Source: Hymenobacter cellulosivorans | Lineage (GTDB): Bacteria; Bacteroidota; Bacteroidia; Cytophagales; Hymenobacteraceae | Assembly: GCF_022919135.1 (NCBI RefSeq) | Contig: NZ_CP095049.1 | Span: 2,856,501-2,920,500, forward strand | Direction: 5' to 3' | Length of the DNA stretch: 64,000 bases | Part shown: piece by piece, positions 1 to 64,000 of the stretch | Layout of the letters: each line of letters begins with the position of its first letter | How positions within the stretch are numbered: position 1 is the first letter of the stretch | The notes under the pieces: model-generated | What the model saw: the letters and a program-made list of their open reading frames with translations, nothing else | What the model was told of the DNA's origin: nothing | Database searches by the model: none | Made by a program: the position numbers and the translations under genes

Positions 1-430
1 ACGGTAGGCCCTCATAGCCAGCCAGAACCGGCGCAATGCCCGCGTCCAGAGTTGCGGTCAGGGCCTGGGCTTCCTGCTCCACACGCTGCACGATGGCCGG
101 GTCGGGCTCAAACTCCAGCTCCATCAGCTGCTCGTTCAGCTCCATTACTTCCATTAGAAAGTCGGCGGGCAATTCCTGCTTGCCTTCTTCCAACAGTCCG
201 TGTCGGTTCAGAATGTAAGCCATGCGCTGGTCGGGGTTCGACAGGGTGCGGTAGGCGTTAGTGTTGAGTGTGGCTAGCTGCAAAATCTCCTGCTGCCGCG
301 CGGGCGTGGCCGTGGCGTGGAAGTCGGGGTGGTATTCGCGGCTCAGCGCGTAGTATTTGCTTTTCAGCGCGGCAGCATCAGGCTGAAAGGTTTCGGGCAG
401 GCCGTAGAATTCGAAGTAGTCGGGGCTCAT
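1..430 (-). CDS. hscB: Fe-S assembly co-chaperone HscB (C-terminus cut by window edge)
   Basis: Reading the minus strand from an ATG at 430 gives a J-domain protein that runs off the left edge after about 143 residues. The sequence shows an N-terminal J domain with the HPD motif at residues 34-36, then an NTNAYRTLSNPDQRMAYIL-like segment and an acidic helical C-terminal region of the HscB type. In known systems HscB delivers the IscU scaffold to the HscA ATPase during iron-sulfur cluster assembly in the cytoplasm. The start codon overlaps the stop of the upstream gene (ATGA), so the two are probably cotranscribed. A generic DnaJ-like protein is the alternative, but the short J domain followed by the HscB-like helical tail favours HscB. 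Confidence 0.85.
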   Translation of the reverse strand, partial: MSPDYFEFYGLPETFQPDAAALKSKYYALSREYHPDFHATATPARQQEILQLATLNTNAYRTLSNPDQRMAYILNRHGLLEEGKQELPADFLMEVMELNEQLMELEFEPDPAIVQRVEQEAQALTATLDAGIAPVLAGYEGLP

Positions 431-750
431 CAGGTGGTGGACAGGGGAGAAGAAGTGGACTCCGGGCCCGCCGGGTATACGGAAAAGGCCAGGGGCGGGG
501 CGGCAAACAATGCTTTGGTAGCCGGCCATACTTGTCCAAACAGCGCCGAGCGGCGGTAGTTATCCAGATCGGTGGCCGAGTCCCAGCGGCTGTGGGTGCA
601 GTACACGTTGGGCACATCGGCATCTTGCCACAGTTCCAAGTGCCGGCAGCCGGGCGTATTCCGGATTTTATTTTCCGAATCCCGGAATATGGCCAGGAAA
701 TCGGCTACTTTTTCCGGTTGGAAGGTCATCCGCACGATACGGGTCAGCAT
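430..750 (-). CDS. Antibiotic biosynthesis monooxygenase (ABM) fold protein
   Basis: A 106-residue protein starting MLTRIVRMTFQPEKV, with the typical ABM layout: a beta strand, FLAIFRDSENKIRNTPGC, HLELWQDADVPNVYCTHSRW and a closing LDNYRRSALF segment. The family comprises small dimeric ferredoxin-like proteins, some of them quinol or heme monooxygenases and many of unknown substrate. No heme-binding assignment can be made. The length is normal. It overlaps the start of hscB by one base, so it is the first gene of a two-gene minus-strand unit. Its upstream gap (751-887) is AT-rich and I see no clean promoter there. Confidence 0.8.
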   Translation of the reverse strand: MLTRIVRMTFQPEKVADFLAIFRDSENKIRNTPGCRHLELWQDADVPNVYCTHSRWDSATDLDNYRRSALFGQVWPATKALFAAPPLAFSVYPAGPESTSSPLSTT

Positions 751-887
751 AAGACAGCAAAAGCAATGGAGGAAAGGGACTTAAAAGCTGACAGAATGAC
801 TAGATATACTTAACATAATAAATAAACAAAATAATAAAGCTTGTTTAAAGCATGCTAGAGTCGTTTTTGACGGTTGAAGCTCTCTCC

Positions 888-1658
888 CTAGCCTTCCACT
901 GGGAAGCGGATGTCTACCTGTGAATCGAAGTAAAGACCGAGCAGCTCAGCGGCGTTGCCTTGGTTGACGCCAATGCAGAGCCGGTCCTGGCTGTTGAAAA
1001 TACACACCGCGTCGCCGGGGTCGGAGGCCTGGAAGTGAGCAGCAATGTCGCGCACGGTTTCGCGGGCGAAATGAATGGTGCAGGGCCGGCCTCGGCCAAT
1101 AACTTCCAAAGCCGTGCGGCTGATGTTGGTAATCAGGTTGCCGTAGTGGTCGACGTGAATGACGTGGCCCGTGATGCGGTTGTCCTGCAGGCGTAGCTGC
1201 CGGTTCAGCAGCTGGTACGAGTCGGTAGCAGTCGGGCCCAGGTCGGAAATCAGCCCGCCCTTAGCCAGATGCACAGCAGCCGGGGCCAGGATGTCGCGGG
1301 TGGGAGAGGAGGTCGGCGCGGCCGGAATCTGGACCAGCTCGTCGGGCTTGCCGTCGGTGAGCAGCGTGAGCAGGCCGTTGTTGGCCGCCACGAAGTAGTG
1401 GTTCTCAAATAAAGCCGCCTGCCAGCTACCCCGGGCCCCGCCGTGGTCATTCACGCCCACCAGGTGCACCGAGCCCTTGGGAAAGTCCCGAAATACCGAA
1501 TCGAGAACGTGTAAGGCGTGCGCGATGTTAAAGGGTTCGACAGCGTGGCTGATGTCCAGAACCGGTTGGGTGGGCGCCAGCTGCATAATCCGTGCTTTCA
1601 CCGCGGCCACGTAATGGTCGCGGTATCCAAAGTCGGACAGAAACGTAATCAGCCCCAT
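888..1658 (-). CDS. SAM hydroxide adenosyltransferase (DUF62 family)
   Basis: This 256-residue protein matches the SAM-dependent chlorinase/fluorinase superfamily: an opening LITFLSDFGYRDHYV, then DISHAVEPFNIAHAL, HLVGVNDHGG, YFVAANNGLLTLL and a C-terminal VDHYGNLITNI. Most bacterial members (DUF62) hydrolyse S-adenosylmethionine to adenosine and methionine rather than halogenating it. The halogenase-specific loop is not apparent, so hydroxide transfer is the safer call. The gene is divergent from phoH. A -7 box (TACTTTTG, minus strand, 1710-1717) lies about 50 bases upstream of the start. Confidence 0.85.
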   Translation of the reverse strand: MGLITFLSDFGYRDHYVAAVKARIMQLAPTQPVLDISHAVEPFNIAHALHVLDSVFRDFPKGSVHLVGVNDHGGARGSWQAALFENHYFVAANNGLLTLLTDGKPDELVQIPAAPTSSPTRDILAPAAVHLAKGGLISDLGPTATDSYQLLNRQLRLQDNRITGHVIHVDHYGNLITNISRTALEVIGRGRPCTIHFARETVRDIAAHFQASDPGDAVCIFNSQDRLCIGVNQGNAAELLGLYFDSQVDIRFPVEG

Positions 1659-1709
1659 GCCGGAATTTCTCAGTTCTTCGTACTATTGTTTACCCTGCTC
1701 TAGGGGCGG

Positions 1710-1717
1710 CAAAAGTA
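1710..1717 (-). promoter_or_regulatory. Candidate -7 box for the SAM hydrolase gene
   Basis: TACTTTTG on the minus strand is a perfect match to the Bacteroidota -7 consensus TAnnTTTG and leaves a leader of about 45 bases. I see no clear TTG at the -33 distance, so this is a partial promoter match. Confidence 0.4.
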
Positions 1718-1792
1718 GGCGATTTGGACGGAACCAGTGCCCCTTTCGCCATCAGCATTCTCTAACTCTCTCAGCTTAAAAGCAACTACAGT

Positions 1793-2905
1793 TTGGTCGA
1801 GAAAATCATCACGCTCGAAAACGTCTCTCTTGTCGACTTCCTCGGACCCGACAATCAGAACATCCGCCAGCTGGCCGCGGCCTTTCCCGGCAGCAAGATC
1901 ATTTCGCGAGGCAACGAAATTAAGATTCAGGGGCAGACGCCCGTAATTGCCAGGATCAATGAAATCCTGTCGTCCCTAATCGAGCATTATCACCAATTCG
2001 GGCAAATCACCGATAGAACCGTCGCCCAGTACCTGGCCTCCGCCGATGACGAGCTGGAGGAGCGGCAGATTGCGATGACGTCGCCGGCCGATGTCATCGT
2101 GTTTGGGGCCAAAGGCGGCGTTATCAAGGCCAAAACGCCGAATCAGCAGCGCCTCGTGGACGCCGTCATGAAGAATGACCTCGTTTTTGCCCTCGGGCCA
2201 GCCGGTACCGGTAAAACCTATATTTCGGTGGCCCTGGCCGTGCGGGCGCTGAAAAACAAGGAGGTTAAGAAGATCATCATTTCCCGTCCCGTGGTGGAAG
2301 CCGGCGAAAGCCTGGGCTTTTTGCCCGGCGACATGAAGGAAAAGGTAGACCCCTATCTGCGCCCGATTTACGATGCTCTGGAAGACATGATTCCGGCCGA
2401 AAAGCTGAAATTCTATCAGGAAAACAAGATCATCGAAATTGCTCCGCTGGCTTACATGCGCGGCCGCACGCTCAACAACGCCTTCGTGCTGCTGGATGAG
2501 GCTCAGAACACGACGCCTTCTCAGCTGAAGATGTTTTTGACCCGCATGGGCCCGATGGCGAAAGTTATGGTCAACGGTGACCGGAGCCAGATTGACCTGC
2601 CTACCAAGCAGAAATCGGGCTTGATGCAGGCCCTGGACATTCTGAAGGATGTGCGCGGCATCGGCTTTGTGGAAATGAATGCCGACGACGTGGTGCGTCA
2701 CCGTCTGGTAAAGGAAATCGTGGTAGCCTACGACCGGCACGACGTGCAGGAGCAGCGCGACCAGGCCAACCGCCCCGTGCGCGAGGCCCGGCCTTACCGC
2801 TCCTCCAACCCTAACCAGGCGCCCGACCCAGCCCGTCACCCCGATGCCCGGCCCGAGAATGACGGGATGAGCAACTTGCCCGTTAATCACGAGCAGCAGC
2901 TGTAA
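1793..2905 (+). CDS. phoH: PhoH-family ATPase
   Basis: A 370-residue PhoH-like protein. The Walker A motif GPAGTGKT is at residues 135-142 and the Walker B region VLLDEAQN at about 232-239, inside the typical ISRPVVEAGESLGFLPGD context. The N-terminal 100 residues resemble the small RNA-binding-like domain found in PhoH/YbeZ proteins, which act with YbeY in RNA metabolism. The C-terminal 50 residues are polar, proline-rich and probably disordered. The start is a TTG (VEKIITLEN follows); no earlier ATG fits the family N-terminus. A terminator hairpin follows at 2935-2967. Confidence 0.9.
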   Translation: MVEKIITLENVSLVDFLGPDNQNIRQLAAAFPGSKIISRGNEIKIQGQTPVIARINEILSSLIEHYHQFGQITDRTVAQYLASADDELEERQIAMTSPADVIVFGAKGGVIKAKTPNQQRLVDAVMKNDLVFALGPAGTGKTYISVALAVRALKNKEVKKIIISRPVVEAGESLGFLPGDMKEKVDPYLRPIYDALEDMIPAEKLKFYQENKIIEIAPLAYMRGRTLNNAFVLLDEAQNTTPSQLKMFLTRMGPMAKVMVNGDRSQIDLPTKQKSGLMQALDILKDVRGIGFVEMNADDVVRHRLVKEIVVAYDRHDVQEQRDQANRPVREARPYRSSNPNQAPDPARHPDARPENDGMSNLPVNHEQQL

Positions 2906-2934
2906 ACGGGCCTCGGCCGTTGAGCTTACCCTGA

Positions 2935-2967
2935 AAAAGAACCACTGGCCCCGCTGGTGGTTCTTTT
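2935..2967 (+). terminator. Rho-independent terminator after phoH
   Basis: Perfect 11-bp arms (AAAAGAACCAC and GTGGTTCTTTT) enclose an 11-base loop and end in a T run, 30 bases past the phoH stop. Confidence 0.8.
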
Positions 2968-3035
2968 GTTTTGAAGCCGCCGGCTTTACTTTGTACTTCC
3001 ATCTTCCTGAGCCTGCTGCAGGCCTTACTACCTCT

Positions 3036-3470
3036 ATGATTACCGCTGAGCCCGTTTCTGACCTGCGCGACCTGGACGCCGCCTTTACCATCCGCGAAAC
3101 CGTATTCGTGCACGAGCAGGGCGTGCCCGCCGACGCCGAGTACGACATCCACGACCGAACCGACGCCCGTCACTACCTAGCCCGTGCCGTCGACGGTACG
3201 CCTTGTGGGGCGGCCCGCTGGCGCACCACCGAGAACGGGGTGAAGCTGGAGCGGTTTGCCGTGCTGGAGCCATTCCGCAATCAAGCCGTGGGCAGCGTAC
3301 TACTGAAGCGCGTGCTGGACGATGTGCGGGCGGCTCACCCCGAGGCTACGGTGTACTTGAATGCCCAATTGCGGGCCATACCGTTTTACGAGCGGCACGG
3401 CTTTACCAAAGTCGGGGACCAGTTCACCGAGTGCGACATTGAGCACTTCAAGATGATCTGGAATCAATAG
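3036..3470 (+). CDS. GNAT family N-acetyltransferase
   Basis: A 144-residue acetyltransferase. The GNAT core is visible: FTIRETVFVHEQGVP near the N-terminus, the strand KLERFAVLEPFRNQAVGSVL with its acetyl-CoA pyrophosphate loop, and the terminal LNAQLRAIPFYERHGF block. This pattern is closest to ElaA/YjcF-like GNATs. The substrate is unknown. The ATG at 3036 is preferred to the earlier in-frame ATG at 2991 because MITAEPVSDLRD matches the expected domain start. A TACTTTG element lies about 50 bases upstream, a near match to the -7 consensus. Confidence 0.85.
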   Translation: MITAEPVSDLRDLDAAFTIRETVFVHEQGVPADAEYDIHDRTDARHYLARAVDGTPCGAARWRTTENGVKLERFAVLEPFRNQAVGSVLLKRVLDDVRAAHPEATVYLNAQLRAIPFYERHGFTKVGDQFTECDIEHFKMIWNQ

Positions 3471-3577
3471 GTGTAGCTTAGAAGAAAATCGGCGCACAGA
3501 AGCTGAGCAACTGCGGATTAGTTTGCCTATACTTGGTGCTTTAGAGCATTATTGTTAGGTATTTAGGCTATTTCGTT

Positions 3578-5848
3578 ATGATTCAGTGGGCTCCGTATGC
3601 CTTCGTGCGCCTATTTCTGGCCCTGGCCGCTGGGGTGTTGGCTTACCTGTATTTCGGAGCCGAACTGCCGGAGTTGCGCGGGCTCCTGGTAAGTATTGTC
3701 CTGCTCTTTATTGGCCTGCAAACCTGGGCCAGCCGTCAGCCCAGTTCGGGGCCCACCGACGCGGCGGGGTTGCTGGCTATGTGCGCGTTGTTTGTAGCTG
3801 GCCTTACGCTCACCCAGCAAGCCACCGAAAAGCGTCAGCCAGAGCACCTGAGCCAGCTGAAAGGTTCTGTTGAGTTTTACCGCGCTGTCGTCGACGACTA
3901 CACTGTGGTCCGACCCGCTACCTACGCCACCACCGTGCGAGTGTCGGCCGTGCGCATAGCCGGGCAGTGGCGGGCGGCACTGGGCGGCATTCGGGTTTCG
4001 GTGCCGCGCGACTCGGGCGTAACCGTGCCCCGCTACGGCGACGTCTGGCTCGTGCGCGGTGGCCCGGCCCCTGCCAAAGCCCCGCTCAACCCTGGTGAGT
4101 TCGACTACCGCCGCTACCTGGGTTACCACCAGGTGTACCACCAGCAATTCATTCACGCCGACCAGTACCAGTTGATTGCCTTTCAGCCGCCCTCGTATCT
4201 GAAGGCTGTCAGCATGCGGGCCGCGCGGGTGCTCGATGGAGTTTTTCGGCAATACGTGCGTGAAAAGCGGGAATATGCTCTGGCTTCGGCGCTGGTGCTG
4301 GGCATCAAGGACGACGTGGACCAGGATACCAAGCAGGCCTATGCCAGCACCGGCACGACCCACATTATGGCCGTATCGGGTTTGCAGGTAGGCTTGTTGT
4401 TCGGGGCCGTAACCTGGCTGCTGGGGCTGCTGCCCGGTCAGCGCGGGCCGCTGTTCCGGCTAATTACGGCAGGGCTGGGACTGGGCGTTATCTGGAGCTA
4501 CGCTTTCCTGACGGGCTTGTCGGCTTCGGTGCTGCGGGCGGCCGTCATGTTCAGCTTCGTAATTCTGGCCCGGGCTTCGGGGCGGCAGAGCAATATGTAC
4601 AATACGCTGGCTGTGGCTGCCTTCTGCCTGCTTTGCTACGACCCTTACCTGCTGGCCGACGTGGGTTTTCAGCTCTCCTTTCTGGCTGTGCTCAGCATCG
4701 TGTACTTGCAGTCCCGTATTGCTGCCTGGCTTGATTTCAAGGATAAAGCGGCGGCCCGCATCCGGCCCTGGCAGCCCCGGGCTGTGCAACAGTTCTGGCG
4801 GGTTGGTGGCTGGTTAGCCGACTGGATCTGGCAGGCCATGGCGCTGTCGTTGGCCGCGCAGGTAGCCACGTTTCCGCTGGGGTTGTTTTATTTCCACCAG
4901 TTTCCGCTCAGCTTTCTGGCCTCCAACCTGGTAGCCGTGCCCATTTCGTCCCTGGCGGTTTATGTTGGGTTGGCGCTGCTGGTGGTGAAAGGGGTGGTGG
5001 CCGTGAGCGGAATGTTGCTGCCCGCGACAGTGGTTTCGGCCCTCGACTGGCTGCCCCGGGGCATTGCTTGGTTGTTTGAGACAATGATTTGGCTGTTCAA
5101 CGAGTACATTTTCTGGATTGGCCGCACCATGCCCGGCGCCCTGATTCAAAACGTGCACGTGACGCCGCTACAGGCCTGGCTGATTTTTGCCATGATTCTG
5201 GCGGGGCTCGTCTTCCTGGCCGTTAAGCGGCTGCCCTGGCTGGGAGTAGCCTGCGCCCTGATGGCCGGGTTTGCCGGCACCCGCGTATGGGCCGCCTGTG
5301 CGCTGACCTCTGACGAAGAGCTGATTATCTATAGTATTCCGCGCCGCTCGGTGTGCGGCTTCTGGCAGGGCGCTACCGCCCACATCATCACTATCGATTC
5401 GCTGCCGCTGTCGGAAACCGAGCGGACCTACCGCATTGTGCCGGGCATTATTCAGCGCGAAGCTCGCCGCGTGACTTATCATACCGGCTGGAATCAGGCC
5501 CCAATGCCCACAGCCCAGCCTGCGCCCCAGGTAACGGTAGCGGTGTGGCGCGGCCTGTCGCTAGCCTTCGTGAGTGGCCGGCTCGATGGGGCCCAACAGC
5601 CCACTCCGGTACAGGTAGTTGTGCTGCGCCGCAATGCCTGGGTGACTCCCGGCGAGTTAGCCCAAGTGTTTGGCTCGGGTGCCCGGGTTGTTTTCGATTC
5701 TTCCTGCAAATCCTGGTACGTTGCTCGTCAGGATTCGCTGCTGCAAGCGGCTGGCTTTCAAACGCATGACGTGACTAGTAAAGGGGCGTTCATCATCCGG
5801 CCGCGGCCTCTTGTCGGCTCAGTTGGAGTGCTGGCCGAAACCGAATAG
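3578..5848 (+). CDS. comEC: ComEC/Rec2-type membrane channel protein
   Basis: A 756-residue polytopic membrane protein. The first 80 residues hold hydrophobic helices, followed by a DUF4131-like periplasmic domain and then the ComEC core with its signature TGTTHIMAVSGLQVGLLFG at about 256-275. Many membrane helices follow up to about 570. In transformable bacteria ComEC carries single-stranded DNA across the inner membrane. The C-terminal 180 residues do not show the HxHxDH motif of the metallo-beta-lactamase domain found in Gram-positive ComEC; this shorter form is usual in Bacteroidota. Whether this strain is naturally competent cannot be told from this gene. Confidence 0.87.
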   Translation: MIQWAPYAFVRLFLALAAGVLAYLYFGAELPELRGLLVSIVLLFIGLQTWASRQPSSGPTDAAGLLAMCALFVAGLTLTQQATEKRQPEHLSQLKGSVEFYRAVVDDYTVVRPATYATTVRVSAVRIAGQWRAALGGIRVSVPRDSGVTVPRYGDVWLVRGGPAPAKAPLNPGEFDYRRYLGYHQVYHQQFIHADQYQLIAFQPPSYLKAVSMRAARVLDGVFRQYVREKREYALASALVLGIKDDVDQDTKQAYASTGTTHIMAVSGLQVGLLFGAVTWLLGLLPGQRGPLFRLITAGLGLGVIWSYAFLTGLSASVLRAAVMFSFVILARASGRQSNMYNTLAVAAFCLLCYDPYLLADVGFQLSFLAVLSIVYLQSRIAAWLDFKDKAAARIRPWQPRAVQQFWRVGGWLADWIWQAMALSLAAQVATFPLGLFYFHQFPLSFLASNLVAVPISSLAVYVGLALLVVKGVVAVSGMLLPATVVSALDWLPRGIAWLFETMIWLFNEYIFWIGRTMPGALIQNVHVTPLQAWLIFAMILAGLVFLAVKRLPWLGVACALMAGFAGTRVWAACALTSDEELIIYSIPRRSVCGFWQGATAHIITIDSLPLSETERTYRIVPGIIQREARRVTYHTGWNQAPMPTAQPAPQVTVAVWRGLSLAFVSGRLDGAQQPTPVQVVVLRRNAWVTPGELAQVFGSGARVVFDSSCKSWYVARQDSLLQAAGFQTHDVTSKGAFIIRPRPLVGSVGVLAETE

Positions 5849-5891
5849 GGCCCAACCTCGCTATATACTTTATTTAGAGCACCATTTTTGT

Positions 5892-5899
5892 TACGTTTG
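5892..5899 (+). promoter_or_regulatory. Candidate -7 box for the enoyl-CoA hydratase gene
   Basis: TACGTTTG is a perfect TAnnTTTG match about 92 bases upstream of the ATG at 5991. The -33 position reads TTA rather than TTG. Confidence 0.4.
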
Positions 5900-5990
5900 G
5901 TTCAGTCCCGACCTCACGCTGTTTTGGTTGTGCGCCGTTTTTTTCGGTAGCGTACAGCTCTGCTTTTCACCGCCTTGCAACGAACCTGTC

Positions 5991-6803
5991 ATGGATAATT
6001 TGCCTACTCAAGAGCTAGAAGCGCTGCGCTACATTCGTTACGAAACCCGCGACGCCATTGGCTATATCACCCTCAACCGTCCCGAAAAGCGCAATGCCCT
6101 CAGCTACGACGTTGTGTCGGAGCTTAAGGAAGCGTTTGAATTTGCCGAGGAAGATGAATCGTGCAAAGTAATTGTGCTGCGGGCCGAGGGAGCCGCCTTC
6201 TGCGCCGGTGCCGATCTGGGCTACATTCAGGAGCTGCAGGGCTTTGGCTACACCGATAACCTGGCCGACTCTACCCACCTGATGCAGCTGTTTCACCAGA
6301 TTTACACCCTCAAAAAGGTGGTAATCGGGGAGGTGCAGGGCCACGCCCTGGCCGGTGGCTGCGGCCTGGCTACCATCTGCGACTTTGCCTTTGCCGTGCC
6401 CGAGGCCAAGTTTGGCTACACAGAGGTGAAAATCGGTTTTCTGCCCGCCATCGTCAGCGTGTTTCTGGTGCGCAAGATAGGAGAGGCCCGTACCAAGCAG
6501 CTGCTGCTCACCGGCGACGTTATTTCGGCCCAGGCGGCGGCCGACTTTGGCCTAGTCAACTTCCTGGTGCCCAAGGAAGAGCTGGCCGATAAAGTGTATG
6601 CGTTTGCCCGCCGTCTGTGCGTCGAAAACTCCGGGCAGAGCATGGAGCTGACCAAGGAAATGCTGGCCCGCATCCCGGAAATGGCATTGGAAGATAGTCT
6701 GCGCTACGCGGCCCAGATGAATGCCGAAGCCCGCGGTTCCCTTGACTGCCGCCGCGGTATTGCGGCCTTTTTGAGCAAGGAGAAAATAAGCTGGGACAAC
6801 TAA
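5991..6803 (+). CDS. Enoyl-CoA hydratase/isomerase family protein
   Basis: A 270-residue crotonase-fold protein. It shows the CoA-binding ITLNRPEKRNAL segment, the first oxyanion-hole loop AAFCAGADLGYIQ, the second loop HALAGGCGLATICDFAFA and the FGYTEVKIGFLPA helix carrying one catalytic glutamate. The glutamate that follows GGC in classical hydratases is glycine here, a pattern seen in methylglutaconyl-CoA hydratases and some isomerases, so leucine degradation is possible but unproven. The ATG at 5991 starts a normal-length protein; the in-frame extension to 5811 would overlap comEC and adds unrelated residues. A hairpin follows at 6862-6886. Confidence 0.87.
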   Translation: MDNLPTQELEALRYIRYETRDAIGYITLNRPEKRNALSYDVVSELKEAFEFAEEDESCKVIVLRAEGAAFCAGADLGYIQELQGFGYTDNLADSTHLMQLFHQIYTLKKVVIGEVQGHALAGGCGLATICDFAFAVPEAKFGYTEVKIGFLPAIVSVFLVRKIGEARTKQLLLTGDVISAQAAADFGLVNFLVPKEELADKVYAFARRLCVENSGQSMELTKEMLARIPEMALEDSLRYAAQMNAEARGSLDCRRGIAAFLSKEKISWDN

Positions 6804-6861
6804 CTCTTGCTCTTGGGTGGCGCGGCCTGGCAGGGGCAAAAGATTGTTTGCATTTACAACG

Positions 6862-6886
6862 ATGTTCTGGCCCCTGGTCAGAACAT
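6862..6886. promoter_or_regulatory. Palindrome upstream of crtZ (operator or weak terminator)
   Basis: Perfect 8-bp arms ATGTTCTG and CAGAACAT flank a 9-base spacer, and a short T run follows. Outer GGCAAAA/TTTTGCC arms (6835-6841 and 6889-6895) extend the dyad. It could end the hydratase transcript, or be a regulator site for crtZ: the half-site ATGTTC recurs upstream of the sigma factor gene at 8619-8624. Confidence 0.4.
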
Positions 6887-6952
6887 TTTTGCCTTACCGC
6901 TGCTTTGTGCTTTTATACAAGCCCTGATTCTTCCACTGCTTAATTCTTTTCC

Positions 6953-7456
6953 ATGACAACGTGGGCAGCCGTGGCCGTCACGACGGCTACTTTTCTGGGA
7001 ATGGAGTTCGTCGCCTGGTTTATGCACAAATACGTGCTGCACGGCGCATTGTGGTTTTTGCACCGCTCCCACCATGTGCGGCACCCGCACCATTTTGAGC
7101 GCAACGACTTTTTCTTCCTGTTTTACGGGGCCCTGTCTATGGGCGGTATTATGTACGGCTCCGACGAGAAAAGCTGGCCATTCTGGGTCGGAATCGGTAT
7201 TGCCGCCTATGGCACGGTGTACTTCTTCGTGCACGACGTGCTGATTCACGGCCGGCTCCGGTTCTGGCGTAAGTCGAGCAACAAATACCTGCGGGCGCTG
7301 AACATGGCGCATAAAATGCACCATAAAACCACCGGCCGCGATGGTTCAGAAGAGTTTGGCATGCTCTGGGTTTCGCCGAAGTATCTCGAACTGGCACGGC
7401 GTAAGCCCGCTCCAGCACGGTCGGGCAGAAACGTATCTACTTCATCAAATTCGTAG
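6953..7456 (+). CDS. crtZ: Beta-carotene 3-hydroxylase (CrtZ-like)
   Basis: A 167-residue membrane protein of the fatty acid hydroxylase/sterol desaturase superfamily. The four histidine clusters expected for a di-iron centre are present: HKYVLH (25-30), HRSHH (37-41), HDVLIH (94-99) and HKMHH (120-124), between hydrophobic helices. CrtZ adds 3-hydroxyl groups to beta-ionone rings of carotenoids, using O2. The length is typical. It is the first gene of the carotenoid cluster and lies 11 bases before the MerR regulator, so they are probably cotranscribed. Context with crtI, crtB and crtW makes the carotenoid role strong. Confidence 0.88.
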   Translation: MTTWAAVAVTTATFLGMEFVAWFMHKYVLHGALWFLHRSHHVRHPHHFERNDFFFLFYGALSMGGIMYGSDEKSWPFWVGIGIAAYGTVYFFVHDVLIHGRLRFWRKSSNKYLRALNMAHKMHHKTTGRDGSEEFGMLWVSPKYLELARRKPAPARSGRNVSTSSNS

Positions 7457-7467
7457 GGCTGGTCATT

Positions 7468-8367
7468 GTGGGACAATTTTCAATAAGTGACCTGGAAAAC
7501 ATTTCCGGCATCAAGGCGCACACCATCCGGATGTGGGAACAGCGTTACGGCATTCTGCAGCCGGTGCGCACCCAAACCAACATCCGTACCTACTGCGACG
7601 ATGACCTGCGTCGCCTGCTAAATGTGGCCACGCTCTGTGGGCAGGGCCACCGGATTTCTAAAGTCGCCCAACTCAGTGAGCAGGAACTGGCTTCGGCCGT
7701 TATTGCCTGCTGCGAAAACCCGCACGACTACAGCCGTCAGGTAAATGCCCTGCTGGCCGCCACGCTGGAGATGAACGAGCCCCAGATTTGCAAGCTGTTG
7801 GTCGGTGCTACCCAGCAGCTTGGGTTTGAAGCAGCAGTGCTACGCGTGATGTACCCGTTTTTGCAGCGCATCGGCGTTTTGTGGCAAACCGGAAGTATCA
7901 ATCCGGCTCAAGAGCACTTGGTGACTAATATTATTCGCCAGAAAATTGTGGCCGCCACCGACCAGCTGCCTCCGGTGCGCCCCAGTGAGACTCGGCGTTG
8001 GGTGCTGTTTCTGCCTGAGGGTGAATTACACGAGCTGGCTCTTTTATTTATGCACTACGCTTTGCGGGCTCGCACTCAGCACGTGCTGTACCTGGGCCAG
8101 AACCTGCCCGAATCGGAACTAACGGCCGTGTGCCAGACGTACCAGCCCCATACCATTTGCACCGTGCTGACGGCCGTGCCCGAGCGGGGCCAGGTACAGG
8201 GCTACATCAATCACCTAGCCGAACTATGCGTGGACTCTTCTCTGGTCCTGTATGGGCCACTGATGAGCTCCCAGAATCTGGACTTGCCCGCCAACGCCAT
8301 TAACCCTCGACTGATGACCGACTTTCTGGCCCTCATAGATGAGCTTAAGACAAGAGCCGAAAAATAA
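7468..8367 (+). CDS. B12-binding MerR-family regulator (CarH/LitR type)
   Basis: A 299-residue regulator with an N-terminal MerR helix-turn-helix (ISDLENISGIKAHTIRMWEQRYGIL, residues 6-30), a helical bundle at about 90-165 and a C-terminal cobalamin-binding Rossmann domain. In CarH a W-x9-EH motif positions adenosylcobalamin for light sensing; here W139 and E149-H150 fit exactly. The lower-ligand motif reads ELHELA (H188) instead of the consensus DxHxxG, so the histidine is kept while the flanking residues differ. By analogy it would repress carotenoid genes in the dark and release them in light. The start is GTG. Location inside the crt cluster supports this role; photoreception itself is inferred. 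Confidence 0.85.
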   Translation: MGQFSISDLENISGIKAHTIRMWEQRYGILQPVRTQTNIRTYCDDDLRRLLNVATLCGQGHRISKVAQLSEQELASAVIACCENPHDYSRQVNALLAATLEMNEPQICKLLVGATQQLGFEAAVLRVMYPFLQRIGVLWQTGSINPAQEHLVTNIIRQKIVAATDQLPPVRPSETRRWVLFLPEGELHELALLFMHYALRARTQHVLYLGQNLPESELTAVCQTYQPHTICTVLTAVPERGQVQGYINHLAELCVDSSLVLYGPLMSSQNLDLPANAINPRLMTDFLALIDELKTRAEK

Positions 8368-8393
8368 AATTTTGGCTTTATAGCTGAACCGTA

Positions 8394-8416
8394 GCGCAAC
8401 CTCAACAGGGTTGCGC
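8394..8416 (+). terminator. Hairpin after the MerR regulator gene
   Basis: Perfect 8-bp arms GCGCAACC and GGTTGCGC with a 7-base loop lie 27 bases after the stop. Only a weak T-rich tail (ACTTGTTTTC) follows, so termination may be partial. Confidence 0.55.
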
Positions 8417-8553
8417 ACTTGTTTTCAGCCAGTTCAGCTTGGCTCTTTCACCGGGTGAATATTCCGGTTCATCTTCCGAAAAGGAAGGCAAGCCGAATTT
8501 ATTCCCGAAACGTCGGCTGCGCAGTGGCTGGGTCGTACCTTGGTCGCCGAATT

Positions 8554-8622
8554 AATGTACCAACATTGAATTTACTCCCAGTTGAGAAAAATTCTTAACT
8601 AGGCTAGTCGACATTCAAATGT
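8554..8622. promoter_or_regulatory. Two AATGT/ACATT dyads upstream of the sigma factor gene
   Basis: The gap 8368-8666 holds two inverted pairs of the same pentamer: AATGT-4 nt-ACATT at 8554-8567 and ACATT-2 nt-AATGT at 8611-8622. The second lies a few bases upstream of the -7 box at 8628. A further 13-bp palindrome (TTCACC-G-GGTGAA) sits at 8447-8459. These are plausible operators for the neighbouring MerR regulator, which as a dimer/tetramer would bind dyads; no binding consensus for this protein is known to me. Confidence 0.45.
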
Positions 8623-8627
8623 TCCCG

Positions 8628-8635
8628 TATATTTG
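8628..8635 (+). promoter_or_regulatory. -7 box of the ECF sigma factor gene
   Basis: TATATTTG matches TAnnTTTG perfectly, 32 bases upstream of the ATG at 8667. The -33 position lacks TTG, consistent with a promoter that needs an activator or is set by the adjacent dyads. Confidence 0.5.
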
Positions 8636-8666
8636 TTTAACCTTTTGCCACGAAAAGCTAAACAGT

Positions 8667-9182
8667 ATGACCTCTTTGGAATTCACCGATCAAGTACAGA
8701 AGATTTCCTACTCCCTGAAGCCCGTGGCCATGAACCTGACCCGCGACGCTGACGATGCCAAGGACCTAGTCCAGGAAACCCTGCTCAAAGCCATGCTGAA
8801 CAAGGACAAGTTTAAGGCCGGCACCAACCTGAAGGCGTGGTTGTACACTATAATGCGTAACACCTTCATCAATAATTACAATAAGATTACCAAGCGCAAT
8901 AGCAATATTGACAGCACCGAGTATTTCCAATATTTCAATACCGACGAAAACTATATCACCCACAACGGAGCCACTTCCGACTTTGTGGTAACGGACATCA
9001 ACGAGGCCATTGCCAACCTCTCGGCCGACTACCGGACCCCGTTCATGATGTACTACATTGGCTACAAGTACCTGGAAATTGCGGAGAAGCTCCAAATTCC
9101 AATTGGGACGGTTAAAAACCGGATTCACATTGCCCGCAAGGAACTGAAAGACGCTCTGAAAGTTTACGCCCCCGGCGTGTAG
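8667..9182 (+). CDS. ECF-type RNA polymerase sigma factor
   Basis: A 171-residue sigma factor with sigma region 2 (DADDAKDLVQETLLKAM and LKAWLYTIMRNTFINNY) and region 4 (LSADYRTPFMMYYIGYKYLEIAEKL followed by IPIGTVKNRIHIARKEL). No anti-sigma gene is adjacent. Its position between a B12/MerR regulator and crtI suggests it directs transcription of carotenoid genes, as ECF factors do in some other light-responsive systems; this is inference. The ATG at 8667 is chosen because MTSLEFTDQVQKI begins the conserved domain; the ATG at 8619 overlaps the -7 box. A strong terminator follows, so crtI probably has its own promoter. Confidence 0.88.
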   Translation: MTSLEFTDQVQKISYSLKPVAMNLTRDADDAKDLVQETLLKAMLNKDKFKAGTNLKAWLYTIMRNTFINNYNKITKRNSNIDSTEYFQYFNTDENYITHNGATSDFVVTDINEAIANLSADYRTPFMMYYIGYKYLEIAEKLQIPIGTVKNRIHIARKELKDALKVYAPGV

Positions 9183-9218
9183 GGAATAGGGAGAATACAA
9201 CTCGCGTCCGGGCGTAAT

Positions 9219-9271
9219 ACGGGCCGCTAGGCACGGAGCAGTAGCTCTAGGTCAGCGGCCCGTAGTTTTTT
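9219..9271 (+). terminator. Rho-independent terminator after the sigma factor gene
   Basis: Perfect 10-bp arms (ACGGGCCGCT and AGCGGCCCGT) enclose a 25-base loop with its own small GAGC/GCTC stem and end in AGTTTTTT. The rest of the gap to crtI (9272-9494) contains only near matches to the -7 consensus, for example TATGCTTG at 9329-9336. Confidence 0.8.
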
Positions 9272-9494
9272 ATCAGGCCGTTGGCCTCCAGCCGGTAAAG
9301 CGGGCTGGTTGCTGGTTGAAGTTTGTGATATGCTTGCTAGTGTGTTGTTTTATAATAAGTTATTGTAGGATCGGGTTGGTTTATAAGTTGTTTCCCCGCC
9401 AACACGGCCCGTCTGAAAAACCTGGTACAGGAGGCTTACCAAAACAAAGTTGGGAGCGGGTTTGTAGCTTGCCACCACCTTCTATCTGCTCAGA

Positions 9495-10994
9495 TTGACT
9501 ACCGCTACTGCTCCCCCACACGTCCTGGTTATCGGGGCCGGCTTTGCTGGCCTGTCGGCGGCTACCTCCCTAGCCCAGCGCGGGTACCGCGTTACGGTGC
9601 TCGAAAAGAACGAGGGACCCGGCGGCCGGGCCCGGGTTTTTCAAGCCCAGGGCTTCACCTTCGACATGGGCCCGAGCTGGTATTGGATGCCCGACGTATT
9701 TGAGAAGTACTTCGCCCGCTTTGGCCGCAAAGTGTCCGATTATTACGAGCTGGAGCGCCTCGACCCGTCGTACCAAGTAGTATTCGGGCCGAATGATGCG
9801 GTAGACATTCCGGCGAAAATGGCCGAGCTACGTCAGCTGTTTGAGCACTATGAGCCCGGCAGCGCTGCTCGCCTGGATGAGTTTCTGAAGCAGGCCGCAT
9901 ACAAGTACGAAGTGGGCATCAACCGGCTGGTGTATGCCCCGAGCCGCTCGGTCTTTGAATTTGCCGACCCTAAGCTGCTCGTGGATATGGTGCGCATGGA
10001 TGTGCTGCAGAGCATGCACAAGCACGTACGCCGCTTTTTCCGGAATCCGAAGCTGCTGCAGCTGGTCGAGTTTCCGATTCTGTTTCTGGGTGCTACTTCC
10101 GAAAATACCCCGGCCCTATACTCGCTCATGAATTACGCCGATCTGGCGTTGGGCACTTGGTACCCCAAGGGCGGCATGCACCAGATTGTGCGTGGCATGG
10201 TGCAACTGGCTCAAGAGCAGGGCGTGGTGCTCGAATACAACCAGGAAGTGCAGGAAATACAAGTGGAAAACGGCCGGGCCACCGGCGTGCAGACCGCCAC
10301 TGGCTTCCTGGCCGCCGACATTGTGGTGGCGGGCGCCGACTACCACCACGCCGAGCAGCACTTGCTCCGGCCCGAATTCCGGCACTACGACGAAGCCTAC
10401 TGGGACAAGCGCACCATGGCCCCGTCGTCGTTACTCTTCTATATCGGGCTGAACAAGCGCCTGCCCAAGCTGCGCCACCACAACCTGTTTTTCGACGAGG
10501 ACTTTCAGCTCCATGCCCACGAAATCTACGAGCAGCCGCAGTGGCCCAGCAAGCCTTTGTTCTACGTTTCGGCCCCTTCGCAGACCGACCCCACGGTAGC
10601 CCCGGACGGCTGCGAAAACCTGTTCCTGCTCATTCCGGTGGCTCCCAACCTGCCCGACCCCGAACAAACCCGGGAGCATTATTACCATTTGATTATGGAC
10701 CGGCTGGAGCGGCACGTAGGCGAGAATATCCGCGACGCGGTGGTGTATAAGCGTAGCTACGCCCACCAGGACTTTATAAGCGACTACCACAGCTACAAGG
10801 GCAATGCCTACGGTTTGGCCAACACCCTGCGCCAGACCGCCATTCTGAAGCCCACTCTCAAAAGCAAAAAGATTAGTAATCTGTATTTTACGGGGCAGTT
10901 GACCGTGCCCGGTCCCGGTGTGCCGCCCTCCCTTATTTCAGGGCAGGTAGTGGCCGGTGAAGTGGAGAAGGAGCAGGGGCTGGTCCGCCGATGA
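9495..10994 (+). CDS. crtI: Phytoene desaturase (CrtI-like)
   Basis: A 499-residue FAD-dependent carotenoid desaturase. The N-terminal dinucleotide-binding motif VIGAGFAGLSAA (about 12-23) and LEKNEGPGGRARVF are followed by the FDMGPSWYWMPDVFEKYF block. The C-terminal signature YFTGQLTVPGPGVPPSLISGQ is intact. CrtI converts phytoene to lycopene (or less desaturated forms) at the membrane. The start is TTG, two residues before the Rossmann strand, and the length is typical. It is followed by crtB after a 168-base gap containing two short hairpins (10995-11009 and 11020-11041). Confidence 0.92.
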   Translation: MTTATAPPHVLVIGAGFAGLSAATSLAQRGYRVTVLEKNEGPGGRARVFQAQGFTFDMGPSWYWMPDVFEKYFARFGRKVSDYYELERLDPSYQVVFGPNDAVDIPAKMAELRQLFEHYEPGSAARLDEFLKQAAYKYEVGINRLVYAPSRSVFEFADPKLLVDMVRMDVLQSMHKHVRRFFRNPKLLQLVEFPILFLGATSENTPALYSLMNYADLALGTWYPKGGMHQIVRGMVQLAQEQGVVLEYNQEVQEIQVENGRATGVQTATGFLAADIVVAGADYHHAEQHLLRPEFRHYDEAYWDKRTMAPSSLLFYIGLNKRLPKLRHHNLFFDEDFQLHAHEIYEQPQWPSKPLFYVSAPSQTDPTVAPDGCENLFLLIPVAPNLPDPEQTREHYYHLIMDRLERHVGENIRDAVVYKRSYAHQDFISDYHSYKGNAYGLANTLRQTAILKPTLKSKKISNLYFTGQLTVPGPGVPPSLISGQVVAGEVEKEQGLVRR

Positions 10995-11162
10995 GCCGCC
11001 AGAGCGGCTGAGCCTGCGGGAAATACTGCCAGCGGTATTTCAAACCATCAGACAATGAGTTGGTTATCGAACCAGCTAAACTGCTTGGCCACTTGCCCAC
11101 GTAATTGATAACCGGCCCTTCGAGTTAGTGCCTTTTCCTTTCAGACCCCAAATCCGCCCCCT

Positions 11163-12005
11163 GTGGACCACGTTGCCCTCTTCGACCAAACCAGTCTGGC
11201 CTGTAGCAAACTCATTACCAAGCGCTACAGTACGTCGTTTACGCTGGGAATTCGCACGCTCGACCCGCGGTTTCACCTACCGGTATACGCCGTGTATGGC
11301 TTTGTGCGCTGGGCCGATGAAATCGTGGATACGTTTCATGATTACGACAAAGCGGCCCTGTTTGCGGACTTCAAGCGGCAGACCGATGAGGCGCTGGCCA
11401 TGGGCTTTAGCCTGAGCCCAGTGCTGCATGCCTTTCAACTGGTGGTGCGGCAGTACGGCATCGACCGGGAGTTTATTGATGCTTTTTTGAAGAGCATGGA
11501 AATGGACCTGGAAGACCGCAGCTACCACCAGTCGATGTACGAAGAGTACATCTATGGCTCGGCCGAAGTGGTGGGCCTGATGTGTCTGCGCATCTTTTGC
11601 GAGGGCGACCGGGCCTTGTTTGACAAGCTGCGCGAGCCGGCCCGGCGGCTGGGAGCGGCGTTTCAGAAGATCAACTTTCTGCGCGACATTCGCTCCGACT
11701 ACGAAGATCGGGGCCGCGTCTACTTTCCCGGCGTGGTGTATGAGCGGTTTGATGATAAGGTGAAGCGCGAAATCGAGGCCGACATTCGGGCCGATTTTGA
11801 TGCTGGTTACGCGGGTATCGTGCAGCTGCCCCGCTCGGCCCGTCTGGGTGTGTATCTGGCCTACGTGTATTACCTGAAGCTTTTTCATAAAATCCGCCAG
11901 CTACCAGCGGCACGAATCTTGGGGGAGCGGGTGCGCGTGCCCGATAACACGAAACTTTTACTGTTAATGGGTTCGTACTTTCGTTACCGCCTTCGGGCTA
12001 TCTGA
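11163..12005 (+). CDS. crtB: Phytoene synthase (CrtB)
   Basis: A 280-residue squalene/phytoene synthase. The first aspartate-rich motif is at residues 51-60 (ADEIVDTFHD) and the second in NFLRDIRSDYEDRGRVYFP at about 170-188, with the conserved KRYSTSF near the N-terminus. It condenses two geranylgeranyl diphosphates to phytoene. The start is GTG. It is 18 bases upstream of the next gene, so they form an operon with the unknown exported protein. Confidence 0.92.
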   Translation: MDHVALFDQTSLACSKLITKRYSTSFTLGIRTLDPRFHLPVYAVYGFVRWADEIVDTFHDYDKAALFADFKRQTDEALAMGFSLSPVLHAFQLVVRQYGIDREFIDAFLKSMEMDLEDRSYHQSMYEEYIYGSAEVVGLMCLRIFCEGDRALFDKLREPARRLGAAFQKINFLRDIRSDYEDRGRVYFPGVVYERFDDKVKREIEADIRADFDAGYAGIVQLPRSARLGVYLAYVYYLKLFHKIRQLPAARILGERVRVPDNTKLLLLMGSYFRYRLRAI

Positions 12006-12023
12006 CCACGAACCCCATTTCGC

Positions 12024-12551
12024 GTGAAACGTCTGCTGCTCTCTCTTTTCCCGCTTTTTATACTTCTTTCCGCTGTGTCCGAAACCTCGCCTTACCACCT
12101 GCCCACCCTGCGCCGCCACTATGAGCAAGCCGCTGCCGATAAAACGGCCGGCGAAAAGTTCTACAAGCTCATGGCCGACTACAACGACAAAGATGCCGTG
12201 GTGCTGGGCTACAAAGGCGCTGCCGAAGCCATCCGGGCCCGCGACGCGTCGATGTTCAACAAGCTGAGCTACGTGCAAGCGGCCAGCCGCACCTTCGACC
12301 AGGCTGTGGCCCTGGCGCCCCAGAACGCGGAGGTACGCTTCCTACGCTTCAGTGTGGAAAGCAACCTGCCTGGTTTTCTTAACCTAAGTCAGCACGTGGA
12401 CGAAGACCGTCAACTGCTGGTGCAAACCCTGCTCAAACACCCCAAATCTGGCCTAGACGCGGAAGCTTTCCAGACCGTGCGCAACTTCCTGGTCAACCGG
12501 GGCCACGTGAGTGACGAGGAAGCGCAGCAACTGGCCCGCGTCGGTCAGTAA
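12024..12551 (+). CDS. Unknown exported helical protein in the carotenoid cluster
   Basis: A 175-residue protein with an N-terminal signal-like segment (basic KR then a hydrophobic stretch to about residue 18, no lipobox cysteine). The remainder is alpha-helical and resembles a pair of TPR-like helices around SYVQAASRTFDQAVALAPQNAEVRFLRF. I do not recognise an enzymatic motif. It starts with GTG, lies 18 bases after crtB and is followed by a hairpin, so it is likely the last gene of the crtI-crtB unit. A role in carotenoid handling or membrane placement is only a guess from context. Confidence 0.7.
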   Translation: MKRLLLSLFPLFILLSAVSETSPYHLPTLRRHYEQAAADKTAGEKFYKLMADYNDKDAVVLGYKGAAEAIRARDASMFNKLSYVQAASRTFDQAVALAPQNAEVRFLRFSVESNLPGFLNLSQHVDEDRQLLVQTLLKHPKSGLDAEAFQTVRNFLVNRGHVSDEEAQQLARVGQ

Positions 12552-12575
12552 GCCTAGCAAAGTCGTCTGTAATGC

Positions 12576-12608
12576 AAAAGGGCCACTCCAAACAGGGTGG
12601 TCTTTTTA
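12576..12608 (+). terminator. Hairpin ending the crtIB unit
   Basis: An imperfect stem (AAAAGGGCCAC against GTGGTCTTTTT, with one bulge) is followed by a T run, 25 bases after the stop of the unknown gene. Confidence 0.6.
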
Positions 12609-12619
12609 TTTGTCACTGG

Positions 12620-12661
12620 TATTTTTGTTTAACTTTTTTGGGTAAAAAGTAAAACAAAAAT
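12620..12661. promoter_or_regulatory. AT-rich dyad overlapping a -7 box upstream of ispH
   Basis: An 18-bp inverted repeat (12621-12638 against 12644-12661, one mismatch, 5-base spacer) made almost only of A and T overlaps TATTTTTG (12620-12627), a perfect -7 match. Spacing to ispH is long (about 250 bases). Between 12662 and 12879 I see nothing else but a TATCTTC element near 12820. Confidence 0.35.
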
Positions 12662-12879
12662 GCTTTTTTCGGGTATATCAATCAGAAAACTAAATTACTC
12701 TGCGTTAGGTTGATGGAAAAAGCAACCGGGCAGTACGAGGCGTGATGTAGGGTGCTGGTCTGTAAGGGCTGCATCCGAAACCGTCGAACCGTTAGAACCG
12801 CATCGAACCTGCTTTTCGTATCTTCTGCCTCCGTGAAGCCCAGCCGTAACATTCCGTCCGCTTCCTTGGTTACCGAGCT

Positions 12880-13728
12880 ATGCCGCACCACCTGAGCGTC
12901 CGTATTGACCCCAATTCCGGTTTCTGTTTCGGCGTAATCTATGCCATTCAGATGGCGGAGGATATTCTCGATGAGCAAGGCTACCTGTATTGCCTGGGCG
13001 ACATTGTACACAACGACGAGGAAGTAGAGCGCCTCGAGCAGCGCGGCCTGCGCATCATCGACTACGACGTCTTTGCCGGCTTGCGCGACGAGAAAGTGCT
13101 GATCCGGGCCCACGGCGAGCCGCCGAGCACGTACCAAACGGCCCTGGAGAATGATCTGACGCTCATTGACGCCTCCTGCCCGGTGGTGCTCAAGCTGCAG
13201 AACCGCATCAAGACCAGCTACGACAAGCAGGAGAAAATCTTTATCTACGGCAAGCATGGCCACGCCGAAGTGCGGGGCCTGCTGGGCCAGACCAGCGGCA
13301 ACGCCGTGGTGTTTGAAAGCCTGGATGAGTTGCTGAGCCACGAGCTGCCGTCCAACATCACGCTTTACAGCCAGACCACGAAAAGCACCGACAGCTTTTA
13401 CCGTATTAAAGGGGAGCTAGAGCACCGCGGCTACGCCGTGAATCCCAACGACACGATTTGCCGCCAGGTAAGCAACCGCGACAAAGACCTGCGTAAATTT
13501 GCGGCTCAGTACGACCAGGTGGTGTTCGTTTCGGGTACCAAGAGCAGCAATGGCAAAGTCCTCTACCAGGTCTGCAAGGATACGAACCCAAACACGCACT
13601 TTATTTCCAAGGTTGATGAACTCTGTCCGGCCTGGTTTCAGCCCGGTCAGTCGGTGGGTATCTGCGGAGCTACGAGCACGCCGATGTGGCTGATGGAAGA
13701 CGTGCGCGACGCGCTGCTGGCCATGTAA
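12880..13728 (+). CDS. ispH: 4-hydroxy-3-methylbut-2-enyl diphosphate reductase (IspH)
   Basis: A 282-residue IspH/LytB protein, the last enzyme of the non-mevalonate pathway, forming IPP and DMAPP. The three cysteines that bind its iron-sulfur cluster are visible in GFCFGV (C16), DASCPVV (near 99) and DTICRQVSNR (near 194). HGEPP and VVFVSGTKSSNGK, which bind substrate phosphates, are also intact. Its placement among crt genes would let isoprenoid supply rise together with carotenoid synthesis. crtW follows 92 bases later. Confidence 0.93.
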   Translation: MPHHLSVRIDPNSGFCFGVIYAIQMAEDILDEQGYLYCLGDIVHNDEEVERLEQRGLRIIDYDVFAGLRDEKVLIRAHGEPPSTYQTALENDLTLIDASCPVVLKLQNRIKTSYDKQEKIFIYGKHGHAEVRGLLGQTSGNAVVFESLDELLSHELPSNITLYSQTTKSTDSFYRIKGELEHRGYAVNPNDTICRQVSNRDKDLRKFAAQYDQVVFVSGTKSSNGKVLYQVCKDTNPNTHFISKVDELCPAWFQPGQSVGICGATSTPMWLMEDVRDALLAM

Positions 13729-13820
13729 AGCCAAGTTGGGCGAACCAGCCGTAGCTTCCTGCCGTTTGCCCATCGTTACGTACCCGCCTTTCACGGGCTA
13801 TTTCATCTTTATCCCCCAAT

Positions 13821-14561
13821 ATGCCCCAAACAGCGTCCCAGCCCCTGCCGCACTCCACGCGGGTACAGCCTGCCCCGCTGGGCTATACGGGCGTTGGTAT
13901 TGCGTTAGGCATCATTGGAGGCTGGGTAGCGCTGCTTACGTTTCTGTTGGCCTTTTACCGCCCCGACTGGCGCACGCCCTGGCCCTATCTGCTGGTGCTG
14001 GTACAGATGCATTTGTACACGGGCCTCTTTATCACTGCCCACGATGCCATGCACGGCGTCGTAAGCGCCAACCAGCGGCTGAACACGGCCATTGGGGCAG
14101 TTTGCGCCTTTTTGTTTGCCTTCAACTGGTATCCGCGGCTGTTTCCCCGGCATCACCAGCATCACCGCCACGTGGGCACCGCTGCCGATCCTGACTTTCA
14201 CAACGGCCGGCACCCGGGTTTTTTACCGTGGCTGCTGCGCTTTGCGCTGAACTACGTGACTTGGTGGCAGATAGCCTTGATGGGCCTGACCTACAACCTG
14301 CTGAAGCTGGCTTTCCCGATGCCCAACGTTATTGCGTTCTGGATGGTACCGGCGGTGCTGGCCACGGTGCAGCTCTTCTTTTTCGGAACCTACCTGCCGC
14401 ACCGCGGTGAGCATGCTCCCGAGAACGTGCATAAGTCGCGCACCCAACTGCGGCATCACCTCTGGGCCTTCGTGAGCTGTTATTTCTTCGGGTATCATTA
14501 TGAGCACCACGACCAGCCCTATCTGCCGTGGTGGCGGCTGTGGCGCACGAAGGAAGGCTGA
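13821..14561 (+). CDS. crtW: Beta-carotene ketolase (CrtW-like)
   Basis: A 246-residue membrane di-iron desaturase-type protein. Histidine boxes HDAMH (74-78), HHQHH (111-115) and YHYEHH (near 226-231) match the CrtW family, as does FGTYLPHRGEH. CrtW introduces 4-keto groups into carotenoid rings; with CrtZ this gives products such as astaxanthin- or flexixanthin-like pigments. A fatty acid desaturase is the alternative, but the family motifs and the cluster favour the ketolase. Substrate (mono- or bicyclic) cannot be read from sequence. Confidence 0.87.
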   Translation: MPQTASQPLPHSTRVQPAPLGYTGVGIALGIIGGWVALLTFLLAFYRPDWRTPWPYLLVLVQMHLYTGLFITAHDAMHGVVSANQRLNTAIGAVCAFLFAFNWYPRLFPRHHQHHRHVGTAADPDFHNGRHPGFLPWLLRFALNYVTWWQIALMGLTYNLLKLAFPMPNVIAFWMVPAVLATVQLFFFGTYLPHRGEHAPENVHKSRTQLRHHLWAFVSCYFFGYHYEHHDQPYLPWWRLWRTKEG

Positions 14562-14686
14562 GGGCATTTTAATTAACGGCTCAACAGGCTAAGATTAGCA
14601 GACAAAGAAATCAGGCAGAAGGTAAATTCTACCCCGGAATCTGGCTATATTCAGGCAGCCTAACCTACCGTTGGGGCACCTTAGCC

Positions 14687-16750
14687 ATGCTGCGTTTGCC
14701 ACACCCACGCGCGAAAGTCCGCAAAGCCTTCCGGCTTTTAGCTGTGGCCGCCTTGGTTCTAATGTCCGTCGGACCAGCCTGGGCCACTTGTCCACAGCCG
14801 GAAGCGTTGGCTGATGGGGGAAAGTCTGTAGCGGTCTTAACCACTACGCCACCCCGGATACGGCTGCACTATGGTATGGCTCTGTTGCGGGCTGCTACGA
14901 GCGTAGGCAAACAGGCTGTTAGCCACCGCCTGATTGGCTCGGCTCATCAGGAGTTGGGCTCGTTTAACCAAGCTGCCTACCATTTCCGGCGGGCGTTGCA
15001 TCTCGATCAGCAGGCTCATGATCAGGCTGGCGCGGCGGCGGATGGCCTTTGTTTGGGCAATACTCTATGTAGTCAGGGCGACACCAGCCAAGCCCGCTTG
15101 GTGTATCAGGTAGCCTTGCGGGCGTTTACACGCCTGGGCTCGTCGCGGGGCGTGGCGCAGGTCGAGAGCCGGTTGGGCAGTTTGTTCGCCCAGCAGCGAA
15201 AGTGGGAGAAGGCTTTAGCCTCCCAATCGCGCGCCCTGCAAGGCTGGCTCCAACACCGGGATTCGGCTAGCGCAGCTGCAGCCTTACACGCTATTGGTAG
15301 CGTGTATTGCCAGCAGGGCGCCTACAGCCGGGCCTTATTCTACCTGCGCGGAGCCCGGCAAATGGCAGCCGCTACCGACAGTCTGCGGCACAGTGAAAGC
15401 CTGATGGGGATAGGGAAAGTATACTTAGCCGTGGGCAATTACGAAGCCGCGCTGGGAAGCTTCCGGCAGGCAGCCCGGCTGGCACCAACTGTTGCGGCGG
15501 CGGAAGCACCAGCCCAGCTCTACCACCTTATGGCCGCCGCCTATGACTCGATGGGGCAGTTTGAAGCTGCTGAGCAGGCGTTGCACAAGGCACTGGTGAT
15601 GGCTCGCCACAGTAGCTCCCAGGCCTTGCTGGGCCAAGAATACCGGGCGCTGGCCGAGCTCTACCGCCGGACCGGGCGTTACCAGAAGTCGTTGGCGGCT
15701 CTCACGCGCGTTGCCAGCTTGCAAGACAGTGTATTTGCTCAGGAGCGCTCCGCCCAGGTTGCCGAGCTGCAAACGCGTTACGAAACCGAGAAAAAGGAGC
15801 GTGAAATTCAGTTGCTGATCAAGGACCGGCAGATTCAGGATGCCACACTGCGCCGGCAGACGCTGTTGCGCAACGCCCTGGCTGCCGGCGCCCTGCTGTT
15901 GCTCATTATCGTGGGCGTGCTTTACCGGGGACGGCAACAGCAGAGCCGCATAAATAAGCTGCTGGAGCGTAAGAACGCAGCCATCAGCTGGCAAAAAGAA
16001 GAGCTAGGCCGCCTCAACCGGACCAAGGATACCTTGTTTTCTATTATATCCCACGACCTGCGCAGCCCACTCAGCTCCTTGTATTCCTTGCTGACGCTGC
16101 TGAATATGGGTTCGTTGCCGCCCGAGCGGCTGGCTCTGCACTCGGCCCGGCTGACGCAGGGGCTCAACAGCACGTTGCAACTGCTGGATAACCTGCTGAA
16201 TTGGTCGGCGGCCCAGATAAAGGACGACAAGATCCGGCCCGAGCGGCTGCGCCTCGACGTGCTGGCGGAAGAAACGCTGGCCTTGCTGCTAAGCGACGCT
16301 GAGCGTAAAAATATTCTGCTGCAAAACCACCTACCCATACCCACGCTGGTACGCGCTGACGTGAACATGGTCCGGCTGATTTTGCGCAACCTGCTCGGCA
16401 ACGCCATCAAGTTTACGCCCGAAGGCGGCTCCGTAACACTCACCGCGGCGCTGCAGGGTGCCTCCTGGAGCGTAGCCGTGCACGATACCGGTATTGGCAT
16501 TCCGGCCGCCGACTTTAGCCAGGTGTTGGGCAGCAACGCCCCTTTTACAACGCTGGGTACGGCCCAGGAAAAAGGCACTGGTCTGGGCCTGCAGTTATGC
16601 AAGGACTTTGTGGAGCGCAACGGCGGACAGCTCACCTTTACCAGTCGGGTAGGGCAGGGAACCACTTTTGCGTTTACGCTGCCCGTTGCGGCACCCGCGG
16701 CGCCGGAGCCGACGCCCGCATTGGCTACTGCGGCTGCTGCCGCCGGATAA
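14687..16750 (+). CDS. TPR-containing sensor histidine kinase
   Basis: A 687-residue kinase with an N-terminal signal peptide (to about 33), periplasmic TPR repeats (about 50-360), one membrane helix near 395-413, a coiled coil and a cytoplasmic kinase core. The phosphorylated histidine lies in SIISHDLRSPLSS (about residue 456). ATP-binding boxes are NLLGNAIKFTPEG, DTGIGIPA and GTGLGLQLC. The TPR sensor architecture is common in Bacteroidota; its ligand is unknown. The C-terminal end is an Ala/Pro-rich tail, and its last 26 bases overlap the convergent response regulator gene, its likely partner. Confidence 0.88.
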   Translation: MLRLPHPRAKVRKAFRLLAVAALVLMSVGPAWATCPQPEALADGGKSVAVLTTTPPRIRLHYGMALLRAATSVGKQAVSHRLIGSAHQELGSFNQAAYHFRRALHLDQQAHDQAGAAADGLCLGNTLCSQGDTSQARLVYQVALRAFTRLGSSRGVAQVESRLGSLFAQQRKWEKALASQSRALQGWLQHRDSASAAAALHAIGSVYCQQGAYSRALFYLRGARQMAAATDSLRHSESLMGIGKVYLAVGNYEAALGSFRQAARLAPTVAAAEAPAQLYHLMAAAYDSMGQFEAAEQALHKALVMARHSSSQALLGQEYRALAELYRRTGRYQKSLAALTRVASLQDSVFAQERSAQVAELQTRYETEKKEREIQLLIKDRQIQDATLRRQTLLRNALAAGALLLLIIVGVLYRGRQQQSRINKLLERKNAAISWQKEELGRLNRTKDTLFSIISHDLRSPLSSLYSLLTLLNMGSLPPERLALHSARLTQGLNSTLQLLDNLLNWSAAQIKDDKIRPERLRLDVLAEETLALLLSDAERKNILLQNHLPIPTLVRADVNMVRLILRNLLGNAIKFTPEGGSVTLTAALQGASWSVAVHDTGIGIPAADFSQVLGSNAPFTTLGTAQEKGTGLGLQLCKDFVERNGGQLTFTSRVGQGTTFAFTLPVAAPAAPEPTPALATAAAAAG

Positions 16751-17468
16751 GGGAGCGGTTGACAATCCGCTCAGTTACCCGCTCCCGATAGGTCTGCCCC
16801 AGGGGCAAGGCGTGGCCCCCCACGCGTACCTCCAGGTTGCTGACGGCCTCAATGCGGGCCGTATTGACCAAGTAGGACCGGTGGGTGCGTACAAACAGGC
16901 CTGGAGGTAGCTGTTCCTCAATGTTTTTGAGGTTGACCAGTGTGAGGTGGGTACGCCCGTCGGCCGTGTTGATTTTGGTGAAGTCCTTCAGCGCTTCAAT
17001 GTAGAGTACTTCCCGGTAGTGCAGGCGTACAAACTGCGCGTCGGTGCGAATGAAGAACGAGCCCCAGCCCGAGAGAATATCCTGGTTACCGTCGTTTTCC
17101 ACTAAGCTGGTGCGTAGTATTCCGGCAATCTTGTTTACGGCTTTCAAAAACCGGTCAAGGGAAATCGGCTTGAGTAAAAAGTCAATTACGTCCAGGTTGA
17201 AGCCCTCCATGGCGTATTGCGGGTAGGAAGTCATCAGCACTACCAGGGGCGGGTGTTGCAGGGAACGAACCAGATCCAGGCCGCTGAGGTGGGGCATGGT
17301 CACGTCCGAAAACAGCACCTGTACGTCGTGGTGCATGAGGTAACGGTGCGCATCTAGCGGGTCGGTAAAAGCCGCTTTCACGTCGAGCACATCGGTCATG
17401 GCTACGTAGGCTTGCAGCAAATCCAGCACTAGCGGATCATCGTCGAGCAGCAGACAGCTAATCTTCAT
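16725..17468 (-). CDS. LytTR-type response regulator
   Basis: A 247-residue two-component regulator. The receiver domain has the acidic pocket at D9-D11, the phosphoacceptor D55 in LFSDVTMP and K100 in LLKPIS. A LytTR DNA-binding domain fills about 140-240 (FIRTDAQFVRLHYREVLYIEALKDF and FVRTHRSYLVNTARI). It is convergent with, and overlaps by 26 bases, the TPR kinase, so the pair is likely cognate even though the kinase is HisKA-type rather than the LytS type that often pairs with LytTR regulators. Confidence 0.9.
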   Translation of the reverse strand: MKISCLLLDDDPLVLDLLQAYVAMTDVLDVKAAFTDPLDAHRYLMHHDVQVLFSDVTMPHLSGLDLVRSLQHPPLVVLMTSYPQYAMEGFNLDVIDFLLKPISLDRFLKAVNKIAGILRTSLVENDGNQDILSGWGSFFIRTDAQFVRLHYREVLYIEALKDFTKINTADGRTHLTLVNLKNIEEQLPPGLFVRTHRSYLVNTARIEAVSNLEVRVGGHALPLGQTYRERVTERIVNRSLIRRQQPQ

Positions 17469-17728
17469 ATAGCACGGGTTTCAGACAGGGAGTTGGGTGA
17501 ATATAGAAAGTATAAATTGATAAATCCAATTTATTATAAGAACAAAACAATAATGGGTCGAGCAATAGCCAGCTTTCATCTACTTTTTCAAGGGGTTGCT
17601 CTACTTTAAGTTCTTCGTTGTAATTGGTTTAGATACCTTTTAGTGAAATGGCTTCCGGGTTCTGCTCAATTCACGGGCGCTATTGCTCTTTCTTCTTATG
17701 CCTGCTCCCGCCAACACACCTCTCTGCC

Positions 17729-18298
17729 ATGAAACGATTCACCAGTACTCCCAGCGCGGCCCTACCGCCCGTAATTCTGGGCGTTGAGCTGACCATCGCC
17801 AACCACCAGGGTCTGCGTAAGTCCATCCGGTCGGCCTTCGGGTTGAATACGCGGGCCATCAACCTGCGCATTGACCCCAGCATGGACCTCATCTATCTGT
17901 GCGAAACCACGCTGCCCAGCACCCTACCCTGCCTGGCCAGCCTGACGCGGCCCGGCGTAATAGCCGTGCTGCTCCGTTCGGTGCGGCTGGAGTGGCACCC
18001 GGATGCTAACCAGAATATTGGGCGCGGCACCCCCACGCTGGCCGCCCTGGAAAGCGGCAATTGCTTTCTGACCGCCAACGGCCGGAAGGTGGCCATTGCC
18101 TCCTTCACCACGCGGCACGTGCACCCCACCCGGATTGTGATGGAGTCTTTGGGCCAGCCTAACCTGCTGGAATATTTGCGGGCGGAGGCCTTTACCCTGG
18201 AAATTTCGGGAACCAACCGGCGGCGGCTAACCCGCCCGTTGGCCTTTAGCGCGGTGCTGGAATTTGACGTGCAGCTAGCCCCCGGTGCCCAGGCCTGA
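17729..18298 (+). CDS. Conserved-looking hypothetical protein
   Basis: A 189-residue soluble protein from the ATG at 17729. I recognise no domain. It is rich in beta-strand-like segments (VILGVELTIANHQGL, GVIAVLLRSVRLEW, FTLEISGTNRRRL, FSAVLEFDVQL) with no signal peptide or catalytic motif. Codon use and GC content look like the neighbours, and a terminator follows, which supports it as a real gene. The longer in-frame reading from 17648 adds a Cys-rich stretch unlike a real N-terminus. The 260-base gap upstream (17469-17728) is AT-rich and shows no confident promoter. Confidence 0.6.
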   Translation: MKRFTSTPSAALPPVILGVELTIANHQGLRKSIRSAFGLNTRAINLRIDPSMDLIYLCETTLPSTLPCLASLTRPGVIAVLLRSVRLEWHPDANQNIGRGTPTLAALESGNCFLTANGRKVAIASFTTRHVHPTRIVMESLGQPNLLEYLRAEAFTLEISGTNRRRLTRPLAFSAVLEFDVQLAPGAQA

Positions 18299-18346
18299 GC
18301 TTGTAAATTGCTCTTTTCCTGTCCTGAGGAAGCAGTCAGGAAGCAA

Positions 18347-18374
18347 AAAAGCCAGCCCCGAGAGGCTGGCTTTT
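18347..18374. terminator. Bidirectional terminator
   Basis: AAAAGCCAGCC and GGCTGGCTTTT arms around a 6-base loop sit between two convergent genes and can serve both. Confidence 0.8.
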
Positions 18375-18396
18375 CCTGGACAGGTCATACAGCTGC

Positions 18397-18792
18397 TTAG
18401 TGCGCTGCGTCCTGGTGCACGTTGTTGGTCTTTTTACAGCAGTCTGGGAGCCGGTCGTAGGCCCGGGTTTCGGCTACCTGGTCGTCGGCATCGTAGCCGG
18501 CGCGCTGCACGGCAGTGCGCAGGGTGGCCGGGGTGGTCTTATCAGGGCGGTACGAAACGGTCAAGACTTTGCTGGGCACATCGAGGGTAGCTTGCTGCAC
18601 GCCTTTCTCGTAGGCCAGCGTTTTCTCCAGGCGGGCTTTGCACATGTCGCACACAGCCGACGTCTTGATTTGGAAGACCTCCGTGGCGGAACTTTTGGCT
18701 TTAGCCGAAGCGGTAGGCGCGGTTTGCGCAAAGGAGAACTGGGCGGTGAGCAGCAGCGCGGCGGCCAACCAGAAGGATTGGAGCATTTTCAT
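18397..18792 (-). CDS. Exported heavy-metal-associated (HMA) domain protein
   Basis: A 131-residue protein: a signal peptide (MKMLQSFWLAAALLLTAQ...), then an HMA ferredoxin-like domain with the metal-binding CDMC (C48 and C51) and a C-terminal DCCKKTNN tail containing another cysteine pair. HMA domains bind Cu(I) or similar soft metals. It lies 86 bases downstream of a TonB receptor on the same strand and is probably the third gene of a metal module. The ATG at 18792 is preferred over a TTG at 18801 because it starts the signal peptide. Confidence 0.83.
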   Translation of the reverse strand: MKMLQSFWLAAALLLTAQFSFAQTAPTASAKAKSSATEVFQIKTSAVCDMCKARLEKTLAYEKGVQQATLDVPSKVLTVSYRPDKTTPATLRTAVQRAGYDADDQVAETRAYDRLPDCCKKTNNVHQDAAH

Positions 18793-18878
18793 ACGAAGCA
18801 AAAAAGGAAGAAGGGTTGGGTCAAAGTCCAGCTTGACTGTTCCGGTAACAAAGAACTTGCCGGAAGAATTGCTTGAAG

Positions 18879-21179
18879 TTATTCAATTGTAAAGCGCAGG
18901 CCGGCGTACGTGAGTCGTCCGTAGGTAGGGCCCCAAATCATAGCCGCGTCGAAGTCGGGGCCGAAAGGAGCATTGGCGCCCGCAATGGCATCGGGCTGGC
19001 GGTAGTTGGTCAGATTCTCTACGCCCACGTACACTTCCAGCCGCTTAAAGGCCCGGGTCACCTGGGTGTTGAGCAGGGCATAGCGCGGCGCGTACCGAAG
19101 CTCCGGATTCATGACCATCGGGCCGTGCAGTAGGTCCATAGCGGTAGGCGCATGAGCCAAAGGCCGCTGCCCAAACCACTGGGCCGTCAGATCAGCCCGC
19201 CACTTGTCAAAGGCAGTGGCATAACCCACATTGGCAAACAGCCGGTGGCGGGGCGTAAGCGCCTTGGGCAACAGTTTATCGGCGTAGGTGGTGCGCACAT
19301 CCAGGTACTTATAAGCCGCCTTGGCCTGCAGGCCTTTAACGGGCTCAACCTGTACTTCCGTCTGGAAGCTGCGCGAAAAAGACCGTCCGCCCGCCTGCAA
19401 GTTGGCAATGTACAGCACCGAGGGCAGCGAATACGCATCAGCTACCACCTGATTCTGGAATGTGGTGTGGTAGTAGTCGGTTACGAACGTGGCGGGCCGG
19501 CCAGCTACCTGGAAGTACTGCGTAAAGCTGCCTCCCACGTTCCAAGCCTTTTCTGGCCGCAGATCAGAGGCTATAATAAAACTGCGGGAGCTAACCAGCA
19601 TCCCCGAGTTTTCGGCAATAGGATTAGCCGTGCGGAACCCCGTACCCGCGGCCAGGCGCAGCACGGTATTGGCCGTGGCGTCGTACTTCACATTCAAGCG
19701 CGGCGTGAGCATCCAGCCGTAGAGGTTGTGCCGGTCGAGGCGCAGGCCGCCCACCAGGGTCAGATTACGCGCATTCTGGTAGGTGTATTCGGCAAAGGCG
19801 CCCGGCACCTGCTCCAGGCGGTTACGCTGCTCGGTCGGGTAAGGCTCGACAGGGGGAGTACCCAGAAAAGAGAAGCCGTTCTGAAATGCCTCCTGGTATT
19901 TGTCGTGCAAATAACTCAGCCCCAGCCGGTACGTGTGGGCTGTGGTACCCAGCACGCTCTGAAACAGCAGCGTAGCCAGCCCCGTGCGCTGGGTGCCGTC
20001 GTAGGTCCGGACGCCGTAGCTGGAATCGAAGGTGTGGTTGGTACCGCTGAGCAGCAAGCCCAGGCTCTGGTACGGGCGGCCGGGCCAGGTGTACGACGTT
20101 TTGGAAAAGCTGGTGTAGCGGTTCGTCGTCAGTGTGGTGCCATAATAGTTGCCGGGGGTATCTTTACGAAACCCTAGCTGCCCACCTTCCCGGGTTTCGC
20201 GCAGGGCACCCAGGCCCAACTCGCTCACAATGCCGTTGCCCGATTTGTACTTCCACTTATTGAACACGTTGTACTGCATAGCCAGGGGCAAGTCCAGAAA
20301 GCCGTCCTTGTTCCGGTCGACGCGGCGGCCGAGGTGGTCGGAGTGTAGCAGCAGGGCCGTGCTCACCTGCTTGGATAGCGGCGTAGCCAAGTTCAGGTTG
20401 AGGTCAAATTTGCCCAGGTCGTTGCCGTAGGCATTGAACAAAAGCCGCTCGGCCTTGTCGGGCTCCTTCAGGCGGACGTTTACCTGGCCCGAAATACTCT
20501 CGTAGCCATTCACCACCGAGCCCATGCCCTTGATGATGTCGATGCCCTCAATCCAGGTGCCGGAGAGGTAGCTCAGGCGGTAGGGCGTAGCCAGGCCCCG
20601 TAGCGCCGGCAGGTTGTCGACGGTAAGCAGGGAATAGGCCCCGTCGAGCCCCAGCAGCTGAATCTGCTTGGCTCCCGACACGGCGTCGGTGGTCGATACT
20701 TCCACCGCGGCGTTGGTTTCGAAGCTTTCGGCCAGGTTGCAGCAGGCCGATTTGGTCAGGTCGTGGCTGGTAATGACCTGGGTGTTGGTCGGCGGGAGGG
20801 AAGAATAGGCCGGGGCCCGGTCCTGTACTGTCACCTCGCCTAGCTCCACGGAGCGGCGCAGGGCCACTCGCACGAAGCTTTGATCTGTGGCCTCCACAAG
20901 GAGGGTGTCGGCTTTGTAGCCGATAGAGTTGATAATCAAATGGCTGGCTGCGCCCCGAGCGGGTCGCACCAGTGTGAATTTGCCGGCGGCATCGGTGGTG
21001 GCGCTGGAGCCCGCGGCTTCCAGCCAGCGCACTACGGCCCCGGGCAGCGGCGACTGGGCCACGGCATCGGTAATCTGGCCCTGAACGGGCGCAATAGCAG
21101 CAGATTGGGCGAAGGCCCCCGCGCAACTCAGCACAAGGCCAAGCGTGGCGGTGAAGCGTCGCCCTGAAGTAGACGGCAT
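18879..21179 (-). CDS. TonB-dependent outer membrane receptor, probably metal-related
   Basis: A 766-residue receptor: signal peptide to about residue 25, a carboxypeptidase-like regulatory domain (IAPVQGQITDAVAQSPLPGAVV region), a plug domain (about 110-230) and a beta-barrel ending in a terminal GLRFTIE strand. The plug carries SACCNLAESFETN, a cysteine-containing segment seen in receptors next to HMA and related metal proteins. TonB receptors import chelated metals or other ligands across the outer membrane. Flanking genes (a CC-motif exported protein upstream, an HMA protein downstream) suggest copper or another soft metal. The ATG at 21179 starts the signal peptide. Confidence 0.87.
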   Translation of the reverse strand: MPSTSGRRFTATLGLVLSCAGAFAQSAAIAPVQGQITDAVAQSPLPGAVVRWLEAAGSSATTDAAGKFTLVRPARGAASHLIINSIGYKADTLLVEATDQSFVRVALRRSVELGEVTVQDRAPAYSSLPPTNTQVITSHDLTKSACCNLAESFETNAAVEVSTTDAVSGAKQIQLLGLDGAYSLLTVDNLPALRGLATPYRLSYLSGTWIEGIDIIKGMGSVVNGYESISGQVNVRLKEPDKAERLLFNAYGNDLGKFDLNLNLATPLSKQVSTALLLHSDHLGRRVDRNKDGFLDLPLAMQYNVFNKWKYKSGNGIVSELGLGALRETREGGQLGFRKDTPGNYYGTTLTTNRYTSFSKTSYTWPGRPYQSLGLLLSGTNHTFDSSYGVRTYDGTQRTGLATLLFQSVLGTTAHTYRLGLSYLHDKYQEAFQNGFSFLGTPPVEPYPTEQRNRLEQVPGAFAEYTYQNARNLTLVGGLRLDRHNLYGWMLTPRLNVKYDATANTVLRLAAGTGFRTANPIAENSGMLVSSRSFIIASDLRPEKAWNVGGSFTQYFQVAGRPATFVTDYYHTTFQNQVVADAYSLPSVLYIANLQAGGRSFSRSFQTEVQVEPVKGLQAKAAYKYLDVRTTYADKLLPKALTPRHRLFANVGYATAFDKWRADLTAQWFGQRPLAHAPTAMDLLHGPMVMNPELRYAPRYALLNTQVTRAFKRLEVYVGVENLTNYRQPDAIAGANAPFGPDFDAAMIWGPTYGRLTYAGLRFTIE

Positions 21180-21255
21180 AGTAGTCAGTAAGTTAGAACT
21201 CTTCTCGGAAAAAATCCGGGGTGTGGTCTCGCTCCCCGGAGCGCCGGAAGAAATT

Positions 21256-21693
21256 CTAAACCTGCCAGGTGCACACAAACCTCAGCAACGCACGGCCCGC
21301 CCGCAGGGGTGGCGACGAGTCGCTGGCGTGCCAGGGCGTCGGGGGAGCCAGCTGCGGGCTAGGGGGGAGGCTGGGGCTATAGCTACTGGGCAGCCAGCCG
21401 AGCACCGGCGTGGGCAGCAGTAGCTTGGTATGGCTTACTGGGGCCGCCTCCAGCTTGTGAAAGTGGGTGCCGAACTCGCAGCACGACTTTTTAAATTCCG
21501 CTCTGTTTTCCTGGTGGGCCGTGCCCTTCGCCCTAGATGGGCACTTGTGCTCAGGCGCACTGAATACAATAGCGGCCGAGCTGAGGCCGCTACTGCGGCA
21601 GGTGTGCGACTGTACCGCCAGCCCTACCGAAGTAAGGAGCACGAGCAGGGCCATAAAGCCGCTGAAGAGCCGGTGGCGCAGTGGGCGTTTCAC
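21256..21693 (-). CDS. Small Cys/His-rich exported protein (HYC_CC_PP-like)
   Basis: A 145-residue protein with an N-terminal hydrophobic signal (residues 10-27), then HTC (30-32), HKC (49-51), a KKSCCEFGTHFHK block (CC at 71-72) and a proline-rich C-terminus. This matches my recollection of the Bacteroidota HYC_CC_PP family, found next to TonB receptors and HMA proteins and presumed to bind metal. A GTG at 21693 supplies the basic n-region KRPLRHR. A perfect -7 box ends only six bases before it, so translation may instead start at the ATG at 21654, or the mRNA may be leaderless. Confidence 0.65.
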   Translation of the reverse strand: MKRPLRHRLFSGFMALLVLLTSVGLAVQSHTCRSSGLSSAAIVFSAPEHKCPSRAKGTAHQENRAEFKKSCCEFGTHFHKLEAAPVSHTKLLLPTPVLGWLPSSYSPSLPPSPQLAPPTPWHASDSSPPLRAGRALLRFVCTWQV

Positions 21694-21698
21694 GCCGG

Positions 21699-21706
21699 CA
21701 AAGATA
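21699..21706 (-). promoter_or_regulatory. -7 box of the metal module
   Basis: TATCTTTG on the minus strand is a perfect -7 match. Transcription should begin close to the GTG at 21693. No TTG is found at the -33 distance. Confidence 0.45.
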
Positions 21707-21927
21707 CAAACGAAAGGACAGAGGGGCGGCAGAATCTGCGGGGCCGCAGCGCTATTGGCGGTCGGCTTAGGAACGGTAAAAGAGTGATGCAAGCCAGAGG
21801 TAAAGCTGTAAAAGCCTAACTGCCATTTTGGCAAAACCACCTTTCTCACTCCTCTCGGATTTCCTCGTAGTGCCCGCTGAATTGATAAAAACAGGCTTAT
21901 TTAGTTCAAAAACGCATTTTTACGTAG

Positions 21928-21951
21928 TGGTAGAAAATGGTAAATCGTGGT
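21928..21951 (+). promoter_or_regulatory. Three MraZ-like boxes at exact 10-bp spacing
   Basis: TGGT occurs at 21928-21931, 21938-21941 and 21948-21951, that is with exact 10-bp periodicity, as in known MraZ operators (short direct repeats one helical turn apart upstream of mraZ). The third box runs into the TTG of the -33 element, so MraZ bound there would block RNA polymerase. This suggests autorepression of the dcw operon. Confidence 0.72.
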
Positions 21952-21980
21952 TGCCTTTTCCTAGGCATTGCGTACTTTTG
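21951..21980 (+). promoter_or_regulatory. Promoter of the dcw cluster
   Basis: TTG (21951-21953), 19 bases, then TACTTTTG (21973-21980): a full match to the Bacteroidota TTG/TAnnTTTG promoter, 43 bases upstream of the mraZ start. Confidence 0.78.
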
Positions 21981-22023
21981 CTATCATCCCGTTCCCACGC
22001 CTCGTCGGCAACCCCTGGCATCT

Positions 22024-22500
22024 ATGAACCTTCTCTCTGGCGAATATGAGTGCAAGCTGGACCCGAAAGGGCGCTTGGTGCTGCCCGCCAAGGTGAAGGC
22101 CAATCTGCCCGAGGCTTCGGCTAACCAGCTCGTGCTGGTGCGCGGGTTTGAGCCCTGTCTGGTTTTGTACCCACGCCAGGCGTGGCGCGTGATTCACGAC
22201 AAGGTGATGGCCCTGGATGAGTTTAACGAGGAGTACCGGCAGTTTCAGCGCAACTTCTTCCGCGGCATGACCGAGGTAGAGCTCGACAACATCGGGCGCT
22301 TTATGCTGCCCCGCACCATGCTGCGCTACTCCGGCATCGAGAAGGAAGCTATTATCGTGGGCCTGGGCAACCGTTGCGAAATCTGGGACCCCGAGAAATA
22401 CGACGAGTTCCTGATCAAAGACCAGCAGAGCTTTTCCAAGCTGGCCCAGAAGTTTTTAGCCACCGACACACCGCCCGCCAGCGGCCCCCTTGCCGCATGA
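22024..22500 (+). CDS. mraZ: Transcriptional repressor MraZ
   Basis: A 158-residue protein with two SpoVT/AbrB-like repeats: LSGEYECKLDPKGRLVLPAKVK near the N-terminus and TEVELDNIGRFMLPRTMLRY in the second half. MraZ forms ring oligomers that bind short repeats upstream of its own gene and tune the division and cell wall operon. Such repeats are present here at 21928-21951. The ATG at 22024 gives the family N-terminus (MNLLSGEYE); the longer reading from 21937 overlaps the promoter. Its stop overlaps the rsmH start (ATGA). Confidence 0.93.
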   Translation: MNLLSGEYECKLDPKGRLVLPAKVKANLPEASANQLVLVRGFEPCLVLYPRQAWRVIHDKVMALDEFNEEYRQFQRNFFRGMTEVELDNIGRFMLPRTMLRYSGIEKEAIIVGLGNRCEIWDPEKYDEFLIKDQQSFSKLAQKFLATDTPPASGPLAA

Positions 22501-23429
22501 GCCCCGACTACGAGAACGATACCGCCTACCACCGCCCCGTGATGCTCACCGAGTGCCTCGAAGCCCTCGACCTGCGCCCCGATGGCCGCTACGTGGATGT
22601 GACCTTCGGCGGCGGCGGGCACACGGCCCGCATCCTGGAGCGTCTGACCACCGGCCATCTCTACAGCTTCGACCAGGACGCCGACGCCGAGCACGAAGCC
22701 CAGCAACTGGCCCGGCCCCAGTTTACCTTCATCCGAGCCAACTTCCGCGACCTGCACGCCGAGCTGGAGCAGCGCGACGCCCTGCCCGTAGATGGCCTGC
22801 TGGCCGACCTGGGCGTATCGTCGCACCAGTTTGATACGCCGGAGCGCGGCTTCAGCACCCGCTTCGACGGGCCCCTGGACATGCGCATGGACCCCGAGGC
22901 CGACCGCACGGCCGCCGACATTGTGAACGAGTATTCCGAGGCCGAACTGCACCGTATTTTCGGCATGTACGGCGAAGTGACCAATGCCCGGACCCTGGCC
23001 AAAACGCTCACCACAGCCCGGCGCGGGCAGGCCATTCAGACTATTGCCGCCCTGAAAAAGGCTATCCAGCCCTGCACGCCCCGGGGCAAGGAAAATAAGT
23101 ACCTGGCCCAGGTATTTCAGGCCCTGCGCATCGAGGTGAACGACGAAATGGCGGCCCTGCAGGAAATGCTTCAGCAAACGGCCCAGGTGCTGCGCCCCGG
23201 CGGCCGCCTCGTCGTTATGTCGTACCACTCGTTGGAAGACCGGCTGGTGAAGAACTTCATGGCCAAGGGCAAGTTCTTCGGGGAAGCCGAAAAAAACTTG
23301 TTTGGCCACACCAATACCCCTTTCGAGGTGCTCACGCGCAAACCCGTGGAAGCCACCGCCGAAGAAATTGCCCTCAACAGCCGGGCCCGCTCGGCCAAGC
23401 TGCGCATTGCGGTGCGCCGCGACGAATGA
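22497..23429 (+). CDS. rsmH: 16S rRNA (cytosine-1402-N4) methyltransferase RsmH
   Basis: A 310-residue MraW/RsmH protein that methylates N4 of C1402 in 16S rRNA. The N-terminal YHRPVMLTECLEAL and the SAM-binding VDVTFGGGGHTARIL are followed by DGLLADLGVSSHQFD, FSTRFDGPLDMRMD and the C-terminal VMSYHSLEDRLVK. All hallmark segments are intact. It overlaps mraZ by four bases and begins the standard dcw gene order. Confidence 0.95.
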   Translation: MSPDYENDTAYHRPVMLTECLEALDLRPDGRYVDVTFGGGGHTARILERLTTGHLYSFDQDADAEHEAQQLARPQFTFIRANFRDLHAELEQRDALPVDGLLADLGVSSHQFDTPERGFSTRFDGPLDMRMDPEADRTAADIVNEYSEAELHRIFGMYGEVTNARTLAKTLTTARRGQAIQTIAALKKAIQPCTPRGKENKYLAQVFQALRIEVNDEMAALQEMLQQTAQVLRPGGRLVVMSYHSLEDRLVKNFMAKGKFFGEAEKNLFGHTNTPFEVLTRKPVEATAEEIALNSRARSAKLRIAVRRDE

Positions 23430-23524
23430 GGCGGAGTTTGGCCGGATTTTCGTGCCGCGCCGCCCTCCCCGTGCCGTTGACTTTTTAAGCCGATACGCCA
23501 ACCTCCTTTTCCTCTCCCGAGATT

Positions 23525-24304
23525 TTGGCTACCAATACCCTCAAACCCGTCGCTAATACGCCGCCCCGCGCCAACGTGCCCCGGGAGGTGACGCCCCCGC
23601 CGGTGCTGCCTGACCCTGTGCCGGCCCCCGAGCCGGAACCGGCCCCGAAGCCCAGAGCCAAGGCCCCCAAGCGTGAGAAGGCCGCGCCCCGCAGTACCTG
23701 GAGCGTCTTTACCCTGCTCGACCGGCTCACCAGCGTCGACAGTATCTTCCGGGAAGGGCTGCCGGTGCAGTACCTGCCGCACGTGCTGTTCGTGATGTTT
23801 CTGATTCTGATTTACATCGGCAACACCCACTGGGGCTACCGCATGAACCGCAGCATTCAGAAACTCAAGCTCGAAACCGAAGACCTGCGCGCCGATTACA
23901 CAACCCTGAAGTCGGACTACATGGAGGCCAGCAAGCAAAGCGAAGTGGCCCGCAAAGTAGCTGCCTACGGCTTAGTGGAAAGCTCCTCGCCGCCGTTCCG
24001 CATCACCGTGCCCGCCGGCCGCCTCGACGAAGCCGAACTGGATGCCTTGCCCGTCATCACCGCCGACTCTCTGGCGGCCATGTCGGCGGCCGATTCGTTG
24101 GCGCTGGCCGATTCGCTCGGTACTGTTGGAGCCCGGCCGGCTGCGGCGCACGCCGTAACTAGCCATAGCTCAGGTAGCCACACGGCGAAGGCCAAAACGC
24201 GGTCTGCAGCAAAAAAAGCCACGGCCAAGAAACCGGCGGCTAAGACTACTACAAAAAAGAAAACCACCAACCCTTCCCGCCAGAGTCATGAAAGGAAGCG
24301 TTAA
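23525..24304 (+). CDS. ftsL: FtsL-like division protein with a long basic tail
   Basis: A 259-residue single-pass protein in the ftsL position. Layout: a proline/alanine-rich cytoplasmic region (1-60), an amphipathic stretch, one membrane helix (about 85-101), a short periplasmic coiled coil (about 106-145, the FtsL-like part) and a long extension. The tail has repeated ADSLA words (about 180-199) and then a Lys/Ala/Thr-rich histone-H1-like segment (222-259). FtsL bridges FtsQ and FtsW/FtsI in the divisome. The tail is much longer than in classical FtsL and its role is unknown. The start is TTG; the last 17 bases overlap ftsI. Confidence 0.82.
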   Translation: MATNTLKPVANTPPRANVPREVTPPPVLPDPVPAPEPEPAPKPRAKAPKREKAAPRSTWSVFTLLDRLTSVDSIFREGLPVQYLPHVLFVMFLILIYIGNTHWGYRMNRSIQKLKLETEDLRADYTTLKSDYMEASKQSEVARKVAAYGLVESSSPPFRITVPAGRLDEAELDALPVITADSLAAMSAADSLALADSLGTVGARPAAAHAVTSHSSGSHTAKAKTRSAAKKATAKKPAAKTTTKKKTTNPSRQSHERKR

Positions 24305-26597
24305 AAAATCCATTGTAACCCGGGTTCGGCTGGCGTTTTTGGGCGTCTGCCTGTTTTCGTGCGCCATCATCTGGAAGGTGTCGCGCATCCAGTTCAAGGA
24401 AGGTGACAAGTGGCGCGCCCTGGAGCAGGAGCGCCGCATCGTGTATCAGCCCGTATTTGCTACCCGCGGCAACATCTACTCCGACAACGAGAGCATCATG
24501 GCTACCTCGCTGCCCTTCTTCCGGGTAGCCTGGGACCCGAGCGTGGTCGACGACAAAACATTTGACAGCGGAGTTGATTCGCTGTCGTTGCTGCTGTCGC
24601 GCTTTTTCGGCGACCGAACCCCCAAAGAGTATTACCGCCGGCTGAAGAATGCTAAAAGCGGTAAGCTCCGCTACGTGCGACTCAACTCCCGGCAGATCAA
24701 CTTCCAGGAGAAAAAGATGCTGGCCCAGTGGCCCATTTTCCGGGGGGGCAAAAACAAGGGCGGCGTTATTTTCGAGAAGGTCGACAAACGCTTCCGGCCC
24801 TTCGGAGGTCTGGCCCAGCGCACCATCGGCTTCCTGAACGAAGACAAAAACGGCGCGGGCCTGGAGTTTACCTACAACCGCCACCTGGCCGGCAAGGACG
24901 GGGAGGCCTTGTTTGAGCGCCTGCCCGGCGGCAACAAGCCCATCTACGACGGTACCGAAGTAAAGCCTCAGCCTGGCTACGACGTGAAAACTACCCTGGA
25001 CATCAACCTCCAGGACGTGGCCGAAAACGCGTTGTATAAGTCGCTGGTGGACAACAGCGCCCAGTACGGCTGCGTGATTCTGATGGAAGTGCAGACCGGC
25101 GAAATCAAGGCCGTGGCCAACCTGGGCAAGGTGGCCGACGGCGTGTACCGCGAGGATTACAACTACGCCATTGCCGACCAGGGCCGCACCGAGCCGGGTT
25201 CGACCTTCAAGCTGGCTTCGATGATGGCCCTGCTGGAAGACAACCCCAGCCTTTCGCTCGACGACACGGTGAATACCGGCCGCACGGGCTCCATGCGCAT
25301 TGCCGGGGCCGTCAAGACCGATACCCATGCCTACGGGCAGCTGTCGGTGAAGCAGGTCATTGAGAAATCTTCCAACATCGGGGTAGCCAAGCTCATCAAC
25401 GACCATTTCTCGCCCAACCCCAGCAAGTACACGGACTACCTGAAAAAGTTTGGCCTGGGCCAGCCGCTGGGCTTCCAGATGGCCGGGGAGGCCCGGCCCT
25501 ATATTAAGGATCCGCACGACCGTTCCTGGAGCCGGACTTCGCTCAGCACCATGTGCATTGGCTACGAGCTCAAGCTGGCGCCCCTGCAGACGCTGGCTTT
25601 CTACAACGCCATTGCCAACAACGGCGTGAAGGTGCAGCCCATGATTGTGCGCGAAATCAAGCAGGCCGACAAGGTGCTGGAGCGCTTCGAAACAAAGGTG
25701 CTGATTCCTAAGATCTGCTCAGATGAAACCCTGAGCAAGCTGCGCCAGATGCTGGAAGGCGTGGTGCTGGAAGGTACGGCCAGCGCTATTCGCACGCCCG
25801 ACTACAGCATTGCCGGCAAAACCGGTACGGCCTGGAAATTCAAGAACGGCCAGTATACCAAGCAGTACTCGACCAGCTTCTGCGGCTATTTCCCCGCCGA
25901 CAACCCCAAGTACAGCTGCATTGTGGTAGTCGATTCGCCGAAAGGAGCCAACTGGTCGGGAGCCCAGGTAGCGGCCCCAATTTTCCGGGAGGTGGCCGAC
26001 AAGGCCATGGCCCGCGACATGGCCAGCCAGCGCCCCTTGCTGGCCCGGGCTCCTGCTAATAAATCGAAAGTGCCGTATGTGCGGGCCGGCTTGCAGGATG
26101 AGCTGACGCTGGTGTGCCAGAAGCTGGGCGTGAGCAACCATTCCCAGGCCTCCGGCGACGACTGGGTGCGGGCCAACCGGGCTGACTCGAACGTGAATGC
26201 CGTGGACTGGAAGCCGGTGGCCGTGCGCCCCGGCCGGGTGCCCGACGTAACCGGCCTGACGCTGCGCGACGCACTGTTTCTGCTCGAAAACCGGGGGCTG
26301 CGCGTCAAGGCGGTGGGTACTGGGCGGGTACGGCAGCAGTCGGTGGCGGCGGGCAGTGGCATCCGGCGCGGCACCGTCGTGACCCTGGCCCTGGAGCCGA
26401 TTGGCTCTAAGTCGGCCGTGGCTCCCCAGGCCCTGCCGGCACCCGAGCCTACCCAGCTCACCGAAAACAAGCTGATTACCGCCGTCGACCAGGACGAAAC
26501 AAAGCGTATCAAGGCCCTCAAGGCCAAGCGCCTGGCCCAGTACCGCCTGTCCCAGGAAGCTGCCCGACGCGCCGAAGCGGCCAAGCCCAAAGCCTAA
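24288..26597 (+). CDS. ftsI: Division transpeptidase FtsI (PBP3) with PASTA domain
   Basis: A 769-residue class B penicillin-binding protein that cross-links septal peptidoglycan. It has a short cytoplasmic N-terminus, a membrane helix at about 13-30 and a dimerisation domain. The transpeptidase domain has the active-site STFK (EPGSTFKLAS), the SSN motif (EKSSNIG) and KTGT (AGKTGTAWKF). A PASTA domain (VPDVTGLTLRDALFLLENRGL region) and an Ala/Lys-rich tail follow. It overlaps ftsL by 17 bases. PASTA-bearing FtsI is common in this phylum. Confidence 0.94.
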   Translation: MKGSVKKSIVTRVRLAFLGVCLFSCAIIWKVSRIQFKEGDKWRALEQERRIVYQPVFATRGNIYSDNESIMATSLPFFRVAWDPSVVDDKTFDSGVDSLSLLLSRFFGDRTPKEYYRRLKNAKSGKLRYVRLNSRQINFQEKKMLAQWPIFRGGKNKGGVIFEKVDKRFRPFGGLAQRTIGFLNEDKNGAGLEFTYNRHLAGKDGEALFERLPGGNKPIYDGTEVKPQPGYDVKTTLDINLQDVAENALYKSLVDNSAQYGCVILMEVQTGEIKAVANLGKVADGVYREDYNYAIADQGRTEPGSTFKLASMMALLEDNPSLSLDDTVNTGRTGSMRIAGAVKTDTHAYGQLSVKQVIEKSSNIGVAKLINDHFSPNPSKYTDYLKKFGLGQPLGFQMAGEARPYIKDPHDRSWSRTSLSTMCIGYELKLAPLQTLAFYNAIANNGVKVQPMIVREIKQADKVLERFETKVLIPKICSDETLSKLRQMLEGVVLEGTASAIRTPDYSIAGKTGTAWKFKNGQYTKQYSTSFCGYFPADNPKYSCIVVVDSPKGANWSGAQVAAPIFREVADKAMARDMASQRPLLARAPANKSKVPYVRAGLQDELTLVCQKLGVSNHSQASGDDWVRANRADSNVNAVDWKPVAVRPGRVPDVTGLTLRDALFLLENRGLRVKAVGTGRVRQQSVAAGSGIRRGTVVTLALEPIGSKSAVAPQALPAPEPTQLTENKLITAVDQDETKRIKALKAKRLAQYRLSQEAARRAEAAKPKA

Positions 26598-26655
26598 GGC
26601 CGGTTTTACCTCTTTTACTCACCCGAAAAAGCGGTTTTCTTGCCGCCCTCCTCGT

Positions 26656-28143
26656 TTGAATACTGCCGATAACCTAGCTGTTCCTCTTTCCTCGCTGCTA
26701 ACGGACCTCGTGGTGCGGGCCCAGGCGGGTCCCAACGACCCGCCGGTGCAAAGCCTCACCCTGGACTCCCGCCAGTCCAAGCCGGGCGCAGTGTTCTTCG
26801 CCCTGCGCGGTGCCCAAACCGACGGGCACCAGTTTATTGCCAAAGCTGTGGAGCTGGGCGCGTCCGTAGTGGTGTGCCAGGAAATGCCCGCCGAAACCGT
26901 TGCCACCACGACTTACGTGCAAGTGGCCGACAGCGCCGAGGCCATGGCTTACATGGCGGCGGCGTTTTACGGTCATCCTTCGCGCCAGCTCAGGCTAGTG
27001 GGCGTGACGGGCACTAATGGGAAAACCACCTGCGCTACGGTGCTCCACAAGCTGTTTCGGGAGCTAGGCTACCACGTAGGCCTGCTGAGCACGGTCCAAA
27101 ACCAGATTGACGAGCAGGTTATTCCGGCCACTCACACCACCCCTGACGCCATTCGGCTCAACGAGCTGCTGGCGCAGATGGTGAAGGCTGGGTGCACGCA
27201 CTGCTTTATGGAGGTTAGCTCCCACGCCGTGGTCCAGCACCGGGTGACCGGCTTGCAGTTTGCCGGCGGCGTGTTTACCAACCTCACCCACGACCACCTC
27301 GACTACCACGGCACCTTCGACAACTACCTCAAGGCCAAAAAGGGCTTCTTCGACAGCCTCGGCAAGAAAGCCTTTGCCCTGACCAACGCCGACGACAAGC
27401 GCGGGATGGTGATGCTGCAGAACACGGCCGCCCGCCGTGAAACATATTCGCTGCGCGGCCCAGCTACTTACCGCGCCCGACTGGTGGAAAATGCTGTGCA
27501 TGGCCTCCACCTCGACGTCGACGGCCGCGACGTGCAGTTTCGCCTCATCGGGGTGTTCAACGCCTACAACATCCTGGCCGTGTACGGCGCGGCCGTGCTG
27601 CTGGGCGAGGAGCCGATGGAAGTGCTGACCGTGCTATCGGGCCTGACTTCGGCGCCGGGCCGCTTCGAGCCGATTCTGGCCGAGAAAACCCGCATTACTG
27701 GTATTGTGGACTACGCCCACACGCCCGACGCCCTGGAAAACGTACTCGACACCATTGCTGACATTCGCCAGCCCAGCCAGCAGGTCATTACGGTGGTGGG
27801 CTGCGGCGGCAACCGCGACGCGGCCAAGCGGCCCATCATGGCCAACCTGGCCTGCAAGGGCTCCAGCCGCGTGGTGCTGACCTCCGACAACCCGCGCTTC
27901 GAAGACCCCAACGACATCCTGCAGCAGATGCAGGCCGGCGTGCAGGTCGCCGATTTGGGCAAAGTTCTAACCATTGCCGACCGGCGCGAGGCCATCAAAA
28001 CGGCCGTAGCGTTGGCCCAGCCCGGCGACATTGTGCTGGTAGCCGGCAAAGGCCACGAAAACTACCAGGAAATTAAGGGCGTCAAGAATGACTTCGACGA
28101 CAAGAAGGTCTTGCAGGAAATGTTTGAGCTGCTGGGAAAGTGA
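26656..28143 (+). CDS. murE: UDP-MurNAc-L-Ala-D-Glu:meso-diaminopimelate ligase (MurE)
   Basis: A 495-residue Mur ligase. The ATP loop VTGTNGKTTCATVL, the MEVSSHAVVQHRV block and TSDNPRFEDP with the DNPR signature (about 411-414) specify addition of meso-diaminopimelate, so the peptidoglycan is probably DAP type. The domain order (substrate, ATPase, C-terminal) and length are normal. The start is TTG. It lies 58 bases after ftsI. Confidence 0.95.
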   Translation: MNTADNLAVPLSSLLTDLVVRAQAGPNDPPVQSLTLDSRQSKPGAVFFALRGAQTDGHQFIAKAVELGASVVVCQEMPAETVATTTYVQVADSAEAMAYMAAAFYGHPSRQLRLVGVTGTNGKTTCATVLHKLFRELGYHVGLLSTVQNQIDEQVIPATHTTPDAIRLNELLAQMVKAGCTHCFMEVSSHAVVQHRVTGLQFAGGVFTNLTHDHLDYHGTFDNYLKAKKGFFDSLGKKAFALTNADDKRGMVMLQNTAARRETYSLRGPATYRARLVENAVHGLHLDVDGRDVQFRLIGVFNAYNILAVYGAAVLLGEEPMEVLTVLSGLTSAPGRFEPILAEKTRITGIVDYAHTPDALENVLDTIADIRQPSQQVITVVGCGGNRDAAKRPIMANLACKGSSRVVLTSDNPRFEDPNDILQQMQAGVQVADLGKVLTIADRREAIKTAVALAQPGDIVLVAGKGHENYQEIKGVKNDFDDKKVLQEMFELLGK

Positions 28144-28284
28144 AACTCAGCCTCGCAACATTAGAGCCTTTTAACAGCCGACTACTAGAAAATCTGCACA
28201 AACGCAACAGTTGCCCAACCCCAAAAAAGCCAAACCTTTGCAGCTTGGAATAACCCCAACTGAGACCCGCTGAACCCCGCGCCA

Positions 28285-29505
28285 ATGCTTTATTACCTGT
28301 TTACCTTTCTCGACAAGCACTACAACCTGCCAGGCGCGGGCGTTTTCCAGTTTATTTCGTTTCGGGCGGCTATGGCCGTCATTACATCCCTCATTATTGC
28401 CCAGGTCTTCGGCGCCCGCCTTATCCGGGTGCTGCAGATGAAGCAGGTGGGCGAAAGTATCCGGGATTTGGGCCTGCAGGGGCAGATGGAGAAGAAGGGC
28501 ACTCCCACCATGGGCGGCCTGATTATTCTGCTGGCCATTCTGGTGCCGGTGCTGCTGTTTGCCAAGCTCGATAATATCTACATCGTGCTTATGCTGCTGA
28601 GCACCGTGTGGCTGGGTCTCATCGGTTTTCTGGACGACTATATTAAGGTGTTCCAGAAAAATAAGGAGGGCTTGAGCGGGCGCTTCAAGGTGCTGGGCCA
28701 GATTGGGTTGGGTATTACCGTGGGCTGGGTGCTGTTTTTCAGCAAGGACGTGACCGTGCGTCAGTACCTGCTGCCCAATGGTCAGCTTTCGGCCGTGGAC
28801 GCCAGCACCGTGTACCAGGACGTGAAGCTGATGATTACTACCATTCCGTTTGCCAAGAATAACGAGCTCAACTACGGCAACCTGTTTGCCTACGCCGGCC
28901 CGTTTTTCAACGGCCTCTACAGCTTCCTCTACATCCCGATTGTGATTCTGATTATCACGGCAGTATCCAACGGGGCTAACATCACCGACGGCCTCGACGG
29001 GCTGGCAGCCGGTACGTCGGCCATCATTGGCGTGACGCTGGCCATTTTCGCTTTCGTGAGCGGCAACTCTATTCTGGCTGACTACCTGGATATTATGTTC
29101 ATTCCGAACTCCGGAGAGTTGGTAATCTTCTGTACCGCCTTCGTGGGGGCTTGCATCGGGTTTTTGTGGTACAACAGCTACCCGGCCCAGGTCTTCATGG
29201 GCGACACCGGCTCTTTGGCCATCGGTGGCATTATTGCCGTGCTAGCCCTGATTGTGCGCAAGGAGCTGCTGATTCCAGTGCTCTGCGGCGTGTTTTTGGT
29301 TGAAAACCTCTCGGTAATGCTGCAGGTGGGCTGGTTTAAGTACACCAAGCGCAAGTATGGCGAAGGCCGCCGGTTGCTGCGCATGTCGCCGCTGCACCAC
29401 CACTACCAGAAGCTGGGCTACCACGAATCCAAAATTGTATCCCGCTTCTGGATCATCGGCATCATGCTGGCCATTTTTACCCTCGTTACGCTTAAGCTGC
29501 GCTAA
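28285..29505 (+). CDS. mraY: Phospho-MurNAc-pentapeptide transferase (MraY)
   Basis: A 406-residue integral membrane enzyme forming lipid I on the inner face of the membrane. Signatures are [18 protein letters not shown] (DD pair), [10 protein letters not shown] and [12 protein letters not shown]. About ten membrane helices are visible. Length is at the long end for the family but typical for Bacteroidota. It is followed by a repeat-containing gap before murD (29512-29595). Confidence 0.95.
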
Positions 29506-29511
29506 ATTTTA

Positions 29512-29595
29512 GAACTCAGAAGTCAGAGCTTAGAACGTAGACTTTTGATCCACTCATTTCTAAGCTCTAGGTTCTAAGGTCTACGTTCTCAAAAG
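29512..29595. repeat. Inverted pair of degenerate heptamer arrays, mraY-murD
   Basis: Left array of five 7-mers in one phase (GAACTCA, GAAGTCA, GAGCTTA, GAACGTA, GACTTTT; 29512-29546) and right array of six whose reverse complements share the pattern (GAACGTA, GACCTTA, GAACCTA, GAGCTTA and others; 29554-29595). The two arrays face each other around a 7-base centre, so the RNA or single strand could fold into a long imperfect hairpin. Confidence 0.75.
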
Positions 29596-29597
29596 CC

Positions 29598-30965
29598 ATG
29601 TCTAAAAAAATCGTCATTCTCGGTGCGGCAGAAAGTGGAGTAGGGGCGGCGCTATTGGCGCAGGCCAAAGGCCACACCGTGTTTGTTTCCGACAAAAGCC
29701 CGATTCAGCCTATCTATAAGGAGAAGCTGACGGCCGCTGGTATTCCCTTCGAGGAAAGCACGCACACGCTGGAGGAGATTTTGACGGCCGACGAGGTGGT
29801 GAAAAGCCCCGGTATTCCGGAAAAGGCGCCCGTCATTCAGGCTCTGCGGGAAAAGAAGATTCCGGTGATTTCCGAAATAGAGCTGGCCGGGCGCTACACC
29901 AAGGCCCGCTGCATCTGCATCACTGGCACCAATGGCAAAACCACGACCACGCTGCTCACCTACCATTTGCTGAAGGAAGCGGGCCTGAAAGTAGGCTTGG
30001 CCGGCAACGTGGGCTACAGTCTGGCCGAACAGGTTATTGCCGACGAGCACGACTACTATGTCGTGGAGCTCAGCAGCTTCCAGCTCGACGACACTTATGA
30101 CTTCCGCGCCTGGGTGGCGGTGCTGCTCAACATCACCCCCGACCACCTCGACCGGTACGACTACTCCCTGGAAAAGTACGCCCACGCCAAGCTGCGCATC
30201 ACCCGCAACATGGACAGCAGCGGCTTTTTTATTTACAACGCCGACGACCCGGTTATTCAGCAGGAATTCGCCGCGGTGTTCAGCCAGACCAACCTGCTGC
30301 CCTTCAGTCTGCACCACCGCCCCGATTATCACCTGGCTGGCTACTATACTTCAGAAACCGAGCTTCGTACCAATCTGGCGCCGGGCCTGAATGAGCAGCC
30401 GGAACAGATCAGCACGGCCGGCTCCCCGCTGATTGGGCAGCACAACCGCCAAAATACCCTGGCCGCCGTGCTCTGTGCCCGGGTGGTGGGCCTGAGTGAG
30501 GAGCAGATTGAAAGCGCCCTGGCTACCTTCCGCAACGCCGACCACCGCCTGCAGCCTGTAGGCGAAATCAACGGGGCCCGGTTCATCAACGACTCCAAGG
30601 CCACCAACGTGGAAGCCGCCTGGTTTGCCCTCGACGGAATCCAGCAGCCCATCGTCTGGATTGCCGGCGGCACCGACAAAGGCAACGACTACAGCAGCCT
30701 GCTGCCCTTGGCCCAGGAAAAAGTAAAAGCCCTGATCTGCCTGGGCCTCGACAACGAAAAGCTCAAGGCCAGCTTCGGCTCCATCGTGCCCCACCTGGAA
30801 GAAACCCGGAGCATGACCGACGCCGTGCGCCGCGGCGCCGCCCTGGCCGCCCCCGGCGACGTGGTGCTGCTCTCGCCCTGCTGCGCCTCCTTCGACTTGT
30901 TCAAAAACTACGAGGACCGCGGCCGGCAATTCGCAGCGGCAGTCAGTGAGATGGTGAAATCGTGA
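29598..30965 (+). CDS. murD: UDP-MurNAc-L-alanine:D-glutamate ligase (MurD)
   Basis: A 455-residue Mur ligase adding D-glutamate. The N-terminal ILGAAESGVGAALLA, the ATP loop ITGTNGKTTTTLL, ELSSFQLDDTYDF, NITPDHLDRY and FINDSKATNVEAAWFAL are all intact. Its last residues (SEMVKS and the stop) are encoded by octamers of the repeat array that continues into the gap before ftsW, so the repeat has shaped the C-terminus. Confidence 0.95.
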   Translation: MSKKIVILGAAESGVGAALLAQAKGHTVFVSDKSPIQPIYKEKLTAAGIPFEESTHTLEEILTADEVVKSPGIPEKAPVIQALREKKIPVISEIELAGRYTKARCICITGTNGKTTTTLLTYHLLKEAGLKVGLAGNVGYSLAEQVIADEHDYYVVELSSFQLDDTYDFRAWVAVLLNITPDHLDRYDYSLEKYAHAKLRITRNMDSSGFFIYNADDPVIQQEFAAVFSQTNLLPFSLHHRPDYHLAGYYTSETELRTNLAPGLNEQPEQISTAGSPLIGQHNRQNTLAAVLCARVVGLSEEQIESALATFRNADHRLQPVGEINGARFINDSKATNVEAAWFALDGIQQPIVWIAGGTDKGNDYSSLLPLAQEKVKALICLGLDNEKLKASFGSIVPHLEETRSMTDAVRRGAALAAPGDVVLLSPCCASFDLFKNYEDRGRQFAAAVSEMVKS

Positions 30966-31041
30966 AATGGTGAGTTTGTCGTTATGACCGCTCCCGCTTC
31001 GTTGCCCATCAGCTCACCAGTTCACCTTTTCACAATTTCAC
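30946..31041. repeat. Inverted pair of degenerate octamer arrays, murD-ftsW
   Basis: Left array: GTGAGATG, GTGAAATC, GTGAAATG, GTGAGTTT (30946-30977), overlapping the murD 3' end. Right array on the other strand: GTGAAATT, GTGAAAAG, GTGAACTG, GTGAGCTG (31010-31041), ending five bases before the ftsW start. Consensus about GTGARNTK, period exactly 8. Confidence 0.78.
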
Positions 31042-31045
31042 CATC

Positions 31046-32224
31046 ATGGACCCGATCAAAACCTGGCTGCAGCGGAATCTGAAAGGTGACCCTATTCTGT
31101 GGGCCATTGTGATTCTGTTTTCGCTCATCAGTATTGCCGTAGTGTATTCTGCTACCGGCACGCTGGCGTACAAGAAGATGAGTGGCAACACCGAGTATTT
31201 CCTTTTCAAGCACACCAGCCTGATTTTCATCGGCCTGTTCTTCATGTGGCTGGCTCACCGCATCGACTACCGCTACTACTCGCGCCTGTCGCTCTACGCC
31301 CTGCTGATTTCGGTGCCCCTGCTGTTGTTCACCTTCTTCATGGGCGGCGACATCAACGGGGCTTCCCGCTGGATGACGATTCCGGTTATCAACCAGACGT
31401 TTCAGCCCTCCGACTTGGCCAAACTGGCCCTGATTTCTCACCTGGCCAGTATGCTTAGCCGCCGCCAGCAGCACCTCGATGACTTCAAATCGACGTTGCT
31501 GCCGGTAATGGTGTGGGTGGGAGCCATCTGTGGCCTGATCATTCTGAGTAACGCCTCAACGGCGCTGCTACTGTTTGCCACCTGCATGCTGCTGATGTTT
31601 ATTGGGCGGGTTCCCCTCAAGCACATGGCTGTCATGGTGGGCATTTTCATCGTTCTGGGCGGTACCGGTCTGGTAGTCGGACAGCGCCTGGGTACGTTTG
31701 TGTCGCGCATCACGAATTTTACCGACAAGACCAAAAAGACGCCCTTCCAGCTGGAGCACAGTTACATTGCCATTGCCACCGGCGGTATTGCTGGCAAGGG
31801 CCCGGGCCAGAGTACGGAGCGCAACATCTTGCCCCACCCGTATTCCGACTTTATATACGCCGTTATTATCGAGGAATACGGGTTGGCCGGCGGGGCTTTC
31901 GTGCTATTCCTGTATCTAGCCTTCCTTTATCGAGGGCTCAAAACGGTGATGAACAGCTACGGAGCCTTCGGGGGGCTGCTCTCGGCGGGGCTGGCGTTTA
32001 GTCTGGTCTTGCAGGCCATGGTCAATATGGGCGTGGCCGTGGGACTGGGCCCAATTACCGGCTTGCCGCTGCCCCTGCTGAGCATGGGCGGCACCTCCCT
32101 GATTTTTACCGGTATCAGCATCGGCATTATTCTCAGCGTCAGCCGCGGGGAGCGGGAAGTTCGGCCCATGACCGGCGAGCCGGAAGACACGGTCCGCATC
32201 CCGAAGAAAACGGCTTACGCCTAG
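31046..32224 (+). CDS. ftsW: Septal peptidoglycan polymerase FtsW
   Basis: A 392-residue SEDS-family protein with about ten membrane helices. The conserved NGASRWM loop, QPSDLAKLALI, the long loop SYIAIATGGIAGKGPGQSTERNILP and FIYAVIIEEYGLAGG are intact, as is the terminal PLPLLSMGGTSLI. FtsW polymerises glycan strands with FtsI at the septum. The start is the ATG at 31046, right after the repeat array. Confidence 0.94.
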   Translation: MDPIKTWLQRNLKGDPILWAIVILFSLISIAVVYSATGTLAYKKMSGNTEYFLFKHTSLIFIGLFFMWLAHRIDYRYYSRLSLYALLISVPLLLFTFFMGGDINGASRWMTIPVINQTFQPSDLAKLALISHLASMLSRRQQHLDDFKSTLLPVMVWVGAICGLIILSNASTALLLFATCMLLMFIGRVPLKHMAVMVGIFIVLGGTGLVVGQRLGTFVSRITNFTDKTKKTPFQLEHSYIAIATGGIAGKGPGQSTERNILPHPYSDFIYAVIIEEYGLAGGAFVLFLYLAFLYRGLKTVMNSYGAFGGLLSAGLAFSLVLQAMVNMGVAVGLGPITGLPLPLLSMGGTSLIFTGISIGIILSVSRGEREVRPMTGEPEDTVRIPKKTAYA

Positions 32225-32226
32225 CG

Positions 32227-32317
32227 GTGAGTTGGTGAGATGGTGAACTAGTGCGTTGTCGTTCAATCGGCGCCACTTGAACCCCAAGCTCACCAGTTCA
32301 CCATCTCACCAACTCAC
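32227..32317. repeat. Inverted pair of degenerate octamer arrays, ftsW-murG
   Basis: Left array: GTGAGTTG, GTGAGATG, GTGAACTA, GTGCGTTG (32227-32258). Right array, opposite strand: GTGAGTTG, GTGAGATG, GTGAACTG, GTGAGCTT (32286-32317). The facing arms form a 28-bp inverted repeat with one mismatch. The octamer words are shared with the murD-ftsW array. Confidence 0.85.
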
Positions 32318-32326
32318 CACTTAGAA

Positions 32327-33463
32327 GTGCCCAAAACGACTTTATATAGCGCCTCTTCCCAGCCCCGGCCGTACCGCGTGATAATCAGCGGGGGTGGTAC
32401 GGGTGGTCATATATTTCCGGCTGTGGCCATTGCCAACGAATTGCGTCGCCGTCAGCCCGACGCCGAAATTCTGTTTGTGGGCGCCAATGGCCGCATGGAA
32501 ATGACGCGCGTGCCCGAGGCTGGCTATAAGATTGTGGGCCTGGATATTGCTGGCCTGCAGCGCCGCCTGACGCCCCAGAACCTGCTGTTCCCGGTGAAAG
32601 TATTCCGCTCGGTGCGCAAGGCGGGCAAGCTGCTCCAGGAGTTCAAGCCAGATGCCGTGGTAGGCGTGGGCGGCTACGCTTCGGCCCCGGTGCTGCTGGC
32701 GGCCACCTCGCGCAATATTCCGGCCCTGATTCAGGAGCAGAATTCCTACGCCGGCCTAGTCAATAAGCTGCTCAGCCGCCGTGTTAACCGGATTTGTGTG
32801 GCCTATGACGGCATGGAAAAGTTCTTTCCCGCCGATAAGCTCGTACTGACCGGTAACCCCGTGCGCACCGAAATTGCCAGCGGCAACCGCGCCGACGCCC
32901 TGGAGTTCTTCGGCCTTTCGCCCGAGAAAAAGACCTTACTGGTCATTGGCGGCAGCCTGGGCGCGCGCACCCTGAACGAAGCCACCGCCGCCGCCCTGAC
33001 CCGCCTACAGGCCGCTGGGATTCAGCTGCTGTGGCAAACCGGCAAGCTCTACTACCCTAAAGCTGCCGCCGAAGCAGCCCCATTTGCCGCCGATAAGCTG
33101 CAGGCCTTAGAGTTTGTGCAGCGCATGGATCTGGCCTACGCCGCCGCCGACGTGGTTATCAGTCGGGCCGGCGCCTTATCGGTGTCGGAGTTGTGCCTGA
33201 CCGGCAAGCCCAGCATTCTGGTGCCCTCGCCCAACGTGGCCGAAGACCACCAAACCAAGAATGCTCTGGCTCTGGTGGATAAAGATGCCGCCCTGCTCGT
33301 GTCGGACGCTGAAGCTCCCACGAAGCTTTACGACCAGGCTCTGGCTTTGCTCAATGACCCGGCCCGGCAGCAGCAGCTCAGCCAAAACGTAAGCCGCCTG
33401 GCTTATCCCCACGGTACCACGACCATCGTGGATGAACTCTTAGCCCTCATGGACCGCGCATGA
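32327..33463 (+). CDS. murG: Lipid II-forming GlcNAc transferase MurG
   Basis: A 378-residue GT-B glycosyltransferase that converts lipid I to lipid II at the membrane. The glycine-rich ISGGGTGGHIFPA opens the acceptor domain; GGSLGARTLNEA and the ISRAGALSVSEL donor-binding region follow. The start is GTG, nine bases after the preceding repeat. Its stop overlaps the murC start (ATGA). Confidence 0.95.
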   Translation: MPKTTLYSASSQPRPYRVIISGGGTGGHIFPAVAIANELRRRQPDAEILFVGANGRMEMTRVPEAGYKIVGLDIAGLQRRLTPQNLLFPVKVFRSVRKAGKLLQEFKPDAVVGVGGYASAPVLLAATSRNIPALIQEQNSYAGLVNKLLSRRVNRICVAYDGMEKFFPADKLVLTGNPVRTEIASGNRADALEFFGLSPEKKTLLVIGGSLGARTLNEATAAALTRLQAAGIQLLWQTGKLYYPKAAAEAAPFAADKLQALEFVQRMDLAYAAADVVISRAGALSVSELCLTGKPSILVPSPNVAEDHQTKNALALVDKDAALLVSDAEAPTKLYDQALALLNDPARQQQLSQNVSRLAYPHGTTTIVDELLALMDRA

Positions 33464-34908
33464 ATCCCGTAGCCGCATTTCCGAACGTCTATTTTCTGGG
33501 TATCGGCGGCATTGGCATGTCGGCCCTGGCCCGTTGGTTTCAGGCCAATGGCCACCGCGTAAGCGGCTACGACAAAACCGCCACGCCCCTGACCGAGGCC
33601 CTGGCCGCCGAAGGCATTCAGGTGCACTACGACGATGCCGTGGAGAGCATTCCGGCCGAAGTGCGCGAAAACCGCGCCCAGACGCTGGTGGTCCTCACGC
33701 CTGCCATTCCCAAAGACCACAAGGAATGGGCCTGGCTGCGGGAGCAGGGCTACGACATCCGTAAGCGTAGCCAGGTACTGGGCGTACTCACGGCCGGCCG
33801 CTACACCATTGCCGTGGCCGGCACCCACGGCAAAACCACGACCAGCAGCATGGTTGCTCATTTGTTGCACCACGCCGGCGTGCCCTGCGCGGCCTTTTTG
33901 GGCGGCATTTCCGTGAACCTGGGCTCCAACGTCCTGCTGCCCCCGTCTAGTGAGCTAACAACAGACAACCAACAACTGACAACGACTCCAGTGGTAGTCG
34001 AGGCCGACGAGTACGACCGGAGCTTCCTGACTTTGCATCCCGACATTGCCATTGTCACCAGCACCGATGCCGACCACCTCGACATCTATGGCAATAAGGA
34101 GGCGCTGGTTGAGTCGTTCCGGCAGTTTGTAGCCCAGATCAAGCCCGGCGGCACGCTTATTCTCAACCACACCGCCGACCAGAGCATTGCCCAGTCGGTA
34201 GCCAACGGCGTGCGGGTTATTCGCTACGGTCTCTCGGCCGAGCAAGGTCCCGAGCTCTACGCCGCCCAGATTACAGCTCAGGGTCACCAGTTCCGTTTCG
34301 ACCTGCACAGCCCACTTGGCGACGTGCAAAATTTGGCGCTGGCCGTGCCCGGCTACCATAATGTGGAAAACATGCTGGCCGCCTGCTTGGTTGCTCAACT
34401 ACAACACGTAGGGGAGGAGCAGTTGAAAAGTGCGGTTGCAGCGTATCGGGGCGTCAAACGCCGGTTTGAGTTTATCGTCACCAAAGGCGACAAGGTGTAC
34501 GTGGACGACTACGCCCACCACCCGCGTGAAATAGATGCCTTCCTTCGCTCGTTACGGGCTTTGTACCCCGGTAAGCGCCTGCGCGTCGTGTTTCAGCCCC
34601 ACCTCTTCACCCGCACCCGCGACTTTGCTCCCGGCTTTGCCCAGAGCCTGAGCCTGGCCGATGAAGTCGTGATGCTCGACATCTACCCGGCCCGGGAGCT
34701 GCCGCTGGAAGGCGTGACCTCCGAATTGATTTTGTCCCAAATAACGGCTTCGCACAAGTCGTTGCAAACCAAAGCGGAAGTCCTGGCTGCGGCCGAATCA
34801 GACGATACTTTCGACGTGTTAGCCACCGTCGGCGCTGGGGATATTGACCAGCTTGTACCACGGCTAAGGAATATTTTAGATATTCGCTGGAATGGAGCTG
34901 AAGCGTAA
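33460..34908 (+). CDS. murC: UDP-MurNAc:L-alanine ligase (MurC) with a repeat-encoded insertion
   Basis: A 482-residue Mur ligase attaching L-alanine. The Rossmann start YFLGIGGIGMSALARWF, the ATP loop VAGTHGKTTTSSMVAHLL, EADEYDRSF and DDYAHHPREI are intact. Residues about 165-178 (SSELTTDNQQLTTT) sit just before EADEYDRSF and are encoded by four xnACAAC-type heptamers (33956-33983). This polar loop is not expected from the family core and looks like a tolerated insertion of the repeat seen in the intergenic gaps. It overlaps ftsQ by 17 bases. Confidence 0.93.
   Translation: MNPVAAFPNVYFLGIGGIGMSALARWFQANGHRVSGYDKTATPLTEALAAEGIQVHYDDAVESIPAEVRENRAQTLVVLTPAIPKDHKEWAWLREQGYDIRKRSQVLGVLTAGRYTIAVAGTHGKTTTSSMVAHLLHHAGVPCAAFLGGISVNLGSNVLLPPSSELTTDNQQLTTTPVVVEADEYDRSFLTLHPDIAIVTSTDADHLDIYGNKEALVESFRQFVAQIKPGGTLILNHTADQSIAQSVANGVRVIRYGLSAEQGPELYAAQITAQGHQFRFDLHSPLGDVQNLALAVPGYHNVENMLAACLVAQLQHVGEEQLKSAVAAYRGVKRRFEFIVTKGDKVYVDDYAHHPREIDAFLRSLRALYPGKRLRVVFQPHLFTRTRDFAPGFAQSLSLADEVVMLDIYPARELPLEGVTSELILSQITASHKSLQTKAEVLAAAESDDTFDVLATVGAGDIDQLVPRLRNILDIRWNGAEA
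33956..33983 (+). repeat. Heptamer array inside murC
   Basis: Four tandem 7-mers: TAACAAC, AGACAAC, CAACAAC, TGACAAC. The reading frame stays open through them. No inverted partner array is visible nearby. Confidence 0.75.
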
Positions 34909-35656
34909 AGCCAACAACCTGATTTTTGCCACTGGGTGCCTCGTGCTGCTCTCGGGGCTGGCCGTGTTTGCCGGAGTCCGGCAGGCCAGCCGCCCCGTGG
35001 GCCAGGTCATCGTGACTATTGGCAACGAGTTCAACAACTACTTCATCAGTGAGCGGGAAGTAACGGCTTTATTAACCCGCAATGGCAACCAGCAGCTCGA
35101 GGGTGCCCACCCCGACGACCTTGACCTTAAAGCCCTGGAAGCCCGCCTCAAAGCGCACAGCTTCGTTAAGGAAGCTCAAGTATACCGCGACCTGGCCGGC
35201 AATTTGCACGCCGACGTGCGCCAAAACCGTCCGATTGCCCGCCTCGTACACGCCGATACCCGCCTGGATAGCTACCTCGATGCCGAGGGCAAGAAACTGC
35301 CGTTGTCGTCGTTATTCACTGCCCGCGTGGTGCCCATTTCCCGGCTGGGGGGCGGGCCGCTCCAAGCTGGCTTTTTCCAAGATTCCACCGGTCGTCAGTA
35401 TCTGGCGTTTTTGCGCTATATTGATGAGCATCCGTTCTGGCGGGCCCAGGTAGCGGAGGTATTTATTGGCCCTAATGGCAAAGTTTCCTTCACCCAGCAA
35501 GTGGGGGACCAACGAATAGAATTTGGCTTTCCGGAGAATATTTCGGAAAAATTTGCGAAACTGATGGTATTTTACCGTCAAATTCCTCCGGTCTTGGGCT
35601 GGGACACGTACCACCGCGTCAACGTTGAGTTCAAAGATCAAATCATTTGTGAGTAA
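34892..35656 (+). CDS. ftsQ: Division protein FtsQ
   Basis: A 254-residue bitopic protein: short cytoplasmic start, one membrane helix (about 9-28) and a periplasmic part with a POTRA-like region (EVTALLTRNGNQQLEG... FVKEAQVYRDLAGNLHADVRQNRPIARL) followed by the beta domain. FtsQ links FtsL to the divisome. Divergence is high as usual for FtsQ; the call rests on position between murC and ftsA plus topology. Confidence 0.88.
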   Translation: MELKRKANNLIFATGCLVLLSGLAVFAGVRQASRPVGQVIVTIGNEFNNYFISEREVTALLTRNGNQQLEGAHPDDLDLKALEARLKAHSFVKEAQVYRDLAGNLHADVRQNRPIARLVHADTRLDSYLDAEGKKLPLSSLFTARVVPISRLGGGPLQAGFFQDSTGRQYLAFLRYIDEHPFWRAQVAEVFIGPNGKVSFTQQVGDQRIEFGFPENISEKFAKLMVFYRQIPPVLGWDTYHRVNVEFKDQIICE

Positions 35657-35669
35657 CGAAATCTTGCGT

Positions 35670-35693
35670 AAACGCCCAAAAACGGCGTTTTTT
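35670..35693 (+). terminator. Hairpin with T run between ftsQ and ftsA
   Basis: AAACGCC and GGCGTTT arms, 7-base loop, then TTT. It may reduce readthrough into ftsA-ftsZ; no TAnnTTTG promoter is visible in the short remaining gap. Confidence 0.6.
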
Positions 35694-35742
35694 GCAACTG
35701 AAATCATAGCACCAACCGCACCCCACTCGTCCTTCCTTCCTC

Positions 35743-37104
35743 ATGCAAAACGATAAGATTGTAGTCGGCCTCGACATTGGCACCACCAAAATTTGCGCTC
35801 TGGTAGGGCGGAAAAACGAGTTTGGGAAGCTCGAAATCCTGGGCATGGGCAAAGCCGTGTCGGAAGGAGTGGTGCGCGGTATCGTGTCGAACATCGACAA
35901 GACGGTGGATGCAATCCGGAAGGCAATTCGGCAAGCCGAAGAACAGTCCGGAATCAATATTGGCGTCGTGAACGTGGGCATCGCCGGCCAGCACATCAAG
36001 AGCCTGCAGCATAACGGTAGCATCACCCGCAATTCCGCCGAAACGGAGATTACCGTGGACGATGTAAATCGTCTTACCAACGATATGTACCGCCTGGTTA
36101 CCCCGCCCGGCTCGGAAATCATCCACGTAATGCCCCAGGACTACAAGGTGGACTACGAGGAAGGTATCATGGACCCCGTGGGCATGTCGGGCGTGCGCCT
36201 GGAAGGCAACTTCCACATCATCACGGCCCAGAGCACGGCCATCAACAACATCAACAAGTGCGTCACCAAAGCTGGCCTGGAAATCGATAACCTGATTCTC
36301 GAGCCGCTGGCTTCGAGCATGTCGGTGCTGTCGGAAGAAGAAAAGGAAGCTGGTGTGGCCCTGATTGACATTGGAGGCGGCACCACCGACCTGGCTATCT
36401 TCAAGGACGGTATCATCCGCCACGCCGCTGTGCTGCCCTTTGGTGGCAACATCGTGACCAGCGACATCAAGCAGGGCTGCGCCGTCATGCAGAACCAGGC
36501 CGAGCAGCTGAAGGTGAAATTCGGCAAAGCCATTGCCGAAGAAGCATCCGACTACGAAATCGTGAGCATCCCCGGCCTGCGCGACCGGGCTCCTAAGGAA
36601 ATTTCCCTCAAGAACCTGGCCCACATCATCGAGGCCCGGATGGAGGAAATCATCGAGCTGGTGTACGCCGAGATTCAGCGCACTGGCCACGGCGACAAGC
36701 TCGCGGCTGGCATCGTGCTGACCGGCGGCGGCTCTCAGCTCCAGAACCTGGTGCAGCTCACCGAGTACGTAACGGGCCTCGATACCCGCATTGGCTACCC
36801 CAATGAGCACCTGGGCAAAAGCAAAATTGAGGCGGTGAAGTCGCCGATGTACGCTACCACTGTAGGCCTAGTACTAGCCGGTTACCGCTCGATTGACGAG
36901 CGAGTGAGCCGTTCGTACGAGGAAGAGGAGCAGTACCGCCCAGCGCCCGAGGTTCGGGCCGCTGCGCCGGTTGCTCCCCAGCCGGCCCCCGCACCCCAGC
37001 CCGCCCCGCCGAAGAAAACTTCGGGCGCTGGCAAGTTCTTCCAGGACATCATCAGCCGTACGAAAGGCCTGCTGATTGATGACTTTGACGACAAGCAGTA
37101 CTAA
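35743..37104 (+). CDS. ftsA: Divisome actin-like ATPase FtsA
   Basis: A 453-residue actin-fold protein that tethers FtsZ to the membrane. It shows the first phosphate loop VVGLDIGTTKICALVG, the second phosphate motif LIDIGGGTTDLAIF and the adenosine motif IVLTGGGSQLQNL, with the FtsA-specific 1C subdomain between. A proline/alanine-rich linker (about 395-425) precedes a conserved C-terminal LLIDDFDDKQY that probably includes the membrane-targeting segment. Confidence 0.95.
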   Translation: MQNDKIVVGLDIGTTKICALVGRKNEFGKLEILGMGKAVSEGVVRGIVSNIDKTVDAIRKAIRQAEEQSGINIGVVNVGIAGQHIKSLQHNGSITRNSAETEITVDDVNRLTNDMYRLVTPPGSEIIHVMPQDYKVDYEEGIMDPVGMSGVRLEGNFHIITAQSTAINNINKCVTKAGLEIDNLILEPLASSMSVLSEEEKEAGVALIDIGGGTTDLAIFKDGIIRHAAVLPFGGNIVTSDIKQGCAVMQNQAEQLKVKFGKAIAEEASDYEIVSIPGLRDRAPKEISLKNLAHIIEARMEEIIELVYAEIQRTGHGDKLAAGIVLTGGGSQLQNLVQLTEYVTGLDTRIGYPNEHLGKSKIEAVKSPMYATTVGLVLAGYRSIDERVSRSYEEEEQYRPAPEVRAAAPVAPQPAPAPQPAPPKKTSGAGKFFQDIISRTKGLLIDDFDDKQY

Positions 37105-37105
37105 A

Positions 37106-37208
37106 TCATTTAACATTTAACAATTATCAGTTGACACTTCCCCGGGCAGAAAAGCTTGTAGATGCAGAGTAGTTGAGTGATAAATGATAAATGGTAACTG
37201 TTAATTGA
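37106..37208. repeat. Inverted pair of degenerate heptamer arrays, ftsA-ftsZ
   Basis: Left array: TCATTTA, ACATTTA, ACAATTA, TCAGTTG, ACACTTC (37106-37140). Right array, opposite strand: TCAATTA, ACAGTTA, CCATTTA, TCATTTA, TCACTCA (37174-37208). Shared consensus about WCANTTA, period exactly 7, spaced by 33 bases. Confidence 0.78.
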
Positions 37209-37220
37209 AGCAGACCACTC

Positions 37221-38714
37221 ATGTATAAATTTGATATTCCAGCGCAATCCAACTCCATCATCAAGGTGATTGGTGTCGGTGGGGGCGGTTCCAATGCCGT
37301 GAACCACATGTTCAGCCAAGGCATTAAGGACGTGGAATTCGTGATTTGCAACACCGACAAGCAGGCCCTGCACAGCAGCACCGTGCCCAACAAGCTGCAA
37401 ATCGGCGTGGACCTGACCGAGGGCCTTGGAGCCGGTGCTAACCCCGAGCGGGGCAAGCAGGCGGCCATCGAGAGCCGGGAGCAAATCCGGGAGCTGCTCA
37501 GCAACGGAACCAAGATGGTGTTCATCACGGCCGGTATGGGCGGTGGTACGGGCACGGGTGCCGCGCCCGTTATTGCCAAAGTGGCCAAGGAGCTAGGCAT
37601 TCTGACCGTCGGAATAGTGACGGCGCCATTCCTGTTTGAGGGCAAGAAAAAGCGTCAGCAGGCCGAGCAGGGCATCAAGGAACTCAGCGACAACTGCGAC
37701 ACGGTTCTGGTTATTCTCAATGATAAGCTGCGCGAAATCTTCGGCAATCTGCCCATCCGCTCGGCCTTCGCCAAGGCGGATAATGTGCTGAGTACGGCCG
37801 CCAAGTCGATTGCCGAAATTATCACCGTCACGAGCGAGGTCAACGTGGACTTTGAAGACGTGAAAACGGTGATGAAGGACTCGGGTGCGGCCGTAATGGG
37901 CAGCAGCATCACTGAAGGCGAAAACCGCGCCCAGCGGGCCGCCGAGGAGGCCCTGGCTTCGCCGCTGCTCAACAACACCGACATCCATGGGGCGCAGAAA
38001 ATCCTGCTCAGCATTATGTCGGGCGACCAGGCCGAGCTGGAAATGGACGAGCTGACCGAAATTACGGAGTACATCCAGGAAAAAGCTGGTCAGGACGCTG
38101 AGGTTATCTTCGGCCACGGCATCGACTCGACGCTGGGCCAGAGCATCCGTGTAACGGTTATTGCCACCGGCTTTGCCCGGGAGGCCCACAACATTACCAC
38201 GGTGTACGCCATGGAGAAGCCGGAGCCGGCTTCCGCACCCGTACCCGACCCGCAGATCAACATCTTCGACCGGGACCGGCAGGAAGCTTCTACCGCCCCC
38301 ATCGTGCCTTCGTTTAGCGCCCCGGCTCCCGTGGCCACCGCTACTCCGGAGCCGCCGAAGGTGACCTTCGACCTGGAAACGTCGCCCTACACAGGGTATG
38401 TGCCCCCAGTGGCAGCTCCTTCCACGCCAGCCCCCGAGCCCGTAGTTATTCACCAGCCCGCTCCGGTGCAGCAGCCGGCTCGTCCGTCGCTGGATGCCCG
38501 GGCTGAAGAGCGCCGTCGTCGCTTGGAAGGCCTGAGCAACGGCCTGACTAACGACGTCATCAAAGACCAGCTGGAGACTCCGGCTTATCTGCGGCGGCAG
38601 GTGAAGCTGGAGAATGTAGTGCCTTCAAACGAGCGTAATATCTCGCGCTTTAACTTGTCGGACGACAACGAATTGCTCGGCGACAACCGTTTTCTGCACG
38701 ACAACGTGGATTAA
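37221..38714 (+). CDS. ftsZ: Division GTPase FtsZ
   Basis: A 497-residue tubulin homologue forming the cytokinetic ring. IKVIGVGGGGSNAVNHM, the tubulin signature GGGTGTG (108-114) and the T7-loop region are intact. The globular domain ends near residue 320. A long proline-rich linker (about 330-440) and a charged end (SRFNLSDDNELLGDNRFLHDNVD region) follow, making the tail longer than in Proteobacteria. It is the last gene of the dcw cluster, before a strong terminator. Confidence 0.96.
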   Translation: MYKFDIPAQSNSIIKVIGVGGGGSNAVNHMFSQGIKDVEFVICNTDKQALHSSTVPNKLQIGVDLTEGLGAGANPERGKQAAIESREQIRELLSNGTKMVFITAGMGGGTGTGAAPVIAKVAKELGILTVGIVTAPFLFEGKKKRQQAEQGIKELSDNCDTVLVILNDKLREIFGNLPIRSAFAKADNVLSTAAKSIAEIITVTSEVNVDFEDVKTVMKDSGAAVMGSSITEGENRAQRAAEEALASPLLNNTDIHGAQKILLSIMSGDQAELEMDELTEITEYIQEKAGQDAEVIFGHGIDSTLGQSIRVTVIATGFAREAHNITTVYAMEKPEPASAPVPDPQINIFDRDRQEASTAPIVPSFSAPAPVATATPEPPKVTFDLETSPYTGYVPPVAAPSTPAPEPVVIHQPAPVQQPARPSLDARAEERRRRLEGLSNGLTNDVIKDQLETPAYLRRQVKLENVVPSNERNISRFNLSDDNELLGDNRFLHDNVD

Positions 38715-38735
38715 ACTGGCCGCCTTGCTGCCAAC

Positions 38736-38770
38736 AAAAAAGCCACTCCGAGTCCCGGAGTGGCTTTTTT
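38736..38770. terminator. Terminator of the dcw cluster
   Basis: Perfect 14-bp arms AAAAAAGCCACTCC and GGAGTGGCTTTTTT with a 7-base loop. Symmetric A and T runs allow termination from both sides, including the small minus-strand gene that follows. Confidence 0.9.
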
Positions 38771-38803
38771 GTTGACTTAGGAGCTAGTAGCTCAGGAAAT
38801 TAG

Positions 38804-38959
38804 CTATTTGACAGCGGCCGTGGAAGCGGAGTCCGGGCGGGAGGCGTTGATTGGGTCAGCAGACTCCCGGTCGGGCGACAGAGTACGACTGGCCGTGGAA
38901 GATGAAGCGGTGCATGCCGAGCACAAGGCCAGCAGCGCAATAAGCAATTTGCTTTTCAT
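38804..38959 (-). CDS. Small secreted or lipid-anchored peptide (51 aa)
   Basis: Reading the minus strand from the ATG at 38959 gives 51 residues: MKSKLLIALLALCSAC, then a Ser/Thr/Asp-rich mature part ending in STAAVK. The N-terminus is a signal peptide with a cysteine at position 16 in a weak lipobox (CSAC). A full promoter (TTG-19-TATCTTTG) lies 115 bases upstream and a bidirectional terminator downstream, which makes a real transcription unit likely. I recognise no family. Confidence 0.6.
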   Translation of the reverse strand: MKSKLLIALLALCSACTASSSTASRTLSPDRESADPINASRPDSASTAAVK

Positions 38960-39073
38960 GAGGGTAAGGAGAGTGAATTGCCGGTTCTCGGCAACAGAGA
39001 AAGATACTGCACCACAGTACCTGGCCGCTAATACGGCTTGGCTGTCAGGAAGTTTGGGGAATCAGTTGCGGAG

Positions 39074-39103
39074 CAAAGATAGTGTGGTGCCATCTGGGTT
39101 CAA
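39074..39103 (-). promoter_or_regulatory. Promoter of the small secreted peptide gene
   Basis: On the minus strand, TTG (39103-39101), 19 bases, then TATCTTTG (39081-39074): a full match to the Bacteroidota promoter. The 115-base leader is long and could hold a regulatory RNA structure, though none is obvious. Confidence 0.65.
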
Positions 39104-39139
39104 CTACTTACCACTGCCGCTGTAACCGCTGGCCAGGAG

Positions 39140-40291
39140 CTAGGGCTTGAAAGGGTCGGAAAAGCGCTTATCCTGAATGAAGGTTGAATCGGTAAGAGTA
39201 CGCAGAAAGGCAATGACCTGCTGTTTCTGGGTGGCATTCAGGCTAAGCTGGGTACCGTTGCGCTTGTTGGTGGCCGTAAGCAGGTTCAGGTCCAGGTTGG
39301 GGCTGTCTTTAGCCACATGGTCACTGTAATGGTCGAGCACCTGCTCCAGGGTCTGAAAACGGCCGTCGTGCATATAAGGCGCCGTCAGGGCAATGTTGCG
39401 CAGGGTAGGGGCCCGCATCTTGCCCCGGTCTGACTCCAGGCCGGTTACCATAAAGCGCCCGGCATCCTTGGGACTGGCGTCCAGGCCGTTGTTGAAGAAG
39501 GTGGTATTAGCTCCCAGGGTATAATCGGTAGAGGAAAACAGGCGGTTGCCCTCGTTGTGGCAGTGCATGCAGTCGGCACCGGCCACGGGAATAGTAGGGT
39601 CGGGATGATTGGAAAACAAAACCTTACCCTGAATTTCCTGGCTGCTGAGCTGGGCCTCGCCGCGCAGGTATTTGTCGTACTTGGAATTAGCTGAAATCAG
39701 CGTCCGCTCAAACTGAGCCAGAGCCTTCAGCACGTTTTCCTCCGTGATGGTGCGCGAGCCAAAGGCCTTGCGAAACAGGGGGGGATAAAGGTCTGTTTGT
39801 TGCAGCTTGCTAACGCCCGCGGCCAAGCTTTGGTGCAGCTCTACGGGGTTTTCGATGGGCTTTTGAGCCTGGGCTTCCAAGCTAACCGCGGCCCCATCCC
39901 AGTTCAGGGTGGGCTCCCAGAGAATATTGGCCAGCGACATTGCACCGCGGGTATTGGCCGCGCCATCGACGCCCCGAGCCAAGCCCAGGCCATCGGTAAA
40001 AGCCTTGCTCTGCTGGTGGCAGCTCCCGCACGACATGGTGTTGTTGCGCGAGAGTTTGGGCTCGTAAAACAGCATGCGGCCCAGGGCCACGCCTTCTTCG
40101 GTGAGCGGGTTACTGGCCGGAATCTTGACGTCCTGCGGAAACCCTTTGGGCAATACCAACTGATAAGGCGTCGTCACGACGGGGCTTTCCCCTTCGACCT
40201 CCGTTTCGGTTTCGGGCTTGCAAGCCGTTACCACAACCAGAAAAACGCCCGTAGCCAGCAGCCAGGAGCGTAAGCGAGTAGAAGTTAACAC
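39140..40291 (-). CDS. Diheme MauG/cytochrome c peroxidase-family lipoprotein
   Basis: A 383-residue lipoprotein: signal LRSWLLATGVFLVVVTAC, with the lipid-linked cysteine near residue 24, then two c-type heme sites, CGSCH at 88-92 and CMHCH in the second half. APYMHDGRFQTLEQVLDHY near the C-terminus is typical of the MauG/CCP group. Members reduce peroxide or oxidise partner proteins in the periplasm. A GTG at 40291 starts the signal peptide; the longer reading from 40462 overlaps the divergent ClC gene. It is the second such protein in this region. Confidence 0.87.
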   Translation of the reverse strand: MLTSTRLRSWLLATGVFLVVVTACKPETETEVEGESPVVTTPYQLVLPKGFPQDVKIPASNPLTEEGVALGRMLFYEPKLSRNNTMSCGSCHQQSKAFTDGLGLARGVDGAANTRGAMSLANILWEPTLNWDGAAVSLEAQAQKPIENPVELHQSLAAGVSKLQQTDLYPPLFRKAFGSRTITEENVLKALAQFERTLISANSKYDKYLRGEAQLSSQEIQGKVLFSNHPDPTIPVAGADCMHCHNEGNRLFSSTDYTLGANTTFFNNGLDASPKDAGRFMVTGLESDRGKMRAPTLRNIALTAPYMHDGRFQTLEQVLDHYSDHVAKDSPNLDLNLLTATNKRNGTQLSLNATQKQQVIAFLRTLTDSTFIQDKRFSDPFKP

Positions 40292-40462
40292 CCGAGGTAG
40301 AGTAGCGTTAGGGAAAAGTCCAAGATATTGATTTCTAGCGTAACCCAGCGCTTCCGGGAATGGTTTCGGGCCGGTAAATTCCCACTCGGCAGGCGTACCA
40401 CTACCCGTGCCCTGGGGCTTTGCGTACCTTGGCTTCGTTTTCCTCACCTCGACGTTTGCCAC

Positions 40463-41746
40463 ATGCTTTTTCGGATGTTGTCCCGCCTGTGGGCTGAGTA
40501 CCGCGCGCTTCTGTGGTTTAGCGGGCGTTGGCTGCTAATCAGTGCCATCGTTGGAGCTCTGGCAGGCACGGCCTCAGCGGGTTTCCTAGTGGCACTGGAT
40601 TGGGTAACGGCTTGGCGGGAGGAGCACCCCTGGATCCTGGCCGGGCTGCCGCTGGGTGGGCTGCTGGTCGGGCTGCTGTATCACTATTGGGGCCGGTCGG
40701 TGGAAGCCGGCAACAACCTGCTGCTGGAGGAGATTCATGCGCCCCGGGCCGTTTTGCCCCTGCGCATGGTCCCGCTGGTGCTGGTCGGTACGCTGCTGAC
40801 GCACTTGTTTGGCGGCTCGGCCGGGCGGGAAGGCACCGCCGTGCAGATGGGCGGCGCCTTGGCTGACCAACTCACGCGCTGGTTCCGCCTGCACCGCCGT
40901 GACCGGACTTTGCTGCTGATTGCGGGCATCAGCGCCGGGTTTGCTTCCGTGTTTGGTACGCCGCTGGCCGGAGCCGTTTTTGGACTGGAAGTGTTTCTGC
41001 TGGGCCGCCTGCGCTATGATGCCATCCTGCCCAGCTTTTTGGCGGCCGCCTGCGCCGACTGGGTTACGCGGGCTTGGGGAGTAGGGCATACAGCTTATCC
41101 GGTGCTGCTGGCTCCCCCTGGCTTTTCGTTGCTGAGCCTGGGCAGTGCCGCCGCCGCTGGCTTGGCTTTCGGACTAACGGCCCGCTTGTTTGCTGGTACT
41201 ACGCACCGCATCAGCGCCTTTTTCAAGCACTGGCTGCCTTTTGCACCTTTGCGCCCTGTGCTGGGCGGCGTCGTGGTAGTGCTGCTGGTGTGGGGGCTGG
41301 GCGCCACGGATTATATCGGTTTGGGCGTGCCGGTCATCGTGCGGGCATTTGCTGAGCCGCTGCCGAGTTACGCCTTTGCCCTGAAAATCCTGCTGACAGC
41401 CCTGACGCTGGGGGCTGGCTTTAAGGGGGGCGAAGTCACGCCGCTGTTTTTTATTGGCGCAGCCCTAGGCAATGCGTTGGCGCCGCTGTTGCCGTTGCCC
41501 ATGCCCTTGTTGGCGGGCATGGGCTTCGTGGCTGTGTTTGCCGGGGCGGCCAATACACCCCTGGCCTGCATCCTGATGGGCCTGGAGCTGTTTGGGCAGC
41601 AGGGAGGCCTGTACATTGCGCTAGCCTGCGTGGTGAGCTACCTGTTCTCCGGCCACCGCGGTATTTACGGTGCCCAGCAGGTAGGCCAGAGCAAGCATGG
41701 CTTATGGGCGCGGCATCAGGGCCGGCGGTTGCGCGACCTGCGTTAA
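40463..41746 (+). CDS. ClC-type chloride channel or antiporter
   Basis: A 427-residue membrane protein of the ClC family. The GGSAGREGTAVQMGGALAD segment is the GxEGP-like filter motif, SAGFASVFGTPLAGAVFGLEV follows, and GAGFKGGEVTPLFFIGAALGNAL is the GKxGPxxH-type region. Ten or more helices are visible; no CBS domains. Whether it is a channel or a Cl-/H+ exchanger is open. The start could be ATG 40463 or 40475. It is divergent from a MauG gene; the gap has only near matches to the -7 consensus (TACCTTGG). Confidence 0.87.
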   Translation: MLFRMLSRLWAEYRALLWFSGRWLLISAIVGALAGTASAGFLVALDWVTAWREEHPWILAGLPLGGLLVGLLYHYWGRSVEAGNNLLLEEIHAPRAVLPLRMVPLVLVGTLLTHLFGGSAGREGTAVQMGGALADQLTRWFRLHRRDRTLLLIAGISAGFASVFGTPLAGAVFGLEVFLLGRLRYDAILPSFLAAACADWVTRAWGVGHTAYPVLLAPPGFSLLSLGSAAAAGLAFGLTARLFAGTTHRISAFFKHWLPFAPLRPVLGGVVVVLLVWGLGATDYIGLGVPVIVRAFAEPLPSYAFALKILLTALTLGAGFKGGEVTPLFFIGAALGNALAPLLPLPMPLLAGMGFVAVFAGAANTPLACILMGLELFGQQGGLYIALACVVSYLFSGHRGIYGAQQVGQSKHGLWARHQGRRLRDLR

Positions 41747-42753
41747 GCGCCTGGCGTCCGGCCTTTCAGCAAATATTTGGTTTGCTTGAAGCTGTAACCT
41801 ACCGCTATTACCATCCGACCGGCGCCGGCCGGATGGTCGGTGGTGACGGTATAAATGGGGAACTGGGCGCTGGTGTTCAGCGAAAAGTTCTTGTAGTAAA
41901 TGTCGAGGCCGGGCCCCAGCAGCGCGTCGTTCATGGCGTGTTCGTAGGTGAGTTGCCCGTCCAGCATTTCGCCCTTGGTTTTCTCGTAGTAGAGCTGAGC
42001 CGAAGGATAGATTTGCCAGTTTGAGCCCAGGGCCACACGGTAAAACAGGTTGGCGAAGCTGGCGGTGCTGGGTGCCAGACTATTCTCAAACTGATTGCGG
42101 GTCGAGCGGCGGTAGCTGGAATTTAGGCTCAGGCCTACGTTGTGAAAGCTGCCGATGTAGTTTAGGTACAGGAAGCCGTCGGTGGTGCCGGTGCCGGGTT
42201 GGTTGAGCATGGAGTAGCGCTGCCCCCGCGGGTTGGTGCGCTGGTAGTCGCCGGTAGGCAGCTTGGCCCCGCCACCCACGATGAGTCGGCTTTGCACGCC
42301 CATCGTCTCAATGGCCCGAATCAGGTGGTAGCCGGCAAATACGGTGACGTCGCCCAGGCCCGCAGTGTTGAGCTGCCGCCCGTTGCTTTGGGACGTATTC
42401 ATGACGTAGGGAACAAAGGCGTTCAGCTCCAGACGCTTGGCCAGAAAGTACTTGCCCCGTAGCTCCACTACCCGGTACGCTTCATAGTCGGTGGCGTCGC
42501 CCTGGTGGTTATGCTCGTAGCCCGTATCCTGGTTGGGGTGACTGGGCACAAAAGGCTGGACGCCCGCCGGAAAAAACTGGTGCGGCTGCCCCAGTTGCTG
42601 GTAGCCATTGAAGATTCGGTAGCGGTGCATCAGCGAAATGCCGCTTTGATTATCGTAGGGCGTAATACCCATAAAGCAGCCGCAGATGTCGCAGGCGCGG
42701 GCTGCCGGACTCAGTAGGCTCAAGAGAGCCAGAGTCAGATATAATTGTCTCAT
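41743..42753 (-). CDS. Outer-membrane barrel protein with CDICGC N-terminus
   Basis: A 336-residue exported protein with a signal peptide ending at ARA. The mature chain begins with the metal-site-like CDICGCFMG (21-29), followed by alternating beta-strand segments and a C-terminal aromatic strand, typical of an outer-membrane beta-barrel. I recognise it only as a Bacteroidota transporter-like barrel often linked to MbnP and MauG genes. The cysteines could bind copper. It follows a MauG gene on the same strand by 57 bases and probably belongs to that operon. Its last four bases overlap the ClC gene. Confidence 0.72.
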   Translation of the reverse strand: MRQLYLTLALLSLLSPAARACDICGCFMGITPYDNQSGISLMHRYRIFNGYQQLGQPHQFFPAGVQPFVPSHPNQDTGYEHNHQGDATDYEAYRVVELRGKYFLAKRLELNAFVPYVMNTSQSNGRQLNTAGLGDVTVFAGYHLIRAIETMGVQSRLIVGGGAKLPTGDYQRTNPRGQRYSMLNQPGTGTTDGFLYLNYIGSFHNVGLSLNSSYRRSTRNQFENSLAPSTASFANLFYRVALGSNWQIYPSAQLYYEKTKGEMLDGQLTYEHAMNDALLGPGLDIYYKNFSLNTSAQFPIYTVTTDHPAGAGRMVIAVGYSFKQTKYLLKGRTPGA

Positions 42754-42810
42754 GATGATTTGACGATGAGGTTGTTGGTCGGCCGAGCGCGGTAACAAAC
42801 GGCCGACTCG

Positions 42811-43866
42811 CTACGGTTTTTCCGACAGACGCTTGTCCGTCAGGAATTGCTCGTCGGTCAGCGTCTGCAGAAAAGCCAGCAGGTCGGTTTTTTCCTGGGC
42901 ACTCAGAGGAATCCCAATGGTGCCGTCGGTTTGCAGCTGCGAATCGAGCGTGGGCGAAGGCTGCACGCCATGGTCATAATGGTCCAGTACCTGTTCCAGC
43001 GTCTGAAAGCGCCCGTCGTGCATGTAGGGTGCCGTGCGAAACACGTTGCGCAGGGAAGGCACTTTGAACTTGCCCCGGTCGGTGGCCAGCTGGGTGATGC
43101 GTGCCCGGCCCGAGTCGGCCGCAAATGTCCGGTCCAGCCCGTTGTTACGGTAGGAATTGTCAGTAAACAAGTCCGTGCTGTGGCAGGGCGTGCATTTCTG
43201 GGTCAGTACGGCTAGGCCCCGAAGCTCAACCGGCGTCAGCGTGCCGCCACTCTCGTGGCGCACGTAGTGGTCGTAGCGCGAGTTGGCCGACGTCAGGGAC
43301 GCCGTAAATTGCGCCAGTGCCCGCAGCAGCTGGTAGGAGTCAATGGGTTTGGAGCCAAATACAACGGCGAAGCGCTGTGGGTACGAAGCATCCGCGTTGA
43401 GCTTACGAACCACGTTTTCCATCGTCTCGTCCATCTCGTGCGCATCGGTCAGGGGCGCCACAGGCATGGTTTCGAGGTGATTGGAGCCGCCGTCCCAGAG
43501 AAACGTGCGCTGCCAGCGCAGATTCTGCAGGGCCGGAGCATTGCGCGTACCCAGCAGCCCGTCGATGCCGTGGCTCAGGGTGTGGCCGGCGTGGGCAAAG
43601 GCCACAAACTGCTGGTGGCAGCTACCGCAGGAGATGGTACCGTCGCGGGAAAGGCGGGGGTCGTAAAACAGGGTCCGACCCAGCTCAAAACCGGCTTTAG
43701 TTGGTGGGTTTTGGTCTAAACCGTACACCGGAGCCGGAAAATTGGCGGGTAATACGCTGCCGGGTATCGTTTCGGGGGCCACCTCCACCTCGGACTGACA
43801 GCCCGCTACCAGCAGTGCTGCTAGCCCCACGGCCAGCAGCACCCTGGGAGTGCGTTGCGTCGTCAT
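42811..43866 (-). CDS. Diheme MauG/CCP-family lipoprotein, MbnH-like by context
   Basis: A 351-residue lipoprotein (lipobox LLVAGC, cysteine 23) with two heme sites, CGSCH (80-84) and CTPCH (225-229), and the APYMHDGRFQTLEQVLDHYDHG block. It starts eight bases after the MbnP-family gene. In methanobactin and related copper loci, MbnH is a diheme MauG-family enzyme that oxidises a tryptophan of its partner MbnP to kynurenine; this pair fits that arrangement. Function as a simple peroxidase remains possible. Confidence 0.87.
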   Translation of the reverse strand: MTTQRTPRVLLAVGLAALLVAGCQSEVEVAPETIPGSVLPANFPAPVYGLDQNPPTKAGFELGRTLFYDPRLSRDGTISCGSCHQQFVAFAHAGHTLSHGIDGLLGTRNAPALQNLRWQRTFLWDGGSNHLETMPVAPLTDAHEMDETMENVVRKLNADASYPQRFAVVFGSKPIDSYQLLRALAQFTASLTSANSRYDHYVRHESGGTLTPVELRGLAVLTQKCTPCHSTDLFTDNSYRNNGLDRTFAADSGRARITQLATDRGKFKVPSLRNVFRTAPYMHDGRFQTLEQVLDHYDHGVQPSPTLDSQLQTDGTIGIPLSAQEKTDLLAFLQTLTDEQFLTDKRLSEKP

Positions 43867-43874
43867 CTGTCGCC

Positions 43875-44642
43875 TTAGTTGGCGTGAATATGATCCACGC
43901 GGAACATACCGGCCGCGTAGTTATCCGCTATTTTGACCGCGGCAGCTCCCGGCATGTGGGCCGTGCTGAAGGTGGCAAACCGGACCTCGGTGGGGCCGGT
44001 CAGAATCTTCATCACATCCACTTTCAGATGCATTTCGGGCGCGTGGTCGGCCCGAATGAGGAGCTTAGAGCCGGTAGGGAAGGCTGGTGAAACGGTTCGA
44101 ATGGCGTTGTTCACGCCCTCAAAGCCCCCAACATGGTATGTAAAGGCTCCCGAGCCAGCTTCCGGCGACCGGCCTTCCAGCTTCAGAAAAATGTAGCCCG
44201 TGTTCCAGCTCCAGAACATGTCGCTCGGGGCCAGGGCTCCCTGCTGGGCTCCGGCCGTGTTGCGGGCCGCGTCGACGCCGATGGTGAAGGTAATACCCGT
44301 GTAGTCACCGGCTGGGACGTTTTCCAGGGTCAGCACTTTCGACTCGGTGCGGGCGGCATCCACCAAGTAGTAGCTCTCGGGCTGAGCGTATTCGCTGCCG
44401 TCTTCCTTGCGCAACCGGATATTGGAAATGTAGTAGCGCAGCGTGCTCACCGAGAAATGGTCGCCGCTGGGAGTGGTATAATTCGGCGTAGTGGCGTTCA
44501 TTACCAAGGTGCTGGAGCCCACTACGTGGTCCATCTCAAGGGCAAGTTTGCCTACCTGGGGTTCGGCGTCGGCGTCTTTTTTGCAGCCGCTGAAGGAAAA
44601 GGCCAGGAGGGAAAGGGCCAGGAAAAGCTGGGGAAATTTCAT
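43875..44642 (-). CDS. MbnP-family copper-binding-type lipoprotein
   Basis: A 255-residue lipoprotein (lipobox SFSGC, cysteine 20) of the MbnP family: VGKLALEMDHVVGS at the start, the STLRYYISNIRL strand, YYLVDAARTES, GDYTGITFTIGVD and the conserved DMFWSWNTGYIFLKLEG with W144 and W146. MbnP proteins bind copper through a modified tryptophan; either tryptophan could be the target of the adjacent diheme enzyme. Several histidines (HHVGGF-like region, DHAPEMHLKVD, the terminal DHIHAN) could be ligands. The ATG at 44642 is the signal peptide start. Confidence 0.83.
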   Translation of the reverse strand: MKFPQLFLALSLLAFSFSGCKKDADAEPQVGKLALEMDHVVGSSTLVMNATTPNYTTPSGDHFSVSTLRYYISNIRLRKEDGSEYAQPESYYLVDAARTESKVLTLENVPAGDYTGITFTIGVDAARNTAGAQQGALAPSDMFWSWNTGYIFLKLEGRSPEAGSGAFTYHVGGFEGVNNAIRTVSPAFPTGSKLLIRADHAPEMHLKVDVMKILTGPTEVRFATFSTAHMPGAAAVKIADNYAAGMFRVDHIHAN

Positions 44643-44748
44643 CTTCGAAAAAACAGGAGTAAAACCAAATAGGCAGCACGAAGCATTCCCGGATGGGAGC
44701 AATGGCAGCCAAGCCCGGCTACTAGCGAAGCAGCCGGCTACGTTGGAA

Positions 44749-45129
44749 TTAAGCCCGGAATGACGGAGGATGAAAAATGCTGTGCGCGGGCGTAAAGCAG
44801 TACGGCGCGCTGGAACTGCGCCCAAATAGGGCAGGTGCCGCCGGTACAGCAGCCGGGGCAGATAAAAGAGCCCGCACGGGTAGCAAGGCGTCGTACTTCA
44901 CTTTCGCAAAGCCGCCGGCGGGCGCCTTGCTTTCGGCCGATTCGGCTTTGCGCAGCTTTTTGGCCAGGTGGCACTTGCCGTTACACTGGAGCTTGGGCTT
45001 GTCCTTATTGACGCAGAACAGCTCGGTAATTCGCTCCTTGTGCAGCTGATAATCCATTACCACCAGCTCCCGACTGAAAGTCTGGAGCAAAATCAGGGTG
45101 GTAAGAAGATAAGCCAGCGTACGTGCCAC
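44749..45129 (-). CDS. Small exported Cys protein with CNGKCHL motif
   Basis: A 126-residue protein with an N-terminal hydrophobic segment and the motif FCVNKDKPKLQCNGKCHLAKKL (C39, C49, C53, H54), which looks like a soft-metal site. The C-terminal half is low-complexity and hydrophobic. Small proteins with this CNGKCHL core occur in Bacteroidota near metal transport genes. It starts with GTG and lies 106 bases upstream of the MbnP gene on the same strand, so it may be the first gene of the copper locus. Confidence 0.65.
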   Translation of the reverse strand: MARTLAYLLTTLILLQTFSRELVVMDYQLHKERITELFCVNKDKPKLQCNGKCHLAKKLRKAESAESKAPAGGFAKVKYDALLPVRALLSAPAAVPAAPALFGRSSSAPYCFTPAHSIFHPPSFRA

Positions 45130-45157
45130 AGGGAGGAGTTGGTACCACTAAGAATAC

Positions 45158-45209
45158 CAAATATACACGGGCAGCTCGAAAAACAGTTCGGCCAGCCAGC
45201 GCAAATGTA
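45158..45209 (-). promoter_or_regulatory. Two tandem -7 boxes upstream of the copper-type locus
   Basis: TATATTTG (45158-45165) and TACATTTG (45202-45209), both perfect -7 matches on the minus strand. The proximal one leaves a 28-base leader. Neither has TTG at the ideal -33 distance; the second lies against the stop codon of the upstream gene. Confidence 0.45.
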
Positions 45210-45210
45210 T

Positions 45211-45738
45211 TTAGGAAGCCACCAATTGCTCGGCCTGTTCTTTCAGGAGCTGCAGATACAGCGAATTGTCGAGCTCACCGTTGCTGAGCAAATACTTGTC
45301 GAGGCTGGGCAGACGAACCCGGGCCGGCAGTACCAGCGTGCCCAGATACATCAGGATATCGGTCAGGTGGCTTAAGGCCAGCAGGCCGCCCTGGGTACCG
45401 GCACTCAGGCCCACCAGCGCCGCCCGCTTACCCCGGATGCCGCCCGGATAGGGCAATCCGTCGATGAAAGATTTGAGCACGCCGGGAATTGAGCAGTTGT
45501 ATTCAGGCACAATAAAGACCAGCTTATCGGCCGACTCCGCCTGTCGCACCAGCTTGTTGAACTGCTCGTGCTTGCCGGTATTCTCGTACAGAGCCGAGGT
45601 AATGAAGTCGCCGGGCAGGTCGGCCAAATCCAGGATCTGGTATTCAGCGCCCATATCCTCAAGCAGGGCCGCGTAGATGTTGGCGACGCGACGGGCGCGG
45701 GAGGCCGGCCGATTGGTACCGGCAATAATAGTAATCAT
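45211..45738 (-). CDS. NAD(P)H-dependent FMN reductase family protein
   Basis: A 175-residue flavodoxin-fold reductase. The phosphate loop ITIIAGTNRPASRARRVANI, FIVPEYNCSIPGVLKSFIDGLP (PEYN motif) and ALVGLSAGTQGGLLALSHL match the NADPH-dependent FMN reductase/azoreductase-like family. The substrate is unknown (quinone, chromate or azo dyes in relatives). The ATG at 45738 starts the first strand; the longer reading adds unrelated residues. Confidence 0.87.
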   Translation of the reverse strand: MITIIAGTNRPASRARRVANIYAALLEDMGAEYQILDLADLPGDFITSALYENTGKHEQFNKLVRQAESADKLVFIVPEYNCSIPGVLKSFIDGLPYPGGIRGKRAALVGLSAGTQGGLLALSHLTDILMYLGTLVLPARVRLPSLDKYLLSNGELDNSLYLQLLKEQAEQLVAS

Positions 45739-45915
45739 GCGAAAGCAGGCGAGTAGAAAGGCGGAGCAAAACGGTAGCTGAACCGCTAAACTAGTGCAGT
45801 AAGCCAGAACCACCCCAGAATGTTACTTCGTGGAACCAATAAATTGGCTTGGGGGCAAAAAGAAAAGCGCGAAACGAGGATTCGTTTCGCGCTTTCAGAA
45901 TAGGATTGCCGCAGT

Positions 45916-46701
45916 TTACGCCAGATTGTTCGACGTTGCTTTGGCCGACAGAAACTCGCGGTTCAGGATGGCAATGTTTTCCAGCGAGATGCCCACGGGG
46001 CATTCGGCGGCACAGGAGCCAATGTTGGAGCAGGCGCCAAAGCCTTCCTTGTCCATCTGGGCCACCATGTTTTCCACGCGGGTTTTGCGCTCTACCTGAC
46101 CCTGAGGCAGCAAAGCCAGCTGGGATACTTTGGCCGAAACGAACAGCATAGCCGAAGCATTCTTGCAGGCCGCAACGCAGGCACCGCACCCAATGCAGGT
46201 AGCTGCTTCGAAGGCTCGGTCAGCAATGTCCTTGGGCACCGGAATTTCGTTGCCGTCGGGTACGCCACCGGTATTTACGCTGATATAACCACCCGCCTGA
46301 ATAATCCGGTCGAAGGCCGAGCGGTCTACGCTGAGGTCTTTGTTGACGGGGAAGGCGTTAGCGCGCCAGGGCTCGATAGTGATGGTATCGCCGTCCGAGA
46401 ACTTGCGCATGTGCAGCTGGCAGGTAGTCGTGCCGGCTTCCGGACCGTGGGCCCGGCCATTGATGAACAGGTTACACGAGCCGCAGATACCTTCGCGGCA
46501 GTCGTGGTCAAAGGCTACCGGATCATCGCCGCGACGCAGCAGATCCTCATTGAGTACGTCCAGCATCTCCAGGAACGACATCTCGGGGGAAATGTCCTTT
46601 ACCTGGTAATCTACAATTTGGCCTTGGGCGTTGCGGTTTTTCTGCCGCCACACCTTCAGCGTGAGATTCATTGGTTTGGCATTCGGGTTACTTCCAGCCA
46701 T
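45916..46701 (-). CDS. sdhB: Succinate dehydrogenase iron-sulfur subunit (SdhB)
   Basis: A 261-residue subunit carrying three iron-sulfur clusters between the flavoprotein and the membrane. The [2Fe-2S] ligands are in [16 protein letters not shown], and the C-terminal ferredoxin domain has [13 protein letters not shown] and [15 protein letters not shown]. It is the last gene of the sdhC-sdhA-sdhB unit. It has the larger, C-terminally variant form typical of cytochrome b558-type enzymes in Bacteroidota. Confidence 0.94.
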
Positions 46702-46709
46702 TTTATTTC

Positions 46710-46817
46710 TGAATTATGAATTATGAATTGAAAATTATGAATTGAAGTCAGGAAGCGGAAAGGGGAGCTATGGGAGGCTGGTCCCATTCCACTTCCTGAT
46801 TTCTAATCCATAATTCA
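46710..46817. repeat. Inverted pair of degenerate heptamer arrays, sdhA-sdhB gap
   Basis: Left array: TGAATTA twice, TGAATTG, AAAATTA, TGAATTG, AAGTCAG, GAAGCGG (46710-46758). Right array, opposite strand: TGAATTA, TGGATTA, GAAATCA, GGAAGTG (46790-46817). Period exactly 7. It fills the gap between sdhA stop and sdhB start. Confidence 0.78.
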
Positions 46818-46820
46818 GTT

Positions 46821-48754
46821 TTACTTATAGCTGCGCTGGGTCAGCTTCACGTTCTCGAACTGCAGGTCTTCCTTGTTCAGGATTTCCGGCTGGTTGTCGC
46901 CCGTGTACTGCCAAGCGGCCACGTAGGCGTACTCGTCGTCGTTACGCAGGGCCTCACCTTCCGGCGTCTGGTATTCCTCGCGGAAGTGGCCGCCGCAGCT
47001 TTCGTTGCGGTTCAGCGCGTCATCAACCATCAACTCGCCCAGCTCCAGGAAGTCGGCTACGCGGCCGGCTTTTTCCAGGGACTGGTTTAGCTCCTCATTG
47101 GTGCCTACCAATTTCAGGTCACTCCAGAACTCCTTGCGCAGTTTCTGAATCTCCTGTTTGGCGTGCTGCAGACCTTGGGCATTGCGGGCCATGCCGCAAT
47201 ATTCCCACATGATGTGCCCCAATTGCTTATGGAAGTCGTCGGGGGTGCGGGTGCCGTTGATGCTCAGGAATTTCTGAATCCGGGCCCGCACTTCGGCTTC
47301 GGCTTCCGCAAAGGCCGGATGCTCGGTCGTAACCGGCGTCGGCGGCGTGTTAGCCAAGTAGTCGCCAATGGTGTAGGGAATCACAAAGTACCCGTCGGCC
47401 AAACCCTGCATCAGGGCGGAGGCCCCGAGGCGGTTGGCGCCGTGGTCGGAGAAGTTGCATTCGCCGGTAGCGTAGAGGCCAGGCACCGTGGTCTGCAGGT
47501 TGTAGTCTACCCAGAGGCCGCCCATCGTGTAGTGTACGGCTGGGTAAATGCGCATGGGCTCCTCGTAGGGGTTTTCGCCGGTAATCTTGGCGTACATATC
47601 GAAGAGGTTGCCGTACTTCTGGCTTACCCAGTCGGCACCGTTGCGCTTGATGGCGTCGGCGAAGTCGAGGTATACGGCCAAGCCGCTGCTACCTACACCC
47701 CGGCCTTCGTCGCACATCATTTTGGCGTTGCGCGAAGCTACATCTCGGGGTACCAGGTTACCGAAAGCGGGATATTTCCGCTCCAGGAAGTAGTCCCGGT
47801 CTTCCTCCCGGATATCACCTACGCGGATTTCACCTTTCCGCAGGCGTTCCGCCGTGGCTTTCTCTTTGGGAACCCACACCCGGCCGTCGTTACGCAGCGA
47901 CTCCGACATGAGCGTCAGCTTCGACTGGTAGTCGCCCGATACCGGGATACAGGTGGGGTGAATCTGCGTGAAGCAGGGGTTGGCAAAGTAGGCGCCCTTC
48001 TTGTGGGCCCGCCACGCAGCCGTAGCATTGGAGTACTTCGCATTGGTGCTCAGGTAGAATACGTTGCCGTAGCCACCCGTAGCCAACACCACCGCGTGCG
48101 CCGAGTGCTGCTGAATCTCGCCCGAAATCAGGTTGCGCGTGATGATGCCGCGAGCCTTGCCGTCGACCACCACCACATCCAGCATTTCGGACCGGGTATA
48201 TAGCTTGACCTTACCGTAGGCTACCTGCCGGCTCAGGGCCGAGTAAGCACCCAGCAAGAGCTGCTGTCCGGTCTGGCCGCGGGCGTAGAACGTGCGGCTT
48301 ACCTGGGCACCACCGAAAGAGCGGTTGGCCAGCAAGCCACCGTATTCGCGGGCGAAAGGCACGCCCTGCGCCACGCACTGGTCGATAATGTTAACCGACA
48401 CCTGAGCCAACCGGTACACGTTGGCTTCCCGGGCGCGGTAGTCGCCCCCTTTCACGGTGTCGTAGAACAAACGGTAGATGGAGTCCCCGTCGTTCTGGTA
48501 GTTTTTGGCGGCATTGATACCACCCTGCGCGGCAATAGAGTGGGCGCGGCGGGGCGAGTCATGGAAGGTGAAGGCCTTCACGTTGTAGCCCAGCTCAGCC
48601 AGCGAAGCTGCGGCAGAAGCCCCAGCCAGGCCGGTGCCTACTACGATGATGTCGTACTTCCGCTTGTTGGCGGGGTTAACGAGCTTGACGTTGAACTTAT
48701 GCTTTTCCCACTTCTCGGCTATTGGCCCTCGGGAATTTTGGAATCCAGAATCAT
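46821..48754 (-). CDS. sdhA: Succinate dehydrogenase flavoprotein (SdhA), apparent frameshift near the start
   Basis: The main frame from 48581 down covers [18 protein letters not shown], the FAD histidine region, the catalytic [15 protein letters not shown] area and a normal C-terminus. Upstream the same frame continues through [41 protein letters not shown], i.e. the FAD-binding GxGxxG, but has no start codon. The expected start [10 protein letters not shown] is present at 48754 in another frame and stops after one more residue. One extra G at 48724-48725 (GG instead of GGG, plus strand) would join the two into a normal protein. It is therefore either a one-base sequencing error in a short homopolymer or a real recent mutation. 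SdhA oxidises succinate to fumarate. Confidence 0.88.
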
Positions 48755-48775
48755 CGGAATGGTCGAGGTTAGGAT

Positions 48776-49447
48776 TTATTTGAAAAAGTAGAAGTACAAG
48801 GGCATAACCGCAAAACCGGCCGAAACGAGGACCGAGAAGGCATAGCCCACGAACTTGATGGCCGGCGTATACTTGCGGTGATTCAGACCCAGGGTCTGGA
48901 AAGCACTGCGGAAGCCGTGAATCAGGTGGTAACCCAGGGCAATCTGGGCTGCAACGTACAGAATTACATACCAGAGCTGCTTGAAGGAAGTAGCTACCAG
49001 CGTGTAAAGGTCGTCGTTGTTGTTGATGTCCGGGTCCAGCTCGCCGAAGCGTGCCCGGTAGAAGAAGTTATATAAGTGCACCAACAAGAAAATCAGGATG
49101 ATGGTGCCCAGCAAACCCATGTTGCGCGACTGCCAGGGGCTATTCTGCTCAGCGTGGTTGCTGGCGTAGTTGCTGCCTCGGGCCGTCTTGTTGCGCTGCG
49201 TCAGCACGATGGACTCGTAGATGTGAAAGCCGAAGCCGAGGACCAACACCCATTCGACGGTGCGAATCAGCGGATTGGTACCCATGAAGTGCGAGTAAAC
49301 ATTGAAGGCCTGCCCACCATCATCTTTGAACAACTGCAAGTTGCCGATGAGGTGAACAACCAAAAAAGAGCACAGAAACAGGCCGGTGATGGCCATGATA
49401 ATCTTGCGGCCAATGCTACTGGAAAACGTTTTACTGATCCAACTCAT
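48776..49447 (-). CDS. sdhC: Succinate dehydrogenase cytochrome b558 subunit (SdhC)
   Basis: A 223-residue membrane anchor with five helices and heme-ligand histidines ([45 protein letters not shown]). This is the single-subunit diheme cytochrome b type that reduces menaquinone. It is the first gene of the operon, 21 bases before the predicted sdhA start. Confidence 0.93.
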
Positions 49448-49487
49448 AGGAGCTACTGGTGGTTTTGAAACGGTCGGTTGTATCGGT

Positions 49488-49518
49488 CAAAGGTACATGC
49501 CGACCATGTACTAAACAA
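49488..49518 (-). promoter_or_regulatory. Promoter of the sdhCAB operon
   Basis: Minus strand: TTG (49518-49516), 20 bases, then TACCTTTG (49495-49488), about 40 bases upstream of the sdhC start. A near-consensus Bacteroidota promoter. Confidence 0.65.
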
Positions 49519-49676
49519 TCCGAATTAGCGTTAACTGGGGTGGTGAATCAATCTTGGACTAAAGCCGTTAGAGAGTTTCATCATAGGAGCAACCCGGGTA
49601 ACCTCTTTTTTGTTAGGATTCTACCAGGCTTTTCTCGACCTTCTTTTTTATCTCAGCTTACTAATCGTTTCATTCT

Positions 49677-52556
49677 ATGAACCTTTCTTTACCGCGGAGT
49701 GCCGGTAAGTGGGTATTAGTGCTGGTGGCCAGCGTGCTAAGCCTGTTTGGGCTGCACTCTACGGCCCAGGCATCCCACATTCGGGCTGGTGATATTCAGG
49801 CGAAAAGCGACACCACTTATCCGTTTGGAGATAAGCGCAACAATCCGCGCCGCATCTTCTTCAAGATGGTGACTTACACCGACTTTAGAGATACCAATGT
49901 CGACGAGCCCTTTGTTACTATCTTTTATGGGGATGGTACCAGCAGCGGCCTGCGCGGGGTGCCGCGCTTCAGCAAAACTCAGGTTACCGAGGATACCTAC
50001 CGCAACGTGTACTACTTCGAGCACACCTACAATGCGGATCGCAGCTACACGGTAAGCTACATCGGGGAAAACCGGAAAACCGGGGTGCAGAACATGACCG
50101 AGTCGGAAAACCAGACGTTCTACATCGCCACGCGCATTACCATAGACCCCGGTATTGGCATCAATCGCTCACCGGTGCTCAATGCTCCCGCCATTGATAA
50201 AGCGAGCTTCGAGCAGGTCTTTTTGCACAATCCTGCCGCCTCGGATGCCGACGGTGACTCACTCTCGTATGAGCTTCTGGTAAGTCAGCAATCCAGCCTG
50301 ATTCAGACGGCTCTTGACAATAACAATACGCCGAATCCGCGGCCGACCACCGGGTTTGTGTTTCCCAACCTGGTGTCGCCTCCCGGTACCCGCGTGCCTT
50401 ATCTGAATGAGCCCACCGGGCCGGGCGCCATCTTCCGGATTGACGTCCGCAATGGGCAGATGGTCTGGAACTCGCCCAGCCGCTTGGGAGACTTCAACGT
50501 GGCGCTGATTGTGCGGGAATGGCGCCGCACCGAGTTTGGTATCCGTGAAATTGGCAGCGTTATCCGCGACATGCAGATTCAGGTGCGGGCTACCAACAAC
50601 AAGCGGCCTACGGTAAATATTCCGGCGGATATCTGCGTGGTAGCTGGGGTGCAGGTACGCAAAAGAATTACGGCCACCGACCCCGATAACGACAAGGTAT
50701 TGATTGAGGCCTTTAGCGGCCTGATTGGTCGCCGAGTGGCCCCGGCCACCTTCGTGCAAACAAACCAGGGTCCTAACCCGGTAGCGCAGGGTATTTTCCG
50801 CTGGACGCCGGAGTGTGCTGACGTGGCGGCTCAACCGTATCAGGTTGTTTTTAAGGCTACTGACCAGCCCAAACCCGGCGAAACGGCCCTAATTGATGAG
50901 AAGGTTTTGCGGATCAAGGTTGTTGGGCCTCGACCGGACAACGTGCGGGCTAGGCAAAATCAGAACAATGTGCTACTGACCTGGGACCGGTACGCGTGTC
51001 AGAATGCTACGCGCTTGTTGATCTTCCGTAAGGAAGGCTGCACGACTACCCCGACTGATACCTGTCAGACTGGTATTCCGCCCGGTTCGGGATACGAGCA
51101 GATTGCTGAGCTTAAAGATGTGACGTTGCAGTCTTACCTCGACAACGGTACCATTTCAAAGCTGCAGCGCGGCCGCACCTACAGCTACCGGATTTACGCC
51201 GAGTTCCCACTGCCCGCTGGTGGGGCTAGCTTGGCGTCCCTGGAAGCCTGTGTAACGCTTGAGGGGCGGGCTGCTGTGCTGACCAACGTTACTATTGACA
51301 AAACTGACCGCACTAGCGGGGTAGTAACAGTTCGTTGGACCCAGCCCACGGGTACCGGAGGCTTCGTGGATCCAGGATACCGACTGTACCGCGGGCAGGG
51401 GCAGAATGCTTCCAGAGCTCAGTCCAAACTGGTGAAAACCACGAGCGACCTTTCGGATACGGAGTTTGTAGATAGGGGCCGCAATACGCTGGACAGCACC
51501 TTCACGTATCACCTGGAATTCTTCCGGAAAGACCCCTCGGGTGCCACTGCTCCTCCCTTAGTAGAAACCTCTGGCCCGGCTTCTACTGTGCGCCTGGCAG
51601 GTTCGGCTAATGCCGAAGGCCGGCAAGTAACGCTGACCTGGACCTTTAATGTGCCGTGGAAAAACACGGAACCGGGCTTTTATACTGCCATCTACCGGCG
51701 CAGCCCGGGCAGTTCTGCCTTCGTCCTGCTCGATTCGGTACAGCAGACAACCACCTACACGGATACCGGCGCCAAGCTGGCCCTGGTACCGGGTGCACAG
51801 TACTATTATTACGTACGCACCATCGGTACCTATAATGACCCCCAGGTGCCTCCCCGGTTGAAAAACCTGAGTCAGGAACTACCAGTGCTGCTGGTGCCCA
51901 CACCCTGCCGCCCCGTAGTGACTATCAAGAGTGACTGTGAGGAGCTGAAAAAGCGGGTGTTGAACCGCCCAGGCTACTTCCCAGCTGCTGGCGAAACGTA
52001 TACCAATGAGCTAAGCTGGACGCTGGATTCCAACAGTCCACAGGGCTGCAGCACAAACATTGCCTATTACCGGATCTTCTACCGGGCTTCCGGGGAAACC
52101 AACTACGTGCTGGTCGACTCGACCCGTGGCCCGGAAATGACCTACTCGCACCGAGGGTTGAAAGAGCAGGCAGCTTGTTATCAGGTGCAGGCTGTGGGTA
52201 GTCTGGGAAATCGGCGTAGCGAGTTGAGTGAAGAGAAGTGCGTCGACAACTGTGTCGTCTTCGAACTGCCCAACATCTTCACGCCCAATGGTGACGGTAT
52301 CAATGACACGTTCCGTCCCCGGGTAGCTTCGCCCTTGCGTAAAGTCCGCTTCCAGGCCTTCAACCGCTGGGGCGTGAAAGTATTCGAGGGAGAAAATGAC
52401 CCCAACATCAACTGGACCGGCAATGCTACGTCCGGCGAGCGGGGCAAAGGCGTACAGGTACCCGACGGCGTGTACTACTACCTGGCCGAAGTGGAGTTTG
52501 CAGATGCCAACTCGACCAAGATTACGTATAAAGGCTGGGTCGAAATAACGCACTAG
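49677..52556 (+). CDS. Large surface protein with gliding-type C-terminal domain (CHU_C, type IX secretion)
   Basis: A 959-residue protein with a signal peptide (ending near residue 32, TAQA), followed by SHIRAGDIQAK, an opening typical of Bacteroidota adhesin-like proteins. The middle holds Ig/fibronectin-like beta domains. The last 90 residues form the gliding-motility-associated C-terminal domain: FELPNIFTPNGDGINDTF, FNRWGVKVFEG and a terminal DGVYYYLAEVEF...YKGWVEI. This is a type B signal for type IX secretion, so the protein is probably surface-bound or released. No enzymatic domain is visible. Confidence 0.88.
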   Translation: MNLSLPRSAGKWVLVLVASVLSLFGLHSTAQASHIRAGDIQAKSDTTYPFGDKRNNPRRIFFKMVTYTDFRDTNVDEPFVTIFYGDGTSSGLRGVPRFSKTQVTEDTYRNVYYFEHTYNADRSYTVSYIGENRKTGVQNMTESENQTFYIATRITIDPGIGINRSPVLNAPAIDKASFEQVFLHNPAASDADGDSLSYELLVSQQSSLIQTALDNNNTPNPRPTTGFVFPNLVSPPGTRVPYLNEPTGPGAIFRIDVRNGQMVWNSPSRLGDFNVALIVREWRRTEFGIREIGSVIRDMQIQVRATNNKRPTVNIPADICVVAGVQVRKRITATDPDNDKVLIEAFSGLIGRRVAPATFVQTNQGPNPVAQGIFRWTPECADVAAQPYQVVFKATDQPKPGETALIDEKVLRIKVVGPRPDNVRARQNQNNVLLTWDRYACQNATRLLIFRKEGCTTTPTDTCQTGIPPGSGYEQIAELKDVTLQSYLDNGTISKLQRGRTYSYRIYAEFPLPAGGASLASLEACVTLEGRAAVLTNVTIDKTDRTSGVVTVRWTQPTGTGGFVDPGYRLYRGQGQNASRAQSKLVKTTSDLSDTEFVDRGRNTLDSTFTYHLEFFRKDPSGATAPPLVETSGPASTVRLAGSANAEGRQVTLTWTFNVPWKNTEPGFYTAIYRRSPGSSAFVLLDSVQQTTTYTDTGAKLALVPGAQYYYYVRTIGTYNDPQVPPRLKNLSQELPVLLVPTPCRPVVTIKSDCEELKKRVLNRPGYFPAAGETYTNELSWTLDSNSPQGCSTNIAYYRIFYRASGETNYVLVDSTRGPEMTYSHRGLKEQAACYQVQAVGSLGNRRSELSEEKCVDNCVVFELPNIFTPNGDGINDTFRPRVASPLRKVRFQAFNRWGVKVFEGENDPNINWTGNATSGERGKGVQVPDGVYYYLAEVEFADANSTKITYKGWVEITH

Positions 52557-52572
52557 CGTAATTTGCTCCGGC

Positions 52573-52610
52573 AAAAAAACCCGCTTCCAAGCTTGGAAGC
52601 GGGTTTTTTT
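52573..52610. terminator. Perfect 38-bp palindromic terminator
   Basis: Seven A, CCCGCTTCC, a central AAGCTT and the exact mirror ending in seven T. It ends the surface protein gene and could act in both directions. Confidence 0.9.
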
Positions 52611-52682
52611 ATTCCTGTATCTTGCCGTCCCAATCACGCAGAACTTTCCTTCCCACTTTATTACCGCCTTCACTTTTCTTGT

Positions 52683-53570
52683 ATGAAAGCAGTTATTTTT
52701 CCCGGTCAGGGCAGCCAGTTTACCGGCATGGGCCGCGACCTGTACGAGCAGCAGCCTGCCGCCCGGCAGCTGATGGACCAGGCCAACGAAATTCTGGGCT
52801 TCCGCCTGACGGACGTTATGTTTACCGGCTCAGAGGAAGACCTACGCCAGACCAACGTAACCCAGCCCGCCATTTTCCTGCATTCGGTGGCCCTAGCTAC
52901 GGTGCTGCCCGACTTGCGCCCTGACATGGTGGCCGGTCATTCCCTAGGCGAGTTTTCGGCCCTGGTAGCGGCCAAAGTGCTCAAGTTTGAAGATGCCTTG
53001 CAGCTGGTAGCTCAGCGCGCCCAGGCCATGCAGGCCGCTTGCCAGGAACAGCCCGGCACCATGGCCGCCATCCTCGGCCTCGATGATGACACAACCGTAC
53101 GCATCTGCCAGGAAATCACCGAGGCCGGCAATGTGGTAGTGGCCGCTAATTTTAACTGCCCCGGCCAGCTGGTCGTTTCCGGCTCTCAGCGCGGCATTGA
53201 GCTGGCTTGTGAGCAGCTGAAAGCCGCCGGCGCCAAGCGGGCCTTGCCGCTGCCCGTCGGTGGCGCGTTCCACTCCCCGCTGATGCAGTCGGCTGAGGCG
53301 GCCCTAGCCCAGGCTATCGAGCGGACGCAGTTCTCGGCCGGCACCTGCGCCGTATACCAGAACGTGGACGCCGCCCCGCACCGCGACCCGGACGAAATTC
53401 GCCAGAACCTGGTACGCCAGCTCACCGCTCCGGTCCGGTGGACCCAAAGCGTGCAGCGCATGGTTGCTGACGGCGCTACGGAATTTGTGGAGTGCGGCCC
53501 GGGCAAGGTGCTGCTAGGACTGGTAAAGAAAATTGCGCCGGAAGCAGCAGGCAGCTCGGCTGCGGTGTAG
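52683..53570 (+). CDS. fabD: Malonyl-CoA:ACP transacylase (FabD)
   Basis: A 295-residue acyltransferase that loads malonyl groups onto acyl carrier protein for fatty acid synthesis. FPGQGSQFTGMGRDL, the active-site GHSLGEF (S87), QRAQAMQ, and GAFHSPLM with the catalytic histidine are present, as is the terminal ECGPGKVLLGLVKK. The ATG at 52683 gives the family start MKAVIFPGQG. A very long perfect hairpin follows (53582-53650). Confidence 0.95.
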   Translation: MKAVIFPGQGSQFTGMGRDLYEQQPAARQLMDQANEILGFRLTDVMFTGSEEDLRQTNVTQPAIFLHSVALATVLPDLRPDMVAGHSLGEFSALVAAKVLKFEDALQLVAQRAQAMQAACQEQPGTMAAILGLDDDTTVRICQEITEAGNVVVAANFNCPGQLVVSGSQRGIELACEQLKAAGAKRALPLPVGGAFHSPLMQSAEAALAQAIERTQFSAGTCAVYQNVDAAPHRDPDEIRQNLVRQLTAPVRWTQSVQRMVADGATEFVECGPGKVLLGLVKKIAPEAAGSSAAV

Positions 53571-53581
53571 CTGTTTCCAGG

Positions 53582-53650
53582 AGAACTACCTGTACATACT
53601 AAAAGCGGCCTCCTTTAGAGAGGCCGCTTTTAGTATGTACAGGTAGTTCT
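53582..53650. terminator. Hairpin with perfect 31-bp arms after fabD
   Basis: Arms 53582-53612 and 53620-53650 are exact reverse complements around a 7-base loop. The core (AAAAGCGGCCTC with GAGGCCGCTTTT) is a normal terminator, but pairing continues for about 17 bp past the T run, which is unusual. Confidence 0.75.
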
Positions 53651-53689
53651 ACCAGCCCTGACAGTGCTCGTAACACAAGTCTTTGTAGA

Positions 53690-54115
53690 CTAAGCAAAGT
53701 GCGAGAATCCTAAGCTGAAGGCGAGCTTAGCGTTTTCTACTTGCCGGATTTTTTGCTTTAAACCGGCAGAGACGAATACATGGTTTTTTTCAAATACATA
53801 TATCCGGAGTCCATCAGCTGGAACAGTGCTGATTGTTTCAAAAGAGATACTGTTCTTTATAGCAACTTCTATATACTCGCTTGATAAAGTGTTTCTTACT
53901 GTATCCACAATGGTGGCCGGATATATAGCTAGCTGGTCGTCCAATTCGGTTAGAACAGCTCGGTATTTCTGGTGCAGAAGAACGTAGTCATAATTGGTCA
54001 GCACATCAGTCAGCTTATCATGTTTCATGACGCGAAAGACATGGCCTTCTGTTCGCCACAACATCAGATCTGAAACAGAGCGGCTGGTCAAATTCCAAAG
54101 TTGTATCTTTTGCAA
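53690..54115 (-). CDS. Hypothetical AT-rich orphan gene
   Basis: A 141-residue protein starting with TTG (MQKIQLWNLTSRSVSD). No domain is recognised. It has mixed alpha/beta segments (DYVLLHQKYRAVLTELDDQLAIYP, LRIYVFEKNHVFVSAGLKQKIRQV) and no signal peptide. Its base composition and codon use are clearly more AT-rich than the surrounding genes, which suggests recent acquisition, possibly from another Bacteroidota. It sits between a very long hairpin and folK. The protein looks well-formed, so it is likely expressed or recently so. Confidence 0.55.
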   Translation of the reverse strand: MQKIQLWNLTSRSVSDLMLWRTEGHVFRVMKHDKLTDVLTNYDYVLLHQKYRAVLTELDDQLAIYPATIVDTVRNTLSSEYIEVAIKNSISFETISTVPADGLRIYVFEKNHVFVSAGLKQKIRQVENAKLAFSLGFSHFA

Positions 54116-54203
54116 AGCAGGAAGTTAAATAGTGAGAAATCAGTGCGGCCGGATCCTTTGAAAGAGGTTTGGCGGGTATTTATCAGCTAAATCTTAATTA
54201 AAG

Positions 54204-54689
54204 TTATCCTTTGAACAGCTGTACTGCGAGTGTGTCGGGACAGGAAGTCAACAAGTCCGCAATGGTGTTTGCTAGTCCAGGATGCACTACCTGCGCCGCA
54301 ATTTCGGCCAGCGGCACCAACGCGAAGCGGCGCTCCGGCAGGCGAGGGTGGGGCACTTGTAGTTGGGGCAAATTTACAATCAGGTTGTCGTAGAGCAGGA
54401 TGTCTACGTCCAGGGTGCGGGCTCCCCAGCGCACGAGCCGCTCCCGGCCGGCCTGTTGTTCAACCTGTTGACAGGCGGCCAACAAATCAAGCGGGGCAAG
54501 CTCAGTTTTCAGCTGCACGGCCTGATTCAGAAAGGCCGGCTGCTCTTCCAGGCCCCAGGCCGCCGTTTCGTAAAGCCCCGACTGCGCCGTAACTGGTCCG
54601 GCCTGGCGTCCGAGTTCAGCAACGGCAGTGGCAAGGATAGCCTTCCGGTCTCCTAAGTTGCTGCCCAGCAGCAGGTAGGCCATACTCAT
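54204..54689 (-). CDS. folK: Hydroxymethyl-dihydropterin pyrophosphokinase (FolK)
   Basis: A 161-residue HPPK of the folate pathway. AYLLLGSNLGDRKA, the ETAAWG loop, AFLNQAV, and RWGARTLDVDILLYDN with the magnesium-binding aspartates are intact, followed by VPHPRLPERRFALVPLAEIA. It overlaps the stop of the upstream hydrolase gene by one base, so the two are cotranscribed. Confidence 0.95.
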   Translation of the reverse strand: MSMAYLLLGSNLGDRKAILATAVAELGRQAGPVTAQSGLYETAAWGLEEQPAFLNQAVQLKTELAPLDLLAACQQVEQQAGRERLVRWGARTLDVDILLYDNLIVNLPQLQVPHPRLPERRFALVPLAEIAAQVVHPGLANTIADLLTSCPDTLAVQLFKG

Positions 54690-55558
54690 CAGTGGGCGCG
54701 GAAGAACTCGATGGTCTTATCCGCAATGCCCTGTGCCAGCTCCGGTAGCTTATCCTCGTCCCAGGGGTGCTTGCCGCCGAACATGTGACCCGCGCCCGGC
54801 ACAATGACTAGCTCGGCGTCGGGCTTGTAGCTTTTCAGGTCGTGGGCCATCTGTACGGGCAAGGTTTCGTCTTGGTCGCCGTGCACAATCAGCAGGGGCT
54901 GGTGGAGCTTGTCACGCACGTTGCCGGCAATGTCGAGGCGCTGCTGGTTGGCATGGTAGTCTTCCACGAGCTGGTAATACAGCGGCATCCGCTGCTTGGT
55001 ACGCGCATTTTCGATGTACTGCACCCCGTCCTGCTGCCACTGCTGCATTACCGGTTCGGGCCAGCGCGGGTTCACGCTGCTGATAGGTGCCCAGCCGGCC
55101 ACGGCCTTCACCCGGGCATCTTCCGCCGCCTTGAGCAGCACGATGCCGCCCCCGCGACTGTGGCCTACCAGGTAGATGCGGCTCAGATCCACTTCGGCGG
55201 CGGGCAGCACCGAGGTAGCGGGCTCGTGCAGGTAGTCGAGCAAGGTGCCCAGGTCGTTGAGTTCCAGGCTGAAGTTGTTGCGGCCAAATGCTTCCATATC
55301 TTCCAGGTCGCCGGTGCCGCCGGGCACCACGCCGTTGTGCGACAGGTTGAGCTTCACGAACACAAAGTTATGGGCGGCAAAGTAGTCGGCTAGCACGTTG
55401 AAGTGGCCCCAGTCCTTGAAGCCTTTAAAGCCGTGCACGAACACCACTACCGGCTTGGGCTGCCCAGTGGGCTGGAAGCGGGCATCGGCGGCAAACGGGC
55501 GCGCGTGGTGGAGCGAGGAAAGCAGAAACTCGACGTGGATAGGAGCGGAAGTCGGCAT
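54689..55558 (-). CDS. Alpha/beta hydrolase (prolyl oligopeptidase/dienelactone hydrolase-like)
   Basis: A 289-residue cytoplasmic hydrolase. VVVFVHGFKGFKDWGHF holds the oxyanion loop, YLVGHSRGGGIVLL the nucleophile serine, VHGDQDETLP the aspartate and GAGHMFGG the histidine. The substrate is unknown. The ATG at 55558 (MPTSAPIHVEF) fits better than the earlier in-frame ATG at 55579. It is followed directly by folK. Confidence 0.88.
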   Translation of the reverse strand: MPTSAPIHVEFLLSSLHHARPFAADARFQPTGQPKPVVVFVHGFKGFKDWGHFNVLADYFAAHNFVFVKLNLSHNGVVPGGTGDLEDMEAFGRNNFSLELNDLGTLLDYLHEPATSVLPAAEVDLSRIYLVGHSRGGGIVLLKAAEDARVKAVAGWAPISSVNPRWPEPVMQQWQQDGVQYIENARTKQRMPLYYQLVEDYHANQQRLDIAGNVRDKLHQPLLIVHGDQDETLPVQMAHDLKSYKPDAELVIVPGAGHMFGGKHPWDEDKLPELAQGIADKTIEFFRAH

Positions 55559-55751
55559 GGCAAGGCGGTTTGGCGGCAAGGTAGCAGTCGGCGCCCAAGT
55601 TTGCGCTACGGGCCAGCTTCCGGCAAAGTAGTGGGCAAAAACTCTTCCGCACGGCTATTGGTTAGGAAACCGCCGTGCGGCCCCGTATCATTGCAGCGCT
55701 TTGAGCTGCCACGGCGGGTTCTTGGCCGCTTTGAGTTGCTCAAGCCCTTGC

Positions 55752-56732
55752 ATGAAAAGTACCCTGGATGTCATACAGGCCCCCATTGCGGCCGAAATGG
55801 AGGAATTTGAACGCAAATTCCGCGCTTCCATGCAAACCAATGTGCTGCTGCTCGACAAAATTATGGGCTACATTGTCAAGCGCAAGGGCAAGCAGATCCG
55901 GCCGATGTTCGTGTTCTTCACGGCCAAAATCAGCGGCGGCGACCCGCTGCCCGAAGCCACTTTCCGGGGCGCGGCCCTGATTGAGCTCCTGCACACGGCC
56001 ACGTTGGTGCACGACGACGTGGTGGATGAAAGCAACTACCGCCGGGGCTTTTTTTCTATCAATGCCCTGTGGAAAAACAAGATTGCCGTGCTCGTCGGCG
56101 ACTATCTATTGTCTAGAGGCATGGCCCTGGCCCTGGAAAACGACGATTTTGCTCTGCTCAAAATTGTGAACAATGCCGTGCGCGAGCTGAGCGAAGGCGA
56201 ACTGCTGCAAATCGAAAAAGCCCGCCGCCTCGACATCACCGAGGACATTTACTTCGACATTATCCGTCAGAAAACGGCCTCTCTCATTGCCTCCTGCTGC
56301 GCCGTGGGTGCCGCCTCGGCCGGCTCGGATAAGGAAACGATAGAGCGGGCCCGACTTTTTGGCGAGAAAGTAGGCATGGCCTTCCAGATCAAGGACGACC
56401 TGTTCGACTTCGGTACCGATGAAATCGGCAAGCCGGTAGGTATTGATATTAAGGAGAAAAAGATGACCCTGCCGCTGATTTACGCCCTACAGCAGGCTGA
56501 TTGGTTGACCAAGCGCCGCGTCATCTTCAACGTAAAGAACAATGAAGGCCGCCGCGACCGGGTGCAGGCCGTCATCGACTTCGTGAAAAAATCCGGGGGC
56601 CTCGATTACGCCATTACCGTCATGAAGCGCTACCGCGACGAGGCCCTGAGCATCCTGCACAGCTTCCCGGAATCACCTTCCCGCACTTCGCTAGAACAGC
56701 TCATCAACTATACGATTGAGCGGGAGAAGTAG
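55752..56732 (+). CDS. Long-chain polyprenyl diphosphate synthase
   Basis: A 326-residue trans-prenyltransferase. The first aspartate-rich motif is in TLVHDDVVDES and the second in IKDDLFDFG, with GKQIRPMFVFFTAKI (substrate binding) before them. Such enzymes make octaprenyl- or longer diphosphates for menaquinone; a geranylgeranyl diphosphate synthase for carotenoids cannot be excluded, but the small residues upstream of the first motif fit long chains. The ATG at 55752 is the family start. Confidence 0.88.
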   Translation: MKSTLDVIQAPIAAEMEEFERKFRASMQTNVLLLDKIMGYIVKRKGKQIRPMFVFFTAKISGGDPLPEATFRGAALIELLHTATLVHDDVVDESNYRRGFFSINALWKNKIAVLVGDYLLSRGMALALENDDFALLKIVNNAVRELSEGELLQIEKARRLDITEDIYFDIIRQKTASLIASCCAVGAASAGSDKETIERARLFGEKVGMAFQIKDDLFDFGTDEIGKPVGIDIKEKKMTLPLIYALQQADWLTKRRVIFNVKNNEGRRDRVQAVIDFVKKSGGLDYAITVMKRYRDEALSILHSFPESPSRTSLEQLINYTIEREK

Positions 56733-56828
56733 GGTTGTTAATGTGAGGAATGCGCTGCTGTGCTAGCACTTTTCTGTCTTTGCGAGCGAAGTCATCCGTC
56801 CTCAGGAATGTGCTGAGCTTTCTAAATC

Positions 56829-56866
56829 AATAAGCCCTTTCCCGTAACAACGAGAAAGGGCTTATT
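56829..56866. terminator. Bidirectional terminator
   Basis: Perfect 13-bp arms AATAAGCCCTTTC and GAAAGGGCTTATT with a 12-base loop, between convergent genes. Confidence 0.75.
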
Positions 56867-56940
56867 AGTTAATGCCGACGGGGTGCTTGGTAAGCTCGCA
56901 ATGATACGCGTTCAGCATTAGCCCAGCAGCACATTCATAA

Positions 56941-57243
56941 TTAGCTTTTGACCTGGTAGGCTACGCTTTCGGGCTTTACTTCCGATACGTCGAATAGCAC
57001 GCCGTCGAAGGTGCTTTTTACGGTGATTTCGTGGGTCATCTCGCAGCCTGGGCACTTGATTTCCTCTTTCTCAAACTGGCCGTCGTCTTCCGTGGAATTG
57101 GCCAAATGGTCGGGAGCAGGCACGCCGATCAGGTCGGTGAATACTTCGGTCTGGCAGTGGTTGCACTCGAATTTGAGTCCGACAGTGCGGCCTTGCAGTT
57201 CATCGACGGGTGCAAGGGTATTGGCTTTTTGCTGAATCCACAT
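56941..57243 (-). CDS. Zinc-ribbon-like hypothetical protein
   Basis: A 100-residue protein with two CxxC knuckles, FECNHCQTEVF (about 26-36) and IKCPGCEMTHE (about 63-73), which together would bind one zinc. The linker is acidic. I do not recognise the family; it may be a small nucleic-acid- or protein-binding zinc protein. The upstream gap carries the divergent promoter of the P450 gene. Confidence 0.72.
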   Translation of the reverse strand: MWIQQKANTLAPVDELQGRTVGLKFECNHCQTEVFTDLIGVPAPDHLANSTEDDGQFEKEEIKCPGCEMTHEITVKSTFDGVLFDVSEVKPESVAYQVKS

Positions 57244-57368
57244 AAGTGAAGGGTTTGGTTTGGTTGGAGTAGGAATAGGGTAGGAGGGGGCCGAAGCCCT
57301 GCCGTAGCTTACGAGGCTGCCTCCAAAAAAGATAGACCCGGTCGCGTGGCGCGTGGCCCCCGCGCGGT

Positions 57369-57376
57369 TACTTTTG
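57369..57376 (+). promoter_or_regulatory. -7 box of the cytochrome P450 gene
   Basis: TACTTTTG, a perfect -7 match, 28 bases upstream of the ATG at 57405. No TTG at -33. Confidence 0.45.
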
Positions 57377-57404
57377 GCCGCTGTCTTGTGTTTGCTGGTA
57401 ACTT

Positions 57405-58829
57405 ATGGCTGAACTCACTGCTTTCTCCGCTACTGCCTCCCACCTGCCGCAGGTGCCGCGCTGGCAATCCATCCTCCGGTCCTTCGCCCTGGCCAAAGAC
57501 CCGCTGCCCGTCCTGGACCAGACCCTGCGCCGCTTCGGCGACACCGTGCGGCTCTACATCGGCGGGGTGCAGCCCTCCATCCTGACCCAGGACCCGGGCC
57601 TGATCAACCACATTCTGCAGAAAAACCACCGCAACTACAGCAAGTCCAAGTTTACCCAGGGCTTCTCCCGCTACATCGGCCACGGCTTGCTCACCAACGA
57701 AGGCTCCGACTGGCTGCGGCAGCGCCGCCTGATTCAGCCGGGCTTTCACCGGCAGCGCGTGGCCGGCCTCACGCAGTTGATGCAGGAAATTATTGCCGAA
57801 ACCCTAGCTCCGTTGCGCCAGCAGGCCGCGGCCAATGGGGGAGTGGTGACCGTGTCGACTCACGAGCTGATGACCAAGCTGACTTTCCGCATTATTGCCA
57901 GCTCGGTGTTCAGCACCAACTTTTCCGGCGCCGAGCTGGACCAAGTTGCCCGCCTCATCACCGAAATCCAGGCGTTTTACGTGCGCACCATCCGCCAGCC
58001 CTACCTGAATCCGTGGTTCCGGTTGCGCGGGCAGTTCCGCTACCACGACCAGCTCACCCAGGAGCTGCGCACGTTGCTGGGCCGCTACATTGCCGCCCGC
58101 CGCCGGGAAAACGAGATGCCCGAGGCCATTACCCCGCCCGACGACCTGCTGCAAATGCTGCTCGACGTGCGCTACGAGGACACCGGCCTGCCCATGACCG
58201 ACGAGCAGCTCCTCGACGAGGCCCTGATTCTGCTGATTGCCGGCCACGAAACCAGCGCCAACGCCCTTACCTGGCTGCTTTATTTACTGGGTCAGCATCC
58301 GCAAGAGGCAGCGGCCATTCAGGCTGAGACGGCCACTGTGCTGGCTTCGCGTAGTGCCGGGCAGGAGTCGGCTGTTTTCACCTTCGAGGAATTGCCCCGC
58401 CTGGGCCGGGCCCTGTATGCCGTGCAGGAAGCCATGCGCCTTTACCCGCCCGCCTGGATGGTGGACCGCGTGGCCCTGGCCGACGACGAATACCAGGGCC
58501 TGCGCATCCCGAAAGGCACACTGTTTTCGCTTTATATCTACGGGCTGCACCACGCGCCCCGGCACTGGCAGCAGCCCACCGAGTTTCAGCCCTTGCGGTT
58601 TGCCCCGGGCCAAACGCCGCTGGTGCCCGGCGCTTACCTGCCTTTCGGCGGCGGCCCGCGCCTGTGCATCGGCATGCAGTTCGCCCTGACGGAAATGCAG
58701 CTCGTAACCCTGGAGCTGCTGCGGCACTTTGACGTAGAGTTGGTTGCCAAGCAGCCCACCGTTCCGACGCAGCCCCTGATTACGCTGCGCCCTAAAGGTG
58801 ATTTTGAGGTGCGGCTGAAGCTTCGGTAG
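57405..58829 (+). CDS. Cytochrome P450 monooxygenase
   Basis: A 474-residue soluble P450. The I-helix oxygen site AGHETSANALTW, the ExxR motif in QEAMRLYPPAW and the heme loop PFGGGPRLCIG with the cysteine ligand are all intact. The N-terminus is not clearly membrane-bound. The closest type is the CYP102/CYP4-like group of bacterial P450s, which often act on fatty acids or terpenoids. No reductase or ferredoxin gene is adjacent, so its electron partner is elsewhere and the substrate is unknown. Confidence 0.93.
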   Translation: MAELTAFSATASHLPQVPRWQSILRSFALAKDPLPVLDQTLRRFGDTVRLYIGGVQPSILTQDPGLINHILQKNHRNYSKSKFTQGFSRYIGHGLLTNEGSDWLRQRRLIQPGFHRQRVAGLTQLMQEIIAETLAPLRQQAAANGGVVTVSTHELMTKLTFRIIASSVFSTNFSGAELDQVARLITEIQAFYVRTIRQPYLNPWFRLRGQFRYHDQLTQELRTLLGRYIAARRRENEMPEAITPPDDLLQMLLDVRYEDTGLPMTDEQLLDEALILLIAGHETSANALTWLLYLLGQHPQEAAAIQAETATVLASRSAGQESAVFTFEELPRLGRALYAVQEAMRLYPPAWMVDRVALADDEYQGLRIPKGTLFSLYIYGLHHAPRHWQQPTEFQPLRFAPGQTPLVPGAYLPFGGGPRLCIGMQFALTEMQLVTLELLRHFDVELVAKQPTVPTQPLITLRPKGDFEVRLKLR

Positions 58830-59218
58830 CAGCAAGTAGCATACCCGTACGGCTGTGGTTTTACCCCACCAGCTGGCATGGGGCGTTCCCAGTACCCTGC
58901 GCGGCGCCTGTAAGCTCCGTGGTCTTATGGAAGGCCTAGGGGGCTTCCGGCTGGTTAGAAGACCCCGGAGACGCCCTAAAGAGTCTTCACCAGTGTAAAA
59001 TGAGTACTAAGGACCTCCCCAGCTCCTTTCCTCGCGTCATGGCGAATGAATCAGGGCCATCCATCCTCTGCGAAGTGCCCAATCTCCTTTAATGTGAAAA
59101 GCCCTAACGCCAGTGCAGGCGTTAGGGCTTTTCACATTAAAGGGCTCACTACAGTTTGGAGGACGAATGGCTTCGCGCTGCTCGCAAGGCCAAGACGAAC
59201 ATTCGCCCATTAATCACT
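58830..59218. other. 389-base gap without a gene
   Basis: Apart from the long hairpin at 59086-59143, I see nothing in this stretch: no reading frame with a plausible protein, no promoter toward either neighbour and no repeat. Confidence 0.6.
59086..59143. terminator. Hairpin with perfect 26-bp arms
   Basis: Arms 59086-59111 and 59118-59143 pair exactly around a 6-base loop. The core GAAAAGCCCTAACGCC with its mirror is terminator-like; pairing extends about 10 bp beyond the T run. It lies between convergent P450 and thioredoxin-like genes. Confidence 0.75.
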
Positions 59219-60565
59219 CTACTCTTTCAGCAGCATGTCCACGGTCTTGTTGAAGTCGGCAATTTCCTCTTGGTAATACTTGCCGGTGCCGGGGCCCGAG
59301 AAGCCGGTGTGCACCTTGCGCACTTCCCCTTTCTTATCCAGGAAAATGGTGGTGGGGAAAGCCAGTACGCCCGCCAGCTGTGGTAAAGACTTGCTGGCCG
59401 AATCCTTATTAGCCACGCCAGCCACGGCCAGGTCGTAGCCCACGTTCATGCGCTGCTTCATCTTGAGCAGCTTCTGCGAAGCCAGCTTCTGGTCGGGCGT
59501 CCGCTCGTAGCCCAGGCCGATGATTTCCACGCCCCGGCTCTTGTTCTTCTCGTACCAGGGAGCCAGGAAGTTGGTTTCGTCCATGCAGTTGGGGCACCAC
59601 GAGCCTAGTACCTGTAGCACCACTACCTTGCCCTTGTACTTGGGGTCGGTGGGGGAGATGCTGCCGCCTTCGTAGATGCTGGGAAACTTGAAGGCGAGCT
59701 TCTTCTGCCCGGGTTTCATGCCGGTCAGGGTGTTTGCGTCGGGCAGTTTGGCGTTGCCATCCAGCACGGCCATCCAGGTTTCGTGGCCTGATTTGCCCGA
59801 GTAGAAGTCGCCGCTGATGGAGTTGATGTTGCCGGGCTTGGCCAGCTTGCCGTCAAAGAGGAAGCCGTGGCTGCCGTCAAAAGTCGAAAGCATGACATGC
59901 TCGCCGTCGGCTTTCGTTACCACGTTGCCGGCCAGGTAGCGGTAGTCGCCGGTGGTAGTCAGGAAGGTGCCGGTGAGCTTGGTGGTATTTATGCTGTCCT
60001 GAGTGATAACGCCCACGGCGGGGTAGGTTTCCCCGTCGTCACCTTTGAATTCGGTCCGGAACGTGGCACCTTTCTTCATGTCGCCGAACACCGACGTGTT
60101 TTTGGCCGTGCCCACGAATAACTCCTGGTCTCCCCTGGTAGCCGCAAACGGTACCCGGTAAGGTTCCTTACCGTCGTACTTTACCCACGAGCCTTTCAGC
60201 TTACCCTCGCCATCGGCCCGCACGACCAGGGCCGCATCAAACACGCCCAGCCGGATAGTAGTGGAGTCGCCGGCCGTGGTGATTTCGTCGAGCTTAAGGC
60301 GCTCCTCGCCGTTGCGCAGCGTCACAGTGGGCTTTTGGCCGTTGTCGACGGTACTTACATCGAACAGAAACGGAATTTCCTGGCCCTGGGCGGTGAGCAC
60401 CCCGCGCCAGGTACCGGGCGTGAGCCCGGCAGGTAAGCCGCTGGCATCAGGTTCAGGCACCCCTTGCCGCGCAGCATCCGGCTTCGAATTGGACTGGCAG
60501 GCACCCAAGGCTAGCGCGAGGCCAAAACCGGCGGCAGCAGTGCGGAAAGAAATAGGAAAGGACAT
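59219..60565 (-). CDS. TlpA-like thioredoxin-fold lipoprotein
   Basis: A 448-residue lipoprotein (lipobox LALGAC, cysteine near 23). Residues 50-270 form a beta-rich domain of unknown role, also seen in other Bacteroidota TlpA-like proteins, with a short linker after it. The C-terminal 170 residues are a thioredoxin fold with the active site SWCPNCMDE and the cis-proline region FPTTIFLDKKG. It probably reduces disulfides of periplasmic proteins or serves in cytochrome maturation. The GTPGTW-like N-domain could bind substrate. Confidence 0.9.
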   Translation of the reverse strand: MSFPISFRTAAAGFGLALALGACQSNSKPDAARQGVPEPDASGLPAGLTPGTWRGVLTAQGQEIPFLFDVSTVDNGQKPTVTLRNGEERLKLDEITTAGDSTTIRLGVFDAALVVRADGEGKLKGSWVKYDGKEPYRVPFAATRGDQELFVGTAKNTSVFGDMKKGATFRTEFKGDDGETYPAVGVITQDSINTTKLTGTFLTTTGDYRYLAGNVVTKADGEHVMLSTFDGSHGFLFDGKLAKPGNINSISGDFYSGKSGHETWMAVLDGNAKLPDANTLTGMKPGQKKLAFKFPSIYEGGSISPTDPKYKGKVVVLQVLGSWCPNCMDETNFLAPWYEKNKSRGVEIIGLGYERTPDQKLASQKLLKMKQRMNVGYDLAVAGVANKDSASKSLPQLAGVLAFPTTIFLDKKGEVRKVHTGFSGPGTGKYYQEEIADFNKTVDMLLKE

Positions 60566-60590
60566 AGCTTAGAGAAAAAGGTATTCGGCC

Positions 60591-60598
60591 CAAAACTA
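60591..60598 (-). promoter_or_regulatory. -7 box of the thioredoxin-like gene
   Basis: TAGTTTTG on the minus strand, perfect -7 match, leader of about 26 bases. No TTG at -33. Confidence 0.4.
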
Positions 60599-60642
60599 GC
60601 ACCGGGCCAACTTGGTTTTAAAGATAGGCGGCTAAGATAAAT

Positions 60643-60675
60643 TTTGGGTAGCGCAACGACTGCCGCCTATATTTG
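60643..60675 (+). promoter_or_regulatory. Promoter of the aconitase gene
   Basis: TTTG (60643-60646), 21 bases, then TATATTTG (60668-60675), a perfect -7 box 49 bases upstream of the ATG at 60725. Spacing is slightly longer than ideal. Confidence 0.55.
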
Positions 60676-60724
60676 CGTACCTGCTCCTCGGAGCCTTACC
60701 TATTTCACTTTTTCCCTTCTGACT

Positions 60725-63019
60725 ATGGCGTTTGACTTAGAAATGATTCAGGCCGTGTATGCCGGTATGGGCCAGCGGATTGAAGCTGCTCGCACCGCTG
60801 TTGGCCGCCCGCTCACGCTGACCGAGAAAATCCTGTACTCGCACTTGTATGGCGGTAACGTAACTCAGTCGTTCGAGCGGGGCGTTTCCTACGTCGATTT
60901 TGCCCCCGACCGTGTCGCAATGCAGGATGCCACCGCTCAGATGGCGCTGCTGCAATTCATGCAGGCCGGCAAGGCCCAGGCGGCCGTGCCTAGCACTGTG
61001 CACTGCGACCACCTCATCCAGGCCCGCGACGGTGCCAACGAGGACTTGGCCGTGGCCAACGACGAAAACCGCGAAGTGTATGACTTCCTGGCTTCGGTTT
61101 CCAATAAATACGGCATTGGCTTCTGGAAGCCCGGCGCCGGTATCATTCACCAGGTGGTGCTCGAAAACTACGCCTTCCCCGGCGGTATGATGATCGGCAC
61201 CGACTCCCACACGCCTAACGCCGGCGGTTTGGGCATGGTAGCCATCGGTGTCGGTGGCGCTGATGCTGTCGACGTAATGGCCGGCATGGCCTGGGAGCTG
61301 AAATTTCCCAAGGTGATTGGCGTGAAGCTGACTGGCAAGCTCAACGGCTGGACGGCTCCCAAAGACGTAATTCTGAAAGTAGCTGGTATCCTGACCGTAA
61401 AAGGCGGCACCGGTGCTATTGTTGAATACTTCGGCGAAGGTGCCGAGAATATGTCGGCTACCGGTAAAGCCACTATCTGCAACATGGGTGCGGAAATCGG
61501 GGCTACGACTTCGGTATTCAGCTACGATGAGAAGATGGCCGAATACCTGCGCGGCACCGAGCGCGCCGAGGTAGCCGAGCTGGCCAACGGCGTGCGGCAG
61601 CACCTGCGCGCCGACGACGAGGTGTACGCTAACCCCGAGGCTTACTACGATCAGCTGATCGAAATCAACCTCTCCGAGCTGGAGCCCCACGTGAACGGTC
61701 CGTTCACGCCGGACGCCGCCTGGCCAATTTCGCAGTTCGCTGCCGCCGTGCGCGAGCATGGCTGGCCCGAGAAGCTGGAAGTAGGTCTGATCGGCTCGTG
61801 CACCAACTCGTCGTACGAGGACATCACCCGTGCCGCTTCCATTGCCGAGCAAGCCGTAACCAAAGGCCTGACCGTAAATGCTGAGTTCACCGTAACGCCC
61901 GGCTCGGAGCTGGTGCGCTACACCGTGGAGCGCGACGGTCTGCTCGACACCTTCGCCCAGATGGGCGGCGTGGTGCTGGCCAATGCCTGCGGTCCGTGCA
62001 TCGGGCAGTGGGCCCGCCACACCGATGACCCCAAGCGCAAGAACTCGATTATCACCTCGTTCAACCGCAACTTCGCCAAGCGCAACGACGGCAACCCGAA
62101 CACCCACGCTTTCGTGGCCTCGCCCGAAATCGTAACGGCCTTCGCCATTGCCGGTGATTTGACCTTCAACCCGCTCGTTGACACGCTGACCAGCAAAGAC
62201 GGCCACCAAGTGAAGCTCGACGAGCCCCGCGGCGTGGAAATGCCACCTCAGGGTTATGCCGTAGAGGATGCCGGCTACCAGGCTCCCGCTGCCGATGGCT
62301 CGGGCGTGCAGGTACTGGTTGACCCCGCTTCCGACCGTCTGGAGCTGCTTGAGGCCTTCAAGCCTTGGGAAGGCACCGACCTGATGGGCCTGCGTCTGCT
62401 GATCAAGGCTCAGGGCAAGTGTACCACCGACCACATTTCGATGGCCGGCCCCTGGCTGAAGTATCGTGGCCACCTCGACAATATCTCGAACAACATGCTC
62501 ATCGGCGCTACCAACGCCTTCAACGGTGAAGCCAACAAGGTTCGGGACTTCGTGTCGCAGGGTGATTCGTACAACACGGTTCCGCAGGTAGCCCGTAACT
62601 ACAAGTCGATGGGTATCGGCACGGTAGTCGTGGGTGACGAAAACTACGGCGAAGGTTCCTCGCGCGAGCACGCCGCCATGGAGCCCCGCCACCTGGGCGT
62701 ACGGGCGGTTATCGTGAAGAGCTTTGCTCGTATCCACGAAACCAACCTCAAGAAGCAGGGTATGCTGGGTCTGACCTTCGCCAACAAGGCCGATTACGAC
62801 CTGATTGAGGAAGGCGACACCATTGACATCCTGGGCCTGACTTCGTTTGCGCCCGGCGTTCAGTTGCAGGCTCGCCTGCACCACGCCGACGGCGACACCG
62901 ACCTGATCTATCTGAACCATACCTACAACCAGGGGCAGATTGAGTGGTTTAAAGCCGGTTCGGCCCTGAACCTGATCCGTTTGAAAGAGTCGGGTGAGGC
63001 GCAGTTGTCGCAGAAGTAG
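60725..63019 (+). CDS. acn: Aconitate hydratase
   Basis: A 764-residue aconitase of the mitochondrial-like group. The cluster cysteines lie in [11 protein letters not shown] and [11 protein letters not shown]; the HCDHLIQ segment, [31 protein letters not shown] and the C-terminal swivelling domain ([38 protein letters not shown]) are intact. It interconverts citrate and isocitrate in the TCA cycle. The ATG at 60725 follows a clear promoter. Confidence 0.95.
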
Positions 63020-63042
63020 TCCTCCTGGCTTAAGTGCCTACT

Positions 63043-63077
63043 AAAAGGCCGCCTCAGCTACTGAGGCGGCCTTTTTT
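63043..63077 (+). terminator. Terminator after aconitase
   Basis: Perfect 15-bp arms AAAAGGCCGCCTCAG and CTGAGGCGGCCTTTT, 3-base loop, T run. Confidence 0.9.
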
Positions 63078-63164
63078 GTGCCCGCAGCTCTTGATGCAAC
63101 CTTTCCCGGCCAAGCAGAATCCAAGAGGGGAGAGGAAGCATCTTCAACCACCTATATGTTCTGT

Positions 63165-63629
63165 ATGAAACCACTTGTTTACTCAACTGGATTACTCCTG
63201 GCAGCAACGGTGCTGAATGGCTGTGCTACTAAGTGCGGCGTTGAGCCATGTACCAGCACGCCGGTAGCCGTTAAGAGTCTGGAAAGCGAGTATGGCTGCC
63301 GGGACACCAAGCGCCAACTGGACATCAACCTCAATCAGACCTACACCGTCATCCGCAATCAGGCGGACTTCGACCGGCTGGTAACCGGCGACTGCCACCC
63401 GCTGATTGATTTCAGCGCCTACGACTTGATTATCGGTAAAAAGGGCCTGTCCAGCGGCACTTCGGGCATTACCTACACCTACCAGCGCGACTGCGCCACC
63501 AACCGCCCGAGCTTGCACGTCGCCTTTGGCCGGAGCATAACCACTGAAGCTCCCAATCTGACTTACCACGCATTGGTGCCCAAGCTAGCAGCCGAAGAGC
63601 AGGTTACGGTAGAAGTAGAGGTCAGGTAA
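63165..63629 (+). CDS. Small lipoprotein of unknown function
   Basis: A 154-residue lipoprotein: signal LVYSTGLLLAATVLNGC with the lipid cysteine near 20. The mature part has paired cysteines (CGVEPC near the start, later YGCRD, GDCHPL and RDCATN) and beta-strand-like segments (TYTVIRNQADFDRLV, YDLIIGKKGLS). It resembles the many small Bacteroidota lipoproteins with unknown cargo. The ATG at 63165 starts the signal; an ATG three codons earlier (63156) is possible. Confidence 0.7.
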   Translation: MKPLVYSTGLLLAATVLNGCATKCGVEPCTSTPVAVKSLESEYGCRDTKRQLDINLNQTYTVIRNQADFDRLVTGDCHPLIDFSAYDLIIGKKGLSSGTSGITYTYQRDCATNRPSLHVAFGRSITTEAPNLTYHALVPKLAAEEQVTVEVEVR

Positions 63630-63651
63630 GTTGTACCAATATAACGCTCTT

Positions 63652-63690
63652 CTAAAAAGTCGTTTTCCTAGGCGGAAAACGACTTTTTAG
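63652..63690. terminator. Terminator after the small lipoprotein gene
   Basis: Perfect 17-bp arms CTAAAAAGTCGTTTTCC and GGAAAACGACTTTTTAG with a 5-base loop. Confidence 0.85.
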
Positions 63691-63712
63691 TTTCCTTCCC
63701 CGGGCATAACGC

Positions 63713-63720
63713 TACATTTG
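63713..63720 (+). promoter_or_regulatory. -7 box of the downstream TonB receptor gene
   Basis: TACATTTG, a perfect -7 match with TTT at the -33 position and a 57-base leader. Confidence 0.5.
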
Positions 63721-63777
63721 ACGGACGGTTGAGATTGGCAAGGCAGCCAACTACGTCTTCGGAATTATTACAGCGGT

Positions 63778-64000
63778 ATGAAACCACCAGTATGGTTAGT
63801 GGCGGCGGTTAGCGTCGTAACTCTACAACCCAGCCAAGCTCAAGCTCCACCTGCTGCCCCGGATACGCTGCGTACGCTGCCCGAAGTGCAGGTAACCTAC
63901 CAGGCGGAGCGCCGCACGCCCGTCACGTTTCTGGATTTGAGCGGGCCCGCGCTGGCCCGCAAAGGCGTGGGGCAGGAGCCTTCCTTTCTGCTGGCCGAAA
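63778..64000 (+). CDS. TonB-dependent receptor (N-terminal part, cut by window edge)
   Basis: The first 74 residues of an outer-membrane receptor: a signal peptide (VWLVAAVSVVTLQPSQA), then a TonB-box-like DTLRTLPEVQVTYQAER and the start of a plug domain, FLDLSGPALARKGVGQEPSFLLAE. Substrate cannot be predicted from this much. The gene has its own -7 box. Confidence 0.8.
   Translation, partial: MKPPVWLVAAVSVVTLQPSQAQAPPAAPDTLRTLPEVQVTYQAERRTPVTFLDLSGPALARKGVGQEPSFLLAE

Follow-up and report, generated by a model that had tools for sequence, protein, structure and literature searches.

Several families of short palindromic repeats, whose arms consist of tandem degenerate 7- or 8-bp words, appear to have colonised Hymenobacter genomes and to be retained at some operon junctions as hairpins that separate cistrons. 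We put the probability of this reading as a whole, which best explains the data, at about 0.55. The repeats are dispersed, draw on common vocabularies, share a position between genes, swing widely in copy number, and are replaced as whole sequences at fixed sites between close relatives. Selection for a stem-loop separating the two cistrons would account for their persistence at the ftsA-ftsZ and sdhA-sdhB junctions.

Hairpins in five gaps of the window

The window, which is the whole 64,000-nucleotide stretch of Hymenobacter cellulosivorans DNA that was analysed, carries inverted arrays of 7- or 8-bp words in its mraY-murD, murD-ftsW, ftsW-murG, ftsA-ftsZ and sdhA-sdhB gaps. All five had been proposed in an earlier note and are confirmed here, with sdhA-sdhB less regular than the rest. 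Arm coordinates refer to ungapped arms.

29510..29535, plus strand: mraY-murD hairpin, 5' arm, heptads AGAACTC AGAAGTC AGAGCTT
29558..29583, plus strand: mraY-murD hairpin, 3' arm, TTCTAAG heptads
30950..30973, plus strand: murD-ftsW hairpin, 5' arm, GTGAAATG octads
31022..31045, plus strand: murD-ftsW hairpin, 3' arm, abutting the ftsW ATG (31046)
32223..32253, plus strand: ftsW-murG hairpin, 5' arm, GTGA octads, starting within the ftsW stop codon (ends 32224)
32291..32321, plus strand: ftsW-murG hairpin, 3' arm
37106..37138, plus strand: ftsA-ftsZ hairpin, 5' arm, TCATTTAACA heptads, adjoining the ftsA stop codon (37104)
37176..37208, plus strand: ftsA-ftsZ hairpin, 3' arm, ending 12 nt upstream of the ftsZ ATG (37221)
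46709..46746, minus strand: sdhA-sdhB heptad array AATTATG, 3' side in gene sense
46744..46803 (46744-46764 / 46783-46803), minus strand: sdhA-sdhB inner non-periodic stem
about 46803..46818, minus strand: sdhA-sdhB short outer partner CTGAATTATGGATTAG, 5' side in gene sense, right after the sdhA stop codon

The mraY-murD arms pair at 21 of 26 positions with a best lag of 14 (TRF also finds 7), and the 3' array extends to 29589, close to the murD ATG at 29598. At murD-ftsW, 22 of 24 positions pair (lag 8) and the 5' array overlaps the final murD codons and stop (murD end 30965). The ftsW-murG arms pair at 29/31 positions (lag 8); their inner 28 bp have 27 matches, the same count reported previously. 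The ftsA-ftsZ arms pair at 26/33 positions (lag 7). In the sdhA-sdhB gap a long heptad array lies opposite a short outer partner, with the non-periodic stem inside; the predicted RNA fold joins them across a 20-nt bulge, and this locus falls below the ungapped periodicity filter (lag z 1.9).

Three periodic inverted pairs in the window exceed a fixed threshold, compared with a mean of 0.03 and a maximum of 1 in 100 first-order shuffles. Shuffling, which also yields 0 hairpins in the sample gaps described below, therefore does not reproduce the pattern, and its description as a non-microsatellite family with an inverted layout holds. RNA folds of the window gaps have z scores from -2.6 to -10, with -57.8 kcal/mol (z -10) for ftsW-murG and -46 kcal/mol (z -8.4) for the minus strand of sdhA-sdhB. 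Rfam models at gathering scores give 0 matches across the window.

The names mraY, murD, murG, ftsA, ftsZ, sdhA, sdhB and sdhC were confirmed with NCBIfam. FtsW matches its NCBIfam model below the cut-off, and FtsQ is named by position alone because it has no NCBIfam match. The eight closest named matches of MurD are all from Hymenobacter (73-80% identity), and the next is from Rufibacter (61%).

A dispersed class between same-direction genes

A 1.144-Mb sample contains 24 periodic long-loop hairpins, compared with 0 in five shuffles per gap. Their lags are 7 (10 hairpins), 8 (10) and 14 (4), with no other lag represented. Twenty-two lie between same-direction genes, 2 between divergent genes and 0 between convergent genes (p = 0.0036 against gap counts). 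In 18 of the 22 the 5' arm begins between -4 and 11 nt from the stop codon, and in 18 the distance from the end of the 3' arm to the start codon downstream is 0 to 25 nt; arms are 19-35 nt, loops 14-109 nt and gaps 80-198 bp. The elements thus appear to settle between a stop codon and the next start codon, mostly where both genes run in the same direction.

The words had been thought mostly specific to their loci. However, GTGA octads and the AGAACTT, GTTGTTAG and TAGGGTCT vocabularies all reappear elsewhere in the genome, which replaces that view with one of shared dispersed families. Owing to the degeneracy of the words, a strict tandem-array score that took no account of inverted partners overlooked most loci. 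The octad pattern has 168 matches in the H. cellulosivorans genome (reversed-pattern control, 0) and occurs in 94 of 120 Hymenobacter genomes. Copy number ranges from 0 to 514 matches per genome within the genus, and the hairpins therefore behave as dispersed palindromic repeats. A convergent partner lies at most 260 bp away for 12 of 16 octad arrays, none of the 16 has only a divergent partner, and none is inside a called gene. Three octad hairpins do occur between convergent genes, in octad-biased stretches.

At 17 octad loci, arms match their own partner slightly better than arms of other loci (medians 19 and 17; Mann-Whitney p = 0.07), with an own-partner mean of 19.5 against a permutation mean of 17.5 and a permutation maximum of 20.5. 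This excess, measured for the octad family only, is weak, and we therefore do not claim locus-specific arm compensation. A loose pattern for the inner motif GTGAGTTnGTCGTTC was sought in 17 octad loci selected by their words; it occurs at both inner ends in 4 of them and, with each side counted separately, in 7 and 5 (shuffle rate 0.9%). Judged from these sequences, the homology of the octad loops is real yet partial.

Replacement at two junctions

The ftsA-ftsZ gap measures 82-136 bp in 50/50 congeners, and the sdhA-sdhB gap 89-130 bp in 36/36 genomes. The ftsA-ftsZ fillings comprise 35 periodic hairpins, 7 other hairpins and 8 gaps with none at the threshold used, and the 42 hairpins belong to 7 sequence groups. 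At sdhA-sdhB there are 18 periodic hairpins, 14 others, 5 of which are weak (score 10-11, a level that about 20 of 446 shuffled gaps also attain), and 4 gaps with none at that threshold. At least 17 changes of sequence group are required at ftsA-ftsZ on a 7-protein tree, two of them involving a hairpin-free group, and at least 15 at sdhA-sdhB; these counts may be too high where ancient homology can no longer be recognised. Even sister genomes have unrelated fillings at ftsA-ftsZ (G016/G055 and G056/G042) and at sdhA-sdhB (G015/G014). At both junctions the gap, usually with a hairpin, is retained while the sequence is swapped. The adjacent ftsQ-ftsA gap has a periodic hairpin in 0/50 genomes and is hairpin-free in 48/50, and outside the genus 1 of 61 ftsA-ftsZ loci has a periodic hairpin.

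The earlier note expected homologous gaps of relatives to keep the pattern or some trace of its replacement. At mraY-murD the gap is sometimes empty (shorter than 35 bp in 12/49 cases), but at ftsA-ftsZ and sdhA-sdhB most relatives have a hairpin there, in many cases one from a different family.

Retention of an element despite many changes of family suggests that certain operon junctions could be selected structural slots, in which a hairpin filling of about 100 bp is conserved, its sequence is not, and a genome-wide pool of periodic-word and other palindromes supplies replacements. We advance this more specific proposal tentatively, at somewhat less than even odds. If it is true, then structure and location by themselves have preserved function across all of the group changes counted above. 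The elements would probably act on the polycistronic mRNA, where a stem of 25-33 bp right after the stop codon might protect or process RNA ends and keep translation of the second cistron separate. An RNA processing role, which had been suggested before, is possible. Elements at other junctions are probably near-neutral passengers.

Palindromes between genes are commonly regarded as parasitic or as terminators. In most of the congeners these junctions retain a stem-loop although its sequence has been exchanged, a situation that alignment-based searches for conserved RNAs would overlook. With unrelated hairpins at a shared site, dozens of congeners also offer a natural experiment on repeat families as parasites, as parts, or as both at once. 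Bacteroidota rely little on Shine-Dalgarno pairing, and the hairpins hint at how they may keep neighbouring cistrons apart.

Alternative explanations and known systems

Selfish palindromic repeats without host function could produce much of this pattern if operon gaps are among few tolerated sites and ftsA-ftsZ and sdhA-sdhB are hotspots where recombination overwrites copies. The copy-number range within one genus is as expected for such repeats, as are the emptiness of several gaps in relatives, arms that fit same-family loci nearly as well as their own partner, and the balance of mismatches described next. However, a pure hotspot should yield empty and doubled sites, and every ftsA-ftsZ and sdhA-sdhB gap is neither, whereas gap length varies from 1 to 176 bp at mraY-murD and from 17 to 359 bp at murD-ftsW. 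We consider this account unlikely, though a serious competitor.

Selection on individual RNA pairs predicts more G-U than A-C mismatches in gene sense. Short-loop hairpins in same-direction gaps have a G-U:A-C ratio of 46:15, compared with 118:116 in long-loop hairpins (72:69 in the independent-case subset). The ftsA-ftsZ gap alone, one of several examined, leans weakly to G-U (36:19, p = 0.03); the rest of the subset gives 36:50, and sdhA-sdhB, examined after this lean was seen, does not repeat it (27:25). Long-loop hairpins thus have no G-U excess as a sign of transcript-level pairing, except weakly at ftsA-ftsZ. Because single mismatches may be near-neutral in long stems, the test is weak against an RNA role of the whole hairpin. 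These ratios weigh against our main reading and also against mRNA selection alone having built the hairpins in place from tandem duplications, as RNase III sites or stability stems. Strong RNA folds, the preference for same-direction gaps, the ftsA-ftsZ lean and a more stable gene strand at that junction (37/50) are consistent with such an origin, but the gene strand is seldom the more stable at murD-ftsW (2/32) or ftsW-murG (9/31), a strand comparison that base composition confounds, and common vocabularies suggest dispersal over local origin. We regard it as improbable.

The transcription attenuation once proposed is unsupported in its intrinsic-terminator form: TTTT occurs near the 3' end of 1/22 same-direction hairpins, compared with 59/82 short-loop hairpins. 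The idea that the repeats place a stop codon in every frame was dropped because some vocabularies, such as GCAGAGGACGCAG, contain no stops (by eye).

Slippage and template switching during replication of palindromes could generate tandem words and matching arms without mobility. The fixed periods fit this, heptads being a unit length that commonly slips (Mrazek 2007, as cited in PMC4679880), and the register of the mraY-murD 3' arms shifts between close relatives (by eye). Template switching, one of the options listed in the earlier note, does not by itself explain the replacement of whole vocabularies at one site or their recurrence at scattered, unlinked loci, and octad arms fit their own partner only slightly better than others. 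We therefore find a purely replicative origin very improbable, although slippage may still shape arms after insertion.

REP/BIME repeats that a RAYT (Y1) transposase mobilises are likewise high-copy extragenic palindromes, but this explanation is the least credible, since Y1 transposase (PF01797) has no match in the octad-rich genomes of H. cellulosivorans, G014 and G002 (168, 223 and 128 matches), size, period and tags differ, and a divergent undetected transposase or recent loss would have to be invoked. PF01797 matches occur in 83/120 congeners. REPs and REPINs (PMC2817692; also the subject of PMC3733652 and PMC3116915) are 20-40 bp units with GTAG/CGTC tags and a RAYT; the arms, loops and gaps given above do not have that unit size, and just 3/22 hairpins carry GTAG or CGTC in the 8 nt that flank the 5' arm on its outer side. 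A REP/RAYT table in PMC12306157 includes three Bacteroidota genomes, none of them Hymenobacter.

The layout does not match CRISPR arrays, which have direct repeats and unique spacers: the word arrays are inverted around a single loop and sit between housekeeping genes identified by name. As for a MITE, a comparison by eye of filled with empty gaps reveals no clear target-site duplication, and no insertion machinery was found.

The small dispersed repeats and STRRs of cyanobacteria are reportedly small hairpins of 21-27 nt, nested, mixed with and embedded in heptads, and thought to be mobile. They are said to sit in heptads, whereas the Hymenobacter heptads and octads are the arms themselves.

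A search of open-licence literature found no paper describing the family in Bacteroidota, in agreement with the earlier note. Prokaryotic intergenic stem-loops exceed chance, cluster near gene 3' ends and in part form repeat families (PMC1590033), whose abstract mentions neither periodic arms nor a Bacteroidota family. According to PMC4679880, TAACTGA heptamers form direct repeats in Beggiatoaceae, cyanobacteria and five Bacteroidetes; these too are intergenic, near start codons and sometimes missing from close relatives, but involve one word in direct orientation, with one inverted case among 170 sets. The 1.144-Mb sample has 0 tandem TAACTGA pairs, and 12/16 octad arrays have an inverted partner. 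A likeness of structure alone links the hairpins to the P6b stem-loop in the trnL (UAA) intron of Nostoc, which PMC4476775 describes as degenerate 7-nt repeats of two unrelated, interchangeable word classes (TDNGATT or NNTGAGT) that form the same structure in different lineages. That stem occupies a single group I intron site, whereas the Hymenobacter hairpins occupy many intergenic sites, include octads and draw on more vocabularies.

Inverted arrays in the window and in intergenic gaps of the genome

The earlier note had described inverted tandem arrays of degenerate 7- or 8-bp words (heptads and octads) in the mraY-murD, murD-ftsW, ftsW-murG, ftsA-ftsZ and sdhA-sdhB gaps, and TRF, direct reading and an ungapped inverted-repeat scan bear this out in all five. 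Clean inverted pairs occur at four of them, with arms of 24-33 nt and loops of 22-48 nt. At sdhA-sdhB the arrangement is less regular: a long heptad array has a short partner in the opposite orientation, but the pair is asymmetric and its inner stem is non-periodic. The arrays also survive comparison with shuffled sequence: the window has three periodic pairs over a fixed threshold, whereas 100 shuffles average 0.03 (maximum 1). Folded as RNA, the five gaps give z-scores of -2.6 to -10. The gene names are backed by NCBIfam, save for ftsQ (no match) and ftsW (match below cut-off), and the eight nearest named matches to MurD place the genome in Hymenobacter. Perfect non-periodic short-loop stems of 31, 26 and 19 bp are present at window positions 53582-53650, 59086-59143 and 38732-38774.

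The genome-scale count used 1.144 Mb of stretches picked without regard to the repeat (window included, with eight stretches near it), in which genes were called with a home-made hexamer caller and the scan took in gaps of 20 bp or more among 888 gaps of at most 700 bp. Long-loop hairpins with periodic arms number 24, against an average of 0.0 in five shuffles per gap, and their best lags are 7 (n = 10), 8 (n = 10) and 14 (n = 4) where lags of 5-15 were allowed. The flanking genes run in the same direction in 22 cases and diverge in two, with none convergent (p = 0.0036 against gap counts; p = 0.0006 against gap bases). The window supplies four of the 24, and 18 of the 20 outside it are same-direction. 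A prior pass over 744 kb with looser scoring gave 19 periodic hairpins, three of them divergent, and three convergent octad hairpins exist in stretches fetched for their octad matches. Terminator-like short-loop hairpins in the same sample are distributed differently, as 82 same-direction, 75 convergent and one divergent; a T run accompanies 59 of the 82 same-direction ones versus 1 of 22 periodic hairpins. Two nested cases occur at genome positions 3964475 and 3465089 (stretches L021 and L042), with octad arms around a TGTCCTTGCGAG palindrome and heptad arms around an intrinsic-terminator-like hairpin.

Measured from the stop codon, the 5' arm begins at -4 to 11 nt in 18 of the 22 same-direction periodic hairpins, and the distance from the end of the 3' arm to the called start is 0 to 25 nt, again in 18 of 22; the 101-nt outlier is murG, whose start the caller put too far downstream. 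The element is therefore usually the gap itself. The last codons of murD even come from an array, and these array-coded tails differ among relatives.

Word families and dispersed repeats

Several vocabularies recur across the genome, namely the GTGA octads, AGAACTT, GTTGTTAG and TAGGGTCT. In the sample, a convergent partner accompanies 12 of the 16 octad arrays, and none has a divergent partner only; random positions gave such a convergent partner in 10 of 3200 trials. Octad arms from different loci pair nearly as well as true partners, so complementarity stems mainly from the shared vocabulary. The octad pattern has 168 matches in this genome and 0-514 across the genus, where 94 of 120 genomes have at least one, and its reversed control has none here and at most three elsewhere in the genus. 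Across the phylum it matches 6 of 198 genomes. Two are this genome and a congener; the other four, with 1-10 matches, are at background level because the reversed control matches 10 of 198 (up to 8). The AATTATG heptad is broader, in 22 of 198 genomes with no control matches. Around murD in 72 non-Hymenobacter Bacteroidota loci (1.45 Mb), 13 periodic inverted pairs were found, eight at lag 7 (e.g., Mucilaginibacter and Sediminibacterium) and one, at lag 5, seemingly unrelated. A family of palindromes resembling GCAGAGGACGCAG, whose best lags are 9, 10 or 12, occurs at genome position 5357161 (L022) and in several mraY-murD gaps, and reaches a perfect stem of 48 bp in one Hymenobacter genome (G040).

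Searches of a collection of open-licence papers brought up none on heptad or octad arrays in inverted layout from Bacteroidota, which does not prove that none exists. Among the sources consulted, the nearest likenesses are the P6b stem of Nostoc trnL, in which two heptad classes are interchangeable (PMC4476775), and TAACTGA repeats, which are in direct orientation (PMC4679880).

Turnover of filling at fixed junctions

Comparison with five close relatives covered 70 gaps having an ortholog in at least one. Among six species, sdhA-sdhB carries three unrelated vocabularies, mraY-murD has CGCAGTGG words in place of AGAACTT in one, and the ftsA-ftsZ filling is alike in five, with hairpin-free sequence instead in G039. 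Gaps shorter than 35 bp occur at mraY-murD in 12 of 49 Hymenobacter genomes, at murD-ftsW in 8 of 50 and at ftsW-murG in 7 of 50. The mraY-murD gap of G103, G066, G056, G042 and G067 (L203, L191, L207, L215 and L204) is filled by a non-periodic palindrome, GTCATCCTGAGC...GCTCAGCATGAC, whose terminal ATGAC appears to provide the murD ATG.

The ftsA-ftsZ gap is 82-136 bp in 50 Hymenobacter genomes, with a periodic hairpin in 35, another hairpin in seven (two of these among the weakest, at score 10-11) and none in eight, three of which (G056, G103 and G008) have TGTCATGCTGAG ends slightly below threshold. The sdhA-sdhB gap is 89-130 bp in 36 genomes, with counts of 18, 14 (five at score 10-11) and 4; among 446 shuffled gaps about 20 attain 10-11 and none attains 12. 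Grouped by single linkage above shuffled scores, the ftsA-ftsZ fillings form eight groups, one hairpin-free, and a seven-protein tree built with FastTree requires no fewer than 17 changes among them (two to or from the hairpin-free group, as the tree was read; 21 changes with a finer by-eye grouping), and the sdhA-sdhB fillings form seven groups with at least 15, although a group change may reflect decayed homology rather than replacement and some tree nodes are weak. Between sister genomes replacement of the filling is evident: unrelated words occupy ftsA-ftsZ in G016 (GGGTCTTGG) versus G055 (TTAATAATT) and in G056 (CATGCTGAG) versus G042 (TTTAACA), and sdhA-sdhB in G015 (TTTTGAA) versus G014 (AGTAGTGAG). 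Outside Hymenobacter, 1 of 61 ftsA-ftsZ loci has a periodic hairpin.

Dispersed palindromic repeats explain the vocabularies, the copy numbers and the empty sites. Such repeats alone do not account for two junctions that, in the genomes examined, are never empty or doubled and are mostly hairpin-filled despite many changes of filling. We infer that a cistron-separating stem-loop is retained at the ftsA-ftsZ and sdhA-sdhB slots, where it would probably act in the mRNA. Non-periodic palindromes (GTCATGCTGAGC type) occupy the same slots and can even provide the murD start codon, which suggests that the hairpin, rather than the period, is what is kept.

Mismatches and fold energies

If pairing matters in the transcript, gene-sense mismatches should tilt to G-U over A-C. 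Short-loop hairpins have this lean in same-direction gaps (46:15, p = 9e-5) and not in convergent ones (11:14), so the test works. The ratio is 118:116 for long-loop hairpins of the dcw gaps together with the genome's periodic ones, and 72:69 for a subset of independent cases. Within this subset ftsA-ftsZ contributes 36:19 (p = 0.03, post hoc) and the remaining cases 36:50 (p = 0.009 for the difference). At sdhA-sdhB the ratio is 27:25. Fold energies agree with this picture: the gene strand folds more stably in 37 of 50 genomes at ftsA-ftsZ, 15 of 36 at sdhA-sdhB, 14 of 34 at mraY-murD, 9 of 31 at ftsW-murG and 2 of 32 at murD-ftsW, a comparison confounded by base composition because the hairpin-free ftsQ-ftsA gap scores 0 of 50. 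Together, these counts and energies do not demonstrate pair-by-pair RNA selection, save perhaps at ftsA-ftsZ.

The ftsQ-ftsA gap (window 35657-35742) spans 83-172 bp in 50 Hymenobacter genomes, with a periodic hairpin in none and no hairpin of any kind in 48. Its length is 83-87 bp in most of these congeners, the strand opposite to the genes folds better in all 50, and it is perhaps a conserved regulatory stretch.
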